From NCBI RefSeq assembly GCF_018873765.1, contig NC_057916.1:32463501-32527500 (forward strand): a stretch of 64,000 nucleotides of DNA. The letters run 5' to 3'. Shown here in pieces: positions 1 through 64,000 of this stretch. The translations under genes were made by a program, and so were the position numbers. The stretch's first letter is position 1. Every line of letters begins with the position of its first letter. This DNA is from Telopea speciosissima (taxonomy: Eukaryota; Streptophyta; Magnoliopsida; Proteales; Proteaceae). The notes beneath the pieces are model-generated. The model worked only from the letters and a program-made list of their open reading frames with translations. It had not been told where the DNA came from and did no database searches.

Positions 1-264
1 GCTGCCAGCACCAATCGTGAAAAGATCAAAATCGAAGTCTCGATGTTCCTCGCCGTTATTAGATTCTGCTCGAACCATAAAAGAACGTTGAGGGTTGAAG
101 AAACCACGATCTTGGGACGGATACACGAGGGTTTTGAATATAATGGGGGAGAAATTAGCAGTAAGAGACCTTAGTGACAGAGAATTGGGGATTTTTCGGC
201 AGATGTTACGAAGAAGGGTTGAAGAAGAGAAGGTGATCTTTTGGGCCCTCAATGAGGCGGCCAT
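1..264 (-). CDS. GR: Glutathione reductase, plastid-type, N-terminal part (cut by window edge)
   Basis: The minus strand reads from an ATG at 264 to the window edge, giving 88 codons with no stop. Residues 1 to about 65 are Ser/Arg-rich with few acidic residues, as in a plastid or mitochondrial transit peptide. They are followed by RSFMVRAES and then DFDLFTIGAGS, the start of the FAD-binding GxGxxG Rossmann motif in plant glutathione reductases. Known of the family: an NADPH-dependent flavoenzyme that reduces GSSG to GSH in the ascorbate-glutathione cycle, here probably the dual-targeted chloroplast/mitochondrial form. The redox-active CVxxxC motif and the rest of the enzyme lie outside the window. 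The gene is divergent from the Kunitz array, whose first promoter begins about 2.6 kb away. Identification rests on the match at the FAD motif and its spacing from the transit peptide. Confidence 0.88.
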   Translation of the reverse strand, partial: MAASLRAQKITFSSSTLLRNICRKIPNSLSLRSLTANFSPIIFKTLVYPSQDRGFFNPQRSFMVRAESNNGEEHRDFDFDLFTIGAGS

Positions 265-2848
265 TATTTAGCCTCACGTGGCCTTCTCTTGCTGTTTCTT
301 CATTTTAAACACTCTTCTTTTGTTTGTGCTGCTTTCTTGTTTTCCCAGGTAGAGACTTTATACTGAGAATAGAAAGGGTGGCACTCGAAGCCTCGAGGCA
401 ATACGAAACAGCTTTTAATCTTCTGCTCAAAGCGCATAATCGATGAGAGTATCGAAAAAAATTTATGACAAAAATTATGATTGGATAAAGTTTTCCTCCA
501 CCCTCATCCACAACATCTTAGGTTTCACAAACCCTCCTAAGATTTTAGGATGTTTCAAAATACTCTTCCAATACTCATTCCCGCCCTCTCTCACTTCTCG
601 AGTCACCGTGGATGGAGGGAAACTCAATCTGATTACGTCAATAAAAAAAATATATTTTTGAAAACGTTGGCCTAAAGTCGGATACCCCTCCTGTCTCCAA
701 AAATAATTTTGAAAACCTACACCAAAAAAAATAAGGGAGAGAGTTCTTGACGAAGTGGCATAGGTAAATACACCAATGAGGTGTGATCAAACAGTATCAT
801 ACATAAGATGGCAGTACGATCATCTCATGTGAGGTAGAGAGATGGATGTTGAGGTGGTACCATGCCCTGTTTCGACCGCTCAAATAACCGTTTTCAAAAT
901 TTAATAAAACAAAAATCATGATAACATCAATAATGAGTCAATGCGTCAGTTTTTTCCTATTTAAAAAATATTCAAATTTTTTCTTTTGGTAAAATCTTAT
1001 TGTAATTAAAGTAGTGAGCTAAGAATTTATAACATGCAAACACCAACTGAGTTACTTCTCATAAAAAAAATTGAGTTACTTAGTTAGTTTAGGCATGTCT
1101 TGATGAATGATGTTTTAGATTTTGGTCACTTGATCAAGTTCTCTGAATTGCATTTCAGTGTTGGCGGGCACTACCCCTCTACCCTCACCCCCTGCATACC
1201 CCCATCTCGGCCGACCCCTTGGATGCCTAACTAGCGGCCTATGGGCCCTAGTTAGGTTGAGCAAAAAAAAAAAAATTGTAACCTTACTTTTTACCCTTCT
1301 AAGATATCACATTTTTTTTCAATGAGGGTAATCTTGTCATTTAATATAAATATAATAACTTTTAATTTTTTAAAAACTCTTTTATACCCCCACATTAAAT
1401 AAATTTGAGAATAAAACAATCAGCAATTAAAAGAAGGTTACATTCCATTTTGGTGAAAACAAGTTATAACTTTTTTCTTTTCTTTTATTAGCTTCCAAAC
1501 ATAGCTTGATATTTAAATCTAAAATTATCTCTTCTTTTTTTCGTCCGTTCATATCAACTGCCAATAGGCCAACTAGTTGGGGGATAGGGGGGGGGGGGGG
1601 GGGGGGTGAGGGGGGAGAGGGAGGTGCAAAGTCTCGACCATGAAACATGCTATTGTAGGCATGCAGTTGGCAGAATTAAAATCTAAAATGAACAGTGGTA
1701 AATAAACATCACCTATGGTTTTCAATTGGGGAGTCTCGCACCTTTACTAGGTTTAGGAAATTTGATCTACTCTAACATGCCCAATTCCAAGGAGAAATCC
1801 GTAAAAAACATGAGCACTTGGGAGGTTGTCGACGATCCATGGAGCCCGGCTTCATCAACACACGACTCATGATTTTATGGATCTATTTGACACTAAAATA
1901 TATAAATTGAATCATTCTTTCTTGAACCATACGAGGAGAAAACCTCCTATATAGTTCTGGGGGGGCATGGTTAATCTATATCTATCCAAATGAGCCATCT
2001 ATCAAATCATTGGCTTCAGTATACAAGGACCCAAGCTGAGACCATATAGATAGATCACCATTAGTGTCATGATCATCCCCATGGTAGGAAACACATTCTA
2101 GTTCCTTACCTCCAATTACCCCGCGTCACTCCTAAACCTTGACCCCTAGCCATGGTTCATAGGTGGATTTGATGGGATGTACATGGATTGGACCTTGTAT
2201 ATAATATGTTTTTATATGATCACCTAATTGCCACTACTTACACTTACCCTCCCCATTCAAATAGGGAAAAATCTTATTGTAAGTCATAATCAAATTTTAT
2301 TCTTTTACTTTTTTTAGTATAACACACTTTTTCTTTAAACGAAGATAAAATCCAATCAATTCCCATGTGTACTCGAAAAAGCAAGCAAGACAATGACCCC
2401 TTAAAATGACATAATGTAAGTTATTTTCAAAGTATTTTATATCCTTTTCTTTACCTTGACATAAACAATTTTAGAAAATAAGACAAGGGAGAGTCAAAAA
2501 AGATTACAACTTCTCAATTCATCTCTAATCTCTATGGTTACAATAAGACATAGTGGTATATCTTTTTAAGTACATGGATTAGCTCCTTTTACCTTTATCC
2601 TCCTAAGGCAGGTAGGGTAAAAGAGAAAATGGGTAAAATGGATACTTAGAATGGCTTCCTTTCCATCGTATTGGATTTCAGTTTTTCTGCTTTTTCGTTA
2701 AGAGTGTATGCAATAAATTAGATTCTATTATTGCCATATTTTGGTGGGGGAAGAAATATCAAATGCGGATCAGGCAATCTTCAACTTCTCACTTGGTGAC
2801 GATGTCTCAATTTCTATCCACTCGTTAACGAATCAGTGGAGTGGTTTT
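265..2848. other. Intergenic region between glutathione reductase and the Kunitz array
   Basis: AT-rich DNA with no convincing gene. The first few hundred bases should hold the glutathione reductase promoter and 5' UTR on the minus strand. There is a G-rich run at about 1587-1620 containing an almost pure run of about 17 G. The short open frames here lack family signatures and biased composition. The conserved Kunitz promoter homology begins only at about 2849, so this side lacks the more distal upstream block found before genes 2-5 and marks the left border of the tandem duplication. Confidence 0.6.
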
Positions 2849-3073
2849 CGTTCCGACATTGAATTGAATCTTCCCCAGATCCCAATTACTTTGCTCAAAC
2901 AGGCATTGATGAGGCAATCTTCAACAAGTGTCCCCAAGATCCATTCAAATGGGAGAAATTATATCCAACCTCGTTATGCTCATCACCCTATAAATTGGCC
3001 AAACCAAAACCTTCCCTTCCATGACCTCATTTCTCATATTCAGTAGTAGTCAAGCATTCCATTAACGCAGTTT
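2849..3073 (+). promoter_or_regulatory. Promoter of Kunitz gene 1, separated from its coding region
   Basis: This block is nearly identical to the proximal promoters of the other five Kunitz genes, running from a conserved GACATTGAATTGAATCTTCC segment to a TATAAAT box at 2989-2995 and the start of the 5' UTR. By analogy the transcription start lies about 25-35 bases after the TATA box. The homology stops at 3073, where a 6.6-kb Copia element is inserted; it resumes at 9639 just before the gene 1 ATG. The 101-codon open frame over this block (2741-3046) is a by-product of the conserved promoter and not a gene. Confidence 0.85.
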
Positions 3074-4032
3074 TAACACTAGACTATGGGCAGAATAATA
3101 TAAGAATACAAACAGTAATAAAAGCATAAACTGTAATACGAAACAAGAGTATAAATAATCAAATAAATATACGTACTTGGTAGTTGCAGGATATCGCCAA
3201 AGGAGACAGTAGGTTGGATCGAGTCGTATCTAGAAGACACTCTCCTTAAGGTCTTTAATCGCCCCTTATTAGTGCAGACGGGAACAATGCGATTATACCT
3301 CCAAGATGAAACGATCCACTAATCACCAAAGACGGCACTCCCAAAGTGATTACGAAGGGGTCCGAAAGCTATACTCAACACACTTGAGACAGAAGGGACG
3401 ACAAACACTCTACGATGAAAACAGAGAAGAACCACGCCTTGAGAAGCAACAAAATAGGAAGAAAACGAGTTGAGTTACCCCGCCAATACCCTTGTATATA
3501 TAGAATACGTAGAGGCGGGTTGTAAAGGTCTTGACGTATACGGCGTCCTGTATACCGCATGTACTTTAAGTGTCTCCTTATGTGTGTACAGTACCACTAC
3601 ACACTCGTATAGGTACTTGTGGGTGCATGTATAAAAACAAAATTAAGATATACACCCACACCCACACCCACACCCGGACCCGGACCCGGCTCGGCGCGCG
3701 ATGTAAAAGCACCCCGGATCAACCCCACACAAGTGAGAGGACACACTTCTCTCTAAGGAACCCATGTCCCTTAAGGACCCATGAATACTTATAAGCAAGC
3801 TCACATCCTTGAAGCTAACCAATGTGGGACTAAACAACATTGGTTCTTTTACAAATGCAACTCAAAATCTGGAGGAAATGAAAACTCAAATTTGAATAAG
3901 ATTGGTGAAAATACCTTTTAGACAAAGGACAAAAGACAAAGACCACATGTGACAAAGACCTTTTGAATCTTTAGTATGATGAGATGGAATGAAATTGAAT
4001 ATAATTTCATTACATATAATATTTTTACAACA
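3074..4032 (-). repeat. LTR of the Copia element (3' LTR in element orientation)
   Basis: Direct repeat of 8667-9638, ending in ACAACA on the plus strand (TGTTGT at its start on the minus strand). It carries a short CACCCA-type microsatellite at about 3655-3680 followed by a GC-rich patch. The polypurine tract lies just beyond its inner edge at about 4033-4042. Confidence 0.9.
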
Positions 4033-7000
4033 ATCCCCACAAGATTCAAAATGTCGATAGAGTGACAAAAGTGTTGAGTATATTAGACATAATAGGACAC
4101 ATCGTTGCAGGTGTCTTTCGGACTTGAACCTACACTAGGTTTGATGAACTTCGCTCAGTACGGGTGAAGTCGACTTCTTGAACCTTTCCTCATTGGTGTA
4201 GCCGGCAAGCTCACCACCCATATCCTATTAGTCGACTTTACGTGACGTACCCTTATAAATTAAACGGACATTTTACTCGCTCTTTCAAACAGAATCCGAC
4301 CTTGTCCCATATCTTGGTATTATGGACGTTTAGAGAGTTCGCCTTTAAAACTCTCATTGGTAGGCGGCCTCACCTCCTACATCCATTTAGGTCAACCCAC
4401 AGTGTGCACCACAGATAACACACCCCCACATTTCGTGAGATTTGGTTTGATTAAGAGTTAGTAACTCAACCTCTTCCATTGTGGTGGTACTACCTTTCCA
4501 TCTAAGAATGAGCAACTATTGGTAGTACTCATCGATCATCCAGGTGATTTCGTTTGTACCCTTTGAACCTAATCTAGGAGTTAAACCTCTTCATAGGTTG
4601 GGTTTCCATCACATGACCTATGTCACAGGCTTTAAGCCCATTCCCTTAGATGACTCTATATAAATCTTTGTAGGCATTGGTTTTGTGAACATGTTCTGCT
4701 AAATTACGTGTCGATTTTATAAAATCGATAGCTATTGTTCCCTCATTTATATACTGCCTCACAAGATTATGTCTTAGGCGAATATGCCTCCTTTTTCCAT
4801 TATAGACTCGCTTTTAGCTTTAGCTATAGCCGCCATGCTATCACAATGAAGTGATATCGAAGGAACAGTTTTGGCTATAGTGGAATATCGCCACTAAATT
4901 TCTAAGCCATTCGGCAGTTCTCGCCTTTTCCATGGCAATAAATTCGCTTCCATCGTGGATCCGTCCCCACAGGATCTGTTTAACCGATTTCCACGAAATC
5001 GCTCCACCTCCTAGTGTAAAGATATATCCACTAGTTGCTAACGATTCATTTGTATCGATATCCAGTTAGCATCACGAAACCTTCTAGTACGTTGGGTTTC
5101 CGCTATAATGAAGACCATAATCAACGGTACCTTTTAGATACCTCAATAGTCTTTCAATAGCATCCCAATGTTCGTTGCTCGGGTTATGAGTATATTGACT
5201 CGGTTTTCCCACCAAAGCTATATCGGTCTAGTGCAATTCATTAGATAAGAAACAGAACCAATTATCTCGTGAATATCTTTTCCGATTCACAGGTCACCTT
5301 GATGTCGTTGTAAATGACATCCCAACTCAAAAGGTGTTTTAAGCGACGATAAGTCAAAATATCCATACCTTTTAAGCATGTTTTCTATATAGTGAGCTTG
5401 TGATAAGATAATCTCTTTCTCCTTCCCGACGATTTTGATTCCTAGAATCACATCAGCCTCTCCCATGTCCTTGGTTTCAAAATTGGACATTAAGAGATTT
5501 TTAGTATGTCTCACTATATCTAGGTTGGTGCCCATAATCAGCATATCATCTACATAAAGTAAGATGAACACACCTTTTCCGTGATGAAACTTACTATATA
5601 GACACCTCTGGCATCATTTACAAGAAATCCATTTGATATGAGTACCATATCAAGTTTTTCATGCCTCTGCTTTGGCGCTTGTTTTAGTCCATACAAGGAC
5701 TTAACAAGTTTGCATACCTTATGTAATTGTCCGAGGCATTGTATAACCTTCAGTTTGCCGATGTATATCTCTTCCTCTAAATCGCCATTGAGAAATCTTG
5801 TTTTTACATCCATTTGGTGTATCACCAAATTGTAAATTGATGCAACACCACCATTACTCTTATAGTGGTGATTCTTGCTCTTGGAGCAAAAGTATCAAAA
5901 TAATCATAGTTCTTCTTTTGCCTAAAGCCTTTGACGACTAGTCCGGCTTTAAATTTATCAAGTGATCCATCTGGTTTCAATTTCTTTCGAAATATCCACT
6001 TGGTGTCTAATACTTTGGAACCTTGTGGCAAATTGACCAATTCCCAAGTATGATTGAATAATAATGAATCAATTTCACTTTTTATTGCCTCTTTCCAGAA
6101 GACGGCATCTCGGGACGTAATCGCCTCATTATACGTAAGAGGATCCTTATCCACAATATGGGCAACCCAATTATATAATTTGGGATCCTCGTTTATAGAA
6201 TAAACAACCCAATCATTACCAAAGTGCTTAGCTTTCCTTTGCCTTTTACTTTTCCTCAAATGACTTTCGTCATTATCATTAGATATAGGATCATCTTGAT
6301 AAACAGTATCATTTGTTGTACTCTTTGATACAACATCTTTGAAATCACTACTAGCATTAGGAACACCCACTTCATTGGATTGATAAGGAAATACATCTTC
6401 AAAGAATTCTGCATCCCTTGATTCTATTATGTTGTTTTCTTCACAAACACCATCTATGGTTTTGAGAATCATAAACGATAAGCATTACTATGCGAAGCAT
6501 ATCCTATAAAAATGCAATCAAAGGTTTTAGGACCAATTTTTCTTTTCTTTGACTCAGGTATTAATACTTTTGCCAAACAGCCCCATACCCTTAAATGCTT
6601 TAAGTTAGGTTTTCTATCAAACCATAACTCAAAAGGTACTAAACCAGTTTTCTTGTGAGGAATTCTATTTAAAATATAGCAAGCCGTTAGAATAGCTTCC
6701 CCCACATATCAAGGGTTAACCTGACAGATAAGGAATGAATTCATCATTTCTTTCAATGTACGATTCTTCCTTTCGGCTATTCCATTGGATTGTGGTTGGT
6801 ATGGAGCTGTAGTTTCATGTATAATACCATTCTCGTCACAAAATTTGTAAAGATTAAAATACTCGAACCTCTATCGGTTCAAGTCTTTTAACTTTACTCC
6901 CTAGTTGATTTTCAACTTCTCTTTTATAGGATATAAAGGCATCACTTGCTTCATCTTTTGATTTCATAAATACAACATAGTAAATCTTGAGTAATCATCA

Positions 7001-8666
7001 ATAAAGGTAACAACATAATTTTTCCACCTCTTGATGCATACGATTTAAAATCGCACAAATCACTATGAATCAAGTCAAGGCGACCACTTTGCCTCGTTCG
7101 ACTTATGTGGCCTCTTTGTCGTTTGGCCTCTACACAAGTAGTACATTTAGACATCGGTTGCTTTCCAAGGCTATCAATAAGACCTAACTTGCATAATCTA
7201 GATAAATAGGGAGCACTAATATGTCCTAATCTATTATGCCACAAATTAAAAGAGTCAACAATATAAACGGAAGAAGCACTCGGCTTATCTTTTATTACAT
7301 TGAACACGATTACAAAAAGACCATCACTTACATAACCCTTTCCAACAAAAATATCATTCTTCAACGATACAAGTTTGTCGATTCAAAGGTGAGTTTAAAC
7401 CCTGACCTTATTCGAAGTGGACCGAAACCAAATTTACTGATGTCTGAACATGAAGCACTTCCCTTAAGACAAGTGTCTTACCCAAGTGAGCTTCAATGTG
7501 ACGGTTCCTTTACCAATAACATTAGAAGATTGGGAATTTCCCATAAAAACTTGATCACCCGAATTAACAACGAGTAAGTACCAACGCATTGCGATCTCCA
7601 CAAATATGTCGAGTTGCACCCGTATCAAGTATCCAATCTTTTGGTTTTTCAACCAAACTTTACCGTAATCATGGCGGTGAAAATGTCCTCCTCCAGTAAA
7701 TTAGCCTTCGCTTTCTCAGATTTCGAGACTTCTTGTTCGACAGTCTCTCTTGAGATGACCATGCTTACCACATGTGAAGCACTTCACTTTTGACCTCTTG
7801 AAACTCTTGCCTTTCTTGACTTGAAGACCTTTTTGAAATGACCTTGTTTGTTTGATTCGACAAGGTTGGCTTTAAGTCTTGTGTACCCAAGAGGCTTTCC
7901 ACCATTGTCCTTGTTCCTGTTCCTCTCCTCGATCTTGATTCGGATCACAACCTGTTCAAAGGACCATTCCTTTCTCTTGTGTTTCATATTATTCTTGAAA
8001 TCAGTCCAAGAGGGAGGGAGTTTTTCAAGGAGGGAACTTGTGACGAAAACATCGGAAGAATAACATTTTCCTTAGATAACCTTCCCACCAAGATTTGAAA
8101 CTTATCAATTTGGGAAGAGACGCTTTCGTCGTCGGTCATTTCAAAATTCAAGAAATTTGCTACCACATATTTCTTGCTTGCCTGCATCATCAAGAGTATA
8201 CTTGTTGCATAAAGCGTTCCAGATCATATATGCATACTCGTATGAGTTATACACATTGTATAGATCAATGGAAAGCGCATTCAATATCCGATTTTTACAC
8301 TGAAAATCGGCTTGAATCCATGCAATCCGTTTTACATCTTCTTCCAAGATCTCACTTTGTGGTGGTTTGGGATCCGTCAATGCAAAAGCAACCCCTATTT
8401 GGGTTAAAGCAAAAGAAGCATTTGCCTCCATCTCTTAAAATTCTGCCCATCAAATTGTTCGATCTTATCGAACTCTCCAACAATACTCATCTTCTCCAAT
8501 GCGGGTTGAAGAGTGGTAACAGGGGACCACATTAGTTGGAATAGAATCAACACTAGATGTGTCCTTTTGACCAAGTGTATCTTGTCCAGCCATAGTCTTA
8601 AATCTGTTTATAACAGTATTAAGATCCACTGTTAGAAACAGATCACGAAATTAAAGACCTTAAGAT

Positions 8667-9638
8667 TGTTAACACTAGACTATGGGCAGAATAATATAAG
8701 AATACAAACAAGTAATAAAAGCATAAGCATGTAATGAAACAAGAGTATAAATAATCAAATAAATATACGTACTTGGTAGTTGCGGGATATCGCCAAAGGA
8801 GACGATGGGTTGGATCGAGTCGTATCTAGAAGACACTCTCCTTAAGGTCTTTAATCGCCCCTTATTAGTGCGGCCGGGAACAATGCGATTATACCTCCAA
8901 GATGAAACGATCCACTAATCACCAAAGACGGCACTCCCAAAGTGATTACAGAAGGGGTCCGAAAGCTATACTCAACACATCGAGGCAGTGAAGGACGGAG
9001 AAACACTCTCGATGAAAACAGAGAAGAACCACGCCTTGAGAAGCAACAAAATAGGAAGAAAACGAAGTTGAGTTACCCCTGCCAATACCCTTGTATATAT
9101 AGAATAGAGGCGGGTTGTAAAGGTCTTGTACGTATACAGGCCCCCGTATACCGCACGTACTTTAAGTGTCTCCTTATGTGTGTACAGGTACCACTACACA
9201 CTCGTATAGGTACTTGTGGGTGCATGTATAAAAACAAAATTAAGATATACACCCACACCCGGACCCGGACTCGGCTCGGTTCGGTTCGGTTCGGCGCGCG
9301 CGATGTAAAAGCACCCCGGATCAACCCCCCACACAAGTGAGAGGACACACTTCTCTCTAAGGAACCCATGTCCCTTAAGGACCCATGAATACTTATAAGC
9401 AAGCTCACATCCTTGAAGCTAACCAATGTGGGACTAAACAACATTGGTTCTTTTACAAATGCAACTCAAAATCTGGAGGGAAATGAAAACTCAAATTTGA
9501 ATAAGATTGGTGAAAATGCCTTTTAGACAAAGGACAAAAGACAAAGACCACATGTGACAAAGACCTTTTGAATCTTTAGTATGATGAGATGGAATGAAAT
9601 TGAATATAATTTCATTACATATAATATTTTTTACAACA
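8667..9638 (-). repeat. LTR of the Copia element (5' LTR in element orientation)
   Basis: Direct repeat of 3074-4032 with scattered substitutions and small length differences in the CACCC/CGGAC patch. Its outer edge is 29 bases upstream of the Kunitz gene 1 ATG, so this LTR now supplies almost all of the DNA immediately upstream of that gene, in antisense orientation. Confidence 0.9.
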
Positions 9639-9667
9639 AGTTTGCTTTACAACCATCTACGATCATC

Positions 9668-10432
9668 ATGTGGAACAGAGTTCTCCTCCTTTTGGGATTG
9701 TTGATTTTGGCCTTCGTTCAGGTCATAGATGGTTTCTCTCATCACCACCACCACCAGCTCGACCATCAATCCGCAGTGCATGATACCGATGGCAATGAGC
9801 TCCAAGCAGGGATGCCGTACTACATTGTCTCTGCTATCAGGGGAGGCGGCGGCGGAGGTGTTTCGCTAGGAAGGAGAGAGAGCTCCACCAGTCAAAGTCA
9901 CACGGCTCACACTCCAACAGTGAAACAGAGCTCCTACGACAGGAACATGGGTACCCCAGTGATGTTCTCTCCAGCATCCTCAGAACACCCAGAATTGGAA
10001 TTGCCGTCTTCTGCAGAAGAAGAAGAGGGAACGATGATAATTCGGGAATCGATGGACATGAACATTTGCTTCTCTGGAATGGACAATAGGGTGTGGCAGG
10101 TGGAAGAGAGGAGGGAGCAATCCGGAGGATGGTGGTGGTCGTCGTCAAAGAATTCGAGTTTGAGGTATGTGACGGTGAAGGGGAAGCCAGGGCACCCAGG
10201 GGAGTCGACAATGAGGAACTGGTTCAGAATCGAGAGGATAAGCGAGGGTAACCCTGTATATAGGATCGTCTACTGCCCCAACGTCTGCGAGTCTTGCCAT
10301 GTGGTGTGCGGGAGGGTTGGGATCACCAAGGAAAACGGCGAGCGATGGCTATCGGTTTCAGAGCACAGAGAGTTTCCTTTTGTCTTCGTCAAAGCTAGGC
10401 AGTCCCAGGACAACAAGAAGAAGGATGAATAG
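9668..10432 (+). CDS. Kunitz (STI-family) beta-trefoil protein, array gene 1
   Basis: Intact intronless gene of 254 aa. A signal peptide (about residues 1-22) is followed by five His. The Kunitz signature is present as VHDTDGNELQAGMPYYI. The C-terminal core is YRIVYCPNVCESCHVVCGRVGI with the family's ending ...FPFVFVKARQ. The family is known for secreted or vacuolar serine or cysteine protease inhibitors, and for members that have lost inhibition. Here the first disulfide appears absent and the loop after GTPVMFSP is acidic with no Lys/Arg, so classical trypsin inhibition is doubtful. The start at MWNR is chosen because it is conserved in all six copies and begins the signal peptide. A Copia element separates it from its promoter and the 5' UTR is shortened. 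Residues from about 108 to 207 come from a tract identical to gene 6. The open frame is intact, but expression is uncertain. Confidence 0.9.
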   Translation: MWNRVLLLLGLLILAFVQVIDGFSHHHHHQLDHQSAVHDTDGNELQAGMPYYIVSAIRGGGGGGVSLGRRESSTSQSHTAHTPTVKQSSYDRNMGTPVMFSPASSEHPELELPSSAEEEEGTMIIRESMDMNICFSGMDNRVWQVEERREQSGGWWWSSSKNSSLRYVTVKGKPGHPGESTMRNWFRIERISEGNPVYRIVYCPNVCESCHVVCGRVGITKENGERWLSVSEHREFPFVFVKARQSQDNKKKDE

Positions 10433-10666
10433 AGAAAGAAAGCAGAGTTGAATATTGGAATAAGAGAAGAAAGAGTCTAGCTATGACGCTGGCTGATCGA
10501 GCGGGAATAATAGCAGAAGGAATGAGTAAACCGATCCAAAAGTTCTTCTAATTCTCCAACCAAACAATCCCTGCAAAAGAAAAAAGTTGCAATAAAAAGG
10601 TTCTGTCCGAAGCAACATTAGTTAATCAGTCGCCTTTGATTATTCTATCCTGTATCAATCAGTTTT

Positions 10667-10703
<37 letters not shown>

Positions 10704-11224
10704 TTGCAATTCCAATTTCTTACTTTTCAATAGCTTTTTGAATCCTTTATATTTTCAGGTGGTAAATTTCAGGGTAAAAAGATCATTGCTTAGTGGCGTG
10801 GCCCCTGCACTAGTACGAGGGCAATGAGAGTGCATAAGGGCATCAATATGGATGAGATTATTTTATTTTATTGGGGTGGATTGGTAATTCACACACTCTA
10901 GTGTCTAAGCACAAGGGCCACACGACCTCACAACGTTCTTTTTCCCCTATTTAGAATTAAGAAAATAACTTTAAGGAGAAGGTTCTCTCACCAAGCAGAT
11001 TCGGGGACCACACCAAAGACGTGGAATAAAATGAAATCGTGTGTAGGAAGAGAGCAAGGTCATTTCTTATGAGGAGGAGAAAAATAATTAGACATTGGTG
11101 CTAGCGTACCTTGCCCCGATGGCTCAGAGAGCCTTTTCCCTTACTTTAATAGTTAATATAATAATTTTAATGGGTAGAATATGTGTTATCAGAAAAATAC
11201 ATAAAAAGTATTCAGTATGGGAAT
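10433..11224 (+). other. 3' flank of Kunitz gene 1 (tandem-unit sequence)
   Basis: Sequence shared with the 3' flanks of genes 2-4: a probable 3' UTR, a (TC)n microsatellite at about 10669-10701, then a segment beginning GGTGGTAAA and running through GATCATTGCTTAGTGGCGTG that recurs after the other genes. No gene is seen. Confidence 0.7.
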
Positions 11225-11849
11225 TGATAAACCCAAAATTACACTGGTCAATCGTGAGCCACCACGTGTCCTGGCCCAAGTGGAAAGACCATCCCAAGCC
11301 CGGCCACCTTACGTCTCACTTGGCTAGCCCGGAAGGCAAAGGACCAACAAGGAAGTCCAGGAACCAAGACCAAGTATTACACGCAAGCTACTACCGTCAT
11401 CGACAAGATATGTATTACCTCATCAGTTGAGGGTACCACCTGCCAGAGGTACAATTCCAGACGGACTCATGCACCAAAGACCTTATCCAATATACAAGGG
11501 CACATGCATGTCTACCTACCAGGAACATCCTCCCTACTGGGACTCTACCTCCCATGGGAGAGCAACCAACCAAGAGATGAGTCCTACCAACTGGGAACGT
11601 CTATCTACTACGAGGACTACTCGTCACCAACTGGGACTCTCCATACCGCCACACTCCACTATAAATACGGAGGTACTCTACCCCATTAACCCATCTGGAA
11701 TTCTAACTATTCATCGATTTGCTTAGAGAGATCTAACTTAGGCATCGGAAAGTCCTAGGCTGGAACCACACCAGTTCTCCTTTGTCACCCAGGTCCTTTT
11801 GCAGGTTACGACACTCAAAGGGACCACCAGGCGATTTCTTGACGCAATA
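11225..11849. mobile_element. Solo LTR, 625 bp
   Basis: The homologous segment of another unit reads straight through (near 48690-48715, TATGGGAATAAGTAAC), while here 625 bp interrupt it. The 5-bp duplication GGAAT flanks the insert (11220-11224 and 11850-11854). It starts TGATAAACCC and has a TATAAATA-like box at about 11662. No internal coding domain is present, as expected for a solo LTR left by recombination. The superfamily cannot be told from the sequence alone. Confidence 0.65.
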
Positions 11850-12127
11850 GGAATAAGTAACAAGGATCGGATGAAGATGTATAATGTGCAATCTGATCAT
11901 CATGACAAGTATCATGGTGACTATCGAAGTCACTTTAGCATGAAATTCGGTTGGTAAATAAAAGAAGGGAAATTATCAATGCCACCCCCTGACGTTTGCA
12001 TATATTTTAAAGCACACCCACTAAGTATCATAATATCAATCGGTACCCATTTTTTAACGGCGTTAACCTCTAAAATTCTTTTGACCAAAATACTCTCTAC
12101 ATTTAAAAAAAAATACACGAAAAAATG

Positions 12128-12430
12128 CTACTGATCTGGATAAGGTAGATGTTGAAGGGATCCCCTTTACGGACTCGAGGAAGTAAGCGTTGAGCTTCCT
12201 ATCGTTTTGCTCAGGAGCGAAGCCAACCTTGCCGCCTTTGAGATCTATAATGTTAACGAACCCGAGGATCCAGGAGCAGAACCCATGGCCTGATACATGG
12301 TGGCGGAGAGAGCAATGTCGTGGAGCTTCTTGGTGCCCAAGTAGTTAAGGAGGACGTGGAGGGAGCGAACGTTCTTTATGGAGAAGATGGAGAGATGCTT
12401 TGATAGTAGGTCCGACATGTCCCCATTTTC
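12128..12430 (-). pseudogene. Captured fragment of a fasciclin-like arabinogalactan protein gene
   Basis: Minus-strand frames match the end of a fasciclin domain of plant FLA proteins: SDLLSKHLSIFSIKNV, LHVLLNYLGTKKLHDI, ATMYQAMGSAPGSSG, and then in a shifted frame FVNIIDLKGGKVGF and NAYFLESVKGIPFNIYLIQI. The frame change lies near 12275. The upstream side carries a GTTGCAG-like acceptor just before the start of the homology, as if an intron edge was captured with it. Known of the family: GPI-anchored cell-wall adhesion glycoproteins. Here only the fragment survives inside the MULE and it is unlikely to make a functional protein. Confidence 0.8.
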
Positions 12431-12755
12431 TCCACCTGCAACTCACCTTGCCCCTCTCTGCTCCATCTCTCTTGCCACCACCCCTGTGAGGCCCCGCCCC
12501 TGTTCCTGGGCTCCCCTGCCCGCTGCTGCCATAGCGTCTAGCGCATCCAACACCCACTACTAGAGAAATCCCTATAACTGATTAACCTGAAAAAGAAGAC
12601 ATCTTCGATTCATAGATAAACATCATATCCTTTGGATCCACCGGACAACGACCCAACCCGAGAGTTGGATGAAAACGAGAACCTGACGTTTCTACAGAAA
12701 ACAGACATGCAATGCCTCCTCGTCCTCCACAGCCCGGATTTAAACCTAACCCAAG

Positions 12756-13025
12756 TCACCAGGCGAAGAAGGTGATGCAACCAATGATAACATCCAACGC
12801 TATGGTTATGATTATCGAACGACGGAGAAAGGTGGCATGTCGACGCTGCTGGTCGTAGCCGTAGGAGGATGGGTTGTAGTATGGGCTTGGCCCTAGCGGT
12901 GGAGTTCCGTATGGGTAAGTTGTGCCTGCGTTGTTTGGGTAACCGCCGGTGGAGTGGTAGCTTGAAGTCGCCGCCGGTGGACACCCTGTCTCTGGTTTCG
13001 ATTGGTTCTCCGCTGTTGACGTCAT
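12756..13025 (-). pseudogene. Captured 5' fragment of an NHL/LEA2-type (NDR1/HIN1-like) gene
   Basis: An ATG at 13025 opens an 89-codon frame. The N-terminus is Pro/Tyr/Gly-rich with YPYGTPPLGPSPYYNP, followed by QQRRHATFLRRSIIITIAL and a membrane segment ending IGCITFFAW. This is the layout of NDR1/HIN1-like (LEA2) proteins: a proline-rich cytosolic tail, an Arg-rich FLRR junction and one transmembrane helix. The frame stops right after the helix, where the family would continue with an LVLRP-type segment, so the extracellular LEA2 domain is lost or out of frame. It lies inside the Pack-MULE next to the FLA fragment. It could be transcribed from a captured promoter but this cannot be judged here. 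Confidence 0.72.
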
Positions 13026-14051
13026 ATGTCCTAGAGAAAATTGAAACTTGAGCGAGAGAGGGTGAAGGTGAAAAAAAAATACTATAATCGAATACCCCAA
13101 CCCTGCCACAAGCCGCTGCAATCGTATAAAAAAATTCTTCTTTTGTTTGTGTTTGTACAGGGTCCCCAATTTGCAATATGGAAATTTAAAAAAAAAAAAA
13201 AACAATATCAAAATAGCATGAAGAAGACGAAGACCTGCAAATTCAGGAACATTAAAAAAAAAAACAAAAAAAGAAAGAAACATATGAAGAGTGCTGCGGG
13301 ATTTGCTTTTTGGAAGGAAGGTTGAAGAAGACCTTTGTTTTGTTATAAAAGGGGCCACCTGTTGGATGAATAGAGGTTTGACTTACAAGAAGCGATTTCG
13401 TAGAACTAAGCAATGAACATTTACTTTTGGGGTTTTCCACGGCTCAATCTCGATGGGCATGTCTGTACACCAAACTAACTTCTGCTTTCCAAGGTCGTCG
13501 GCTGAGTGTGAGAAAGAAGAAGAAAGGTATGTGGGTGTTTTAGTTGAAAGGGTAGATTAGGTACGTCACCCATTATGAAGGGTATAATTGTCTTTTTAAA
13601 AATATTAAGCAGCTGACATCATCACTTAACGGTTCTTAACTAACGGAAGGGGGTCTAGGTGGAATTAATTTGGTAAAGCAGGGGGTGGCGTTGACATTAT
13701 GGTAGTTAGTGGGTGTGCCTTAAAATATAGGCAAACGTCAAGGAGTGGCACTGATAATTTCGCATAAAAGAATGTAGGCACTAGTGCACTACTTGTGCAT
13801 CAGAGCTGCCACATCAAGAAAAAGAAAGCCATGAGGAAAGAGTAGAATTTATGTGAGCTTCCAAGTTCCAACTCCCATTGATAGTGGAAATCTAAAATGA
13901 CGATTGATAACGTAATGACCCAAATAATCCATAAAGGATATTTTAGTCTATTAAGTAGAGACATGGGGGTTGTTGCTTCAGCTTCCATTAGGAATACTCA
14001 GAGACAATCCTCACATAATCCTCAAGCCAAAAGTCGACGAGGCAATAAAAG

Positions 14052-14230
14052 GAGGATCCAGATCCTCCATGGTGCACTGCCCGTAGCGGCGCAGACTGAG
14101 CCGCGCACGCAAAGACCGCCTTACCCCTGCCCAAACGCCTTGCCCGAGTGGGGGTAAGGCTGTCATTGCGCTCGTGGCCCCGTCTGCAGGGCATTGGCCG
14201 CTACGGGCAGCTGCGCCGTAGACGATCTGA
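14052..14230. mobile_element. Hairpin MITE with the conserved palindromic core
   Basis: Near-palindrome whose arms contain TGCCCGTAGCGG / CCGCTACGGGCA. Its centre holds the core GACCGCCTTACCCCTGCCC with its inverse GGGGGTAAGGC. The flanks CAATAAAAG and TGATAGAAG look like a diverged 9-bp duplication, and the other units lack the insert at this point. Confidence 0.65.
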
Positions 14231-14972
14231 ATTGATAGAAGAAAGAGGCTACAATCATGAATTCAGGAGCGTACGAGAACAGCTTCTAGCTGTTCAGATG
14301 GAATCCATCCATGTGGATCCCACAAAGTGGATTTCATCCTAAGAATTGGGAGCCATTCTCGTACACTCACGTACGTGAAAGTGAGCTGGACTTGTGTTCA
14401 TGCCATCGAGGCTTTGGTCATGACTTCACCAGGGTTGGCGGTTGTAAGACCTTCGAAATCCTATGTGGCTTCGCAGCGATGTTGACAACCGGATGAAATG
14501 AAAGAAGAAAAAGATGATATGGTGAGAGCATAGGGATGTGGCTAAGGTTGAGGAACAGAGAAGAAAGAAGATATCAGAGAATATGATAGTTCCTTGTACC
14601 TAGGGATCTTGTCAGAGGAGAGGTGGAAGAGAGGAAGGTGGTGGGTCTCTTGATCGCCATTGATAGCTAACAGGGAAAGGAGATAGGTTAGGTCAGAGCT
14701 TCCATTACCGGAAGAGGAGGAGGAGAAGGAGGAGATGAAGGCCATGTGGTTCGGTCATCACAAAGGATAAAGAAGATGGTGATGTTGATGCACGCAATAT
14801 CAGCCCGGATTTCCCACCTTGGATCTCTCTCTCTCTCTCTCTCATTTCTGCCTCCCTGCCTCTTATGAAAGGCATAAATTTGTCCTTGTTGATACTTATG
14901 TGCACACTCCCATTGGCCCATGCTAGCGCAAGGTTTACACTCACAGACATAAAACTCTTTATGTTAGTTATT

Positions 14973-15182
14973 GGAAAATTATCCTCTCCAATTCCCTATA
15001 GCTCGGTAGTGCTGTAGTGCTAGTGTGGATGTCGACACGTGGTCTGCTCGGACATCCAACGATCTGAGCTCATTGCCTATGTTGAGCTCAGACTGTTGGA
15101 TGTCTGAGCAGCCACGTGTCAGACATCCACACTAGCACTACAGTACTACCGAGCTATAGGGAATTGGAGAGGATAATAATCC
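14973..15182. mobile_element. Mutator-type MITE, hairpin
   Basis: 210-bp near-perfect inverted repeat with ends GGAAAATTATCC and GGATAATAATCC, flanked by a 10-bp duplication GTTAGTTATT (14963-14972 and 15183-15192). The related units (for example 25890-25905) have the uninterrupted site. Arms of about 90 bp pair around a short centre. Confidence 0.85.
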
Positions 15183-15333
15183 GTTAGTTATTTGCCGTAA
15201 TGACACTGGTCACAATAACTATCCACTCAATTTTTTTTTTATAATTTATTAAAGGGTGAAGGCTAAGAAAATCCAACAGAAACCTACAACTCCAACTGAG
15301 TCCGTATTAGGTCCCCACATGCAATTTGGATCC

Positions 15334-15500
15334 TCTACTACCGAGTTGCCTGACAGGACAGTGCTGCCAAGACACGGTGAGGCGCGCAATGACCATCTTA
15401 CCCTACCTTAGCGCCTTGCTGGAGTGGGGGTAAGGTGGTCATTGTGCGCCTCACCATGTCTTGGCAGCACGGTCCTGTCGGGCAGCTTAGCAGTAGAGGA
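15334..15500. mobile_element. Hairpin MITE shared by four units (copy in unit 1)
   Basis: Arms starting TCTACTACCGAGTTGCC and ending CAGTAGAGGA fold on each other, with the shared GCCTTACCCC-type core in the middle. The flanks TTTGGATCC and TCTGGATCC differ by one base and look like a 9-bp target duplication. The same element sits at the same place at 26055, 35226 and 52976, so it was inserted before the units duplicated. Confidence 0.7.
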
Positions 15501-16417
15501 TCTGGATCCCCCCACATGGGGATGGGTGGGGATGTGGGGGGATAGATCTCCATCCTTCATGGGGGTGTGGGACCCATGGCCCATGGAGGGTTCAGATTTG
15601 TCCCCATTGGTCCCCATGTGGGGAATTGATCAGAACTTTGACTAAAGGGGGGAAGGTTGCCTTTTTATGGCTCAAATATGAAGCATGAGAGTCGATCTAT
15701 CCACTTCTTAAAAATAGAGTTTTCTACCTAAAATAATAATAAGGCCATCCGGTTGTGCAGCTCACGATGTCCCTATGCTCAAACACAGAGGGTGCGTGAA
15801 ATGATTGTCACACCCCTAGACATTTCCATCTTTCCAGGGGGTGCGGTGGTCATTACGGACACTCCTGTATTTGTGTGTATAGGGGAATGTGCACTGCACG
15901 ACCGAGTGGTGTTCTTTATCCCTAATAATAAACTATAGGCAACATCTTTTCACATCCAATTTTGCAAATTTTAACAGAAATGAAATGAAAAACCCCAAAC
16001 CTGTTGTTACATACAGATTTTGAAGAAGATTGTGAAACAAGGGATTTCCACTGAAAATGCTCACCAAAGTTACTTATTGCTCAACGTCAATTTTATCTAA
16101 ACCATACAAGAGAATAAAAACAAGAAATGAAATCAGAAATCCAAAAAAAAAAAAAAAAAAAAAATTAATAAAAAAAATATAAAAAATCAGCTTGAAGATG
16201 ACAATGGATAATGATCGAAATCCCATCCAGACAATGCTGGAAAACCTGAGGCACCACCACCCCCCCATCACTCAACTGGTCGCTGGAGAAATGGGCGTTG
16301 GAGGCCTTAATCATATCTAACATTTTTTGGGAAGTTGAGCGCTATGTTTCCTCGAATCTAAGAGCAGTTTCTCTTGTTTTTGCTACCCATTTGCCCAATT
16401 CTCACACTCACAAAGAG

Positions 16418-16449
16418 AGAGAGAGAGAGCGTGTGTGTGTGTGTGCGCG
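16418..16449. repeat. (GA)n-(GT)n microsatellite
   Basis: Compound dinucleotide repeat at a position shared by several units; the homologous tract is much longer at 30585-30664 and short at 38099-38125. Confidence 0.85.
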
Positions 16450-17333
16450 CTAAAGCTGGGCGGTGCTGTGGCTATGGTAGATACGGCAAGATCCAGAAGA
16501 GAAGTAACAACAAATAAAAAAGGATAATTCTACATTGTTCAATCTAGTACAAGTGAAGGGTTGGTGTTCTTATTGTCATAATTTATACTAGCATTTAGAT
16601 TCTAGAATCAATATAGTTTATCAAACTAAGATGTTGTCTTTGGTTTATATGTTTACACCTTGTGCGTTTTACTGGGTTACAATGGTGACGAAGAACCAAT
16701 GAGAAGCTCCTTTGTTAATTTTGAGGGAACGCTGGTCAAGAGTTTAGTGAGAGAGATGACACTGGAGCCGGTGAGTTTGCAGAGGTCAGAAGTCAATAGA
16801 AGTGGAAGAGTGTGGCTAAGGTGATGTTGGGGTAATTTTGGAAGTTCCCATTTATTTTCGCTTAGGTGGTATGTTCAATAACTAACTTTGGGGACTAAAT
16901 AAATCTTTTTAAAATTAAACCTAATGAATGTAAAATAAATTTTAAACCTACTTATCTTGTAATTAATTTTCTTATCTACGGGATCTAAGAAATTTCCCTT
17001 CTTTTTTAATATGATTCTATTGATTTCTATTCCAACAATTAAGATGTACTTCTCTTTGAATTCAATGCTATAGGTTTGATTTTTTTTATTTCTTTCGGGA
17101 TGATAAAAGCTTTGATTTCTACTCTTACAATTAAGGTGCACTTTCATAGGATTTCACGGTTCTAAAACAGTTAAATTAGGTTGGGACGATTTTGAAAGTT
17201 TTCTTTTATTTATTCCAACATTGGCATAAATAAATTTTTTAAAATAGAACGTAGTGGATTTAAAATAGATTTGAAACCTGCTTACCTTTTAATTTCCGTT
17301 AATTTTCCCTAATAATAACAGCAGGAGTGGTTA

Positions 17334-17619
17334 TCGTTCGGACATTGAATTGAATCTTCCCAATCCCAATCACTTCGCTCAAACACGCATTGATGAGGCA
17401 ATCTTCAACAAGTGTCCCCAAGATCCATTGAAATGGGAGAAATTATATCCAACCTTGTTACGCTCATCACCCTATAAATTGGCCGAAGCATAACCTTCCC
17501 TTCCATGACCTCACTTCTCATTTTCAGTAATACTCGCATTCCATCAACGCAGTTTGTTTAATTTGAAAGAAGTATCATTTTCCATTCCCTCCCTGGACAA
17601 CAATCTAAGATCGATCATC
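17334..17619 (+). promoter_or_regulatory. Promoter and 5' UTR of Kunitz gene 2
   Basis: Conserved block beginning GTTCGGACATTGAATTGAAT, with TATAAAT at 17473-17479 about 140 bases before the ATG. All copies keep the AATGGGAGAAATTATATCCAACC-type segment just upstream of the TATA box, which suggests a functional core promoter. A frame reaching upstream of MWNR here begins at TTG and is not a credible start. Confidence 0.8.
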
Positions 17620-18381
17620 ATGTGGAACAGAGCTCTCCTCCTTTTGGGGTTGTCGATTTTGTCCTTCGTTCAGGTCATTGATGGCTTCTCTCATCATCAC
17701 CACCACCACCAACTCAACCATCAATCCGCAGTGCATGATACCGACGGCAATGAGCTCCAAGCAGGGATGTCGTACTACATTGTCTCTGCTATCAGGGGAG
17801 GCGGCGGCGGAGGTGTTTCGCCAGGAAGGAGAGAGAGCTCCACCGGTCAAAGTCACACGGCCCACATCCCAACAGTGAAACAGAGCTCCTACGACAGGAA
17901 CATGGGTACCCCAGTGATGTTCTCTCCAGCATCCTCAGAACACCCAGAATTGGAATTGCCGTCTCCAGAAGAAGAGGGAACGATGATAATTCGGGAATCG
18001 ATGGACATGAACATTTGCTTTTCTGGAATGGACAATAGAGCGTGGCAGGTGGAAGAAAGGAGGGAGCAATCCTCAGGGTGGTGGTCGTCTTCGTCGAAGA
18101 ATTCGAGTTTGAGGTATGTGACGGTGAAGGGGAAGCCAGGGCATCCAGGGAAGTCGACAGTGAGGAACTGGTTCAGAATCGAGAGGATAAGCGAGGGTAG
18201 CCCTGTATATAGAATCGTCTACTGCCCCAACGTGTGCGAGTCTTGCCATGTGTTGTGCGGAAGGGTTGGAATCACCAAGGAGAATGGCGAGCGATGGCTA
18301 TCGGTTTCAGAGCACAGAGAATTCCCTTTTGTCTTCGTCAGAGCTAGGCAGTCCCACGACAACAACAGCAAGGATGAATAG
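17620..18381 (+). CDS. Kunitz (STI-family) beta-trefoil protein, array gene 2
   Basis: 253 aa, intronless. Signal peptide about 1-22; six His at 25-30; Kunitz signature at 38-54 (VHDTDGNELQAGMSYYI); Gly run at 60-65; GTPVMFSP at 96-103; acidic stretch ELELPSPEEEG at 109-120; Trp/Ser-rich segment at about 150-160; and the C-terminal Cys cluster at 202, 206, 209 and 213 (C-x3-C-x2-C-x3-C). A fifth Cys at 133 sits where the family has NIKF. The Cys that normally precedes the PLTVVQ-like strand is absent (HIPTVKQ at 82-88). I infer a secreted protein with only the second, C-terminal disulfide region of the family. Differs from its sisters by VLCG for VVCG and a shorter acidic run. Upstream promoter is complete. 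Confidence 0.92.
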   Translation: MWNRALLLLGLSILSFVQVIDGFSHHHHHHQLNHQSAVHDTDGNELQAGMSYYIVSAIRGGGGGGVSPGRRESSTGQSHTAHIPTVKQSSYDRNMGTPVMFSPASSEHPELELPSPEEEGTMIIRESMDMNICFSGMDNRAWQVEERREQSSGWWSSSSKNSSLRYVTVKGKPGHPGKSTVRNWFRIERISEGSPVYRIVYCPNVCESCHVLCGRVGITKENGERWLSVSEHREFPFVFVRARQSHDNNSKDE

Positions 18382-18622
18382 AGAAAGAACGAAAGAAAAC
18401 AAGAAAGCAGAGTTGAATGGAATAAGAGAAGAAAGAGTCTAGCTATGGCGCTGGCTGAGCGGCAATAATAGTAGAAGGAATGAGTAAAGCAATCCAAAAG
18501 ATCTTCTAATTCTCCAACCATACAATCCCTGCAAAAGAAAAAAGTTACAATAAAAGTTCTGTCCGAAGCAACATTAGTTAATCAGTCGCCTTTGATTATT
18601 CTATCCAATATCAATCAATTTT

Positions 18623-18661
<39 letters not shown>

Positions 18662-19537
18662 TTGCAGTTCCAATTTCTTACTTTTCAATAGTTTTTTGAA
18701 CCCTTTATATTTTCAGGTGGTAAACTTTAGGGTAAAAAGATCATTGCTTGGTAGCGTGGTCCTTGCACTAGTATGAGGGCAATGAGAGTGCATAGGGGCA
18801 TCAATATGGATGAGATTATTTTATTTCATTGGAGGTGGGTTGGTAATTCACACACTCTTGTGTCTAAGCACAAGGACTTGGTAGCGTGGCCCCTACACTA
18901 GTATGAGGGCAATGAGAGTGCATAGGGGCATCAATATGGATGAGATTATTTTATTTCATTGGAGGTGGGTCGGTAATTCACACACTCGTGTCTAAGCACA
19001 AGGACCACAAGACTTCACAACATTCTTTTTCCCTATTTAGAATTAGGAAAATAACTTTAAGAAGAGGGTTCTCTCACCAAGCAAAATCGGGGACCACACC
19101 AAAGATGTGGGATAAAATGATATCGTATGTAGGAACTCAAAACCACCAAAACATGGTCGAAACCATAGGAACCCGGTCAAATCCAGGGATTTTATAAAAT
19201 CCCCCTTCAACTCATCTCGAAAACCTACGAAACCGAGTTAATTCGATGGTTTCGACAGGTTTCGTCAAATTTTTCTTCCATGAGAGAAAGAGAGCAAGGT
19301 CATTTCTTATGAGGAGGAGAAAAATAGATAGAATGGCTTTAATATAATAATTTTAATAGGTAGAATATGTATTATCAAAAAAATACGTAAAAGTATGCAA
19401 TGTGGGAATGCGTAACATGGATGAAGATGTATAATGTGCATTTTGACCATGACAACTATCATTGTGACTATTGAATTCACTTTAGCATGAAATTCGATTG
19501 GTAATAAAAGAATGTAGGCAGTAGTGCACTACTTGTG

Positions 19538-19725
19538 GGACTTGGATCCTGTCAATCCGGGCAGCGTGCAGCAGTGTGCAGTGCCTAGGATTGACAGGGC
19601 GCTTTGACCGCTTTACCCCCTGCCCAACGCCTTGCCCAAGCAGCGGTAAGGCGGTCAAAGTGCCCTGTCAATCCCAGGCGCTGCACAAGTGCTGCACGCT
19701 GACTGGATTGACAAGATCTTTTTCC
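19538..19725. mobile_element. Hairpin MITE with the conserved palindromic core, different arms
   Basis: 188 bp flanked by CTACTTGTG (19529-19537) and CTACTTATG (19726-19734), a 9-bp duplication with one change. Arms pair through GGATCCTGTCAATCC and GGATTGACAAGATC. The centre has the GACCGCTTTACCCC / GGTAAGGCGGTC core seen in the other MITEs although the arms are unrelated. Units 1, 3 and 4 have the empty site. Confidence 0.8.
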
Positions 19726-20023
19726 CTACTTATGCATCAGAGCTGCCACATCAAGAAAAAGAAAGCCATGAGGAAAAAGTAGAATTTATGTGAGCTTTCA
19801 AGTTCCAACTCCCATTGATAGTGGAAATCTAAAACAATAATTGATAACGTAATGACCCAAATAATCCATAAAGGATATTTTAGTCTATTTTAGTAGAGAC
19901 ATGACGGTTGTTGCTTCAGCTTCCGTTAGGAACACGAGACAATCTTCACATAACCCTCAAGCCAAAAGTCGATGAGTCAATAGAAGGAAGAGGCTACAAT
20001 CATGACTTCAGGAGTTGTGTTCA

Positions 20024-20173
20024 GAGTTGGGCTCACGTTTACATACGTGAGCGTACGAGAACGGCTTCCAGCTGTTTAGATGGAATCCATCCATGTGGAT
20101 CCCACAAAGTGGATTCCATCCGAACAGCTAGGAGCAGTTCTCGTACGCTCACGTACGTGAACGTGAGCTGGAC
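20024..20173. mobile_element. Hairpin MITE, present in units 1-3 and absent in unit 4-5
   Basis: 150-bp foldback with arms containing GTACGAGAACGGCTTCCAGC-like sequence, flanked by TTGTGTTCA and TAGTGTTCA. The homologous place in the 4-5 spacer (near 52300) reads GAGTTGTGTTCATGCC with no insert. The copy at about 14265-14390 has lost part of its left arm, and the copy at 34255-34530 is interrupted by another MITE. Confidence 0.75.
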
Positions 20174-20306
20174 TAGTGTTCATGCCATTGAGGCTTTGGT
20201 CACGACTTCACCAGGGTTGGTGGTTGTAAGATCTTCGAAATCCTATGTGGTTTCGCGGCGATGTTGACAGTCAGCTGAAATGATATGATGAGAGCATAGG
20301 GATGTT

Positions 20307-22995
20307 GTCACGCCCCCATCCCAAACAAGGAATATTATACATTATAAGGAGTGACTAGGATGACATGTGTCATCCCATTAAGCTGCCAGGATCACTGACA
20401 TAGTGTCCCAACGCACAGTCATAACCAATATTAAAGCAATATAATATAATATCAGAGTGTGACAAGGGAATATTACATTCCAAAGATCAGTAGTTTTGCG
20501 GAAACGTATAAAATCAAATAGTTACAAGATGTTCAAAGGCTAAATGATAAATACTGTAATTAATACCTTTCCCATGACCATCTAATAACTATCAACAAGG
20601 ATATAACAGTAAATGTTTATACATGGGCTTTAAGCCCTAAAATAACAAAAGGAGAACAAGTCCCAAGTATCCTCATGTCATAGGCGCAATCGTCACAATG
20701 ACACCCGTCGCCATGTTCCTCAAACACAGCTTTTGGCTCTTCCATACCTGCACCATGATCTAAAAAGTGTGTACACGAGGGGGTTAACTCCACTGAGCCA
20801 GTGAGGGTATGGAGATGCACAAACACACAATTCACGTAGTCTAATGATGCCTGCACATGTTAATTCCATTTTTCTACCTATCACACAACTAAGTCAGAAG
20901 TATATGCTACTGTAACAACTCGGGAAACACCTTGGGTTACTTAACTTATCACCACAATGAACCTCAATTGTCACTAGGGGGCCTACGCCAGACAATGCCA
21001 CCAAAACATCCCAGTGGCAAACCCCGATAACCATTACTAATATGACTGACCTCTCCCACCTCCACAGAATCTATATATGTATTCCCTGGTTCCGACATCG
21101 GCATTCACCGACACCGTAACCCAATAAAGAATGGAAAGCAACCACAACATCATCATCTCAATCATTTAATAAAGTATGCAAAATGCACAATCATGCTTAA
21201 TAAAATATACTAATAGCATGGTACATATAAAATTAATAATAATAACAAGCCCAAACAAACCAAACCCACTCACTATATATGTTATGCCCCGATGTTATAA
21301 GTTGTCACCGCGATTAAGTAACACGTCACAAGATGTGAACATTAACCTAAATAAAGAGTGAGAACATGGTTAATTAAGTAAAGGGACGGATCCCCAAAAT
21401 GTCTCTCTTAATTCTTCTAAGTATAAGATTTCAGAGACATGGTGGTTTCATGGATGGTCTCATGCCCAATTCCTGAATCCATATGTAAATCCTAGTTAAC
21501 CAGCGGCTCAGGAAGGTCTCTGCCAAGTGTGGTTGCACAAGTGGTTTGTCTCAGGAAATGAAACCACATATAAATCCTAGCTTTCCAGGGGCCTTCTCAG
21601 GGAGGTGGTTGCAAGGGTGGTTTCTCGTAGGTATTGAAATCACATGTAAAACCTCATACCTGCAGGTCTGAGATTCAAGGGGTTTCTCACCAAGGGTTCC
21701 ATTTTCAAGGGGTTTAAAGGTAGGAGAACATCAAAGAAGCTTCCCCTTTAGGTCTATTAGGGTTTTAATACCTCATTAGGTCCATACAACCCAAGGGATT
21801 TAAGAGGTGAATCCAAGAAGAACCTAATCTAAGGCATAATAGGATAGAAACCCTAGGTCTTTCAAATGGAATGGGATTGTGAGATTTAGGGCTAGCCATG
21901 GAGTGAGATACTCCACAATAACCAAAGCCAAGAGTTCCAATCGATCTTTGGGTCCCAAGATAATCCTAGATCGAGCTTCTCCCATTTCCCAAACCCTAAA
22001 CCCAAAACAATAACCAAAGCCAAGAGTTCCAATCGATCTTTGGGTCCCAAGATAATCCTAGATCGAGCTTCTCCCATTTCCCAAACCCTAAACCCAAAAA
22101 TAGAAGAAGTGAAGTGGGTTTTAATGGCTTACCTACCCCAAGGTAGAGGGGCTCCACGTTGAGGGCTCCAAGAGGTGAGGTCTCAAACCTCCAACCAAGC
22201 TTCTCCACCTTTCTTCCTCCTTTTCTCCTTCCTTCTTCTTCCTTTCCGTCTTTTCCTCTCCTTTCTTCTTTCTTTCTCTTCTTTCCCTTCTTCCCACGTT
22301 TTTGGTTGGAGGAGAAGTAATGAAAATGAATGCTTCTCCCCCCTTTTGTCCTATTTATAGTAAGTGACTTGGATCCTTTAAGTCAAATGGGTCATGAGAG
22401 CTAAATGGGTCGATCCACTGGTTTTAAATAGAAAAGAACCCAATAAGGATGGGTCCATTTGGTTGGGCAAGAAATAGAATAAACCCATTCTTGGGTCAAA
22501 TAAACTTAAATGGGCCACTTAATTTAAATGGGTTACCAAAGTTAGATGGGTCATTAAGCCAAATGGGTTATTTTAAGTTAAATGCGTCAACCCATTAGTT
22601 CTAAATAGGAATTAAGATTATTAAATAATGGGATCCACATGATATGGGGACACAAGTCCTTCATACGCTTCCCAAGGTAAGTGAAACCCACTAACAAAAT
22701 ATCTCCTACTCAATTAAAATAGTCCGGGTTCAAACCTTGACCTGCACTTCGAGGGCATCAAGGGAAAGGATAAATAAATAAAATTAAGGGCTAGAACTTA
22801 CTTCTTAGCCGTCATGGTTTGTCCCCCATGACCCCGATAGTTGCCTCTACAGGCAAACCCGTACTATGGTCATTAATTGTGTAGCTGGGTTTGACTACCA
22901 CTGAGAACAGCTCACCAACATGTATGACAGCGGTAACCACACGTCACGGAAAGAAAATAATAATTAATTATACTACCGGGGTGTGGGTATAACAG
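20307..22995 (-). mobile_element. Large solo LTR (2.7 kb), probably Ty3/Gypsy
   Basis: Flanked by a 5-bp duplication GATGT (20302-20306 and 22996-23000) and interrupting AGGGATGTGGCTAAGG, which is continuous in other units. On the minus strand it begins TGTTATACCC and ends GGGGGCGTGACA, the TG...CA ends of an LTR; these ends resemble those of plant Gypsy elements with very long LTRs. No gag-pol domains were found, so it is read as a solo LTR, although a non-coding LARD-type element cannot be excluded. Confidence 0.7.
21915..22098. repeat. Two tandem copies of a 92-bp unit
   Basis: The unit beginning ACAATAACCAAAGCCAAGAG occurs at 21915 and again at 22007, essentially identical, inside the large solo LTR. 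This points to a recent tandem duplication within it. Confidence 0.85.
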
Positions 22996-23053
22996 ATGTG
23001 GCTAAGGTTGAGGAGCAGAGAAGAAAGAAGATATCAGAGAATATGACAGTTCC

Positions 23054-25533
23054 AGTTCGGAAAAAACCAAATCGAGAAGGAAATTGTAGTCTGCTTTGAA
23101 CGTGTACTCGCTATTTCAAAGGAGATATTTGCCCCCACACAACAAAATTCTCCTTCAGGATTCAACAAAGCAATAAAAAATGAAACACAGAATTTTTTTG
23201 AGAGATACTGATTGTAAGAAAGAGAGAGATGTTTCGTTTGAACACTGCACTTCTATTTTATAGAAGTGAAGCACCTCTTCTGAACAGACATATCTATTTA
23301 TTTTGTATTTAAACCATTAGATCGATTGCCATCTGATCTAACAGTCCAGATTAAACCAAAGATGAAGCTGTTCACAACAGTCATACCATTTCAAACGTGA
23401 CCGTAGGATCTTCTAATCCGAAGGATCTGATCACGTCACAAAATCAACGTACCAGATCAGTTCGCTTGCATCACGATGCAAGCGTACAAAGTGCTAAGTG
23501 CGTGTGTATGCCACTAACGCCTCTGCAGCCCACTACCCATGCTGCATTTGCACAGTGGGCTTTAAAACAACAGTCATATCAAAAGAATATTTTTTGCCAT
23601 GGAAGGAGGATCAGATAATGCTACTTAAGATGATGACTCCTGACTTCGCCAAACTCGAATGTTTTGATGGCACCAACTACACCCGCTGGCAAGATAAGAT
23701 GGTGTTCCTGTTGACTCAACTGAAGATCTTTTATTTGCTAAGTTATGAATTGCCGCTGTGAAGAAAGAAAGAAGTAAGCGTGAAGAAGATGAGTTAATCT
23801 GTAGAGGATATATTCTAAACAGTCTCTCAGATCGTCTTTGTGATTACTACAAGCCAATCAAGTCACCATATGAAATTTGGAAACAGATTGAAGAAAAATA
23901 CAAAATTGAGAAAATAGGTATGAGCAAATTTTTCACCATGAAATATTTTGAATTCAATATGAGTGATGGTGTTAGTATTATGAATCAATTTCATGATTTT
24001 CAAGTTTTAATGGAAAAACTCCGTGATCTTGAAATCATAGTTTCTGATTTACTCCAAGTAGGGGCGATTATATCAAAACTTCCCCCCAGTTGGAATGATT
24101 ACAGAAAGAAACTTCTTCATATGACAGAAGATTTGCCAGTTGGACAACTCGAAAAGCATCTACGAATTGAGGAAGAGGAATAGAATTCGTGATGGCTTGG
24201 TCATAGGTTTTAAAGTGAACAATGTTGAACAAAGTGGAGTTAAGAAGTTTCATAAGAAACTAAAGATCAATAAGAAGGGAGTTTTCAAGAATAATAGCAA
24301 AGACAAGAAAGACAGACCATGTTTTCATTGTGGAAAAAAGGACCACTATATTCGTGATTGCAAGTATCAGAAGAATAGTAGTATTCCAGACAAAGCAAAT
24401 GTTGTTGAATCTACTTGATTGATTGTTCTTCTGATTTATGACATGCTCGTTTAGGACACTTGAATTTTAGATACATGAAAAATATGTCAAAACAAGACTT
24501 AATCTCTTATAAGCATGAAAATAAAAATAAATGTGAAGTCTGTGTTCAATCAAAAATGGTTAAGAAGTCTTTTTCAAATATTGAGAAAAATTCACAAATC
24601 TTGGAATTAATACATTCCGATATTTGTGAAATTAATGGCCTCTTAACTAGAGGAGGAAAAATGTACTTTATAACCTTTATAGATGATTGTACAAGATTTT
24701 CACATGTATTTTTATTGAGAACTAAAGATGAAACTTTTGACATGTTTAAAAAATATAAAGCAGAAATAGAAAATCAAAAGGATAAAATGATTAAAATTCT
24801 TAGAAGTGATAGAGGTGGAGAATATTTTTTCAATGATTTTTCTGCATTCTATGAAGAATATGGGATAATACACCAAAGGTCTGCACCCTATACACCTTAG
24901 CAAAATGACACAGTTGAAAGAAAAAATAAGATACTTGTTAATATGATAAATGCTATGTTATCAAGTGCTAATTTACCAAATAACTTGTGGGGTTAGACAT
25001 TATTAATTGTATGTCATATAAGTAATAAGATTCTTTTTAACAAAATACAATTTCCATTTCGATTTAATTTTTTCCAACAATTCAATCTAAACAGACATAT
25101 CTATTCATTTTGTATTTAAACCATTAGATCAATTGTCATCCGATCTAACGGTCCAGATTAAACCAGAGATGAAGCTGTTCACAATAGTCATACCATATCA
25201 AACGTGATCGTAGGATTTTCTAATCCGATGGATCTGATCAAGTCAAAAAATCAACGTACCAGATCAGATCGTTTGCATCACGTGCGTATGCCACTAACGC
25301 CTCTACAGCCCACTGCCCACGCCGTGCGTTCGCGTGCGTGCTCGAAAGGCTACGCCGTCCTTGCATATACACCGTAGAATGTCTCTCTTTTTCGGTTTAA
25401 CTCAAGAGGTAAAGAAGGTAATATAATAAATACGATTTATAACTCTTGTAGTTTTTCGATGTGGGACTAAAGCACTTTACTCAAATAATATAATATTTAT
25501 TTAATCTCTCATCCTATTACAATCTATCTAACA
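23054..25533 (+). mobile_element. Ty1/Copia retrotransposon, short and degraded
   Basis: Insertion in the tandem-unit sequence between ATATGACAGTTCC and CTCGTACCTAGG, with GTTCC repeated at both borders (23049-23053 and 25534-25538). Direct repeats of about 240 bp lie near both ends (about 23281-23540 and 25086-25320). Going along the plus strand: a UBN2-type gag domain (about 23640-24180), a CCHC zinc knuckle (CFHCGKKDHYIRDC, about 24320-24361), GAG-pre-integrase and the start of the integrase core (about 24450-24900). Reverse transcriptase and RNase H are not seen. The element is internally deleted and broken in several places. Confidence 0.8.
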
Positions 25534-25538
25534 GTTCC

Positions 25539-26742
25539 TCGTACCTAGGGATTTTGTCAAAGGAGAAGTGGAAGAGAGGAAGGTGGTGGGGCTCTCGATC
25601 GCCATTGATAGCTAACAGGGGAAGGAAATAGGCTAGGTCAGACCTTCCATTACCGGAGGAGGAGGAGATGAAGGCCATGAGGTTCGATCACCACAGAGGA
25701 AGAAGAAGATGGTGATCGATGTTGATGCACACAATCAACCCGGATTTCCCACCTTGGATCTCTCTCTCTCTCATATCTGCCTCCCTACCCCTCATGAAAG
25801 GAAAATTTTTTGTCCTTGTTGATACTTATGTACACGCTCCCATTGGCCCATGCTAGCGCAAGGGTTACACTCACAGATAGAAAACTCTTTATGTTAGTTA
25901 TTTGTCTTAATGACACTGGTCATAATAACTATCCACTCAGTTTTTTCTTTTTTTTTTTTGTAAAATTGATTAAAGGGTGAAGACTAAGAAAATCCAACAG
26001 AAACCTACAACTCCAACTGAGTCTGTATCAGGTCCCCACATTCAATTTGGATACTCTATTGCTGAGCTGCCCGATAGGACCGTGCTGCCAAGACACTGTG
26101 AGGGGCATAATGATCGCCTTACCCCTACCCGAGCGCCTTGTCCGAGTGGGGCTAAGGCAATCATTGCACGCCTCACCGTGTCTTGGCAGCACGGTCCTGT
26201 CGGTCAGCTCGGCAGTGGAGGATCTAGATCCCCCCACATGGGGATGGGTGGGGACAGATCTCTACCCTTCATGGGGGTGTGGGGCCCATGACCCATGGCC
26301 CATGGAGGGTTCAAATTTGTCCCCACTGGTCCCCATGTGGGGAACTGATCTGAACTCCAACTAAAGGGGGGGAAGGTTGCCTTTTTATGGCTCAAATGTT
26401 AAGCAGGAGAGTCGATCTATCCACTCCTTAAAAATAGAGTTTTCTACCTGAAATAATAATAATAAGGCCATTCGGTTGCGCAACTCACGTTGTCCCTATG
26501 CTCAAACACAGAGGGTGCGTGAAATGACCGTCGCACCAAGGATATGGGGGAACGTGTGCTACGTGACCAGGTGGCGTTCTTTATCCCTAATAATAAACTA
26601 GTGGCAACATCTTTTCACGTCCAATTTTGCAAATTTTAAAAGAAATAAAAAACCCCCAAACCTGTTGTTACATATAGATTTTGCAGAAGATCATGAAACA
26701 AGGGATTTACACTGAAAAGGACTCAACGACAATTTTATCTAA
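25539..26742 (+). other. Continuation of spacer 2-3
   Basis: Tandem-unit DNA that resumes after the Copia insertion and runs to the Harbinger-like element. It includes the shared hairpin MITE at 26055-26222 and a short CT/GA tract at about 25756-25772. No gene is seen. Confidence 0.6.
26055..26222. mobile_element. Hairpin MITE shared by four units (copy in unit 2)
   Basis: Orthologous to the elements at 15334, 35226 and 52976, with flanks TTTGGATAC and TCTAGATCC and the same palindromic core around 26120-26165. Confidence 0.7.
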
Positions 26743-27132
26743 GGCTATGTTTGGTAAATGTCTTAACAAAGAACGCCCGTTCTTGACTAGAAACGTTCTT
26801 TAGCATTCTTTGTCTAGAACGGCGTTCTGAGACAAAAAATGACTGTTTGGTGACGTTCTCAAGAATGCCGTTCAGAACGAAAATGGTGTTTCGTAAAACC
26901 TGTTCTTCCCTATTTGATGTTAATTACAATAATGCCATTTCTTTGTCAATTATTCCAAAAAAATACTTGTAAAATTCTTTTCTCTTACAAACCTTAGCAT
27001 CAAATTAAAATATCTCATTAACATAACCAAAGTAAGTATAAAAATATGTCAAATTTTAAAGATGCCATTAGAATTGGGTTCTTGTGTGGAGTAGTGGCAT
27101 AACTGACCATGCTATGAACAGTTGAATAAAGA

Positions 27133-27212
27133 AGGCCTTGCAGGATTCGAACCACCATCCTCTTGGAACATACTCATGTTCCAAGTGCTCTACCAATTTG
27201 AGCTAAAGACCC
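27133..27212 (-). tRNA. tRNA-like sequence, probable pseudogene
   Basis: On the minus strand the ends GGGTCTT and AAGGCCT pair over seven positions if G-U pairs are allowed. A D-arm GCTC...GAGC follows, with an A-box-like TAGCTCAAATTGG and an exact B box GGTTCGAATCC. The anticodon arm is abnormal: CTTGGAACAT GAGT ATGTTCCAAG is a 10-bp stem with a four-base loop instead of a 5-bp stem with a seven-base loop, and the T stem is imperfect. No anticodon can be assigned. It keeps a polymerase III promoter layout and may be a tRNA relic or the head of a SINE captured by the transposon. Confidence 0.45.
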
Positions 27213-28547
27213 ATCAAAACTGAATGCAACCCCTTTCTTCTTCTTCTTTCTTCCATCATTATTATATTCCAACTCCACCAGCCCAGTTTTCTTTCCTTTG
27301 TATTTTGTTTGTCTATCTACATACTGATATAAGGCAATCATAAATCATGTTTTTCTGCAACTCAATCTACTAACTATAACAACCTGAAATCAATTGACAG
27401 CAAAATAAAAACCCTTCTCCCCCCCTCCCCCCCCACCCCAAAAACAAAAAATGTTTATCAATCCAGCTAAACCCAAGTATCAAAACTTGTGGATGAATGA
27501 CACCAAGCTCCTTTGAGACTGCAGATTCCTATTTACATCATTCAACCTTGCACACAGACACACACACATACACACAAGGGTAGGGGAGAGAGAGGGAGTT
27601 AGCAGAAACCAAAAAGAAGAAAATGACTTAACTAGCTAGGATGACCACCTTCCCTAACTTTTCCCCCATAAACAGAGAATGCCTTCGGCAAAGTTACAGT
27701 TTCTCTACAGAACTGAAAAAACAAAAAGCAAACTCTTGGGTTACCTATTCAAGAAGAGCAAATAAATCAAAGGCTTGTCACTGCCTCTGCCAAGTGCCAA
27801 AGGACTTCTTCAATAATGAAATAAGCCCGACAGGAAACACAATGAACCTATTCTCATTACACATGAACTGATAAGAGTTTGAGCTAAAAATATTCAGACC
27901 ACAGCTAGAACCTAATAGCATTCCTTTATCCTGAAGCGATCAAGACTTCTCCCAACCTCCTAAGCTCTTGAACATGGATATGAAATACAATGTTTATATA
28001 TACATTGGCTATGGCTGCAAAGATCAGTCACCTAAGCATCCTAATTTTAAGCCCAAACTTGCTTTCCATGTGGAAAGACTTGCTCAAGTAGTTTATCTGT
28101 AAAATTTCTTTAGGTTATGTGTTCTTTCATCTGTGCACATGCTATAGAATCCACATTTCATTGTAAACAACCTTTTGTATGAATGTTGGAGTTGAAGTAG
28201 TGAAAGAGTGTGTACAATCAGTTGCAAAGAGGGGTAAAAATAAGGATCAAAAGCACATATTAAAGTATGGACTCCAAAGTGCAGCAGCTCTACTATTCAC
28301 TGCCACTACCTTCACCCTAAATCATTTCTACAGGTTACTGTAACTCTCGTTTATTTTCCTTCCATTCTCTCACGTGAATCCATATTGACATCAGAATTTC
28401 ACCCAATTACTTATGTAATAGACCGTAGTTTCATAATTCACATTTCACATATTCTTATTAGTGGATGATCCTACTTCTCACAACTGGATTACTATTAATT
28501 GTCTTCCCGTATTTTCTCTGTCAATAGGTTGTTTCAATTTGTTGTTC

Positions 28548-28652
28548 CCCAGGTTTCATACAAATCAGCACTGAAGCACCTCTTGGGACCATTTTACAAC
28601 CAATTTCTACTCTTGGAGGGCCCCAATATGAAATGATACTCAGTATTTTACG
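28548..28652 (+). pseudogene. Exon-like fragment of unknown gene inside the Harbinger-like element
   Basis: After a polypyrimidine-rich stretch ending CCCCAG, one frame reads GFIQISTEAPLGTILQPIST and continues LGGPQYEMILSILRG before a GTGAAT that could be a donor site. The composition is more protein-like than its surroundings. I do not recognise the family; this is only a candidate captured exon. Confidence 0.3.
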
Positions 28653-29420
28653 AGGTGAATTTAAGTTTCTTTCTTCTCTACTTGTCTTTTCATTACTTTG
28701 CAGGGCAAATGTAAAAAGATTAATTAAAAACAGTGACAGTTAACTAGGAGAACAAGTGAAAAAAGTATCCTTGTTATGTTATACTATTTTTCAAATCTCT
28801 ATTGCTTGGGTGTAATCAAATGAGTTGGACGAGTAAGAATGCTAGTATTTTTTCTCCTATGATTTGAGTGACAATTTGAGTGAGGTGAGTAATGGTAAGG
28901 CCACCTATTATTCCCAGATTGGAAAGCGCTAAGGCCAATCTATTATTCCCAGATTCTTATCTCTGTCAAGTGAAGTCTGAAGTGTGAGGCTGTGAACTGT
29001 TATCTTCTCTTCTCCCCTGCTTTTCCTTACTTCATTCTCTAACCGTTTGATTCATGAGAGTCATGAGAGTCATGAGAGGTCTAAAATCAAAAGGAAAAAA
29101 AGAGAAACCAAGTGCAATGTTGTTGATAAATCGGAAGAGATGGAGAAAAAAAAATGCATAACACAGAACGGAAATGGAGAAGAAGTACCTATCACAAAAA
29201 AAAAAAAAACGGAGAAGAAGTTCGGTAAGCAGATCTGTTGATAGAGATGAAAATCTCACAACAATCGCCCAATAAACTTCTGATAAACATTAAAGATTTC
29301 AGGAAAAAATGGGCCAGCAATCACAAATTTCAAACATTACACCATAAATCATACATCAACGCATGAAAAACATTACAGGAAAAAATGGGAAAGAAAAACG
29401 AAGAACAAAGACCAAATTAC

Positions 29421-29696
29421 AGAGAGAGGGAGAGAGGGAGAGAGAGAGAGAGTCACCTTCGTTGTTGTCCACTTCAGTTGCAGAGAGGGTCGTGCTAGAG
29501 AGGACCACTACTGTAGCAGAAACCTTCAATTGTTAGGGTTGTTGCTCCAAATCCTGAGACAAAGGAGAAAAATCCATAGTCTGATCTTCATCCCAACAAA
29601 CGATCGAGAGAGAGAGAGAGAGAGAACGAGACAAGGAGAGTGAGAAGTAGAGAGAGCAAATAGAGGAAGCGAGAGAGAGAGAGAGAGAGAGAGAGG
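29421..29696. repeat. (GA)n-rich tracts inside the Harbinger-like element
   Basis: Three separate GA runs (about 29421-29451, 29608-29627 and 29671-29695). They are low-complexity sequence with no coding content. Confidence 0.8.
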
Positions 29697-30003
29697 AGAT
29701 CGACCTGCAAGTTCGCCTCCTCCTCCTAACTTCCTTCCCCAGATCTGCCTTTTGGGTTTTTTTTTTTTTGTCTTCGAGGCTTGCTCACGGGTTTTGCTTG
29801 TGAATCGTGCGATGATCGTTCTTTGTTCTTTGCAGACCGTCTTGTCTGTAAAGAACGTTCTTTACATCAAATATTTCTCTGGTTCGTTCTTAAAAAATAA
29901 AAAAACGAACCGTTAAGTCAAACACAAAATCACGTTTTTTTATTCTTAAAGAACAAAAAAACAGTTCTGAACACTGTTCAGACATTTACCAAACGTAGCT
30001 TAA

Positions 30004-30588
30004 ACCATACAAGAGAATAAAAACAAAAAATGAAATCCGAAATCCAAAAAAAAAATCTGATAAAATATAAAATATAAAATCAGCTTGAAGATGACGAGGG
30101 TCAATGATTGAAATCCCATCCAGACAGTTTCGGAAAACCTGAGGCACCACCACCCCCCATCACCCCGACCACCATAATGACGACATTATTGTGGACTTCT
30201 AAAATAACCCATCCATTGTTGACTATCGAAAAGCAGAGAAAACGATGCAAAAGATGGAGAAAAAAAAGCGAAGAAGTGACAAAACAAGCTAAAGATTGCG
30301 AAACAGCAGCATAGGGTGAAGAATATAACATAAGAATCCAAAGATCAAGAGAAATGGGCGTTGGAGGCCTTAATCTAACGTTTTTTGACAAGTGAGTTTT
30401 GCTCTGTTTCCTCTGAATCTAAGAGCAGCTTCTCTTATTTTTTGCTACCTTTTTGCTCAATTCACACACACACACATGGGCGTTGGAGGCCTTAATCTAA
30501 CGTTTTTTGAGAAGTGAGTTTTGCTCTGTTTCCTCTGAATCTAAGAGCAGCTGCTCTTATTTTTTTGCTACCTTTTTGCTCAATCACA

Positions 30589-30649
<61 letters not shown>

Positions 30650-31353
30650 TGTGTGTGTGTGTGTACACGCTAAAGCTGGGCGGTGCTACGGTAGATACAG
30701 TAAGATTCAGAAGAAAAGTAACAACAAATAAAAAAGGATAATTCTACATTGTTCAATCTAGTACAAGTGAAGGGTTGGTGTTTTTATTGTCATAATTTAT
30801 ACTAATAGTTAGATTCTAGAATCAATATAGTTTATAAAACTAAGATGTTGTCTTTGGTTTATACGTTTACACCCTATACGTTTTACTGGGTAACAATGGT
30901 GACGAAGAACTAATGAGAAGCTCCTCTGTTAATTTTGAGAGAACGTTGGTGAGTTCAATGAGAGAGATGACACAGGAGCCGATGAGTTTGCTAAGGTCAG
31001 GAGTCAATAGAAGTGGAAGAGTGCGGTTAAGGTGACGTTGGGGTAATTTTGGAACTTTCCATTTATTTTCGCTTAGGTGGCATGACCAATAACTAATTGG
31101 GGATTAAGTAAATCTTTTCAAAATTAAAACTAATGAATATAAAATAAATTTAGGGTGCACTCTCATCGGATTTCACAGTTTTTTAAAACAGTTAAATTAT
31201 ATTGGGATAATTTTGAAAGTTTTCTTTTATTTTATTCTAGCGTGGCATAAGTAAATCTTTTTAAAATAAAAAATAATAAATTTAAAATAAATTTAAAACC
31301 TACATATCTTGTAATTTCTGTTCTTTTCCCTATTAATAACAGCAGAGTCGTTT
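30004..31353 (+). other. End of spacer 2-3 upstream of Kunitz gene 3
   Basis: Tandem-unit DNA. A 122-bp segment beginning ATGGGCGTTGGAGGCC is duplicated in tandem at 30354 and 30476. The second copy ends in a long compound microsatellite (CA)n-(GA)n-(GT)n at 30585-30664. From there to the promoter the sequence is AT-rich and matches the regions before genes 2, 4 and 5. No gene is seen. Confidence 0.65.
30585..30664. repeat. Compound microsatellite (CA)n-(GA)n-(GT)n
   Basis: About 80 bases of pure dinucleotide repeats in three blocks; the CA and GT blocks are complementary and could form a stem with the GA block as loop. Homologous tracts in units 1 and 3 are shorter. Confidence 0.92.
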
Positions 31354-31640
31354 TCGTTCGGACATTGAATTGAATCTTTCGAAATCCCAATCACTTCGCT
31401 CAAACAGGCATTGATGAGGCAATCTTCAACAAGTGTCCCCCAGATCCATTGAAATGGGAGAAATTATATCCAACCTCGTTACGCTCATCGCCCTATAAAT
31501 TGGCCGAAGCAAAACCTTCCCTTCCATGACCTCACTTCTCATATTCAGTAATACACTGATTCCATCATCGCAGTTTGCTTAGTTTGAAAGAAGTACCATT
31601 TTCCATTCCCTCCCTGGACAACAATCTAAGATCGATCATC
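31354..31640 (+). promoter_or_regulatory. Promoter and 5' UTR of Kunitz gene 3
   Basis: Same conserved block as the other genes, with TATAAAT at 31494-31500 about 140 bases before the ATG. Confidence 0.8.
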
Positions 31641-32420
31641 ATGTGGAACAGAGCTCTCCTCCTTTTGGGGTTGTCGATTTTGGCCTTCGTTCAGGTTATT
31701 GATGGCTTCTCTCATCATCACCACCACCACCACCACCACCAACTCAACCATCAATCCGCAGTGCATGATACCGACGGCGATGAGCTCCAAGCAGGGATGT
31801 CGTACTACATTGTCTCTGCTATCAGGGGAGGCGGCGGCGGAGGTGTTTCTCCAGGAAGGAGACAGAGCTCCACCAGTCAAAGTCACACGGCCCACATCCC
31901 AACAGTGAAACAGAGCTCCTACGACAGGAACATGGGTACCCCAGTGATGTTCTCTCCAGCATCCTCAGAACACCCAGAATTGGAATTGGAATTGCCGTCT
32001 GCAGAAGAAGAAGAGGGAACGATGACAATTAGGGAATCGATGGACATGAACATTTGCTTCTCTGGAATGGACAATAGAGCGTGGCAGGTGGAAGAAAGGA
32101 GGGAGCAATCCTCAGGGTGGTGGTCGTCGTCGTCGAAGAATTCGAGTTTGAGGTATGTGACACTCAAGGGGAAGCCAGGGCACCAAGGGGAGTCGACAGT
32201 GAGGAATTGGTTCAGAATCGAGAGGATAAGCGAGGGTAGCCCTGTATATAGGATCGTCTACTGCCCCAACGTCTGCGATTCATGCCATGTGGTGTGCGGA
32301 AGGGTTGGGATCACCAAGGAGAACGGCGAGCGATGGCTATCGGTTTCAGAGCACAGAGAGTTCCCTTTCGTCTTCGTCAGAGCTAGGCAGTCCCACGACA
32401 ACAAGAAGAAGGATGAATAG
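31641..32420 (+). CDS. Kunitz (STI-family) beta-trefoil protein, array gene 3
   Basis: 259 aa, the longest of the six, intronless and intact. Its extra length comes from a nine-residue His tract after the signal peptide and a longer acidic region (an added LE repeat before LPSAEEEEG). The Kunitz signature reads VHDTDGDELQAGMSYYI, with D for N. The C-terminal cluster is YCPNVCDSCHVVCG; the CDSC variant is shared only with gene 6. As in its sisters, the first-disulfide cysteines are missing and no Lys/Arg occurs in the loop after GTPVMFSP. Expected to be secreted; inhibition of trypsin-like proteases is doubtful. Promoter and 3' flank are complete, so it is likely expressed. Confidence 0.92.
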   Translation: MWNRALLLLGLSILAFVQVIDGFSHHHHHHHHHQLNHQSAVHDTDGDELQAGMSYYIVSAIRGGGGGGVSPGRRQSSTSQSHTAHIPTVKQSSYDRNMGTPVMFSPASSEHPELELELPSAEEEEGTMTIRESMDMNICFSGMDNRAWQVEERREQSSGWWSSSSKNSSLRYVTLKGKPGHQGESTVRNWFRIERISEGSPVYRIVYCPNVCDSCHVVCGRVGITKENGERWLSVSEHREFPFVFVRARQSHDNKKKDE

Positions 32421-32757
32421 AGAAAGAAAGAAAGAAAGAAAGCAGAGTTGAAAGGAATAAGAGAAGAAAGAGTATAGCTATGACGCTGGCTGAGCGGGAA
32501 TAATAGCACTAGGAATGAGTAAAGCGAACCAAAAATCCAGATGATCTCTTCCCCTTCCTCAGCTAATAAAAGTTCTTCTAATTCTCCAACCACACAATCC
32601 TTGCAAGAGAAAAAATTTACAATAAAGATTCTACCTGAAGCAACATTAGTTAGTCAGTCGCCTTAATTTGATTATTCTATCCAATAATCCAATATAAATC
32701 AATTTTGATCTCCCTTTTTCCTTGCATTTCAATAGCTTTTTGAACCCATTCTATTTT

Positions 32758-33137
32758 GGATCGTGATGGTCTACGCCGATCCCGTGCCTAAAATTATCAC
32801 CTCAATTTGCCTTCCCGTCAATTTCCTCAATTCCATCTAATAGAGGGAGGTGGATCCCATTCGGGCAGTGTATTCGAGCAGGGGGTAGGGTGGTCATTTC
32901 TGCCCCCTATTAGATGGAATTGAGTAAATTGATGAGCAGGCAAATTGAGGGGATAATGATCCCGCGGCGCATTGCCCACAGTGGCCTAAGAGGCGCACGA
33001 ATAGGGCTCAACGCAATGACCGTCTTACCCCCGCTCGGGCAAAGCGCTCGGGCAGGGGTAAGGCGGTCATTGTGCTGCGCCCTATTTGTGTGCCACTCAG
33101 GCCGCTACGGGCAACGCGCCGTAGAGGTTTTGAATTG
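32758..33137. mobile_element. Hairpin MITE with the conserved core, itself carrying a second MITE
   Basis: Outer arms pair through GCGCATTGCCCACAGTGGCC-like sequence and its inverse GGCCGCTACGGGCAACGCGC; the middle holds the GACCGTCTTACCCC / GGGGTAAGGCGGTC core at about 33015-33072. The left arm is split by the MITE at 32787-32957. The borders are approximate. Related to the element at 14052-14230. Confidence 0.65.
32787..32957. mobile_element. Mutator-type MITE nested in another MITE
   Basis: 171 bp flanked by GATCCCGTG (32778-32786) and GATCCCGCG (32958-32966), a 9-bp duplication with one change. Its arms pair through CTCAATTTGCC / GGCAAATTGAG and ATTCCATCTAATAG / CTATTAGATGGAAT. Confidence 0.75.
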
Positions 33138-34342
33138 CTATATTTTTCGGTGGTAAACTTTAGGATAAGAGATCATTGCTTGGTGGCGTGGCCCCTGCAC
33201 TAGTATGAGAGGGCAATGAGAGTGCATAGGGGCATCGATATGGATGAGAATATTTTAGATCATTGGGGGTAGATTGGTAAATCACATGCTTTTGCGTCTA
33301 AGCACAAGGGCCACACGACATGACAACGTTCTTTTTCCCTATTTAGAATTAGGAAAATAACTTTCAGGAGAGGGTTCTCTCACCAAGTAGAATCGGAGAC
33401 CACACCAAAGACGTGGAATAAAATGATATCGTATATAAGAACTTAAAATCACCGAAATATGGTCGAAACCATCGAAACCCGGTCAAATCCAGGGATTTTA
33501 TAAAATCCTCCTTCAACTCGTCTCGAAAACCTACGAAACCGAGTTAAATTGGTGGTTTCGACTAGTTTCGGTTGAGTTTTTCTTCCATGAGAGGAAGAGA
33601 GCAAGGCCATTTCTTATGAGGTCAAAAATAGATAGAGGTGCTAGCGTAGCTTGCTCCGATGGAGAAAGTTCTCTATCCAGGAGTGTGGCCTATGCTAGCA
33701 CTCCCATGAGTCTATCTCTCTCCTCTCCATTTAAAAAGACATCTCTGCCCCTTTGTTTTGAGGAGGAGAGAGATAGACACATGGGAGTGCTGACGTAGGC
33801 CACACTCTCGGACAGAAAACTACTTCCCTAATTTTAATGGGTAGAAGATGTATAATGTGCATTCTGACCATGACAACTATCATTGTGACTATTGAATTCA
33901 CTTTAGCATGAAATTCGGTTGGTAAATAAAAGAATGAAGGCACTAGTGCACTACTTGTGCATCAGAGCTGCCACATCAAGACAAAGAAAGCAATGAGGAA
34001 AGTGTAGAATTTATGTGAGCTTCCAAGTTCAAACTCCCATTGATAGTGGAAATCTAAAATGATAATTGATAACGTAATGAGCCAAATAATCCATAAAGAG
34101 TACTTTAATCTATTTTAGTAGAGACATGGGGGTTGTTGCTTCAGCTTCCATTAGGAACTCGAGACAATCCTCACATAATCCTCGAGCCAAAAGTCGAGGA
34201 GTCAATTGAAGGAAGAGGCTACAATCATGACTTCAGGAGTTTTGTTTAGAGTTGGTCACGTTCACATACGTGAGCGTACGAGAATGCCTTCCAGCTGTTC
34301 AGTTAGAATCCATCCATGAGGATCCCACAAAGTGGATTCCAG

Positions 34343-34485
34343 ACTAGGATCCTCTGCAGTACCGGCAGGGCGGCAGTGCACATCCGACGGCACAGCAGAG
34401 GCCAGGTGGCACACATGGCACACATGGCCTCTGCTGTGCAGTCAGATGTGCATTGCTGCCCCGCCGGTACTGTATAGGATTTTCA
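34343..34485. mobile_element. Hairpin MITE inserted into an older MITE
   Basis: Arms GTACCGGCAGGGCGGCA and its inverse TGCCCCGCCGGTAC fold back around a GGCCTCTGCTGTGC-type inner stem. It interrupts the unit 3 copy of the element seen whole at 20024-20173. Borders are approximate and no clean duplication was identified. Confidence 0.6.
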
Positions 34486-35225
34486 TGCAACAGTTAAGAG
34501 CCGTTCTCGTATGCTCATGTGAACGTGAGTTGGACTTGTGTTTATGCCATCGTGGCTTTGGTGGCAACTTCACCTGGGTTGGGGGTTGTAAGACCTTCAA
34601 AATCCTATGTGGCTTCGATGTTGACAGCCGAATGAAATGAAAGAAGAAAAAGATGATATGATGAGAGCATAGGGATGTGGCTAGGGTTAAGGAATAGAGA
34701 AGAAAGAAGATATCAGAGAATATGATAGTTCCTCATACCTAGGGATTTTGTCAGAGGAGAAGTGGAAGAGAGGCAGGTGGTGGGGCTCTCGATCGCCATT
34801 GATAGCTAAAAAGGAAAGGAGATAGGTTAGGTCAGAGCTTCCATTATCGGAGGAGGAGGAGATGAAGGCCATGAGGTTTGGTCACCATAAAGGAATAAGA
34901 AGATGGTGATGTTGATGCACGCAATCAACCCGGATTTCCCACCTTGGATCTCTCTCATTTCTGCCTCCCTGCCCCTCATGATTGGTAGAAATTTTGTCCT
35001 TCTTGATATTTATGTGCACGTTCCCATTGGCCCATGCTAGCACAAGGTTTACACTCACAGACAGAAAACTCTTTATCTTAGTTATTTTCCCTAGTGACAC
35101 TGGTAACAATAACTATCCACTCAGTTTTTTTATTTATTTATTAAAAGGTGAAGGCTAAGAAAATCCAACAGCAACCTACAACTCCAACTGAGTCCGTATT
35201 AGGTCCCCACATGCAATTTGGATCC

Positions 35226-35393
35226 TCTACTACCGAGCTACCTGACAAGACCATGCTGCCAAGACACGGTGAGGCGCGCAATGACTGCCTTACCCCTGCT
35301 AGAGCGCCTTGCCCGAGTGGGAGTAAGGTGATCATTGTGCGCCTCACCGTGTCTTGGCAGCACGGTCCTGCCAGGCAACTTAGCAGTAGAGGA
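35226..35393. mobile_element. Hairpin MITE shared by four units (copy in unit 3)
   Basis: Orthologous to the elements at 15334, 26055 and 52976, flanked by TTTGGATCC and TCTGGATCC. The sequence just after it (about 35394-35560) contains a partial tandem duplication of the CACATGGGGATGG segment. Confidence 0.7.
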
Positions 35394-36111
35394 TCTGGAT
35401 CCCCCCACATGGGGATGGGTGGGGATAGATCTCCACCCTTCATTGGGGTGTGGGACCGATGGCCCATGGAGGGTTCAGCTTAGTAGTAGAGGATCCAGAT
35501 CCTCCCACATGGGGATGGATGGGGACAGATCTCCACCCTTCATCGGGGTATGGACCCATGGTCCATGGAGGGTTCAAATTTGTCCCCACTGGTCCCCATG
35601 TGGGGAACTGATCTGAACTCCATCTAAAGGGGGGAAGGTTGCCTTTTTATGGCTCAAAGGTGAAGCAGGAGAGTCGATCTATCCACTCCTTAAAAACAAA
35701 GTTTTCTACCTAAAATAATAATAATAATAAGGCCATCTGGTTGCATAGTTCACGTTGTCCCTATGCTCACATACAGAGGGTGCATGATATGACCATCGCA
35801 CCAGGGGTGCGGCGATCATTATGGACGCCCTTGTGTTTGTGTGTATGGGGGAACGTGCGTTGCGCGATCGAGTGGTGTTCTTTATCCCTAATAATAAACT
35901 AGAGGCAACATCTTTTCACGTCCAATTTTGCAAATTTTAAAAGAAAAAAAAAAGCTAAAACCCCAAACCTTTTGTTACATACGGATTTTGGAGCGACAAG
36001 GGATTTACACTGAAAAGGCTCACCAAAGTTACTTATCAAAAAGAAAAAAAGAAAATAAAAGGTTATTTGTTGCTCAACGTCACTTTTATCTGAACCATGC
36101 AAGAGAATAAA

Positions 36112-37637
36112 GGGTTTTTGACAAATGCCCCCTGAAAATGCCCATTTGTCCAAATGCCCCCTACAATTTTCTAATTGTAAACTACCCTCTACTTTCCAAC
36201 AGTATAGCACTTTGGTTCAGTCCTTTAGTCTGCAACGTGAGAGGTTAGTTTTAGGGGATTTAATGATCAAAATGCCCTTATGATAAAAACCAACCAAAAT
36301 TAAAGAGTAAAGTGATCAAATTGCCCTCATCTTCCCCAAATAGTTTAGGATTTGAAATGAAAATTAAAAAAAACCCTAAAATCATTCAAAAAACCATCTT
36401 CCCCAAATCCGTTGCAAACCCTAAACGATTCCCTCATTGAGAAACAAAATTAATTACCAGTTATGTAAATTTTGATTTTCTTATTAGGAGAAAGTTTTCA
36501 TACACGACTGTGTAAGCCGTGTATGTGAGAGGGTGGGAGTTTCAAGACATTAATTAATGCGTGGGGGTTTAAGACTTTTCCAACTCTTTGTGAGAGGGGA
36601 CATGACCGTGCATGCTTACACGGCCGCTTATGAAAACTTCCCCCTTCTTATTAATTTCGTTTTTTTTTTTGTGAAACCATCAATTTTATTCTATTAATTC
36701 CGGGAGCCTCACTTGGATATGGTGGAATCAAACCCCTAACATTCAAGTGCCGCTTCAATAAATTGCAAATGCATTTGTACAAAATCCATGTCTTCCCCCA
36801 GGTCCCATGGAAGACTCAGAGTACATAATGGCACGAATACTCCTACTCAATACCAGCTCTGCAACGGAAAGATGGAAACAAACAACCTCCGTTATCCCGT
36901 TGAATATGAATACTCCTACTCAATACCAGAAATCTGCCAATTTGCCCTCCTCAGCAATGATTTGAACTTGAGTATACAAACCTTAGCCAATAAAAGAAAG
37001 CTGCTTCTATCTCTTGAGAGTTTTTTTGAATTCTGATAATTTTATTCCAATTTCCATCAACTGAAACAGCTAATTCAATTGGGTTTGCTAGAGTCCAGAC
37101 CCGGTACAACTACGGAAGCTTTGAAGAAGAAAGTCATGTGACATGGTTATGCCTGCAAGTCAGGATTATAAGTTAGGTTTTATTTCCGAACTTATTCCCA
37201 AAATCAGAAAGAAAAAGGCAATTTGATGGTGTTTGAGATATTCTTAAGCAGGGCAATAAAGCATGAAGAATTTGAAGAATCATAATCAAATAGTAAGGAC
37301 CATCCCTTCAGAAATTTGAAGAAACAACAAAATTAGGGTTTAACAATGAAATGGATTTGGGGAAGATGGTTTTTTGAATGATTTTAGGGTTTTTTTTTTT
37401 CGATTTTCATTTCAAACCCTAAACTATTTGGGGAAGATGAGGGCAATGTGGTCACTTTACTCTTTAATTTTGGTTGGTTTTTATCATAAGGGCATTTTGG
37501 TCATTAAATCCCCTAAAACAAACCTCTAACGTTTCAAACTAATGGACCAGACCAAAGTGCTACACTGGTTAGAAAAGTTTTAGGGGGCATTTGGACAATT
37601 GGGCATATTTAGGGGGGCATTTGTCAAAAAAAAACCC
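36112..37637. mobile_element. Mutator-like element with very long inverted repeats
   Basis: 1,526 bp flanked by a perfect 9-bp duplication GAGAATAAA (36103-36111 and 37638-37646). Removing it restores GAGAATAAAAACAAG as seen in other units. The ends GGGTTTTTGACAAATGCCCC and their inverse extend inward for about 300 bp. The interior has no transposase; the segment at 36780-37000 has an ATG-led frame with no recognised family. A smaller MITE is nested at 36487-36644. Confidence 0.87.
36487..36644. mobile_element. Mutator-type MITE nested in a MULE
   Basis: 158 bp flanked by a perfect 9-bp duplication TTCTTATTA (36478-36486 and 36645-36653). Ends contain AAGTTTTCAT and ATGAAAACTT as inverted repeats, with GTGTAAGC / GCTTACAC further in. 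Confidence 0.85.
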
Positions 37638-37646
37638 GAGAATAAA

Positions 37647-38920
37647 AACAAGAAATGAAATAAAAAATCCAAAAAAAATAAAAATCTGATAAAAAAAAAT
37701 AAAAAATCAGCTCGAAGATAACGAGGGATAGTGATCGAAATCCCGTCTAGACTGTGTCGGAAAACCTGAGGCACCACCACCCCCCATCACCCCGACCACC
37801 ATAGTCACGACGTTGTTGTGGATTTCTGAAATAACCCATCCATTGATGACTATCGAAAAGCAGAGAAAATGACGCAGAAGATGGAGAAGAAAAAAGCGAA
37901 GACACCACAAAACAAGCTAAAGATTGTGAAACAGTAGCGTAAGGTGAAGAATACAACATATGAATCCAAAGGTCAACTGATAGCTGGAGAAATGGGCGTT
38001 GGAGGCCTCAATCTAACGTTTTTTGGGAATTTGAGTTTTGCTCTGTTTCCTCTGAATCTAAGAGCAACTTCTCTTATTTTTGCCCAATTCTCACACTCAG
38101 AGAGAGAGAGAGAGAGAGAGAGAGTGCGTGCGCTAAAGCTGGGTGGTGCTATGGCTATGGTAGATACGGTAAGATCCAGAAGAGAAGTAACAACAAATAA
38201 AAAAAGGATAATTCTACATTGTTCAATCTAGTACAAGTGAAGGGTTGGTGTTCTTATTGTCATAATTTATACTAGTATTTAGATTCTAGAATCAATATAG
38301 TTTATCAAACTAAGATGTTGTCTTTGGTTTATACTTTTACACCCTATACATTTTACTGGGTAACAATGGCGATGAAGAACTAATGAGAAGCTCCTCTGTT
38401 AATTTTGAGGGAATGTTGGTGAGTTCAGTGAGAGAGATGACACAAGAGCCGGTGAGTTTACAGAGGTCACGAGTCAATATAAGTGGAAGAGTGCGGCTAA
38501 GGTGACGTTGGGGTAATTTTGGAAGTTGAAATTTATTTTCGCTTAGGTGGCATGACCAATAACTAACTTTGGGGATTAAGTAAATCTTTTCAAATTAAAA
38601 ATAATGATTAATGTAAAATAAATTTAAAACCTCCTTATCTTGTAATTAATTTTCTTATCTTTTTTTTGGTAACATAATTAGTTTTTTTTATCTAATGGAT
38701 CTAATAAATTTCCCTTTTTTTTTTTAATACGTTTCTATTGATTTCTATTCCAACAATTAAGTTCTACTTCCCTTTGAATTCGATGCTATAGCTTTGTTTT
38801 TATTTTTTAAAGGGATAATAACCGCTTTGATTTCCACTACTACAATTAAGCTGCACTCTCATCGAATCTCACAGTTTTAAAACAGTTAAATTAGGTTGGG
38901 GCAATTTTAAAAGTTTTCAT
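37647..38920 (+). other. Spacer 3-4 after the MULE
   Basis: Tandem-unit DNA equivalent to 16100-17200 and 30010-31250, with a shortened (GA)n tract at about 38099-38125. No gene is seen. Confidence 0.6.
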
Positions 38921-39118
38921 TAGCCTTTATAGGTGAGTGGTAGCAGAACGTGCGTTCTGCGAAGTTATTTTCACGTCGTTTTAATAATAACCATAAATCT
39001 AGAATAAGATTAATCTCGACCATTTAATGAATATGGATACAAATCAATGGTTACTTGCTATTACGATGATACGGGTTCAATTTTTGTTTTACTGTATGTA
39101 AACCATCCATCAACAATA

Positions 39119-39472
39119 CTATTCCCTGCCCAGATTGGAGTTTTGGGTGGAATTGTAAGAGGTTCCAGAAGTGCTCTGAAGTTCTTGTTGTTGAGAGAGG
39201 GGATGGAATGAGGGATTGAAAACGATGTTGTTATCATCGAAGGAGGCAACACATGTGGTGGAAGGCATATGCTTGTAAAGGTCAAAATCCTTGGAGACAG
39301 CGGGTGAGAGTCCCCTTTCTGAAAAATCAATAGCATGTACCGAACTCCGTTCGACGGCATTGGAATAGGTCGCAAGCTGCCCACCATATCTTCGGCCATC
39401 TACGGTGACGACTAAACTAATGAGAATGGAAACGGTAAGCCAAAGCACAAAGAAGAAGACGATGGGTCCCAT
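39119..39472 (-). pseudogene. Gene fragment with signal-peptide-like N-terminus, family unknown
   Basis: 117-codon minus-strand frame from an ATG. The first 26 residues (MGPIVFFFVLWLTVSILISL and on to VDG) form a strongly hydrophobic signal peptide or anchor; the rest is polar, includes YGGQLATYSNAVERSS and HAIDFSERG, and ends without a recognised domain. A second frame continues over 39061-39399. I do not recognise the family. It lies in an insertion absent from the sister units, so it is probably a captured fragment and not an array gene. Confidence 0.35.
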
Positions 39473-40203
39473 GTCTACTTATGATGGGTGTGTGTTTCTA
39501 ATAATGATCATAGCAAGGATTGGGACGTTCCAACTTCCAAGTCTATTCTGAAGCTTCAGCCTTTGAGTAATATCCATTTTGTTCCTTAACAATGAGAGTG
39601 GCATTATCATAATCGTATCCGAGTATATTAGGACGGATTCGGATACTATCCTCTCGGTTTTCAGACGGATTCGGATAATTTTTGGATAGTGATTTTTTGA
39701 ATACAGGTTCTCCTAAATGGATATGAATACAGATCAAATACAATTTTCCGATTATCCGTTAACATATTTACCGTTTTTATGATGAGGGTTAGGGTTGAGA
39801 CTTGAGAGCTCAACAATTACCCTTTCTTCTTCTCTTCTTAGTCTTTTATTCTCTTACGTTTTTTACTTTTGATTTTTTAATAGATATGTAATTCCATGTA
39901 TCACATTGCATAAAACAATATATATAAACCAATAGCAAATCCAGAAAAAGAATCATATTATCTTAACTTATAAATTTATAAAAATAAGATAACAAAATCC
40001 AATAAGGTAACTTAAAAGGATAGACAAACACAGAGTTATATTTCAGATATTTTATTATCATTGGACTGCTAAACGAATCGGATAATAATCGGTCGGATAG
40101 GGGGATTATCATATTCGTATTCGATTAGTTTCGGATGGATTCGGATTCTCCTAAACGGATACGAACACGGATTGAATACGGATTTACGAATATCCATTTA
40201 CAT

Positions 40204-40446
40204 CCCTACTTGAGATGCATTTTAATCTCAAAGCTTGGGTCTTTGTATCTAATCAAATGAATTATTGGCATGAGACTTTCATCCATGTTAAAACCAGTAA
40301 AAGTCAGAACCTTAGCCAATTTCTTGAAGAAGAATTGTGAGATCATATCTTAATCTCCTGTAGCTACGTCTTCCAAAAATGAAACTATGATCTTCTTGGC
40401 CATCTCAGCCAATTGTAACATCAACGATGTCTTTTGAAAACTCATG
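40204..40446 (-). pseudogene. Second gene fragment in the same insertion, family unknown
   Basis: From an ATG at about 40446 the minus strand reads MSFQKTSLMLQLAEMAKKII then VSFLEDVATGD, a stop, and in the same frame DMISQFFFKKLAKVLTFTGF followed by NMDESLMPIIHLIRYKDPSF. It resembles eroded coding sequence more than random DNA. No family is recognised. Confidence 0.35.
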
Positions 40447-40854
40447 ATCCGAGTTGTAGTTGCTCAAGGGTTTCTTACAAATACATGAAGTTACAAATCT
40501 GGTTTGATTTTGTGGTTTCAAGGGTTGGCAGAGATCGTCACAGGGTTTTGCAGAGGTTAATGGGAGAGAAGGCATACCGGTAACAAGAAGTCTCGGTTAA
40601 TTGAGTTAAAAAAGTTCAACGATTGAGATTTTAATTGCTTAAATGGACGGTTAAAATCAAACAACGTCCGCTTTTCTTAGCCACGCACAGCGACACTTTA
40701 GACTTTATTTTATTCTAAGATGGCATGAGTTCCAACTTTGGGGATTAAGTAAAGCATTTTAAAATAGAAAGTAGTAGCTAGATTTAAAATAAATTTGAAA
40801 TCTACTTATATTATAATTTCGGTTAATTTTCCCTAATAAAGTAGGAGTGGTTAT

Positions 40855-41145
40855 CGTTCGGACATTGAATTGAATCTTCCCAAATCCCAATCACTTCGCT
40901 CAAACACGCATTGATCAGGCAATCTTCAACAAGTGTCCCCAAGATCCATTAAAATGGGAGAAATTATATCCAACCTCGTTACGCTCATCACCCTATAAAT
41001 TGGCCAAACCATAACCTTCCCTTCCATGATCTCACTTCTCAAATTCAGTAATACTCAAGCATTCCATCAACGCAGTTTGCTTAATTTGAAAGAAGTACCA
41101 TTTTCCATTCCCTCCCTGGACAACAATAATCTAAGATCGATCATC
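40855..41145 (+). promoter_or_regulatory. Promoter and 5' UTR of Kunitz gene 4
   Basis: Conserved block with TATAAAT at 40994-41000. An in-frame ATG exists at 41026, only 26 bases after the TATA box, so it should fall at or before the transcription start and is not expected to be used. Confidence 0.8.
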
Positions 41146-41916
41146 ATGTGGAACAGAGCTCTCGTCCTTTTGGGATTGCCGATTTTGGCCTTCGTTCAGG
41201 TCATAGATGGCTTCTCTCATCATCATCACCACCACCACCACCACCGGTTCGACCATCAATCCGCAGTGCATGATACCGACGGCAATAAGCTCCAAGCAGG
41301 GATGTCGTACTACATTGTCTCCGCAATCAGGGGAGGCGGCGGCGGAGGTGTCTCGCCAGGAAGGAGAGAGAGCTCCACCAGTCAAAGTCACACGGCCCAC
41401 ACCCCAACAGTGAAACAGAGCTCCTACGACAGGAACATGGGTACCCCAGTGATGTTCTCTCCAGCATCCTCAGAACACCCAGAATTGGAATTGCCGTCTG
41501 TAGAAGAAGAGGAAACGATGATAATTCGAGAATCAATGGACATGAACATTTGCTTCTCTGGAATGGACAATAGAGCGTGGCAGGTGGAAGAAAGGAGGGA
41601 GCAATCCTCAGGGTGGTGGTGGTCGTCGTCAAAGAATTCGAGTTTGAGGTATGTGACAGTTAAGGGGAAGCCAGGGCACCCAGGGGAGTCGACAGTGAGG
41701 AACTGGTTCAGAATCGAGAGGATAAGCGAGGGTAGCCCTGTATATAGGATCGTCTACTGTCCAAACGTGTGCGAGTCTTGCCATGTGGTGTGCGGGAGGG
41801 TTGGGATCACCAAGGAGAACGGCGAACGATGGCTATCGGTTTCAGAGCACAGAGAGTTCCCTTTTGTCTTCGTCAGAGCTAGGCAGTCCCACGACAACAA
41901 CAGCAAGGATGAATAG
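41146..41916 (+). CDS. Kunitz (STI-family) beta-trefoil protein, array gene 4
   Basis: 256 aa from the conserved MWNR start; a frame open to 41026 would add 40 residues but is judged non-coding because of the TATA position. Nine His follow the signal peptide and then RFDHQ. Signature VHDTDGNKLQAGMSYYI, with K for E. The acidic stretch is ELELPSVEEEE. The C-terminal cluster YCPNVCESCHVVCGRVGI is complete and the protein ends RQSHDNNSKDE like gene 2. The first disulfide is missing as in all copies. Intact, with complete promoter. It is closest to gene 5 in the acidic stretch (EEEETMII) and in the shared R after the His tract. Confidence 0.92.
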   Translation: MWNRALVLLGLPILAFVQVIDGFSHHHHHHHHHRFDHQSAVHDTDGNKLQAGMSYYIVSAIRGGGGGGVSPGRRESSTSQSHTAHTPTVKQSSYDRNMGTPVMFSPASSEHPELELPSVEEEETMIIRESMDMNICFSGMDNRAWQVEERREQSSGWWWSSSKNSSLRYVTVKGKPGHPGESTVRNWFRIERISEGSPVYRIVYCPNVCESCHVVCGRVGITKENGERWLSVSEHREFPFVFVRARQSHDNNSKDE

Positions 41917-42619
41917 AGAACGAAAGAAAGAAAGAAAGCAGAGTTGAAAGGAATAAGAGAAGAAAGAGTCTAGCTATGACGCTGGCTTAGAGGGAATAAT
42001 AGCACAAGGAATGAGTAAAGCGAAAACCAAAACTCCTGATGACCTCTTCCCCTTCCTCTGCTAATAAAAGTTCTTCTAATTCTCCAACCACACAATCTTT
42101 GCAGAAGAAAAGTTTTACAATAAAGGTTCTATCTGAAGCAACATTAGTTAATCAGTTGCCTTTGATTATTCTATCCAATATCAATCAATTTTGATATCAC
42201 TCTCTTCTTCAATTCCAATTTCGTACTTTTTCAATATCATTTTGAACCCTTTATATTTTCCGGTGGTAAACTTTAGGGTAAGTGATCATTGCTTGGTGGC
42301 GTGGCCCCTGCACTAATACGAGGGCAATGAGGGGGCATCAATATGGATGAGATTATTTTATTTCATTGAGGTGGGTTGGTAATTCACATCCTCTTGTGTC
42401 TAAGCACAAGAGCAACGCGACCTGACAATATTCTTTTTTCTTATTTATAATTAGAAAAATAACTTTACGGAGAGGGTTCTCTCACCAAGCAGAATCAGAG
42501 ACCACACCAATGACGTGGAATAAAATGATATCGTATGTAGGAATAGCAAGGTCATTTCTTATGAGAAGGAAAAAAATAGATAGAGGTGCTAGCGTACCTT
42601 GCCCCGATGACTTAGAGAG
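41917..42619 (+). other. 3' flank of Kunitz gene 4
   Basis: Tandem-unit DNA like that after genes 1-3, including a segment close to GATCATTGCTTGGTGGCGTG. It runs to the LINE insertion. No gene is seen. Confidence 0.65.
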
Positions 42620-42807
42620 CCTTTTCCCTTCCTTTGTTTTGCTAAAGGTTAGCAAAGTGTGTATTAACTATCAAATGTCAATGTTACAAGTTCTGAAAGA
42701 TCCTCCATAGGGGCAATAAAATCATCAAACAACTCTCAACTCTCATATCCCCTTTTAGCATGATGCCAAATAAGGGCAAATAACAACAACAAATAAATTT
42801 CCAACTA

Positions 42808-45800
42808 TCATTGGAACCGAAACCTACTCCTTTCAAGTAGATCCCACTCTATATTGTTGTGAACAAAGCTTGGTGCTTCTCCCCAGCTCTGGGATTCCTG
42901 TGTTGAAGCGCTCCTCTTCGCCATAAGATCAGCAACTGTATTTGCTTCTCTGTAATTGTGAGTAATTCTCCATATAATACTATTAAGGTAGCCGGCAACC
43001 TCTAGCCAAAATTGACGAAACCTCCATGGAATCTTACTACTCCTAATGGACTTCACCACCGCTTTAGCATCGCACTCTATCCATAGCAGCTGAATGCCTT
43101 TACCTCTGGCCAACTGAACACCAAAAAAGAAAGCAGGCAGCTCAGCAAAGAAGTTTGTATTTATTCCCAGGTACTGCACCAAGCTTCCCTCTGGCCTTCC
43201 TAGGCTGTTGCGAATTATCCCTGCTGCACTAGCATGACCCGGATTTCCAATGGAACAACCATCCATATTTAACTTCCTCCAATGCACATCTGGTTTTCTC
43301 CATAAGATTTCTCTAATTTGGGTGGCCTTCGCATTTGGAAAAGAAGCTCCAATTTCGCGAGCAATAACCAGGTCCTGTAGAGATTTAATGGTACACCTCA
43401 TTAGAGCAGACGCATCCTTCAGGTCTGACTTTAAAGTGCGCAAGATGTCGGTTGTTCTCTTCCCATTCCCTTCAAAATGACGCCTGTTTCTGTCACTCCA
43501 TATGTGAAATGGAACTACAACAAAACCCGCTAACCAAACTGAAGCTAAGGCACTGGTTTGGGCTTTTTCCTTCCACCATACTATCAACTCTTGCATTGAA
43601 TCCTTTGCCGGCCAAGCTTTTTGAAACATTGCTAGAAAACCCTGCCACAACCTAACAGAGAAAGAGCAATCAATGAAGATGTATTTCTGGGTTTCATTTG
43701 CTTTCAAGCATAGGTTGCACCGTGACACCATAGGGACGCCTCTCTGTGTAACCATATCATCCGTTGGCAGCTTAGAATGCAATAGACGCCATCCAAAGAC
43801 CGAGTGTCGAGGCTGCAAATAAGAGGCCCAGACCACCGAATGCCAACCCGTTCTACAACCTTCCCTTTTTAGCCTCTCCCATGTTGACTTCACCATAAAA
43901 TTCCCCTGTTGGGATAGGGTCCATACTCTGCAGTCCTCAGTCTTGATGGTTGGTAGAGCTATGGACCTAGCCTGGTTGACAACTTGCTGTAGCACCGCCG
44001 ATTCCACTACAGGGAAACCCCATTCAACATTTTTAATAAAACAGCTAGCGGGGTGTGTAACGTCCTTAGCCAGGTCCCATACCCCTGAAGATCTTGGTGA
44101 GCTGAAACAACAGTCCCCTGTAGCCATCGATCATGCCAAAAGTCAATGTTTGCTCCATCACCCACTATCCAAGCTTCGTGGTCTGAAACAAAGCCCCACA
44201 TCTTCCTAATTCCGTTCCAAATTAAGGATGGGGAATTAAGCTGAATTTTAATCAATCCCTTTGTTGTGAACCTCGCCCAAAGAAAGTTGGTAATTAGTGT
44301 GTTTTCCGACTTAATTCCCCAACAGAGCTTACAGAGGAGCGCCTTGTTCACATCCCTTAACTTCCTAATGCCCAAACCCCCTTCATCACGAGGCTTGCAT
44401 ACCATCTCTCATCTCACAGTAATTCCCTTGGACGATTCCGGGTCCCTACTCCAAATAAAATTACGTACCCACCTCTCCATCATAGTTAATAAAGACATAG
44501 GCCACCAATAAATAGAGAAAGTATGAATTGGCATGCTTGAGATGACAGACCTTACCAATTGAATTCTCCCTGCCATTGAAATTAACTTTCCTTTCCATCC
44601 TGCAAGCCTTAACTTGAACCTGTCCATCATTGACAACAGAGCTTCCTTCCTAACCCTTCCTTTAAAGTTATCAATCCCCAAGTATTTGGTGGGGAATTTG
44701 TTGTCCGAGAATCCAATGATGTCCTTGATCCTGGCCTTCCTAGCAGCGCTTACATTACATAAGAACAGTTTACTCTTCTGCAAATTAATACTTTGGCCCG
44801 AGTAACTTTGATAATCCCCCCAGGAATGCTTTCAGCCATAGCACAGGGCGAACACCTGCTTTAATAAATAGGAAAACATTGTCAGCGAACAATAAATGGG
44901 TGGGGCCCTGGACCCCCCTTGGCCCTGTAAGTGGGGCAATCTTTCCATTCGCTCTTAGGTGTGCCAAACCCCTGCATAAAACTTCCTCAACGACAATAAA
45001 CAACAGAGGGGCCAAAGGGTCCCCTTGTCGAAGCTCCCTCTCAACTCCAAAAAAACCCACTGGACCTCCATTAATTAAAATTGAGAGCTTTGCTGAAGCT
45101 AAGAGCTGATGAATTAGATTAACCTAAGTGTCACTAAACCCGAACTTCCTCATAGCATCAAACATGAAGTCCCATTCCATAGTGTCATATGCTTTCTGAA
45201 TATCCTGCTTCAAACCCATTCCTCCTCCAAAAGATTTCCCATGCAGGGAGTTTGTAAGCTCAGAGGCCGCACAAATAATAGAAAAAATGTTCTTCCCCTT
45301 TTGAAATGCACCTTGCTCTTCAGAAATCAGTTTAGGCAGGAGCCCCGACAATCGGATGGCCAGGATATTTGGTAGCAATTTATACAAGAAATTCCCTACA
45401 CAAATCGGCTAAAACTTGTCCAAGGTGATAGCCTCCTCCACTTTAGGCACTAGGGTGATGAAATTGTTATTAACACCCTTAGTAATGATGCCCTCACAAA
45501 AAAAGTTTATAACTGCCCTGCACACATCCTTCTCAATGATCTTCCAACACCTTCTATAAAATGTGCCTGGAAAACCATCGGGTCCAGGGGCACTGTTTGG
45601 ATCTAGATCAAACATTGCTGCTTTAATCTCTTCTTTAATTGGGACTGCAGTAAGGAACCCATTGTCTTCCGCTGTAAGCACTTGAGGAATGCACGAAAGT
45701 AACTCCGGGCGGGCCATAGAGGGGGTACTTTTATGGAATGCCTTATAGTAATCAGACACATAACTGCTAATCTGGTTAATATCACTGAGGTGAGAACCAT

Positions 45801-46945
45801 CTGCCTTCTTCAACACCCTAATAAGACACTTTGATCACCTTATCCTTGCAGCAAGGTGGAAAAATTTAGTGTTGCGATCCCCACAGGTGAGGTACTTGAT
45901 TCTCAACTTCTCTGCCCACAATTTCTCCTGCAAGGAAATAGCCCTCACATAATCCTGCCTAGCATGCTATTCACACTGCACCAAGAACTCCGAGCTTCCC
46001 ACAATTTCAATGGTCTCATGTGCATCCTCCAAAGCATTTCTAGCACGCTCAACTTCCACATTCATGTTTGGGAACTCTGATCTGGACCACTCCCTCAATG
46101 TAACCTTTAACCTTTTTAGCTTCTGAGTAACCACATAGAAAGGAGTCCCTGCAACATGGTCAGCCCAAGAGTGCTCTACAACAACCATAAAATCATCATG
46201 ATCCAACCAAAACCGTTGCAGCCTGAAAGGACAATTCTTCGATTTTGGCACTACATCCGCTGCCACCAGAATTGGCGAATGATCTGAGACTGATCTCGAA
46301 AGCACACGCTGGTAAGCATCACCATAAGCATCGAGCCATGCCGAATTACACAGACTTCTATTGAGCACTGCAGCAGTGTTCCCTCTCCTTCTATTATTAC
46401 TCCAAGTGAACTTCTTCCCTTTAGTCGGCAGTTGGAATAGCGAGGTGGCATCTAGAAACACCGTAAACTCCTGAGCAGATCCATTATTGATAGCACCAGG
46501 TCCCTGCCTCTATGACGCCAATAGTGTGGCATTGAAATCCCCTAAAACCAGCCAAGGCAGCGCTGATATTGATTGGCTTAATAGGTCTACCCATAACTCT
46601 CTCCTTCAAGCACGGAAACCACTAGCATGGATCGAGGTTAGGAAAAACCTCTCCCCCCTTCCATCACGCAACACAGTAAGTTGTTGATCCGATGAGCTAA
46701 CAATCACTGGCTTAGAAACACTGTTCCTCCAGATGATCCACAAATTTGGGTGCTTTCCCTCTCTTTCATTATGAATGCACTCAACACAGAAACCCAAGTG
46801 CTTAAAAAATAATATTGGAAATTTCTCTGGACATTGGCTCACCCACACAAATCACGTTAGGTGCATGAATCTTCACCAGAATTCTTAAGGCAGCCTCAGT
46901 GTTGCTGTTAAGAATTTCACGCAAATTCTAGTACACAACCTTCAT
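42808..46945 (-). pseudogene. LINE ORF2 (endonuclease, reverse transcriptase, RNase H)
   Basis: Starts at an ATG overlapping the ORF1 stop (TAATG), with a stop soon after in MKVVY*NLR where the family has a Trp. The exo-endo-phosphatase domain spans about 46850-45970 (SDHSPILV motif). Reverse transcriptase spans about 45816-44409 with SAPGPDGFPGTFYRRCW, QDIQKAYDTMEWDF and LRQGDPLAPLLFIVVEEVL; the catalytic FADD is FADN here, which should abolish activity. The zinc-binding RT domain (CNLC...FIDCSF) and RNase H (LNMDGCSIGNPG, FFAELPAFFFG, IECDAKAVVKS, HNYREANTVADLMAKRS) lie in a clean 439-codon frame at 44127-42808. That last frame is well preserved compared with the rest. Confidence 0.9.
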
Positions 46946-48240
46946 TAAAAACCAGAGGGTTTAGCGGCATCTCGTGCGGCTCTGTGTGGCAGATTCTGCA
47001 CCTTCTTCGGCTGCTTACCCGCTCTCTTATTCAACACTGGCGTGAAAGAACCCGCGAGCACTGCATCCACTTGTCTGACCTCATTAAAAGCCCTAATGGG
47101 GATTAACGGGTCATAAAGAACAACCTGGTCCCCCCCGCTAGGAAAAAACTCCTGGTCACACAGCACCCTTCCCTGTGCAGGGGAAGACCCCTGTGAGTCG
47201 CTAGTGCCTTGGCAAAGAAAAACCACCTCAATAGTCCCTCCCACGCTTGAAATCTCTGGTTGCACAATAGGCCCGTCCCCCATGCTCACATCGACCGAGC
47301 CTTGCTGCCCCTCTATCGACTCACTTCTCATCTCAGGCTACACTACCCCACCCATCCCCTGATGCACTACCATAGCCGTACAAGTGGAATTGCGCAACAC
47401 CTCCTGAATCGGAGAACCAGTCCCTCCATGGCACGCAACCCCTATGTTTGAGGCACCAAAACCCTCCTTATGCCGCCCATCAAAGTCCTCAATCTGATGT
47501 ACCACAAAGGTCTCGGTGGCAGGGCAAATTTGCACTTCATGCTGCTGTGAAGCAATAACTCCCTGCACTGTCGTCCCTCGTACCGAGGCCCCTGACGAAG
47601 CTCTCCTACTCCTCCTCCCTACTCTGGCATCAACATACTCCGCTCCAGGGATAGCAGCCTCCACTCGAGTCACCTGATGGCGAGTAGGGCAATTCTCCGA
47701 CCGATGCCCATACTTCTTGCAATCCCCACAACGTGAAGGTGGATCCTCAAACACCACCGATTGGTTAAACAAAAACAACTCAGCACTCCCAGGCTGCTCC
47801 CGTTCCACCAAAACTTATGAAACCCTAAGCTGTGTTTCATCCACATCCACACAAACCCTAGAAAAATGACCATAGAACAAGGCTTTGGTCTTTCGATCAA
47901 TGGCTACCGGCCGTCCCACCGCATTAGCTATGGAAAAAAGTATATCATTGTACCAATACTCCTGCGGTAGACCTGGAAAGCGGATCCAGATTAATCGATG
48001 AGACATCTGTTGCATATCAACGTTGAAATCCGGACTCCAGCGCTGAAACCTAAGCAGTTGCCCTCCAATACGGCAAGGCCCTCGTCTCCAAATCATCAGC
48101 ATATCAGAATCCAAATCAAATTTGAATAAAATAAACCCTTTACCTAGGGTTTTTAACTCCACCGTCCCCGAGAGGGCCCATGAGTCTTTTACAAAACTCT
48201 TAACATCATTCATCGACAAATACCTGAAGTTTGCTGCCAA
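46943..48240 (-). pseudogene. LINE ORF1 (nucleic-acid-binding, CCHC zinc knuckle)
   Basis: One frame over about 430 codons, interrupted by a TAA at about 47812 and a TAG near 47335. It begins with the DUF4283-like region (SFVKDSWALSGTVELKTLGK, RGPCRIGGQLLRFQRWSPDF, VDVDETQLRVS), continues with the knuckle CGDCKKYGHRSENC, and ends in a low-complexity tail KPSGF. The ORF may start further upstream towards 48520 in a shifted frame. In plant L1 elements this protein binds the element RNA. Confidence 0.8.
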
Positions 48241-48621
48241 TCAGCGAAAATTTGAGTCTGAGAGTCTGCTCCTCATATGCCAACTGGGGGATCTTGATGC
48301 GTGTCATTTTACCGTCCCTCACAGGCTGAGGGAGGCTCTCCACATTAGGAACAGGGAGTCGCGCACCTACTGCTGCTGCAAAGGACTTTCACTGGGGAAC
48401 CTGCTTCGGGCCAGACTCCTCCTCACGATGGCGATCACCCTCCACGTTCCCCCCATTGAGATCCTACAATTCTCTCGCATCAGGATCCAAGGTTTTCGGC
48501 TGATCTTCGTCTTCTTCATGAAAAACCCTAGGGGCACCCTCCTGGGAAACCCTAGGCGCTGCTCTCACGCTCTCCAGAACACATATTTTGGCTCGATCTC
48601 TTAAATCTCTCCTTTTCCCTT

Positions 48622-48932
48622 ACTTCAATATTTAATATAATAATTTTAATGGGTAGAATATATGCTATCAGAAAAATACATAAAAGTATCCAATATGGGA
48701 ATAAGTAACATGGATCGGATGAAGCTGTATAATGTGCATTCTCACCATGACAACTATCATGGTGACTATTGACACTTTAGCATGAAATTCGGATGGTAAA
48801 TAAAAGAATGTAGGCACTAGTGCACTACTTGTGCATCAGAGCTGCCACATCAAGAAAAAGTAAGCCATGAGGAAAGAGTAGAATTATGTGAGCTTCCAAG
48901 TTCCAACTCCCATTGATAGTGGAAATATAAAA
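48622..48932 (+). other. Short tandem-unit segment between LINE and MULE
   Basis: Matches 11130-11220 plus 11850-11966 of unit 1, without the solo LTR and Pack-MULE found there; it is the empty site for both. No gene. Confidence 0.75.
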
Positions 48933-49723
48933 GGTAAAATACACGTACCTCCTAAAATGCATCCAATATTCCTCGTGCCCCTTAAGGTTATGACAAGTCT
49001 ACACGCACACCTTTAAAATTCTTTGTACCACCCCTACTTTTCAACTTAAAGCCATTTAAGTCCAATCCGTTAATTTTTAGGCGTTAAATGCTAACCGATC
49101 TGAAATTAAAGAATGTAATGTATAGTTATACCCTTTCTAGGGCATAATTACTAAAATGCCCTCATCTTCCTCAAATCTTATCTTCCCCAAATTGTTTCCC
49201 CAAAATCCATCTTCCATTTCTGAAACTTCTTTCAAAACCCATATACCTAAATGCCCTTAGGCTGCAATCGATTAAGAACGGAGAAGAAGAAGAAGAGGGC
49301 AGGGCTCGGGTTTTGCTCTCTAATGGCTACCACTTAAAATGGAGAAGAAGAAGAAGAAGGCATGATAAATCGATTACGGTTTCTCTCTAATAATGGCTTC
49401 TTTCAAACCCTTATCAGAATTCTCCTTATCCCAGGGGAAATGCTTGAGTGGTGATTGTATACCTTTTTTCATCGGAGTTGGCGGTGGAGGAGGAGGTGGT
49501 GGGTTTTTCATTGCCGGTAATGATGTCGACGCTGAGGGAGGGTAGCACCACTGGATTAGAATTTAGAAGGGGATGGTTTCCCAGCTTTCGCCATAGCTTC
49601 CAGAGCAATATATGATGATTAACAAAAACAGATTGAGATTCAGGGTTGACAAGCTAAGCCCATGACACATGAATCATGAATAGTCTTAAATCCTTTGCCA
49701 CAATTATCATGATAGATAAGTCA

Positions 49724-49920
49724 TCATAATCGGCTAAGTGAAACCAAAATTCTTGAATTCAATGGGGATCGAGCAAAACTTGCAGATGCTGAATCCTTCC
49801 TCTTTTGCATCCTCAATGCTATTCCCTCTGCTTTCACCCGTCTAGATGCCCTGCTCTTCAGGTCAAACTACGACCCTGAAATTCAATTACCTAAACCTAA
49901 TTGAAATTCCAACCAAATCT
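49724..49920 (+). pseudogene. Captured fragment of a formin FH2 domain
   Basis: One plus-strand frame reads RLSETKILEFNGDRAKLADA then ESFLFCILNAIPSAF, TRLDALLFRSNYDPEIQ before a stop. This corresponds to the FH2 segment of plant formins that runs from the GD-x-x-KL-x-x-AE-x-FL motif through IP-x-AF-x-R-x-DALLFR-x-NYD-x-EI. Formins nucleate and processively elongate actin filaments; this piece covers only one exon's worth, ends at about the usual exon boundary, and is surrounded by unrelated DNA inside a MULE. It cannot make a functional FH2 domain. Confidence 0.7.
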
Positions 49921-50935
49921 TCTTCCAATCTCACTTCTCCATCCACCCTCTGAAACTTAATCGGTCATTCACCATCTCCATTTCATAACTGAAATCATCC
50001 AAACCGATTATTTTCCTTTTGCCTCTAGACCGACCCACTTCATCTCTTTCCAACAAACCCTTTAATCCATATCCCCTTCTTATATTCTTCTCTTTCCTTC
50101 CACTAACAAGAACCGCACCCACCATCTCTCTAATTTTGTTTGCTTTCCTACTTTATCTCCCAACAATCATCACCACTGAACCCTCTCTTTCTCTTCTTCT
50201 ATGTCTTCCATTTTCCATCCACTAGATGAGAACACCCTCACCAGATGTCACCTCTTCCCTTCTACTAGCCAAAATCTTAATCTGAGAAACTCGTCTTATC
50301 ATGATTCGTGGGGTAAAGTTTTTGACGACAAGCAAGGTAAGTGAGACCTCACCCACCGTCTCTCTGATCTTGCTTTCCCACTTTAACTCCCAACAATCAT
50401 CACCACCGAACCCTCTCCTTCAAGCCTTAGCCCCATCTCGAGCAGTGTAAAAGAAGATCCATTAAAGATAAGTAGGTTTAAAATTTATTTTACATCCATT
50501 AGTTTCCATTTAAAAAAGATTTGCATAATCCCCAAAGTCAGTTATTGCTCCTTCAAAACAAAACTGCATTTCCTAAAATACCCCAACATTACTTCTTCTT
50601 CTCTCATCTTTTTATTTTTTTTATTACATTATATGGGACCCACCACCTCCTCCTCTTCCTCCAAACAACTGATGAAAAGGACGCAAATCACCATATCCCC
50701 AGCAAGAAAGGGAATTAGTCCAGAGCCTTGAATTTACACAGAATAAAAAGCTGAAAAGCTCAATACGAACCAAGCTAAAGCTTGAGCTGCAGGAAAGTAA
50801 AGAAGGGACCAATCCCTGTTCTTCCCATTTGCTCTATCTCTAATTAGTTGGTGCCATCAAACCCTAAAACCACAACTTATTGAATCAGAACAGTGAAACA
50901 ATAGAAAACGGAAACTTTGAAACCCACACCAATTT

Positions 50936-51029
50936 CAACATTGTGGATTCCATCTTGACTCTGACGACCAACAGGAATCGAATTGCCATTCATTGGATCT
51001 TCATTGATGAGACAAACCTGTGAGACACA
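50936..51029 (-). pseudogene. Exon-like fragment of unknown gene inside the MULE
   Basis: Minus strand: a CTCACAG acceptor-like end, then an open stretch reading VCLINEDPMNGNSIPVGRQS and QDGIHNVEIG, then a GTGTGG donor-like start. The acceptor-exon-donor layout suggests a captured internal exon. I do not recognise the protein. Confidence 0.4.
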
Positions 51030-52119
51030 AGCGACTATCTACTTAACCGGTGCGACGAAGAGAAAAAGAACAACAACTAAATGTATCAAAATTGAAAGAG
51101 CTTAGAAATTTATATATCATCTGAGACCCATTACTGGAAGTGATCCGCCAGTGTTAACGAAGATGAAATTTGTTCAAAAAATGATTTTCATCAACCAAAA
51201 GAACACGAAAATCGAAAAGAGAGAGAGGAAGGAGGAGGTCAAAGAGAATTTGGTGTTTCTATCACTTCTCTATGTTATATGAGCGTACAATAGACCAGAA
51301 CGAGATGAGAAAGATAAACTAAATTATGAGGAGGTTGTGGCAATTGTTGGGATGACAAGTAGCGGGGGAGGGTAGAGAAGAGTGGTTGAGGTGGGGACTC
51401 GGATGGAGGGGAAAGGGATTGAACACAGGGGGTAGGGTGGGGGAGGGCAAAGAAGCCGAGGATGGGGATGGAGTTGATGAGAGCGTGATGGGATGGGGTT
51501 GCAAGGGAAGTGAGAGGGAGGGGGACTGGGGGAGTTGTAGGGCAATGTGAGAGGATTACAGGCGAGAGATGATGTGGCTTCTGAGGAGGAAGATGAGAGG
51601 AGGTGATGGGTCCCACATAATATGATTAAAAATAAAATTATTGAATAAAAATATATCAAAAAATACATGGAGAGAAGATGAAATGATGTTGGTGTAGTTT
51701 AGGAAGTACAATTTTGATTTTCATAAACAATAACTAACTTTGGGGATTAAGTAAATCTTTTCAAAATGGAAACTAATGGATGTAAAATAAATTTTAGATC
51801 TACTTATCTTGTAATTAATTTTTTTATCTAGCAGATCTAGGAAATTTTCCCTTAAATCAATTGGGGAAGATGAGGGTTGGGCAAAAAGGTCTTTTCAAAT
51901 TACAGGATTGGTTAGAAGAAAGGGTAGTTTGGCCAATAAAAAAAAATTTAACGTCTGACATCTGAAATTAATGGATTAGACTTAAATGACTTTAGGTTGA
52001 AAAATAGGGTTGGTACGTAGAATTTTGAGGGGGTACGTGTGGACTTGTCAAAATCTTAAGGGGGCATGAGGAATATTGGGTGCATTTTAGGGGGTACTTG
52101 TATTTTACCCAATCTAAAA

Positions 52120-54423
52120 TGATAATTGCTAAGGTAATGACCAAAATAATCCATAAAGAATATTTTAATCTATTTTAGTAGAGACATGGGGGGTTGTTGC
52201 TTCAGCTTCCATTTTAAGAACTCGAGACAATCCTCACAAAATCCTCAAGCCAAAAGTCGATAAGTCAATAGAAGGAAGAGGTTACAATCATGACTTTGGG
52301 AGTTGTGTTCATGCCATCGAGGCTTTGGTCATGACTTGTTTACAAAAAAAAAAAAGGCTTTGGTCATGACTTCACCAGGGATGGCGGTTGTGAGACCTTC
52401 GCAATCCTATGTGGCTTCGTGGCGATGTTGACAGCCGGATGAAATGAAAGAAGAAAAAGATGATGTGGTGAGAGCATAGGGATGTGGCTAAGGTTGAGGA
52501 ACAGAGAAGAACGAAGATTTCAGAGAATATGATAGTTCCTCGTACCTAGGGATTTTGTCAGAGGAGAAGTGGAAGAGAGGAAGGTGGTAGGGCTCTCGAT
52601 CGCCATTGATAGCTAACAGGGAAAGGAGATAGGTTACGTCAGAGCTTCCATTATCGGAGGAGGAGGAGGAGGAGATGAAGGCCATGAGGTTCGGTCACCA
52701 CAAAGGACTAAGAAGATGGTGATGTTGATGCAGGCAATCAGCCCGGATTGTCCTTGTTGATACTTATGTGCATGCTCCCATTGGCCCATGCTCGCAAGGT
52801 TTACACTAACAGACAAAAAACTCTTTATGTTAGTTATTTGCTCTAATGACACTGGTCACAATAACTATCCACTCAGTTTTTATTTATTCATTAAAAGGTG
52901 AAGGCTAAGAAAATCCAATAGAAACCTACAACTCCAATTGAGTCTGTATCAGGTCCCCACATGCAATTTGGATCCTCTACTACCGAGCTGCCCAGCAGAA
53001 CCGTGCTGCCAAGACACGGTGAGGCTCGGAATGACTGCCTTACCCCTGCCCGAGTGCCTTGCTCGAGTTGGGGGTAAGGCGGTCATTGTGCGGCCCACCG
53101 TGTCTTAGCAGCACGGTCTTGCCAGGCAGCTCGACAGTAGAGGATCTGGATCCCCCGACATGGGGATGGATGGGGACAGATCACCACCCTTCATGGGGGT
53201 GTGGGACCCATGGCCCATGGAAGGTTCAAATCTGTCCCCGCTGGTCCCCATGTAGGGAACTGATCTGAGCTCCAACTAAAGGGGGGAAGGTTTCCATTGT
53301 ATTGGTCAAATGTGAAGCAGGAGTGTTGATCTATCCACTCCTTAAAAACAGAGTTTTCTATCTAAAATAATAATAATAATAATAAAGCCATCTGGTTGCG
53401 CAGCTCACACTCTCTATGCTCAAACACAGAGGGTGCGTGAAATTACTGTCGCACCCTTGGACATTTCCATCTTTCCAGGGGGTGCGACGATCATTACAGA
53501 TGCCTTTGTGTTTGTGTGTATGAGGGAATGTGCGTTGCGCGACAGGGTGGTGTTCTTTATATATCCCTAATATTAAACTAGAGGCAACATCTTTTCAGGT
53601 CCAATTTGTAAATTTTAAAAGAAAAAAATGAAAAACCCTAAACCTGTTGTTACATATAGATTTAGGAGAAGATCGCAAAACAGGGGATTTACACTGAAAA
53701 GGCTCACCAAAGTTACTTATTACTCAACGTCAATTCTATCTAAACCATAAAAGAGAATAAAAACAGGAAATGAAATCAGAAATCCAAAAAAAAATAAAAA
53801 ATGAACTTGAAGATGATGAGGTAAGTAACAACAAATAAAAAAAAGGATAATTCTACATTGTTCAATCTAGTAAAAGTGAAGGGTTGGTGTTCTTATTGTC
53901 ATGATTTATACTAGTATTTAGATTCAAGAATCAATATAGTTTATCAATCTAAGATGTTATCTTTGGTATATACGTTACACCCTATACATTTTACTGGGTA
54001 ACAATGGCGACGAAGAACTACTGAGAAGCTCCTCTGTTAATTTTGTGGGAACGTTGGTGAGTTCAGTGAGAGAGATTGCACAGGAGCCGTTGAGTTTGCA
54101 GAGATCAGGAATCAATAAAAGTGGAAGAGTGGGGGTAATAAGGTGACGCTGGGGTAATGTTGGAAGTTTCCATTTATTTTTGCTTAGGTGGCATGACCAA
54201 TAACTAATTTTGGGGATTAAGTAAATCTTTTCAAAATTAAAACTAATGAATGTAAAATAAATTTGAGGTGCATTCTCATCGGATTTCACAGTTTTATTTT
54301 AAAACAGTTAACTTATGTTGGGACAATTTTGAAAATTTTCTTTTATTTTATTCTAACGTGAATAAAACCCACTTATCGTGTAATTTCCCTTCTTTTCCCT
54401 ATTAATAACAGCATAGTGATTTT
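52120..54423 (+). other. Spacer 4-5 after the MULE
   Basis: Tandem-unit DNA with the same landmarks as the other spacers but without the hairpin MITE of 20024-20173 (empty site near 52300), and with a short local duplication of GGCTTTGGTCATGACTT split by an A-run at about 52340-52355. Includes the shared MITE at 52976-53144. The (GA)n tract of other units is missing near 53820. No gene is seen. Confidence 0.65.
52976..53144. mobile_element. Hairpin MITE shared by four units (copy in unit 4)
   Basis: Orthologous to 15334, 26055 and 35226, flanked by TTTGGATCC and TCTGGATCC. Confidence 0.7.
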
Positions 54424-54711
54424 CGTTCGGACATTGAATTGAATCTTCCCAAATCCCAATCGCTTCGCTCAAACCCGCATTGATCAGGCAATCTTCAACA
54501 AGTGTCCCCCAGATCCATTGAAATGGGAGAAATTATATACAACCTTGTTACGCTTATCACCCTATAAATTGGCCAAACCGTAACCGTCCCTTCCATGACC
54601 TCACTTCTCAAATTCAGTAATTCTCAAGCATTCCATTAACGCAGTTTGCTTAATTTGAAAGAAGTACCATTTTCCCTTCCCTCCCTGGACAACAATCTAA
54701 GATCGATCACC
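54424..54711 (+). promoter_or_regulatory. Promoter and 5' UTR of Kunitz gene 5
   Basis: Conserved block with TATAAAT at 54563-54569, about 140 bases before the ATG. The start context is CACCATGTGG where most other copies have CATCATGTGG. Confidence 0.8.
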
Positions 54712-55476
54712 ATGTGGAACGGAGCTCTCCTCCTTTTGGGGTTGTCGATTTTGGCCTTCGCTCAGGTCATAGATGGCTTCTCTCATCACCAACACCACCA
54801 CCACCGGCTCTACCATCAATCCGCAGTGCATGATACCGACGGCAATGAGCTCCAAGCAGGGATGTCGTACTACATTGTCTCTGCTATCAGGGGAGGCGGC
54901 GGCGGAGGTGTTTCGCCAGGAAGGAGAGAGAGCTCCACCAGTCAAAGTCACACGGCCCACACCCCAACAGTGAAACAGAGCTCCTACGACAGGAACATGG
55001 GTACCCCAGTGATGTTCTCTCCAGCATCCTCAGAACACCCAGAATTGGAATTGCCGTCTGCAGAAGAAGAGGAAACGATGATAATTCGAGAATCAATGGA
55101 CATGAACATTTGCTTCTCTGGAATGGACAATAGAGCGTGGCAGGTGGAAGAAAGGAGGGAGCAATCCCCAGGGTGGCGGTGGTCGTCGTCGAAGAATTCG
55201 AGTTTGAGGTATGTGACAGTGAAGGGGAAGCCAGGGCACCCAGGGGAGTCGACAGTGAGGAACTGGTTCAGAATCGAGAGGATAAGCGAGGGTAGCCCTG
55301 GATATAGGATCGTCTACTGTCCCAACGTGTGCGAGTCTTGCCATGTGGTGTGCGGGAGGGTTGGGATCACCAAGGAGAACGGCGAACGATGGCTATCGGT
55401 TTCAGAGCACAGAGAGTTCCCTTTTGTCTTCGTGAGAGCTAGGCAGTCCCACGACAACAACAAGAAGGATGACTAG
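54712..55476 (+). CDS. Kunitz (STI-family) beta-trefoil protein, array gene 5
   Basis: 254 aa, intact and intronless. The His tract is interrupted by Gln (HHQHHHH) and followed by RLYHQ. Signature VHDTDGNELQAGMSYYI; acidic stretch ELELPSAEEEE; C-terminal cluster YCPNVCESCHVVCGRVGI. Private changes include GYRIVYC where all others have VYRIVYC, PGWRWSSS in the Trp-rich segment, and a final DD. The Val to Gly change lies in a core strand next to the Cys cluster and could destabilise the fold. As in the other copies the first-disulfide cysteines and a basic reactive-site residue are absent. Promoter is complete. Confidence 0.92.
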   Translation: MWNGALLLLGLSILAFAQVIDGFSHHQHHHHRLYHQSAVHDTDGNELQAGMSYYIVSAIRGGGGGGVSPGRRESSTSQSHTAHTPTVKQSSYDRNMGTPVMFSPASSEHPELELPSAEEEETMIIRESMDMNICFSGMDNRAWQVEERREQSPGWRWSSSKNSSLRYVTVKGKPGHPGESTVRNWFRIERISEGSPGYRIVYCPNVCESCHVVCGRVGITKENGERWLSVSEHREFPFVFVRARQSHDNNKKDD

Positions 55477-57193
55477 AGAAAGAAAGAAAGAAAGCAGGGT
55501 TGAATGGAATAAGTGTAGAAAGAGTCTAGCTATGACGCTGGCTGAGCAGATAACCTCCTCCTTCCTCTGCTAATAAAGGTTCTTCTAATTCTCCAAACAC
55601 ACAATCCTTACCAAACAAAAATAAAATAAAGGTTCTGTCCGAAGCAGCATTAGTTAGTCGTTTTGATTATTCTGTCCAATATCAATCAATTTTGATCCCT
55701 CTCTACTTTTTTTTTGGTTATCGCTCTCTCTCTACGTGCAATTCAATCATAGAGAAAATCTAATATTCGATGTTTCCAATAGCATTTTCAATGATATGTA
55801 ACCTATTCTAATGTCTAATCGTCACCTGGTCACGTTGCTCGTGCGGTAGGGGTGTCAATCAGTCGGATCGGTCAGGCCTAACTGGGCCTCACGGTGCTAA
55901 AAGTGTATATTGTGATCGCCCATTTAAGTTATTAGGTCGGGTTTGATCGGGCTTCGGGCTGATATAATTGGACCATAAGCAGGTCATATCCGGGTTGTTG
56001 GTATGTTTAACTCTAAACGGGCCTTAATCGGGTTCTAAACGGTGCAGCCACATAGGGCTAAAGAAAAAATCCAAAACTGAGAAAGACCATTCAAGTTGTT
56101 CATTTCGACCCATTTCATCTTGATCAAGTCAATTTTGAATATAATGGGCTTATTACAATAAGATACAATGGGTGGACAATGGAGTAGAAAACAACATATA
56201 ACCCAGCCCTCTGCGTTTCACTTTTGCTGGCCATTTTGGTGGTCAGCCACATCGTCGTCCGATACCGGTGAACTCACCGGTGTTTTCTGTATGCCAGTGA
56301 ACATCTTGCTCCATTTTATGATATTGGCATCCATTGCTGCCCGAGGAAAGTCCCTAGTTGGACTCATTTTAACCATTGATGTTTGCGTCACTTATGATAA
56401 GGAAGGGTTGCAGGTGCTTGTGGGAAGTAGGGGGGGGGGGGGAAGGTATGGGAGGGTTACAGGTGCTAGAGGGAGGATGTTCTTGGGTTGTTTGCTTCGT
56501 TCTGGAATTTGAGCATTCCTCCCCCATTGCAAAAGATATATACTAACAACAAAACTTACCTTGTGGAGATGCAATGGTCCCATTAGTTATTTGACTTGCC
56601 AATGGATGTTGTTCAGTTTTAATGTTTTAGAACAACTGGTAGGCTCTTCAAAACTTGAATATGGAGCACCAGTTGCAATCCAATTTATATTTCTTTGCAG
56701 AGCTTCTCTAGTGCAGACTAATCTCTCCTCACAGGAGGAGCATGTAGCTAGCTTTGGTCATCAGAGGCTATCAATACCGATGGAATCCTTCTCATTAGAT
56801 CTATTTTTTGCTTGCTTATTTGATTCGGTTATGTAGATTTGGGTGCCCTGGGCATTTGAGCATTCCTCCCCCTTTGTTCTTGGGCTGTTTGCTTCGTTTT
56901 TCTCCGGTGTCAACAAATCACCACAATAGCAGCAACAGCAAAGGAGTGGAGATTTGTTCAACGATGAAAGAGAAGGCATGTTCCCTTCTATTATGGCCAA
57001 AGGGTAAAAGGGTCAATTCACTATCCTTAAAGGGTAGTTTGGGCATTTAAGATTTTTCTAACCCATGACGTCATCACTAAACAGTGACTGGCTAACTGAA
57101 GGGGGTTAGTTGTAAGAAATCTTAAAATACAAGAAAACTTCAAGTAATAGTTTCAAACGTTGGGGGTGTCAAACAATCAAGCCATAGTACAAG

Positions 57194-57368
57194 AATTTTT
57201 TTCGTGTATGGTTCCCTGACCGGTGCGGCTCCCTAGTTCCTCTCACAAGAGGAGGGTGGACCCCACCTGGGCAGACTGTTGGGTTAGGAGCTCTGGGTGG
57301 GTCCCACCCCCCTCTTGTGATAGGAACTAGGGAACACACCGGTCAGGGAACCGTAAACGATAACGACT
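57194..57368. mobile_element. Hairpin MITE
   Basis: 175 bp flanked by CATAGTACAAG on both sides (57183-57193 and 57369-57379). The arms GGTTCCCTGACCGGTG and CACCGGTCAGGGAACC pair exactly, continuing through CCCTAGTTCCT / AGGAACTAGGG and further CTCTTGTGA-type stem bases. Confidence 0.85.
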
Positions 57369-57933
57369 CATAGTACAAGGGGTGTACAAGTAATTTGCCC
57401 TAAAATAAACTATTTTAATAAACGATAAAAAAAAAAAAAAGTAAACTTAACATGCTTTGAAGGAAACCAAAATGTATTGTTTTATGGATAAAACTTATTA
57501 TTTCACTAATGCTCTAATGATCTACATTTTGTCAAAAATAGAAAAAAGTAAGAAAATGATAAAATATACCTGAAATGTGAAAAACACAAAATATGAGTTA
57601 TCCCCCAACTTAAGTGGAGATGGGCGATCGACTCACCTTCCTCTTATCGAAGAGAATAATGATTATGTGAAATGGATTTCTTTACTCAGACTTCGAGTAG
57701 AGTAACGATTGATAATAGAACTTTCGCTACTCAAACTTCGGATAGGGTAATGGCTAAAAATGGGACTTTCGCTACTAAGACTTCAGATAGAGTAACGACT
57801 TGAAAAAGGGCTCAAATGTGACCAAGAATGATAAAAAATGAGATTTTGGGCGATTCGAGTCACAGACAGGGTCCTAAGGTTGAGGGCTACTCTTTCAAAA
57901 TGGGGGTGGGGGAGACCCCTATTTATACCAGGA

Positions 57934-58730
57934 TTTTTTTTTTTTGTGTGGAGAATAGGAGAGAATTATATTAATAAGAGAATGAAAAAATGAATTTACA
58001 TTCTAAAAAACCTCTTCCCATTTGCACCGTTCCTTATAAGATTGGAAAGAGTCATTGGGAGACTGTCTATACACAAGTGGATCTCTTAGCTAGACTGTAA
58101 GAATTCGACCAAGAAATCTGCACAACTATTAGTCTCTCACATGATACATGAAGATATAACTCCGAAAGCAATCCCTCAACTCAAGAATATTGTCCTTCAA
58201 TCCAATAGAATGCCATGGAATTTGAAAACGCCCAAATATCATTTGAACCAACACCAAGGAATTTGATCTCATTTGCACCTAAGAGAGGTTCAGTGATCTT
58301 GCCTCCAGAAGACCTTTCTTGATTGCCAGGAGCTTGACGCACACAATATTATCATCCAAAGTAGCACCTGTCAAAGCGAAAATTGCACGCGCAGAAGAAT
58401 CACGCCTAATGGCACCATTCCACCGAGGTTGTCTCAAATGGAGCCACCACAATTGATTACAACCCAGCCCAAAGGATGAAATGACCAATTATATAGCGTT
58501 GGATTGCGATAATGGTAAGAAACCTAGATTTTCCAAAGATCAAAGAAGTTATTGTTACTGCTGATGTCAGGAACATGGATATGTTTATCAGAGTAACGCA
58601 CCCTGAGTGTCGTCAAGAATCTGATGAAGACTACTGATATGTTCCTACTACAAATAGGGCTACAATTAAGGTGCTGACAGTAAGGAAAAAAGAATCTTAA
58701 AAGGTATTTTAGAAGATACAAAAACCTAGA
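57934..58730 (-). mobile_element. 5'-truncated LINE with RNase H remnant and poly(A) tail
   Basis: A T-run at 57934-57945 is the poly(A) tail of a minus-strand element. The frame at 58488-58279 reads RRDSSARAIFALTGATLDDN followed by KLLAIKKGLLEARSLNLS, the middle of the RNase H domain of plant L1-type elements; shifted frames continue it towards 58090. The 5' border is unclear and no target duplication was found. Confidence 0.6.
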
Positions 58731-59038
58731 AGGGTATTTATGAACCCCAAGGAAAAGTGAATTATTTCATTTTCTTGGCTACTAACATTGTAGTAGGAAC
58801 TAGGAACATTCATGGTTCACACAAAATTTTTTCCCACCCTATGGATGGTTTTAAAAAATACTTAAATCTAGAAAGGTATTTACGCAATGAGAATTTTTTT
58901 TTTGTTTTTTTGGGGTAGGTGAGCTGCGGGGTTAGGAATGGGAATGTAGGATTATGCAATTTATCTTCCACAAGGGAAACGTTATTTGCCCGAGCGACCC
59001 TGTATCATTATCTATCAACTTTTTTTTTTTTGGGTAAT

Positions 59039-60312
59039 GGGCAATTTTAGAGTCAATTACTATTACTATCTTATACTTAGCCTATATTTACTAAAACTAT
59101 CCTGTCGGAAACTTCTTTTCTAATACTATCCTGCTTTTAAACTTTTAAATCTCCTTCTACCCTTATGTTTTTAAATACTCAGATTGTCCTTCATTTTCAC
59201 CTAATAACCTGCTAATCTATTTAACCTACAATTCATCTTCTGCTTTTTACTTCTTTTTTTTCATTAAAATAGTAAAAAATGAAAGCACCCACCCACTTCT
59301 TCTCTCTCCCATTTTTTACTCAATTTTTTTTTGTTATTTCTTCAATTTTTTATTCAACATTTCATTCTCATTGTTTTTCTTTGAACAGATCATGGTTCTA
59401 AGTACTGGTATCATATCCCCCATATCGGGCAATACGTACCACTTTTGCTTGTCACCGATTCCAATACCGTATTGATAGCATGATACAAACAAGGGGTAAA
59501 ATGGTCAGAAAACTCATTTCTTAAGGAGATTCAGGGGTAATTTTGCCCGATACAGCCAATCCAAGTCGATATCGTATCGGTATAGTATCGATTTTGTATG
59601 TTACCGATTCTCTTTCCGATACCGTGTACTAAAACCATGGAATAGATCGACACTCTTCAAAAATATTAAAAAGTAAATTAAATAGAAATAGGAAGAGAGA
59701 GAAGTGGGGTGCTTTGAAGAGAGTCGACGCACGGTATTGGAACGGGTATCGGTAACCTACAAAACCGATACAGTATCGGCCTGGATCGACTATATCGGGC
59801 AAAATTACCCCTAAATCTCCTTTAAAAATGAGTTTTCTGACCATTTTACCCCTTGTCCATACTGTGCTACCGATTCGATATTGATGACTAGCAAAACAAG
59901 TATGTATCGCCCGATACGATACCGATACTTAGAATCATGATCTGTTCGAACTTCGAAGAAGAACGAAGAGAATGAAATGTTGAATAAAAAATTAATTAAA
60001 TAAAAAAATTGAAAAACTAACAAAAAAAAAAAAACAAATAAAATAAAAAATGGGAGAGAGAAGAAGTGGGTGGGTGCTTTCATTTTAATATTTTAATTAC
60101 AAAAAAAAAAGTAAAAAGTAGAAGATGAATGGGAGGTTAAATAGATTAATAGGTCAATAGATGAAAAGGAAAGAAAATTTGGGTATTTAAGAACATGAGG
60201 ATAGAAGGAGATGTAAAAGTTTAAAAACAAGATAGTATTAGAAAAGAAGCTTAAGATAGGGTAGTTTTAATAAATATAGTTTAAGGGTAGGGTAGTGATA
60301 GTAATTGCCCCC
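59039..60312. mobile_element. Foldback element, 1.27-kb near-complete palindrome
   Basis: The left half (GGGCAATTTTAGAGTCAATT, AAAGCACCCACCCACTTC, GAACAGATCATG, then ATCGGGCAATAC) is repeated inverted in the right half, ending GATAGTAATTGCCC. The two arms of roughly 600 bp meet at about 59670. The inner parts of the arms contain GATACCGAT-type repeats and match each other as well, so this is a long foldback or a MULE with extreme inverted repeats. No target duplication was recognised. It ends about 30 bases before the Kunitz promoter homology of gene 6 begins. Confidence 0.75.
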
Positions 60313-60344
60313 ATATTTTATTGAGAGGGGGCTATCTAACAACT

Positions 60345-60651
60345 CGGTTTAACAGCATAGTGGTTTTCGTTCCGACATTGAATTGAATCTTCCCAAATCC
60401 CAATCACTTCGGTCAAAAACGCATTGATCAGGCAAACTTCAACAAGTGTCCCCAAGATCCATTCAAATGGGAGAAAACATATCCAACCCGTTATGCTCAG
60501 CGCCCTATAAATTGGCCAGATCATAACCTTCCTCTTCATCTCAATTCTCAGTTAATACATTCTCGCATTCCATCAACACAGTTTGTTTGTTTTCTAAGCA
60601 GCACCATTTTCTCTCCCTGGACAACCTATCTAATAAGATCGATCATCCATC
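60345..60651 (+). promoter_or_regulatory. Promoter and 5' UTR of Kunitz gene 6
   Basis: Homology to the other promoters begins abruptly at AACAGCATAGTGG and includes TATAAAT at 60506-60512. The more distal upstream block found before genes 2-5 is missing and is replaced by the foldback element. Confidence 0.78.
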
Positions 60652-61410
60652 ATGTGGAACAGAGCTCTCCTCTTGGTGGGGTTGTCGATTTTGGCCTTTG
60701 TTCAGACTATAGATGGCTTCTCTCATCATCACCACCACCACCAGCTTGACCATCAATCCGCAGTGCAAGATACCGACGGCAATGAGCTCCAAGCAGGGAT
60801 GCCGTACTACATTGTTTCCGCTATCAGGGGAGGCGGCGGAGGGGGTGTCTCGGTAGGCAGAAGAGAGAGCTCCACCAGTCAAAGCCACACGGCCCACACC
60901 CCAACGGTGAAGCAAAGCACCTACGACAGGAACATGGGTACCCCAGTGATGTTCTCTCCAGCATCCTCAGAACACTCAGAATTGGAATTGCCGTCTTCTG
61001 CAGAAGAAGAAGAGGGAACGATGATAATTCGGGAATCGATGGACATGAACATTTGCTTCTCTGGAATGGACAATAGGGTGTGGCAGGTGGAAGAGAGGAG
61101 GGAGCAATCCGGAGGATGGTGGTGGTCGTCGTCAAAGAATTCGAGTTTGAGGTATGTGACGGTGAAGGGGAAGCCAGGGCACCCAGGGGAGTCGACAATG
61201 AGGAACTGGTTCAGAATCGAGAGGATAAGCGAGGGTAACCCTGTATATAGGATCGTCTACTGCCCCAACGTCTGCGATTCATGCCATGTGGTGTGCGGGA
61301 AGGTTGGGATCACCAAGCAGAACGGCGAGCGATGGTTATCGGTTTTAGAACACAGAGAGTACCCTTTCGTCTTCATCAGAGCCAGGCACTCTCACGACAA
61401 GGATGAATAA
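60652..61410 (+). CDS. Kunitz (STI-family) beta-trefoil protein, array gene 6
   Basis: 252 aa, intact and intronless, with the most divergent ends of the family: FVQTIDGFS in the signal peptide, VQDTDGNELQAGMPYYI in the signature (Q for H), KQSTYDRN, and the tail VCGKVGITKQNGERWLSVLE...YPFVFIRARHSHDKDE. In contrast, the middle (about residues 110-208) is identical in DNA to gene 1. The CDSC variant in the Cys cluster is shared with gene 3. Six His follow the signal peptide. The family-wide features hold: no first disulfide, acidic loop, complete C-terminal cluster. The promoter is short but complete to the TATA box. Confidence 0.92.
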   Translation: MWNRALLLVGLSILAFVQTIDGFSHHHHHHQLDHQSAVQDTDGNELQAGMPYYIVSAIRGGGGGGVSVGRRESSTSQSHTAHTPTVKQSTYDRNMGTPVMFSPASSEHSELELPSSAEEEEGTMIIRESMDMNICFSGMDNRVWQVEERREQSGGWWWSSSKNSSLRYVTVKGKPGHPGESTMRNWFRIERISEGNPVYRIVYCPNVCDSCHVVCGKVGITKQNGERWLSVLEHREYPFVFIRARHSHDKDE

Positions 61411-61735
61411 AGAAAGACAAAAAAAAAACAGAGAAAAGAAGAAGAGAAGAAAGAGCCTCTGACGGTCGGTAACCGGAAATACTAACAGAAGGAACGAGTA
61501 AAGCCAGCCAATTAGCCAAATAACCATCCTCATAAGCTCTGCTTCCCTCTGCTAATAAAGATTTTTCTTCTAGTCCTCAAACCACAACATTTAAAAAAAA
61601 AAAAAAAGTTTCTGCCCGAAGCGTCAAAGCGTGGTGTCGATAAAAAAAAAAAGAAATTCTTTTATAAGAAATAAGTTGTTTTGATGGTGACTCATTAGTT
61701 ATAATCCTCTGATCATTCAATATCAATCAATTTTG

Positions 61736-61775
<40 letters not shown>

Positions 61776-62240
61776 TGCATCTCTAGTGGAAGAAAATGGT
61801 TGGATCACCTCGCACTCACATACGGTCGAGTTAGGATCGGATTAAGTTATAATAGAACCGATGGAACACGTTAAATTAAGTCATTTAATCTATTTTTTTT
61901 AATGAAAGTGTAATCACACAAACCACACACCAATACCAAAAAGGTAAAAAGTCATTTAATCTATTTAATACTAGGCTTATCTAATTTAACAATCACACAC
62001 TAGATCGAGCCCTATCAGACACATAACAAGTGCACACCACACTTATTTATTATGATCAAGTACACCACACTTATTTATTATGATCAAGTGATGACACTCC
62101 ATCCGCTTCCATAGGTGTCATCATTTAACCTTACATGCACGTGCACATTCAAGAGCCGATTCGGCCTCATATTGAGTACCCGGCATCCCCCTTTTTTTTT
62201 TTTTTTGAAAACCTTAGGGGTGTCAATTCCTGGTCCTACC
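61411..62240 (+). other. 3' flank of Kunitz gene 6
   Basis: Probable 3' UTR resembling those of the other copies, then a (TC)n tract at about 61739-61772 at the same relative place as after genes 1 and 2. Homology then ends. A hAT-type TAGGGGTGTCAATTCC end occurs at 62215. No gene is seen. Confidence 0.6.
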
Positions 62241-64000
62241 TGTAGATGCTGAATTTTGGCACCTTAGAAGTGTGATTCGACGATGATGATTAAAGCTCGA
62301 CTAGCTTGCGTGGTGACCAAATGGTAGAAAATTACCAATTTACCCTTACCCCACTTTTTGTAACAAAACTGTCCCAAGTAGAGCCCAAATCTCTAGGATA
62401 GCCTTGTTTAACCATTTTAAGCCCACGTGTGAAATTTCACTCCAATCTGACGCCTTTTGTCAAAATGACTGTCTTACCCTTGGCCTGGTTCTCGGTATCT
62501 GGACTACCCGATTTGGCCCAAAACACTTTGGATGACCTTATTTGGTCATATTAAGCTTTCACAAAAAGTTTCGGCCAAATCGGATAACTTTTATGAAAAT
62601 GACCATTTTGCCCCTGGCATGGTTCTTGGTACCCAAGCCACCCGATGTGACCTGAAACCATTTGGATAACTTTATTTGGTCATATTGTGCTTACACATAA
62701 AATTTCATGTAATTCCGGTATCATTTGGACTTTGATCAGTGTGAAACACCATTTATGTGCTTTCCTCGATATCCGTGCCATTTTTAGACAAAATCAGGTC
62801 ATATCTGCCACACGAATGGAAAGTACTTATTAAGACCTTCACGGCAATATGTGGCGCATCAAAATCGGTCACACGGATTGGAAGATATCAATATTTGAAT
62901 GTGGGCCTTTAAAATGGAATCTTTAAGAAAGAGAGAAAAATAAAAACAAAATTGACCTATCCGAGTCAGACCGGATTGACCCGACCGGATCAACCAGGCC
63001 TGACCCGACCCAGCTGGACTGTCGGCAGGGGACAAGCCCCCACCATTTAGGCTGAGCCACACATGGCCCCATGCCCACTTGGTTGAGCCACACAAGGCCC
63101 ATCACCCATGCCCACCTGCCCAGCAGGCCTAGGCACACGCAAGCCCAGGCTGCACAGCAAGCCTAGGCACACGCAAGCCCAGGCTGCGCAGCAAACCTGG
63201 CCACACGCAAGCCAGCCCATCACTCCTTATCCTAGCCATTAATGCACCAAGGGTCTTTGAGACCTTTCCTCGAACAGTTTTTTCCCTATAAATAATAGGC
63301 CATTTGGAGGGTTTAGGGACCGAGAAAATTCATGAAAATTATCATTGTGAAGTTCGTTCTCCCCTCTGTCCATCCATTTCAGAGACATCTCCATATCATG
63401 CTTCCATAGACATATAAAATTCCTCAAATACCCCTTGTTCACCACTCTTGCCATTCGGGGCAAACACACTTGGAGTGGCTTTCAATGCCTTCCGGCGATA
63501 ATTCCGGCCATCCAAGGATATTTAGACTGAGCCCAGACACTTCCACGCTTCAAGGGTAGGTTTTAAATATCTTTATTTAGTTTTTATGTATTTCTTTTGA
63601 TTTTCTTTAGTTAAAAGAGGCTGCTTTCAGTTAAAAAATCTTCAAAAATAACACAAAAGTGGTAAATTTCTGAAAAGTTTAGGGAAGATGTTCCCCACTG
63701 TGCTTGATGTCCATTAATTTTCTCAAGCTCCAAATCACGGTTTTTGTGATATTTTAGCCCCTGTGAAGGATTTCGGATTATGTAAAATCTGAACCTGTGG
63801 GTGGGGATTTGGACAAAATCATTATGACCATATTAAATATCATGTTTTGATTAGTGGGTGTGGGCTCTGGTTTGATCCAATTCGGATCTGTGATGGGGAT
63901 TTTTTATTTTTCTTTGTTTTCCCTTCTTTTTAGCATTTCAGAAAATATTAAAAATAGTATAAATATATAAAAATTCATAAAAAAATTTTGGGATACATAT
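62241..64000 (+). mobile_element. Probable LTR retrotransposon end, running out of the window
   Basis: Candidate start TGTAGATGCTGAATTTTGGC at 62241. It contains spaced repeats of a TTTGGATNACCTTATTTGGTC-type segment (about 62525 and 62670), a TATAAATAAT box at about 63285, and a long leader-like stretch with a possible splice donor GGGTAGG at about 63554. No protein domain is seen before the edge. The second LTR and the target duplication would lie outside, so family and integrity cannot be judged. Confidence 0.4.

What the first reader, a model, noticed from the sequence alone, without database searches (positions are those of the whole stretch)
9668..61410. Six-gene Kunitz array whose proteins have lost the first disulfide and the basic reactive site
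All six proteins keep the Kunitz signature and the C-terminal C-x3-C-x2-C-x3-C cluster. They lack the cysteine before the PTVKQ strand and its usual partner, and the loop after GTPVMFSP is an acidic stretch (ELELPS...EEEE) with no Lys or Arg. Seen directly: conserved open frames, conserved acidic loop, a new cysteine in NICFSG. Known: in STI inhibitors the loop at this place carries the P1 residue, Arg or Lys for trypsin. Inference: the family has moved to another role or target. All six remain open over a region full of insertions, which suggests selection for the altered form.
Basis: partly seen in the sequence, partly recalled or inferred. Interest (0 to 1): 0.7.

Follow-up and report, generated by a model that had tools for sequence, protein, structure and literature searches.

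The report
Kunitz proteins lacking their first disulfide
A plant carries a cluster of intact genes for Kunitz-type proteins that lack the usual first internal disulfide bond and a trypsin-type reactive residue; the loss is old and shared by nearly all such genes found in this genome, so it is a real and unusual variant of a familiar protein family whose job has not been tested.

Summary
Confirmed: six intact, intronless Kunitz (PF00197) genes lie at the stated places. Each keeps the C-terminal C-x3-C-x2-C-x3-C cluster, lacks the first two canonical cysteines and has no Lys/Arg in the reactive-loop position. The window's own genome (823 Mb) holds 26 Kunitz loci found here, 23 open from Met to stop. 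Of those 23, 22 lack both cysteines and form one clade (support 100/99); one is a normal six-cysteine miraculin-like gene. So the disulfide loss is one old event (dS saturated between some subfamilies; domain pN/pS outside the loop 0.16-0.18), not something this array did. Most likely these are secreted, defence-type Kunitz proteins that do not inhibit trypsin, with a long, changeable loop. Target and activity are untested; both structure models were poor. New variant of a known kind; moderate interest.

The parts
9668..10432 (+). K1: Kunitz_legume ORF, 254 aa, five Cys
17620..18381 (+). K2: Kunitz_legume ORF, 253 aa, five Cys
31641..32420 (+). K3: Kunitz_legume ORF, 259 aa, five Cys
41146..41916 (+). 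K4: Kunitz_legume ORF, 256 aa, five Cys
54712..55476 (+). K5: Kunitz_legume ORF, 254 aa, five Cys
60652..61410 (+). K6: Kunitz_legume ORF, 252 aa, five Cys
9968..10039 (+). K1 reactive-loop position SPASS...TMI, 24 aa, net charge -7, no K/R
17923..17988 (+). K2 reactive-loop position, 22 aa, net -6, no K/R
31953..32027 (+). K3 reactive-loop position, 25 aa (extra GAATTG unit), net -8, no K/R
41458..41523 (+). K4 reactive-loop position, 22 aa, net -7, no K/R
55018..55083 (+). K5 reactive-loop position, 22 aa, net -7, no K/R
60955..61026 (+). K6 reactive-loop position, 24 aa, net -7, no K/R
10067..10069 (+). K1 Cys134, the cysteine of NICFSG (TGC); same codon in K2 18016, K3 32055, K4 41551, K5 55111, K6 61054
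10274..10309 (+). K1 C-terminal cluster CPNVCESCHVVC (same cluster in K2 18223-18258, K3 32262-32297, K4 41758-41793, K5 55318-55353, K6 61261-61296)
2838..3073 (+). K1's original promoter and leader (91.5% identical to K2's; TATA at 2989), cut off from the gene by an LTR element
3073..9639 (-). copia-type LTR retrotransposon (LTRs 3073-4033 and 8669-9639) inserted in the K1 leader

Best explanation
The six genes are a tandem branch of an old, genome-wide clade of miraculin-like Kunitz (PF00197) proteins. That clade lost the Cys1-Cys2 disulfide once: Cys1 by replacement, Cys2 most likely by a 4-6 residue loop deletion. It kept the four-cysteine C-terminal cluster. Shown: homology, cysteine pattern, single loss on the tree, strong purifying selection outside the loop, a longer and faster-changing segment at the reactive-loop position. 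Inferred: the proteins are secreted and fold as Kunitz beta-trefoils held by the C-terminal cluster; without a basic P1 (Ser by eye, from SPAS) they do not inhibit trypsin; the long loop is the part that meets changing partners (other proteases, such as subtilisin-, elastase-, papain- or aspartic-type enzymes of attackers), as in a plant defence family that diversifies by tandem duplication. Confidence is for the structural and evolutionary part plus 'not a trypsin inhibitor'; a defence role with another protease target alone I would put at about 0.45.
For: PF00197 hits for 23 of 23 aligned proteins. Own-genome search: 26 loci, 22 of 23 intact ones lack Cys1 and Cys2. Tree: the 22 on one side against 5 six-Cys references (L009 and four PDB chains), 100/99, one change of state. 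Domain pN/pS outside the loop 0.18 in the window (0.11-0.29), 0.13-0.19 in three arrays; omega 0.13-0.38 between subfamilies where it can be computed, dS saturated for other pairs. Loop pN 2.4 times the rest. No K/R in the six loops, whereas durian DzTI-4, among the nearest solved relatives, was crystallised with bovine trypsin (8wk1, title) and has Lys in that loop (8wfo letters). A Nicotiana Kunitz-like protein with Ser for P1 showed no trypsin inhibition in vitro (the paper says data not shown; PMC5742262, passages); CrataBL with Ser P1 is a weak inhibitor (Kiapp 43 uM for trypsin; PMC3688800, passages).
Against: No activity, expression or solved structure. Both AlphaFold2 models are poor (mean pLDDT 34.1 and 41.2), so disulfides, loop position and fold are not shown. 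Fast loop evolution is equally expected from relaxed constraint: measured against the rest-of-domain pS, the loop is at about 0.39, slower than neutral, with no sign of positive selection (arithmetic); for the six alone the loop does not differ clearly from the rest. CrataBL inhibits trypsin weakly with Ser at P1, so 'none at all' is not certain. Some alignments place Cys134 opposite Cys2 (5 of 5 shown, 4 of 5, 2 of 5), so a shifted Cys2 is not fully excluded; Cys1 is absent in either case.
Confidence: 0.6

Rival explanations
1. The proteins no longer inhibit any protease; the loop is released from constraint and has filled with slippage repeats, and the fold is kept for storage or another structural role (as in non-inhibitory Kunitz relatives).
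For: Loop pN/pS about 1.0 pooled over three arrays; acidic and His runs are built of GAA, GAATTG and CAC/CAT units of varying number; loop length 22-38 aa within the clade.
Against: Loop amino-acid change is still below the neutral rate set by pS of the rest (about 0.39); the loop starts with xPA and is followed by IxE in 21 of 22 clade members, L019 being the exception.
Confidence: 0.3
2. A metal-binding or pH-sensing Kunitz protein: the His-rich mature N-terminus (FSH... in the window, HSHHHHSSHSQSH in the C10 array) binds Zn, Cu or Ni and is the new active part.
For: 5-11 His in the N-terminal segment in 16 of the 17 C1/C5/C10 members (L023 has 4), 1-3 in the five C11/C6 members, 0 in the six-Cys L009.
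Against: His number varies freely between copies by CAC/CAT repeats; cleavage giving N-terminal F-S-H (an ATCUN-like start, recalled motif) is a guess by eye; one literature search for His-rich Kunitz with copper gave 3 papers, none a precedent by title and start of abstract (listing only).
Confidence: 0.08
3. Still a trypsin-type inhibitor, using a basic residue outside the canonical loop.
For: Kunitz inhibitors with other reactive loops exist (potato double-headed type, PMC3688800 passage); the proteins are rich in Arg after NICFSG (VEERREQ).
Against: Nothing in the sequence points to a substitute loop; no structure could be modelled to look for one.
Confidence: 0.07

Closest known systems
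Durian (Durio zibethinus) trypsin inhibitors DzTI-4, -5, -6, -9, -10, -12 ('21 kDa seed protein-like', PDB 8whc, 8win, 8wq6, 8wfo/8wk1, 8we5, 8wio)
   Same: Best sequence hits, E 1.3e-27 for 8whc; similar N-terminal DTDG...YYxVSAI signature and CPSVCESC C-terminal cluster; DzTI-4 solved with bovine trypsin (titles).
   Different: They keep Cys1 and Cys2 and have a loop less than half as long, with Lys in some (NLDTKDD) (letters); no His run in the solved chain, where the match starts at residue 4.
Miraculin-like proteins of Vitis vinifera (5yh4) and Murraya koenigii (3iir)
   Same: Kunitz family, four-Cys C-terminal cluster in 5yh4; next-best hits.
   Different: 5yh4 has Cys1 and Cys2 and a short loop TPVNPKK; 3iir has seven Cys and the two regular Kunitz disulfides (PMC8758671, passage).
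L009, the only six-Cys miraculin-like gene found in the same genome (C2:71413776-71414390)
   Same: PF00197, intronless, no K/R in the loop.
   Different: Cys1 and Cys2 present, 9-residue loop, no His run; 34% identical to K4.
Leguminous Kunitz inhibitors with 0, 1 or 2 Cys (BbCI, BrTI, BbKI, SWTI, ILTI)
   Same: Also fewer cysteines than soybean STI (PMC9100506 passages).
   Different: The window proteins keep the four-Cys C-terminal cluster and lose only the first pair. Which disulfide the legume proteins keep was not checked here.
CrataBL (Crataeva tapia)
   Same: Five Cys, one of them unpaired (Cys74, six residues before Cys80, seen as sulfenic acid) and Ser at P1 (PMC3688800 passages); our Cys134 replaces a Lys that lies seven residues before Cys2 in L009, so nearby.
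   Different: CrataBL keeps both standard disulfides; that the two unpaired Cys share one site is not shown.

Membership tests
Kunitz_legume / STI superfamily (Pfam PF00197) | Score above the Pfam cut-off over nearly the whole profile | tested here: met
   114.1-119.5 bits against 25.9, profile 1-175 or 1-176 of 176; 23 of 23
Kunitz_legume / STI superfamily (Pfam PF00197) | Beta-trefoil fold | tested here: inconclusive
   AlphaFold2 pLDDT 34.1 and 41.2. The 50 Foldseek rows shown, of 200 matches, are Kunitz-STI relatives by title or as recalled, but TM is about 0.3, rmsd 15-19, and the search also uses sequence
Classic Kunitz-STI trypsin inhibitor | Two disulfides, the first joining Cys1 and Cys2 (39-86 in soybean numbering, recalled) | tested here: not met
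   No Cys in the Cys1 or Cys2 column in 22 of 22 clade proteins, nor opposite them in 12 of 12 pairwise alignments; some HMMER alignments put Cys134 opposite Cys2, but Cys1 is missing in every case
Classic Kunitz-STI trypsin inhibitor | Arg or Lys at P1 in the reactive loop | tested here: not met
   0 K/R in the loop of 6 of 6 window proteins
Classic Kunitz-STI trypsin inhibitor | Inhibits trypsin | not testable with these tools
   needs an assay
Miraculin-like subgroup | C-terminal C-x3-C-x2-C-x3-C cluster (subgroup mark as recalled) | tested here: met
   22 of 23 aligned proteins, all six of the window; L023 lacks it
Miraculin-like subgroup | Nearest relatives are miraculin-like / 21 kDa seed proteins | tested here: met
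   best PDB hits

The most novel reading that the evidence does not exclude
An ancient plant Kunitz clade gave up the disulfide next to the reactive loop and rebuilt the molecule into a different binding device: a long, fast-changing loop, a His-rich metal-binding N-terminus and, in the window's subfamily, a new surface cysteine that links two molecules. It largely replaced ordinary Kunitz inhibitors in this plant.
Probability: 0.12. Interest if true: 0.6.

Novelty: new variant of a known kind. Interest (0 to 1): 0.36.

Why it matters
The first disulfide is commonly treated as a standard part of the Kunitz-STI scaffold. Here a whole clade of 22 intact genes in one plant has lived without it long enough for synonymous sites to saturate between some subfamilies, and the ordinary form is represented by the one gene found. 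That offers natural material for asking what the disulfide does for inhibition, stability and loop evolution, and it warns against annotating such genes as trypsin inhibitors.

Tried and rejected
Cys134 as the old Cys2 merely shifted: the evidence is mixed. HMMER alignments to durian chains place Cys134 opposite Cys2 in 5 of 5 shown, in 4 of 5 (not 8wq6), and in 2 of 5 with the central segment alone (8wi1, 8whc). In one search the better-scoring 3iir alignment and 8wq6 put it opposite Lys and Gln of the strand DLNVKF/DLNIQF with Cys2 in a 4- or 6-residue gap; the 5yh4 alignment there does not cover it. The MAFFT alignment with L009 and the three segment alignments (L009, 5yh4, 8wq6) also put it opposite Lys or Gln. 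Since the 13 clade members outside the window's subfamily have Arg at this place and no Cys there, I take Cys134 as new. An R-to-C change at a CpG was also rejected: the other clade members read AGA or AGG, the window subfamily TGC, so at least two base changes are needed.

Relatives elsewhere: scans of GTDB genome contigs and IMG/VR viral contigs with the window alignment and with a durian query found none. No plant collection other than the window's own genome was available, so whether other plants carry this clade is unknown. Papers: 10 searches listed no paper that, by title and start of abstract, describes this cysteine pattern; some lists were cut (20 of 25, 12 of 19, 12 of 39) and one search found nothing at all. 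This does not prove that none is in print, as subscription journals and sequence databases were not covered.

Structure: two AlphaFold2 jobs, one with the six mature window proteins and one with 21 of the 23 intact proteins (L015 and L023 left out), gave models too poor to place loop or cysteines. A strong claim that the six loops are conserved by selection was dropped after the gene-conversion and loop-rate tests. A degenerate pattern for the PVMF motif with 2 mismatches gave 12 hits where 9.06 are expected by chance, so it proves nothing; the six genes are its six exact hits.
Full report
OBSERVATION. The window holds six full-length open frames for Kunitz proteins on the + strand. Pfam PF00197 matches all six with 114.1-119.5 bits against a cut-off of 25.9, and each is open from Met to stop without an intron. 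The proteins are 252-259 aa, 87-94% identical in the tblastn comparison, each with five cysteines at the same places. The C-terminal cluster is intact. Canonical Cys1 is replaced (His in the 23-protein MAFFT alignment; Thr, Ser or His for K4 in the pairwise ones), and Cys2 most likely lies in a short deletion (the contrary HMMER alignments are told in Tried and rejected). The segment between FSP and IRES has 22-25 residues, net charge -6 to -8 and no Lys or Arg in any of the six.

THE WIDER FAMILY. The genome of the window is held (822.9 Mb; the window is C1:32463501-32527500). A PF00197 search gave 30 matches, which are 26 loci, because four loci match in two pieces. Six lie in the window. 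One intact copy lies 13.7 kb beyond it (L018) and one frameshifted copy 23 kb before it (L028). The rest are: eight on C10 (L010-L017), three at C11:38.67-38.69 Mb (L024, L026, L027), two at C11:44.8 Mb (L019; L020 with a stop), one each on C6 (L025), C5 (L021) and C2 (L009), and two more on C1 (L022 broken, L023 open but eroded). A protein search with L009 gave 26 matches at the same 26 places and no further six-Cys gene. The tool says such counts are lower bounds. Leaving out the broken L020, L022 and L028, 23 proteins were aligned. In 22 of 23 both Cys1 and Cys2 are absent; the exception is L009. With L009 and four PDB chains as six-Cys references, the 22 form one side of a branch with support 100/99, and the loss needs one change on the tree. 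Few references were available, and I did not take the cysteine columns out of the tree (the tool drops columns filled in under 30% of rows), so this supports a single loss but does not date it. Synonymous distance is 0.73 between the C1 and C10 groups, and above 1.2 or saturated between either of these and the C11 and C6 groups and among the latter, so the loss is old.

SELECTION. Pooled pN/pS among the six is 0.24 (bootstrap 0.16-0.36), 0.18 in the Kunitz domain without the loop (0.11-0.29), and 0.54 in the loop (0.13-1.84), so the six alone do not settle the loop. Within three separate arrays (C1 with 7 genes, C10 with 8, C11 with 3) the rest of the domain has 0.13-0.19, the loop 0.51-1.49. 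Pooled, the loop has 1.03 against 0.16, and loop pN is 2.4 times that of the rest (1.34-3.95). The loop's own pS is low (0.05 against 0.14). Against the pS of the rest, the loop stands at about 0.39, so it is less constrained than the scaffold but slower than neutral; positive selection is not shown. Among the six, K1 and K6 are identical over 301 bases while differing at 47 of 753 sites in all (0 of 5000 permutations reach this), which I read as gene conversion across the loop; the other 14 pairs show no such tract at p below 0.04. A 56-base stretch from just after PTVKQ into the loop is identical in all six, synonymous sites included (permutation p 0.01). The six loops are therefore not six independent witnesses. 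The acidic run consists of GAATTG and GAA units whose number varies between copies.

WHAT IS SPECIFIC TO THE WINDOW'S BRANCH. Cys134 occurs in 9 of 23 aligned proteins (the six, L018, L021, L023); the other 13 clade members have Arg and L009 has Lys. No K/R in the loop holds for the six and L021. L018 and L023 carry one Lys, the C10 genes one or two Arg, the five C11/C6 genes three to six K/R, and the six-Cys L009 none. So the missing basic P1 is not tied to the missing disulfide. The N-terminal His run (5-11 His in 16 of 17 C1/C5/C10 members, 4 in L023) is absent from L009 and short in C11/C6 genes.

CLOSEST KNOWN PROTEINS. The best solved relatives are durian trypsin inhibitors (8whc and others, E about 1e-27; names), one of which (DzTI-4) was solved with bovine trypsin. 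Next come the grape and Murraya miraculin-like proteins. Published Kunitz proteins vary from 0 to 5 Cys, and reactive sites other than Arg/Lys are known (PMC9100506, passages). Tandem arrays and no introns are usual in poplar Kunitz genes (26 of 29 genes intronless, 14 of 29 tandem), and 81.82% of tandem pairs there have Ka/Ks below 1, two pairs above (PMC11720115, passages). A Kunitz-like protein with Ser for P1 did not inhibit trypsin (data not shown in the paper; PMC5742262, passages). What I did not find described is a clade with the first pair lost and the C-terminal cluster kept; this rests on the ten searches named in Tried and rejected.

MECHANISM. Shown: homology, cysteine pattern, conserved scaffold, variable loop. 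Inferred: secretion (hydrophobic N-terminus, by eye), two disulfides inside the C-terminal cluster, a free Cys134, loss of trypsin inhibition, and a defence role against other proteases. The structure models were too poor to help, and the Foldseek list of Kunitz entries on the second model rests partly on sequence.

K1 AND THE INSERTION. A copia-type element (LTRs 3073-4033 and 8669-9639, K2P 0.057) sits between K1's own TATA box (2989) and its start codon. At rates of 7e-9 to 1.3e-8 per site and year (recalled), that is 2-4 million years. K1 is still open, but it may owe this to conversion with K6, and its transcription is uncertain.

VERDICT. The deeper finding is that the array belongs to an old, expanded, first-disulfide-free Kunitz clade. 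The claim of a conserved, selected acidic loop is weakened.

Noticed in passing
window 3073-9639: A copia-type LTR retrotransposon (RVT_2 and gag_pre-integrs pieces on the minus strand, LTRs 94% identical) separates K1's own promoter (TATA at 2989) from its coding frame, which nevertheless stays open.
   Followed up: partly
window 2989, 17473, 31494, 40994, 54563, 60506; L018:682, L021:466, L028 (minus): The TATA box CCCTATAAATTGGCC stands before all nine C1/C5-type copies looked at (six window genes, L018, L021 and the frameshifted L028); L022 and L023 were not looked at.
   Followed up: partly
L010-L017 (C10:53.64-53.70 Mb): A second tandem array of eight similar first-disulfide-free Kunitz genes, six on the + and two on the - strand; five of the eight carry extra single Cys in the loop or N-terminus (SPAC, FCPAS, AIPCHS).
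   Followed up: partly
window 42808-48240: What looks like a degraded LINE-type element on the minus strand between K4 and K5 (zf-RVT, RVT_3 and DUF4283 pieces; two frames between them gave no Pfam hit).
   Followed up: no
window 23749-24900: Pieces of another copia-type element (Retrotran_gag_2, gag_pre-integrs, rve) between K2 and K3.
   Followed up: no
window 12610-13382: A proline/tyrosine-rich minus-strand frame that ends in a hydrophobic segment looks like the start of an intron-containing plant membrane protein gene (LEA_2/NDR1-like by eye); no Pfam hit on either of two overlapping frames.
   Followed up: no
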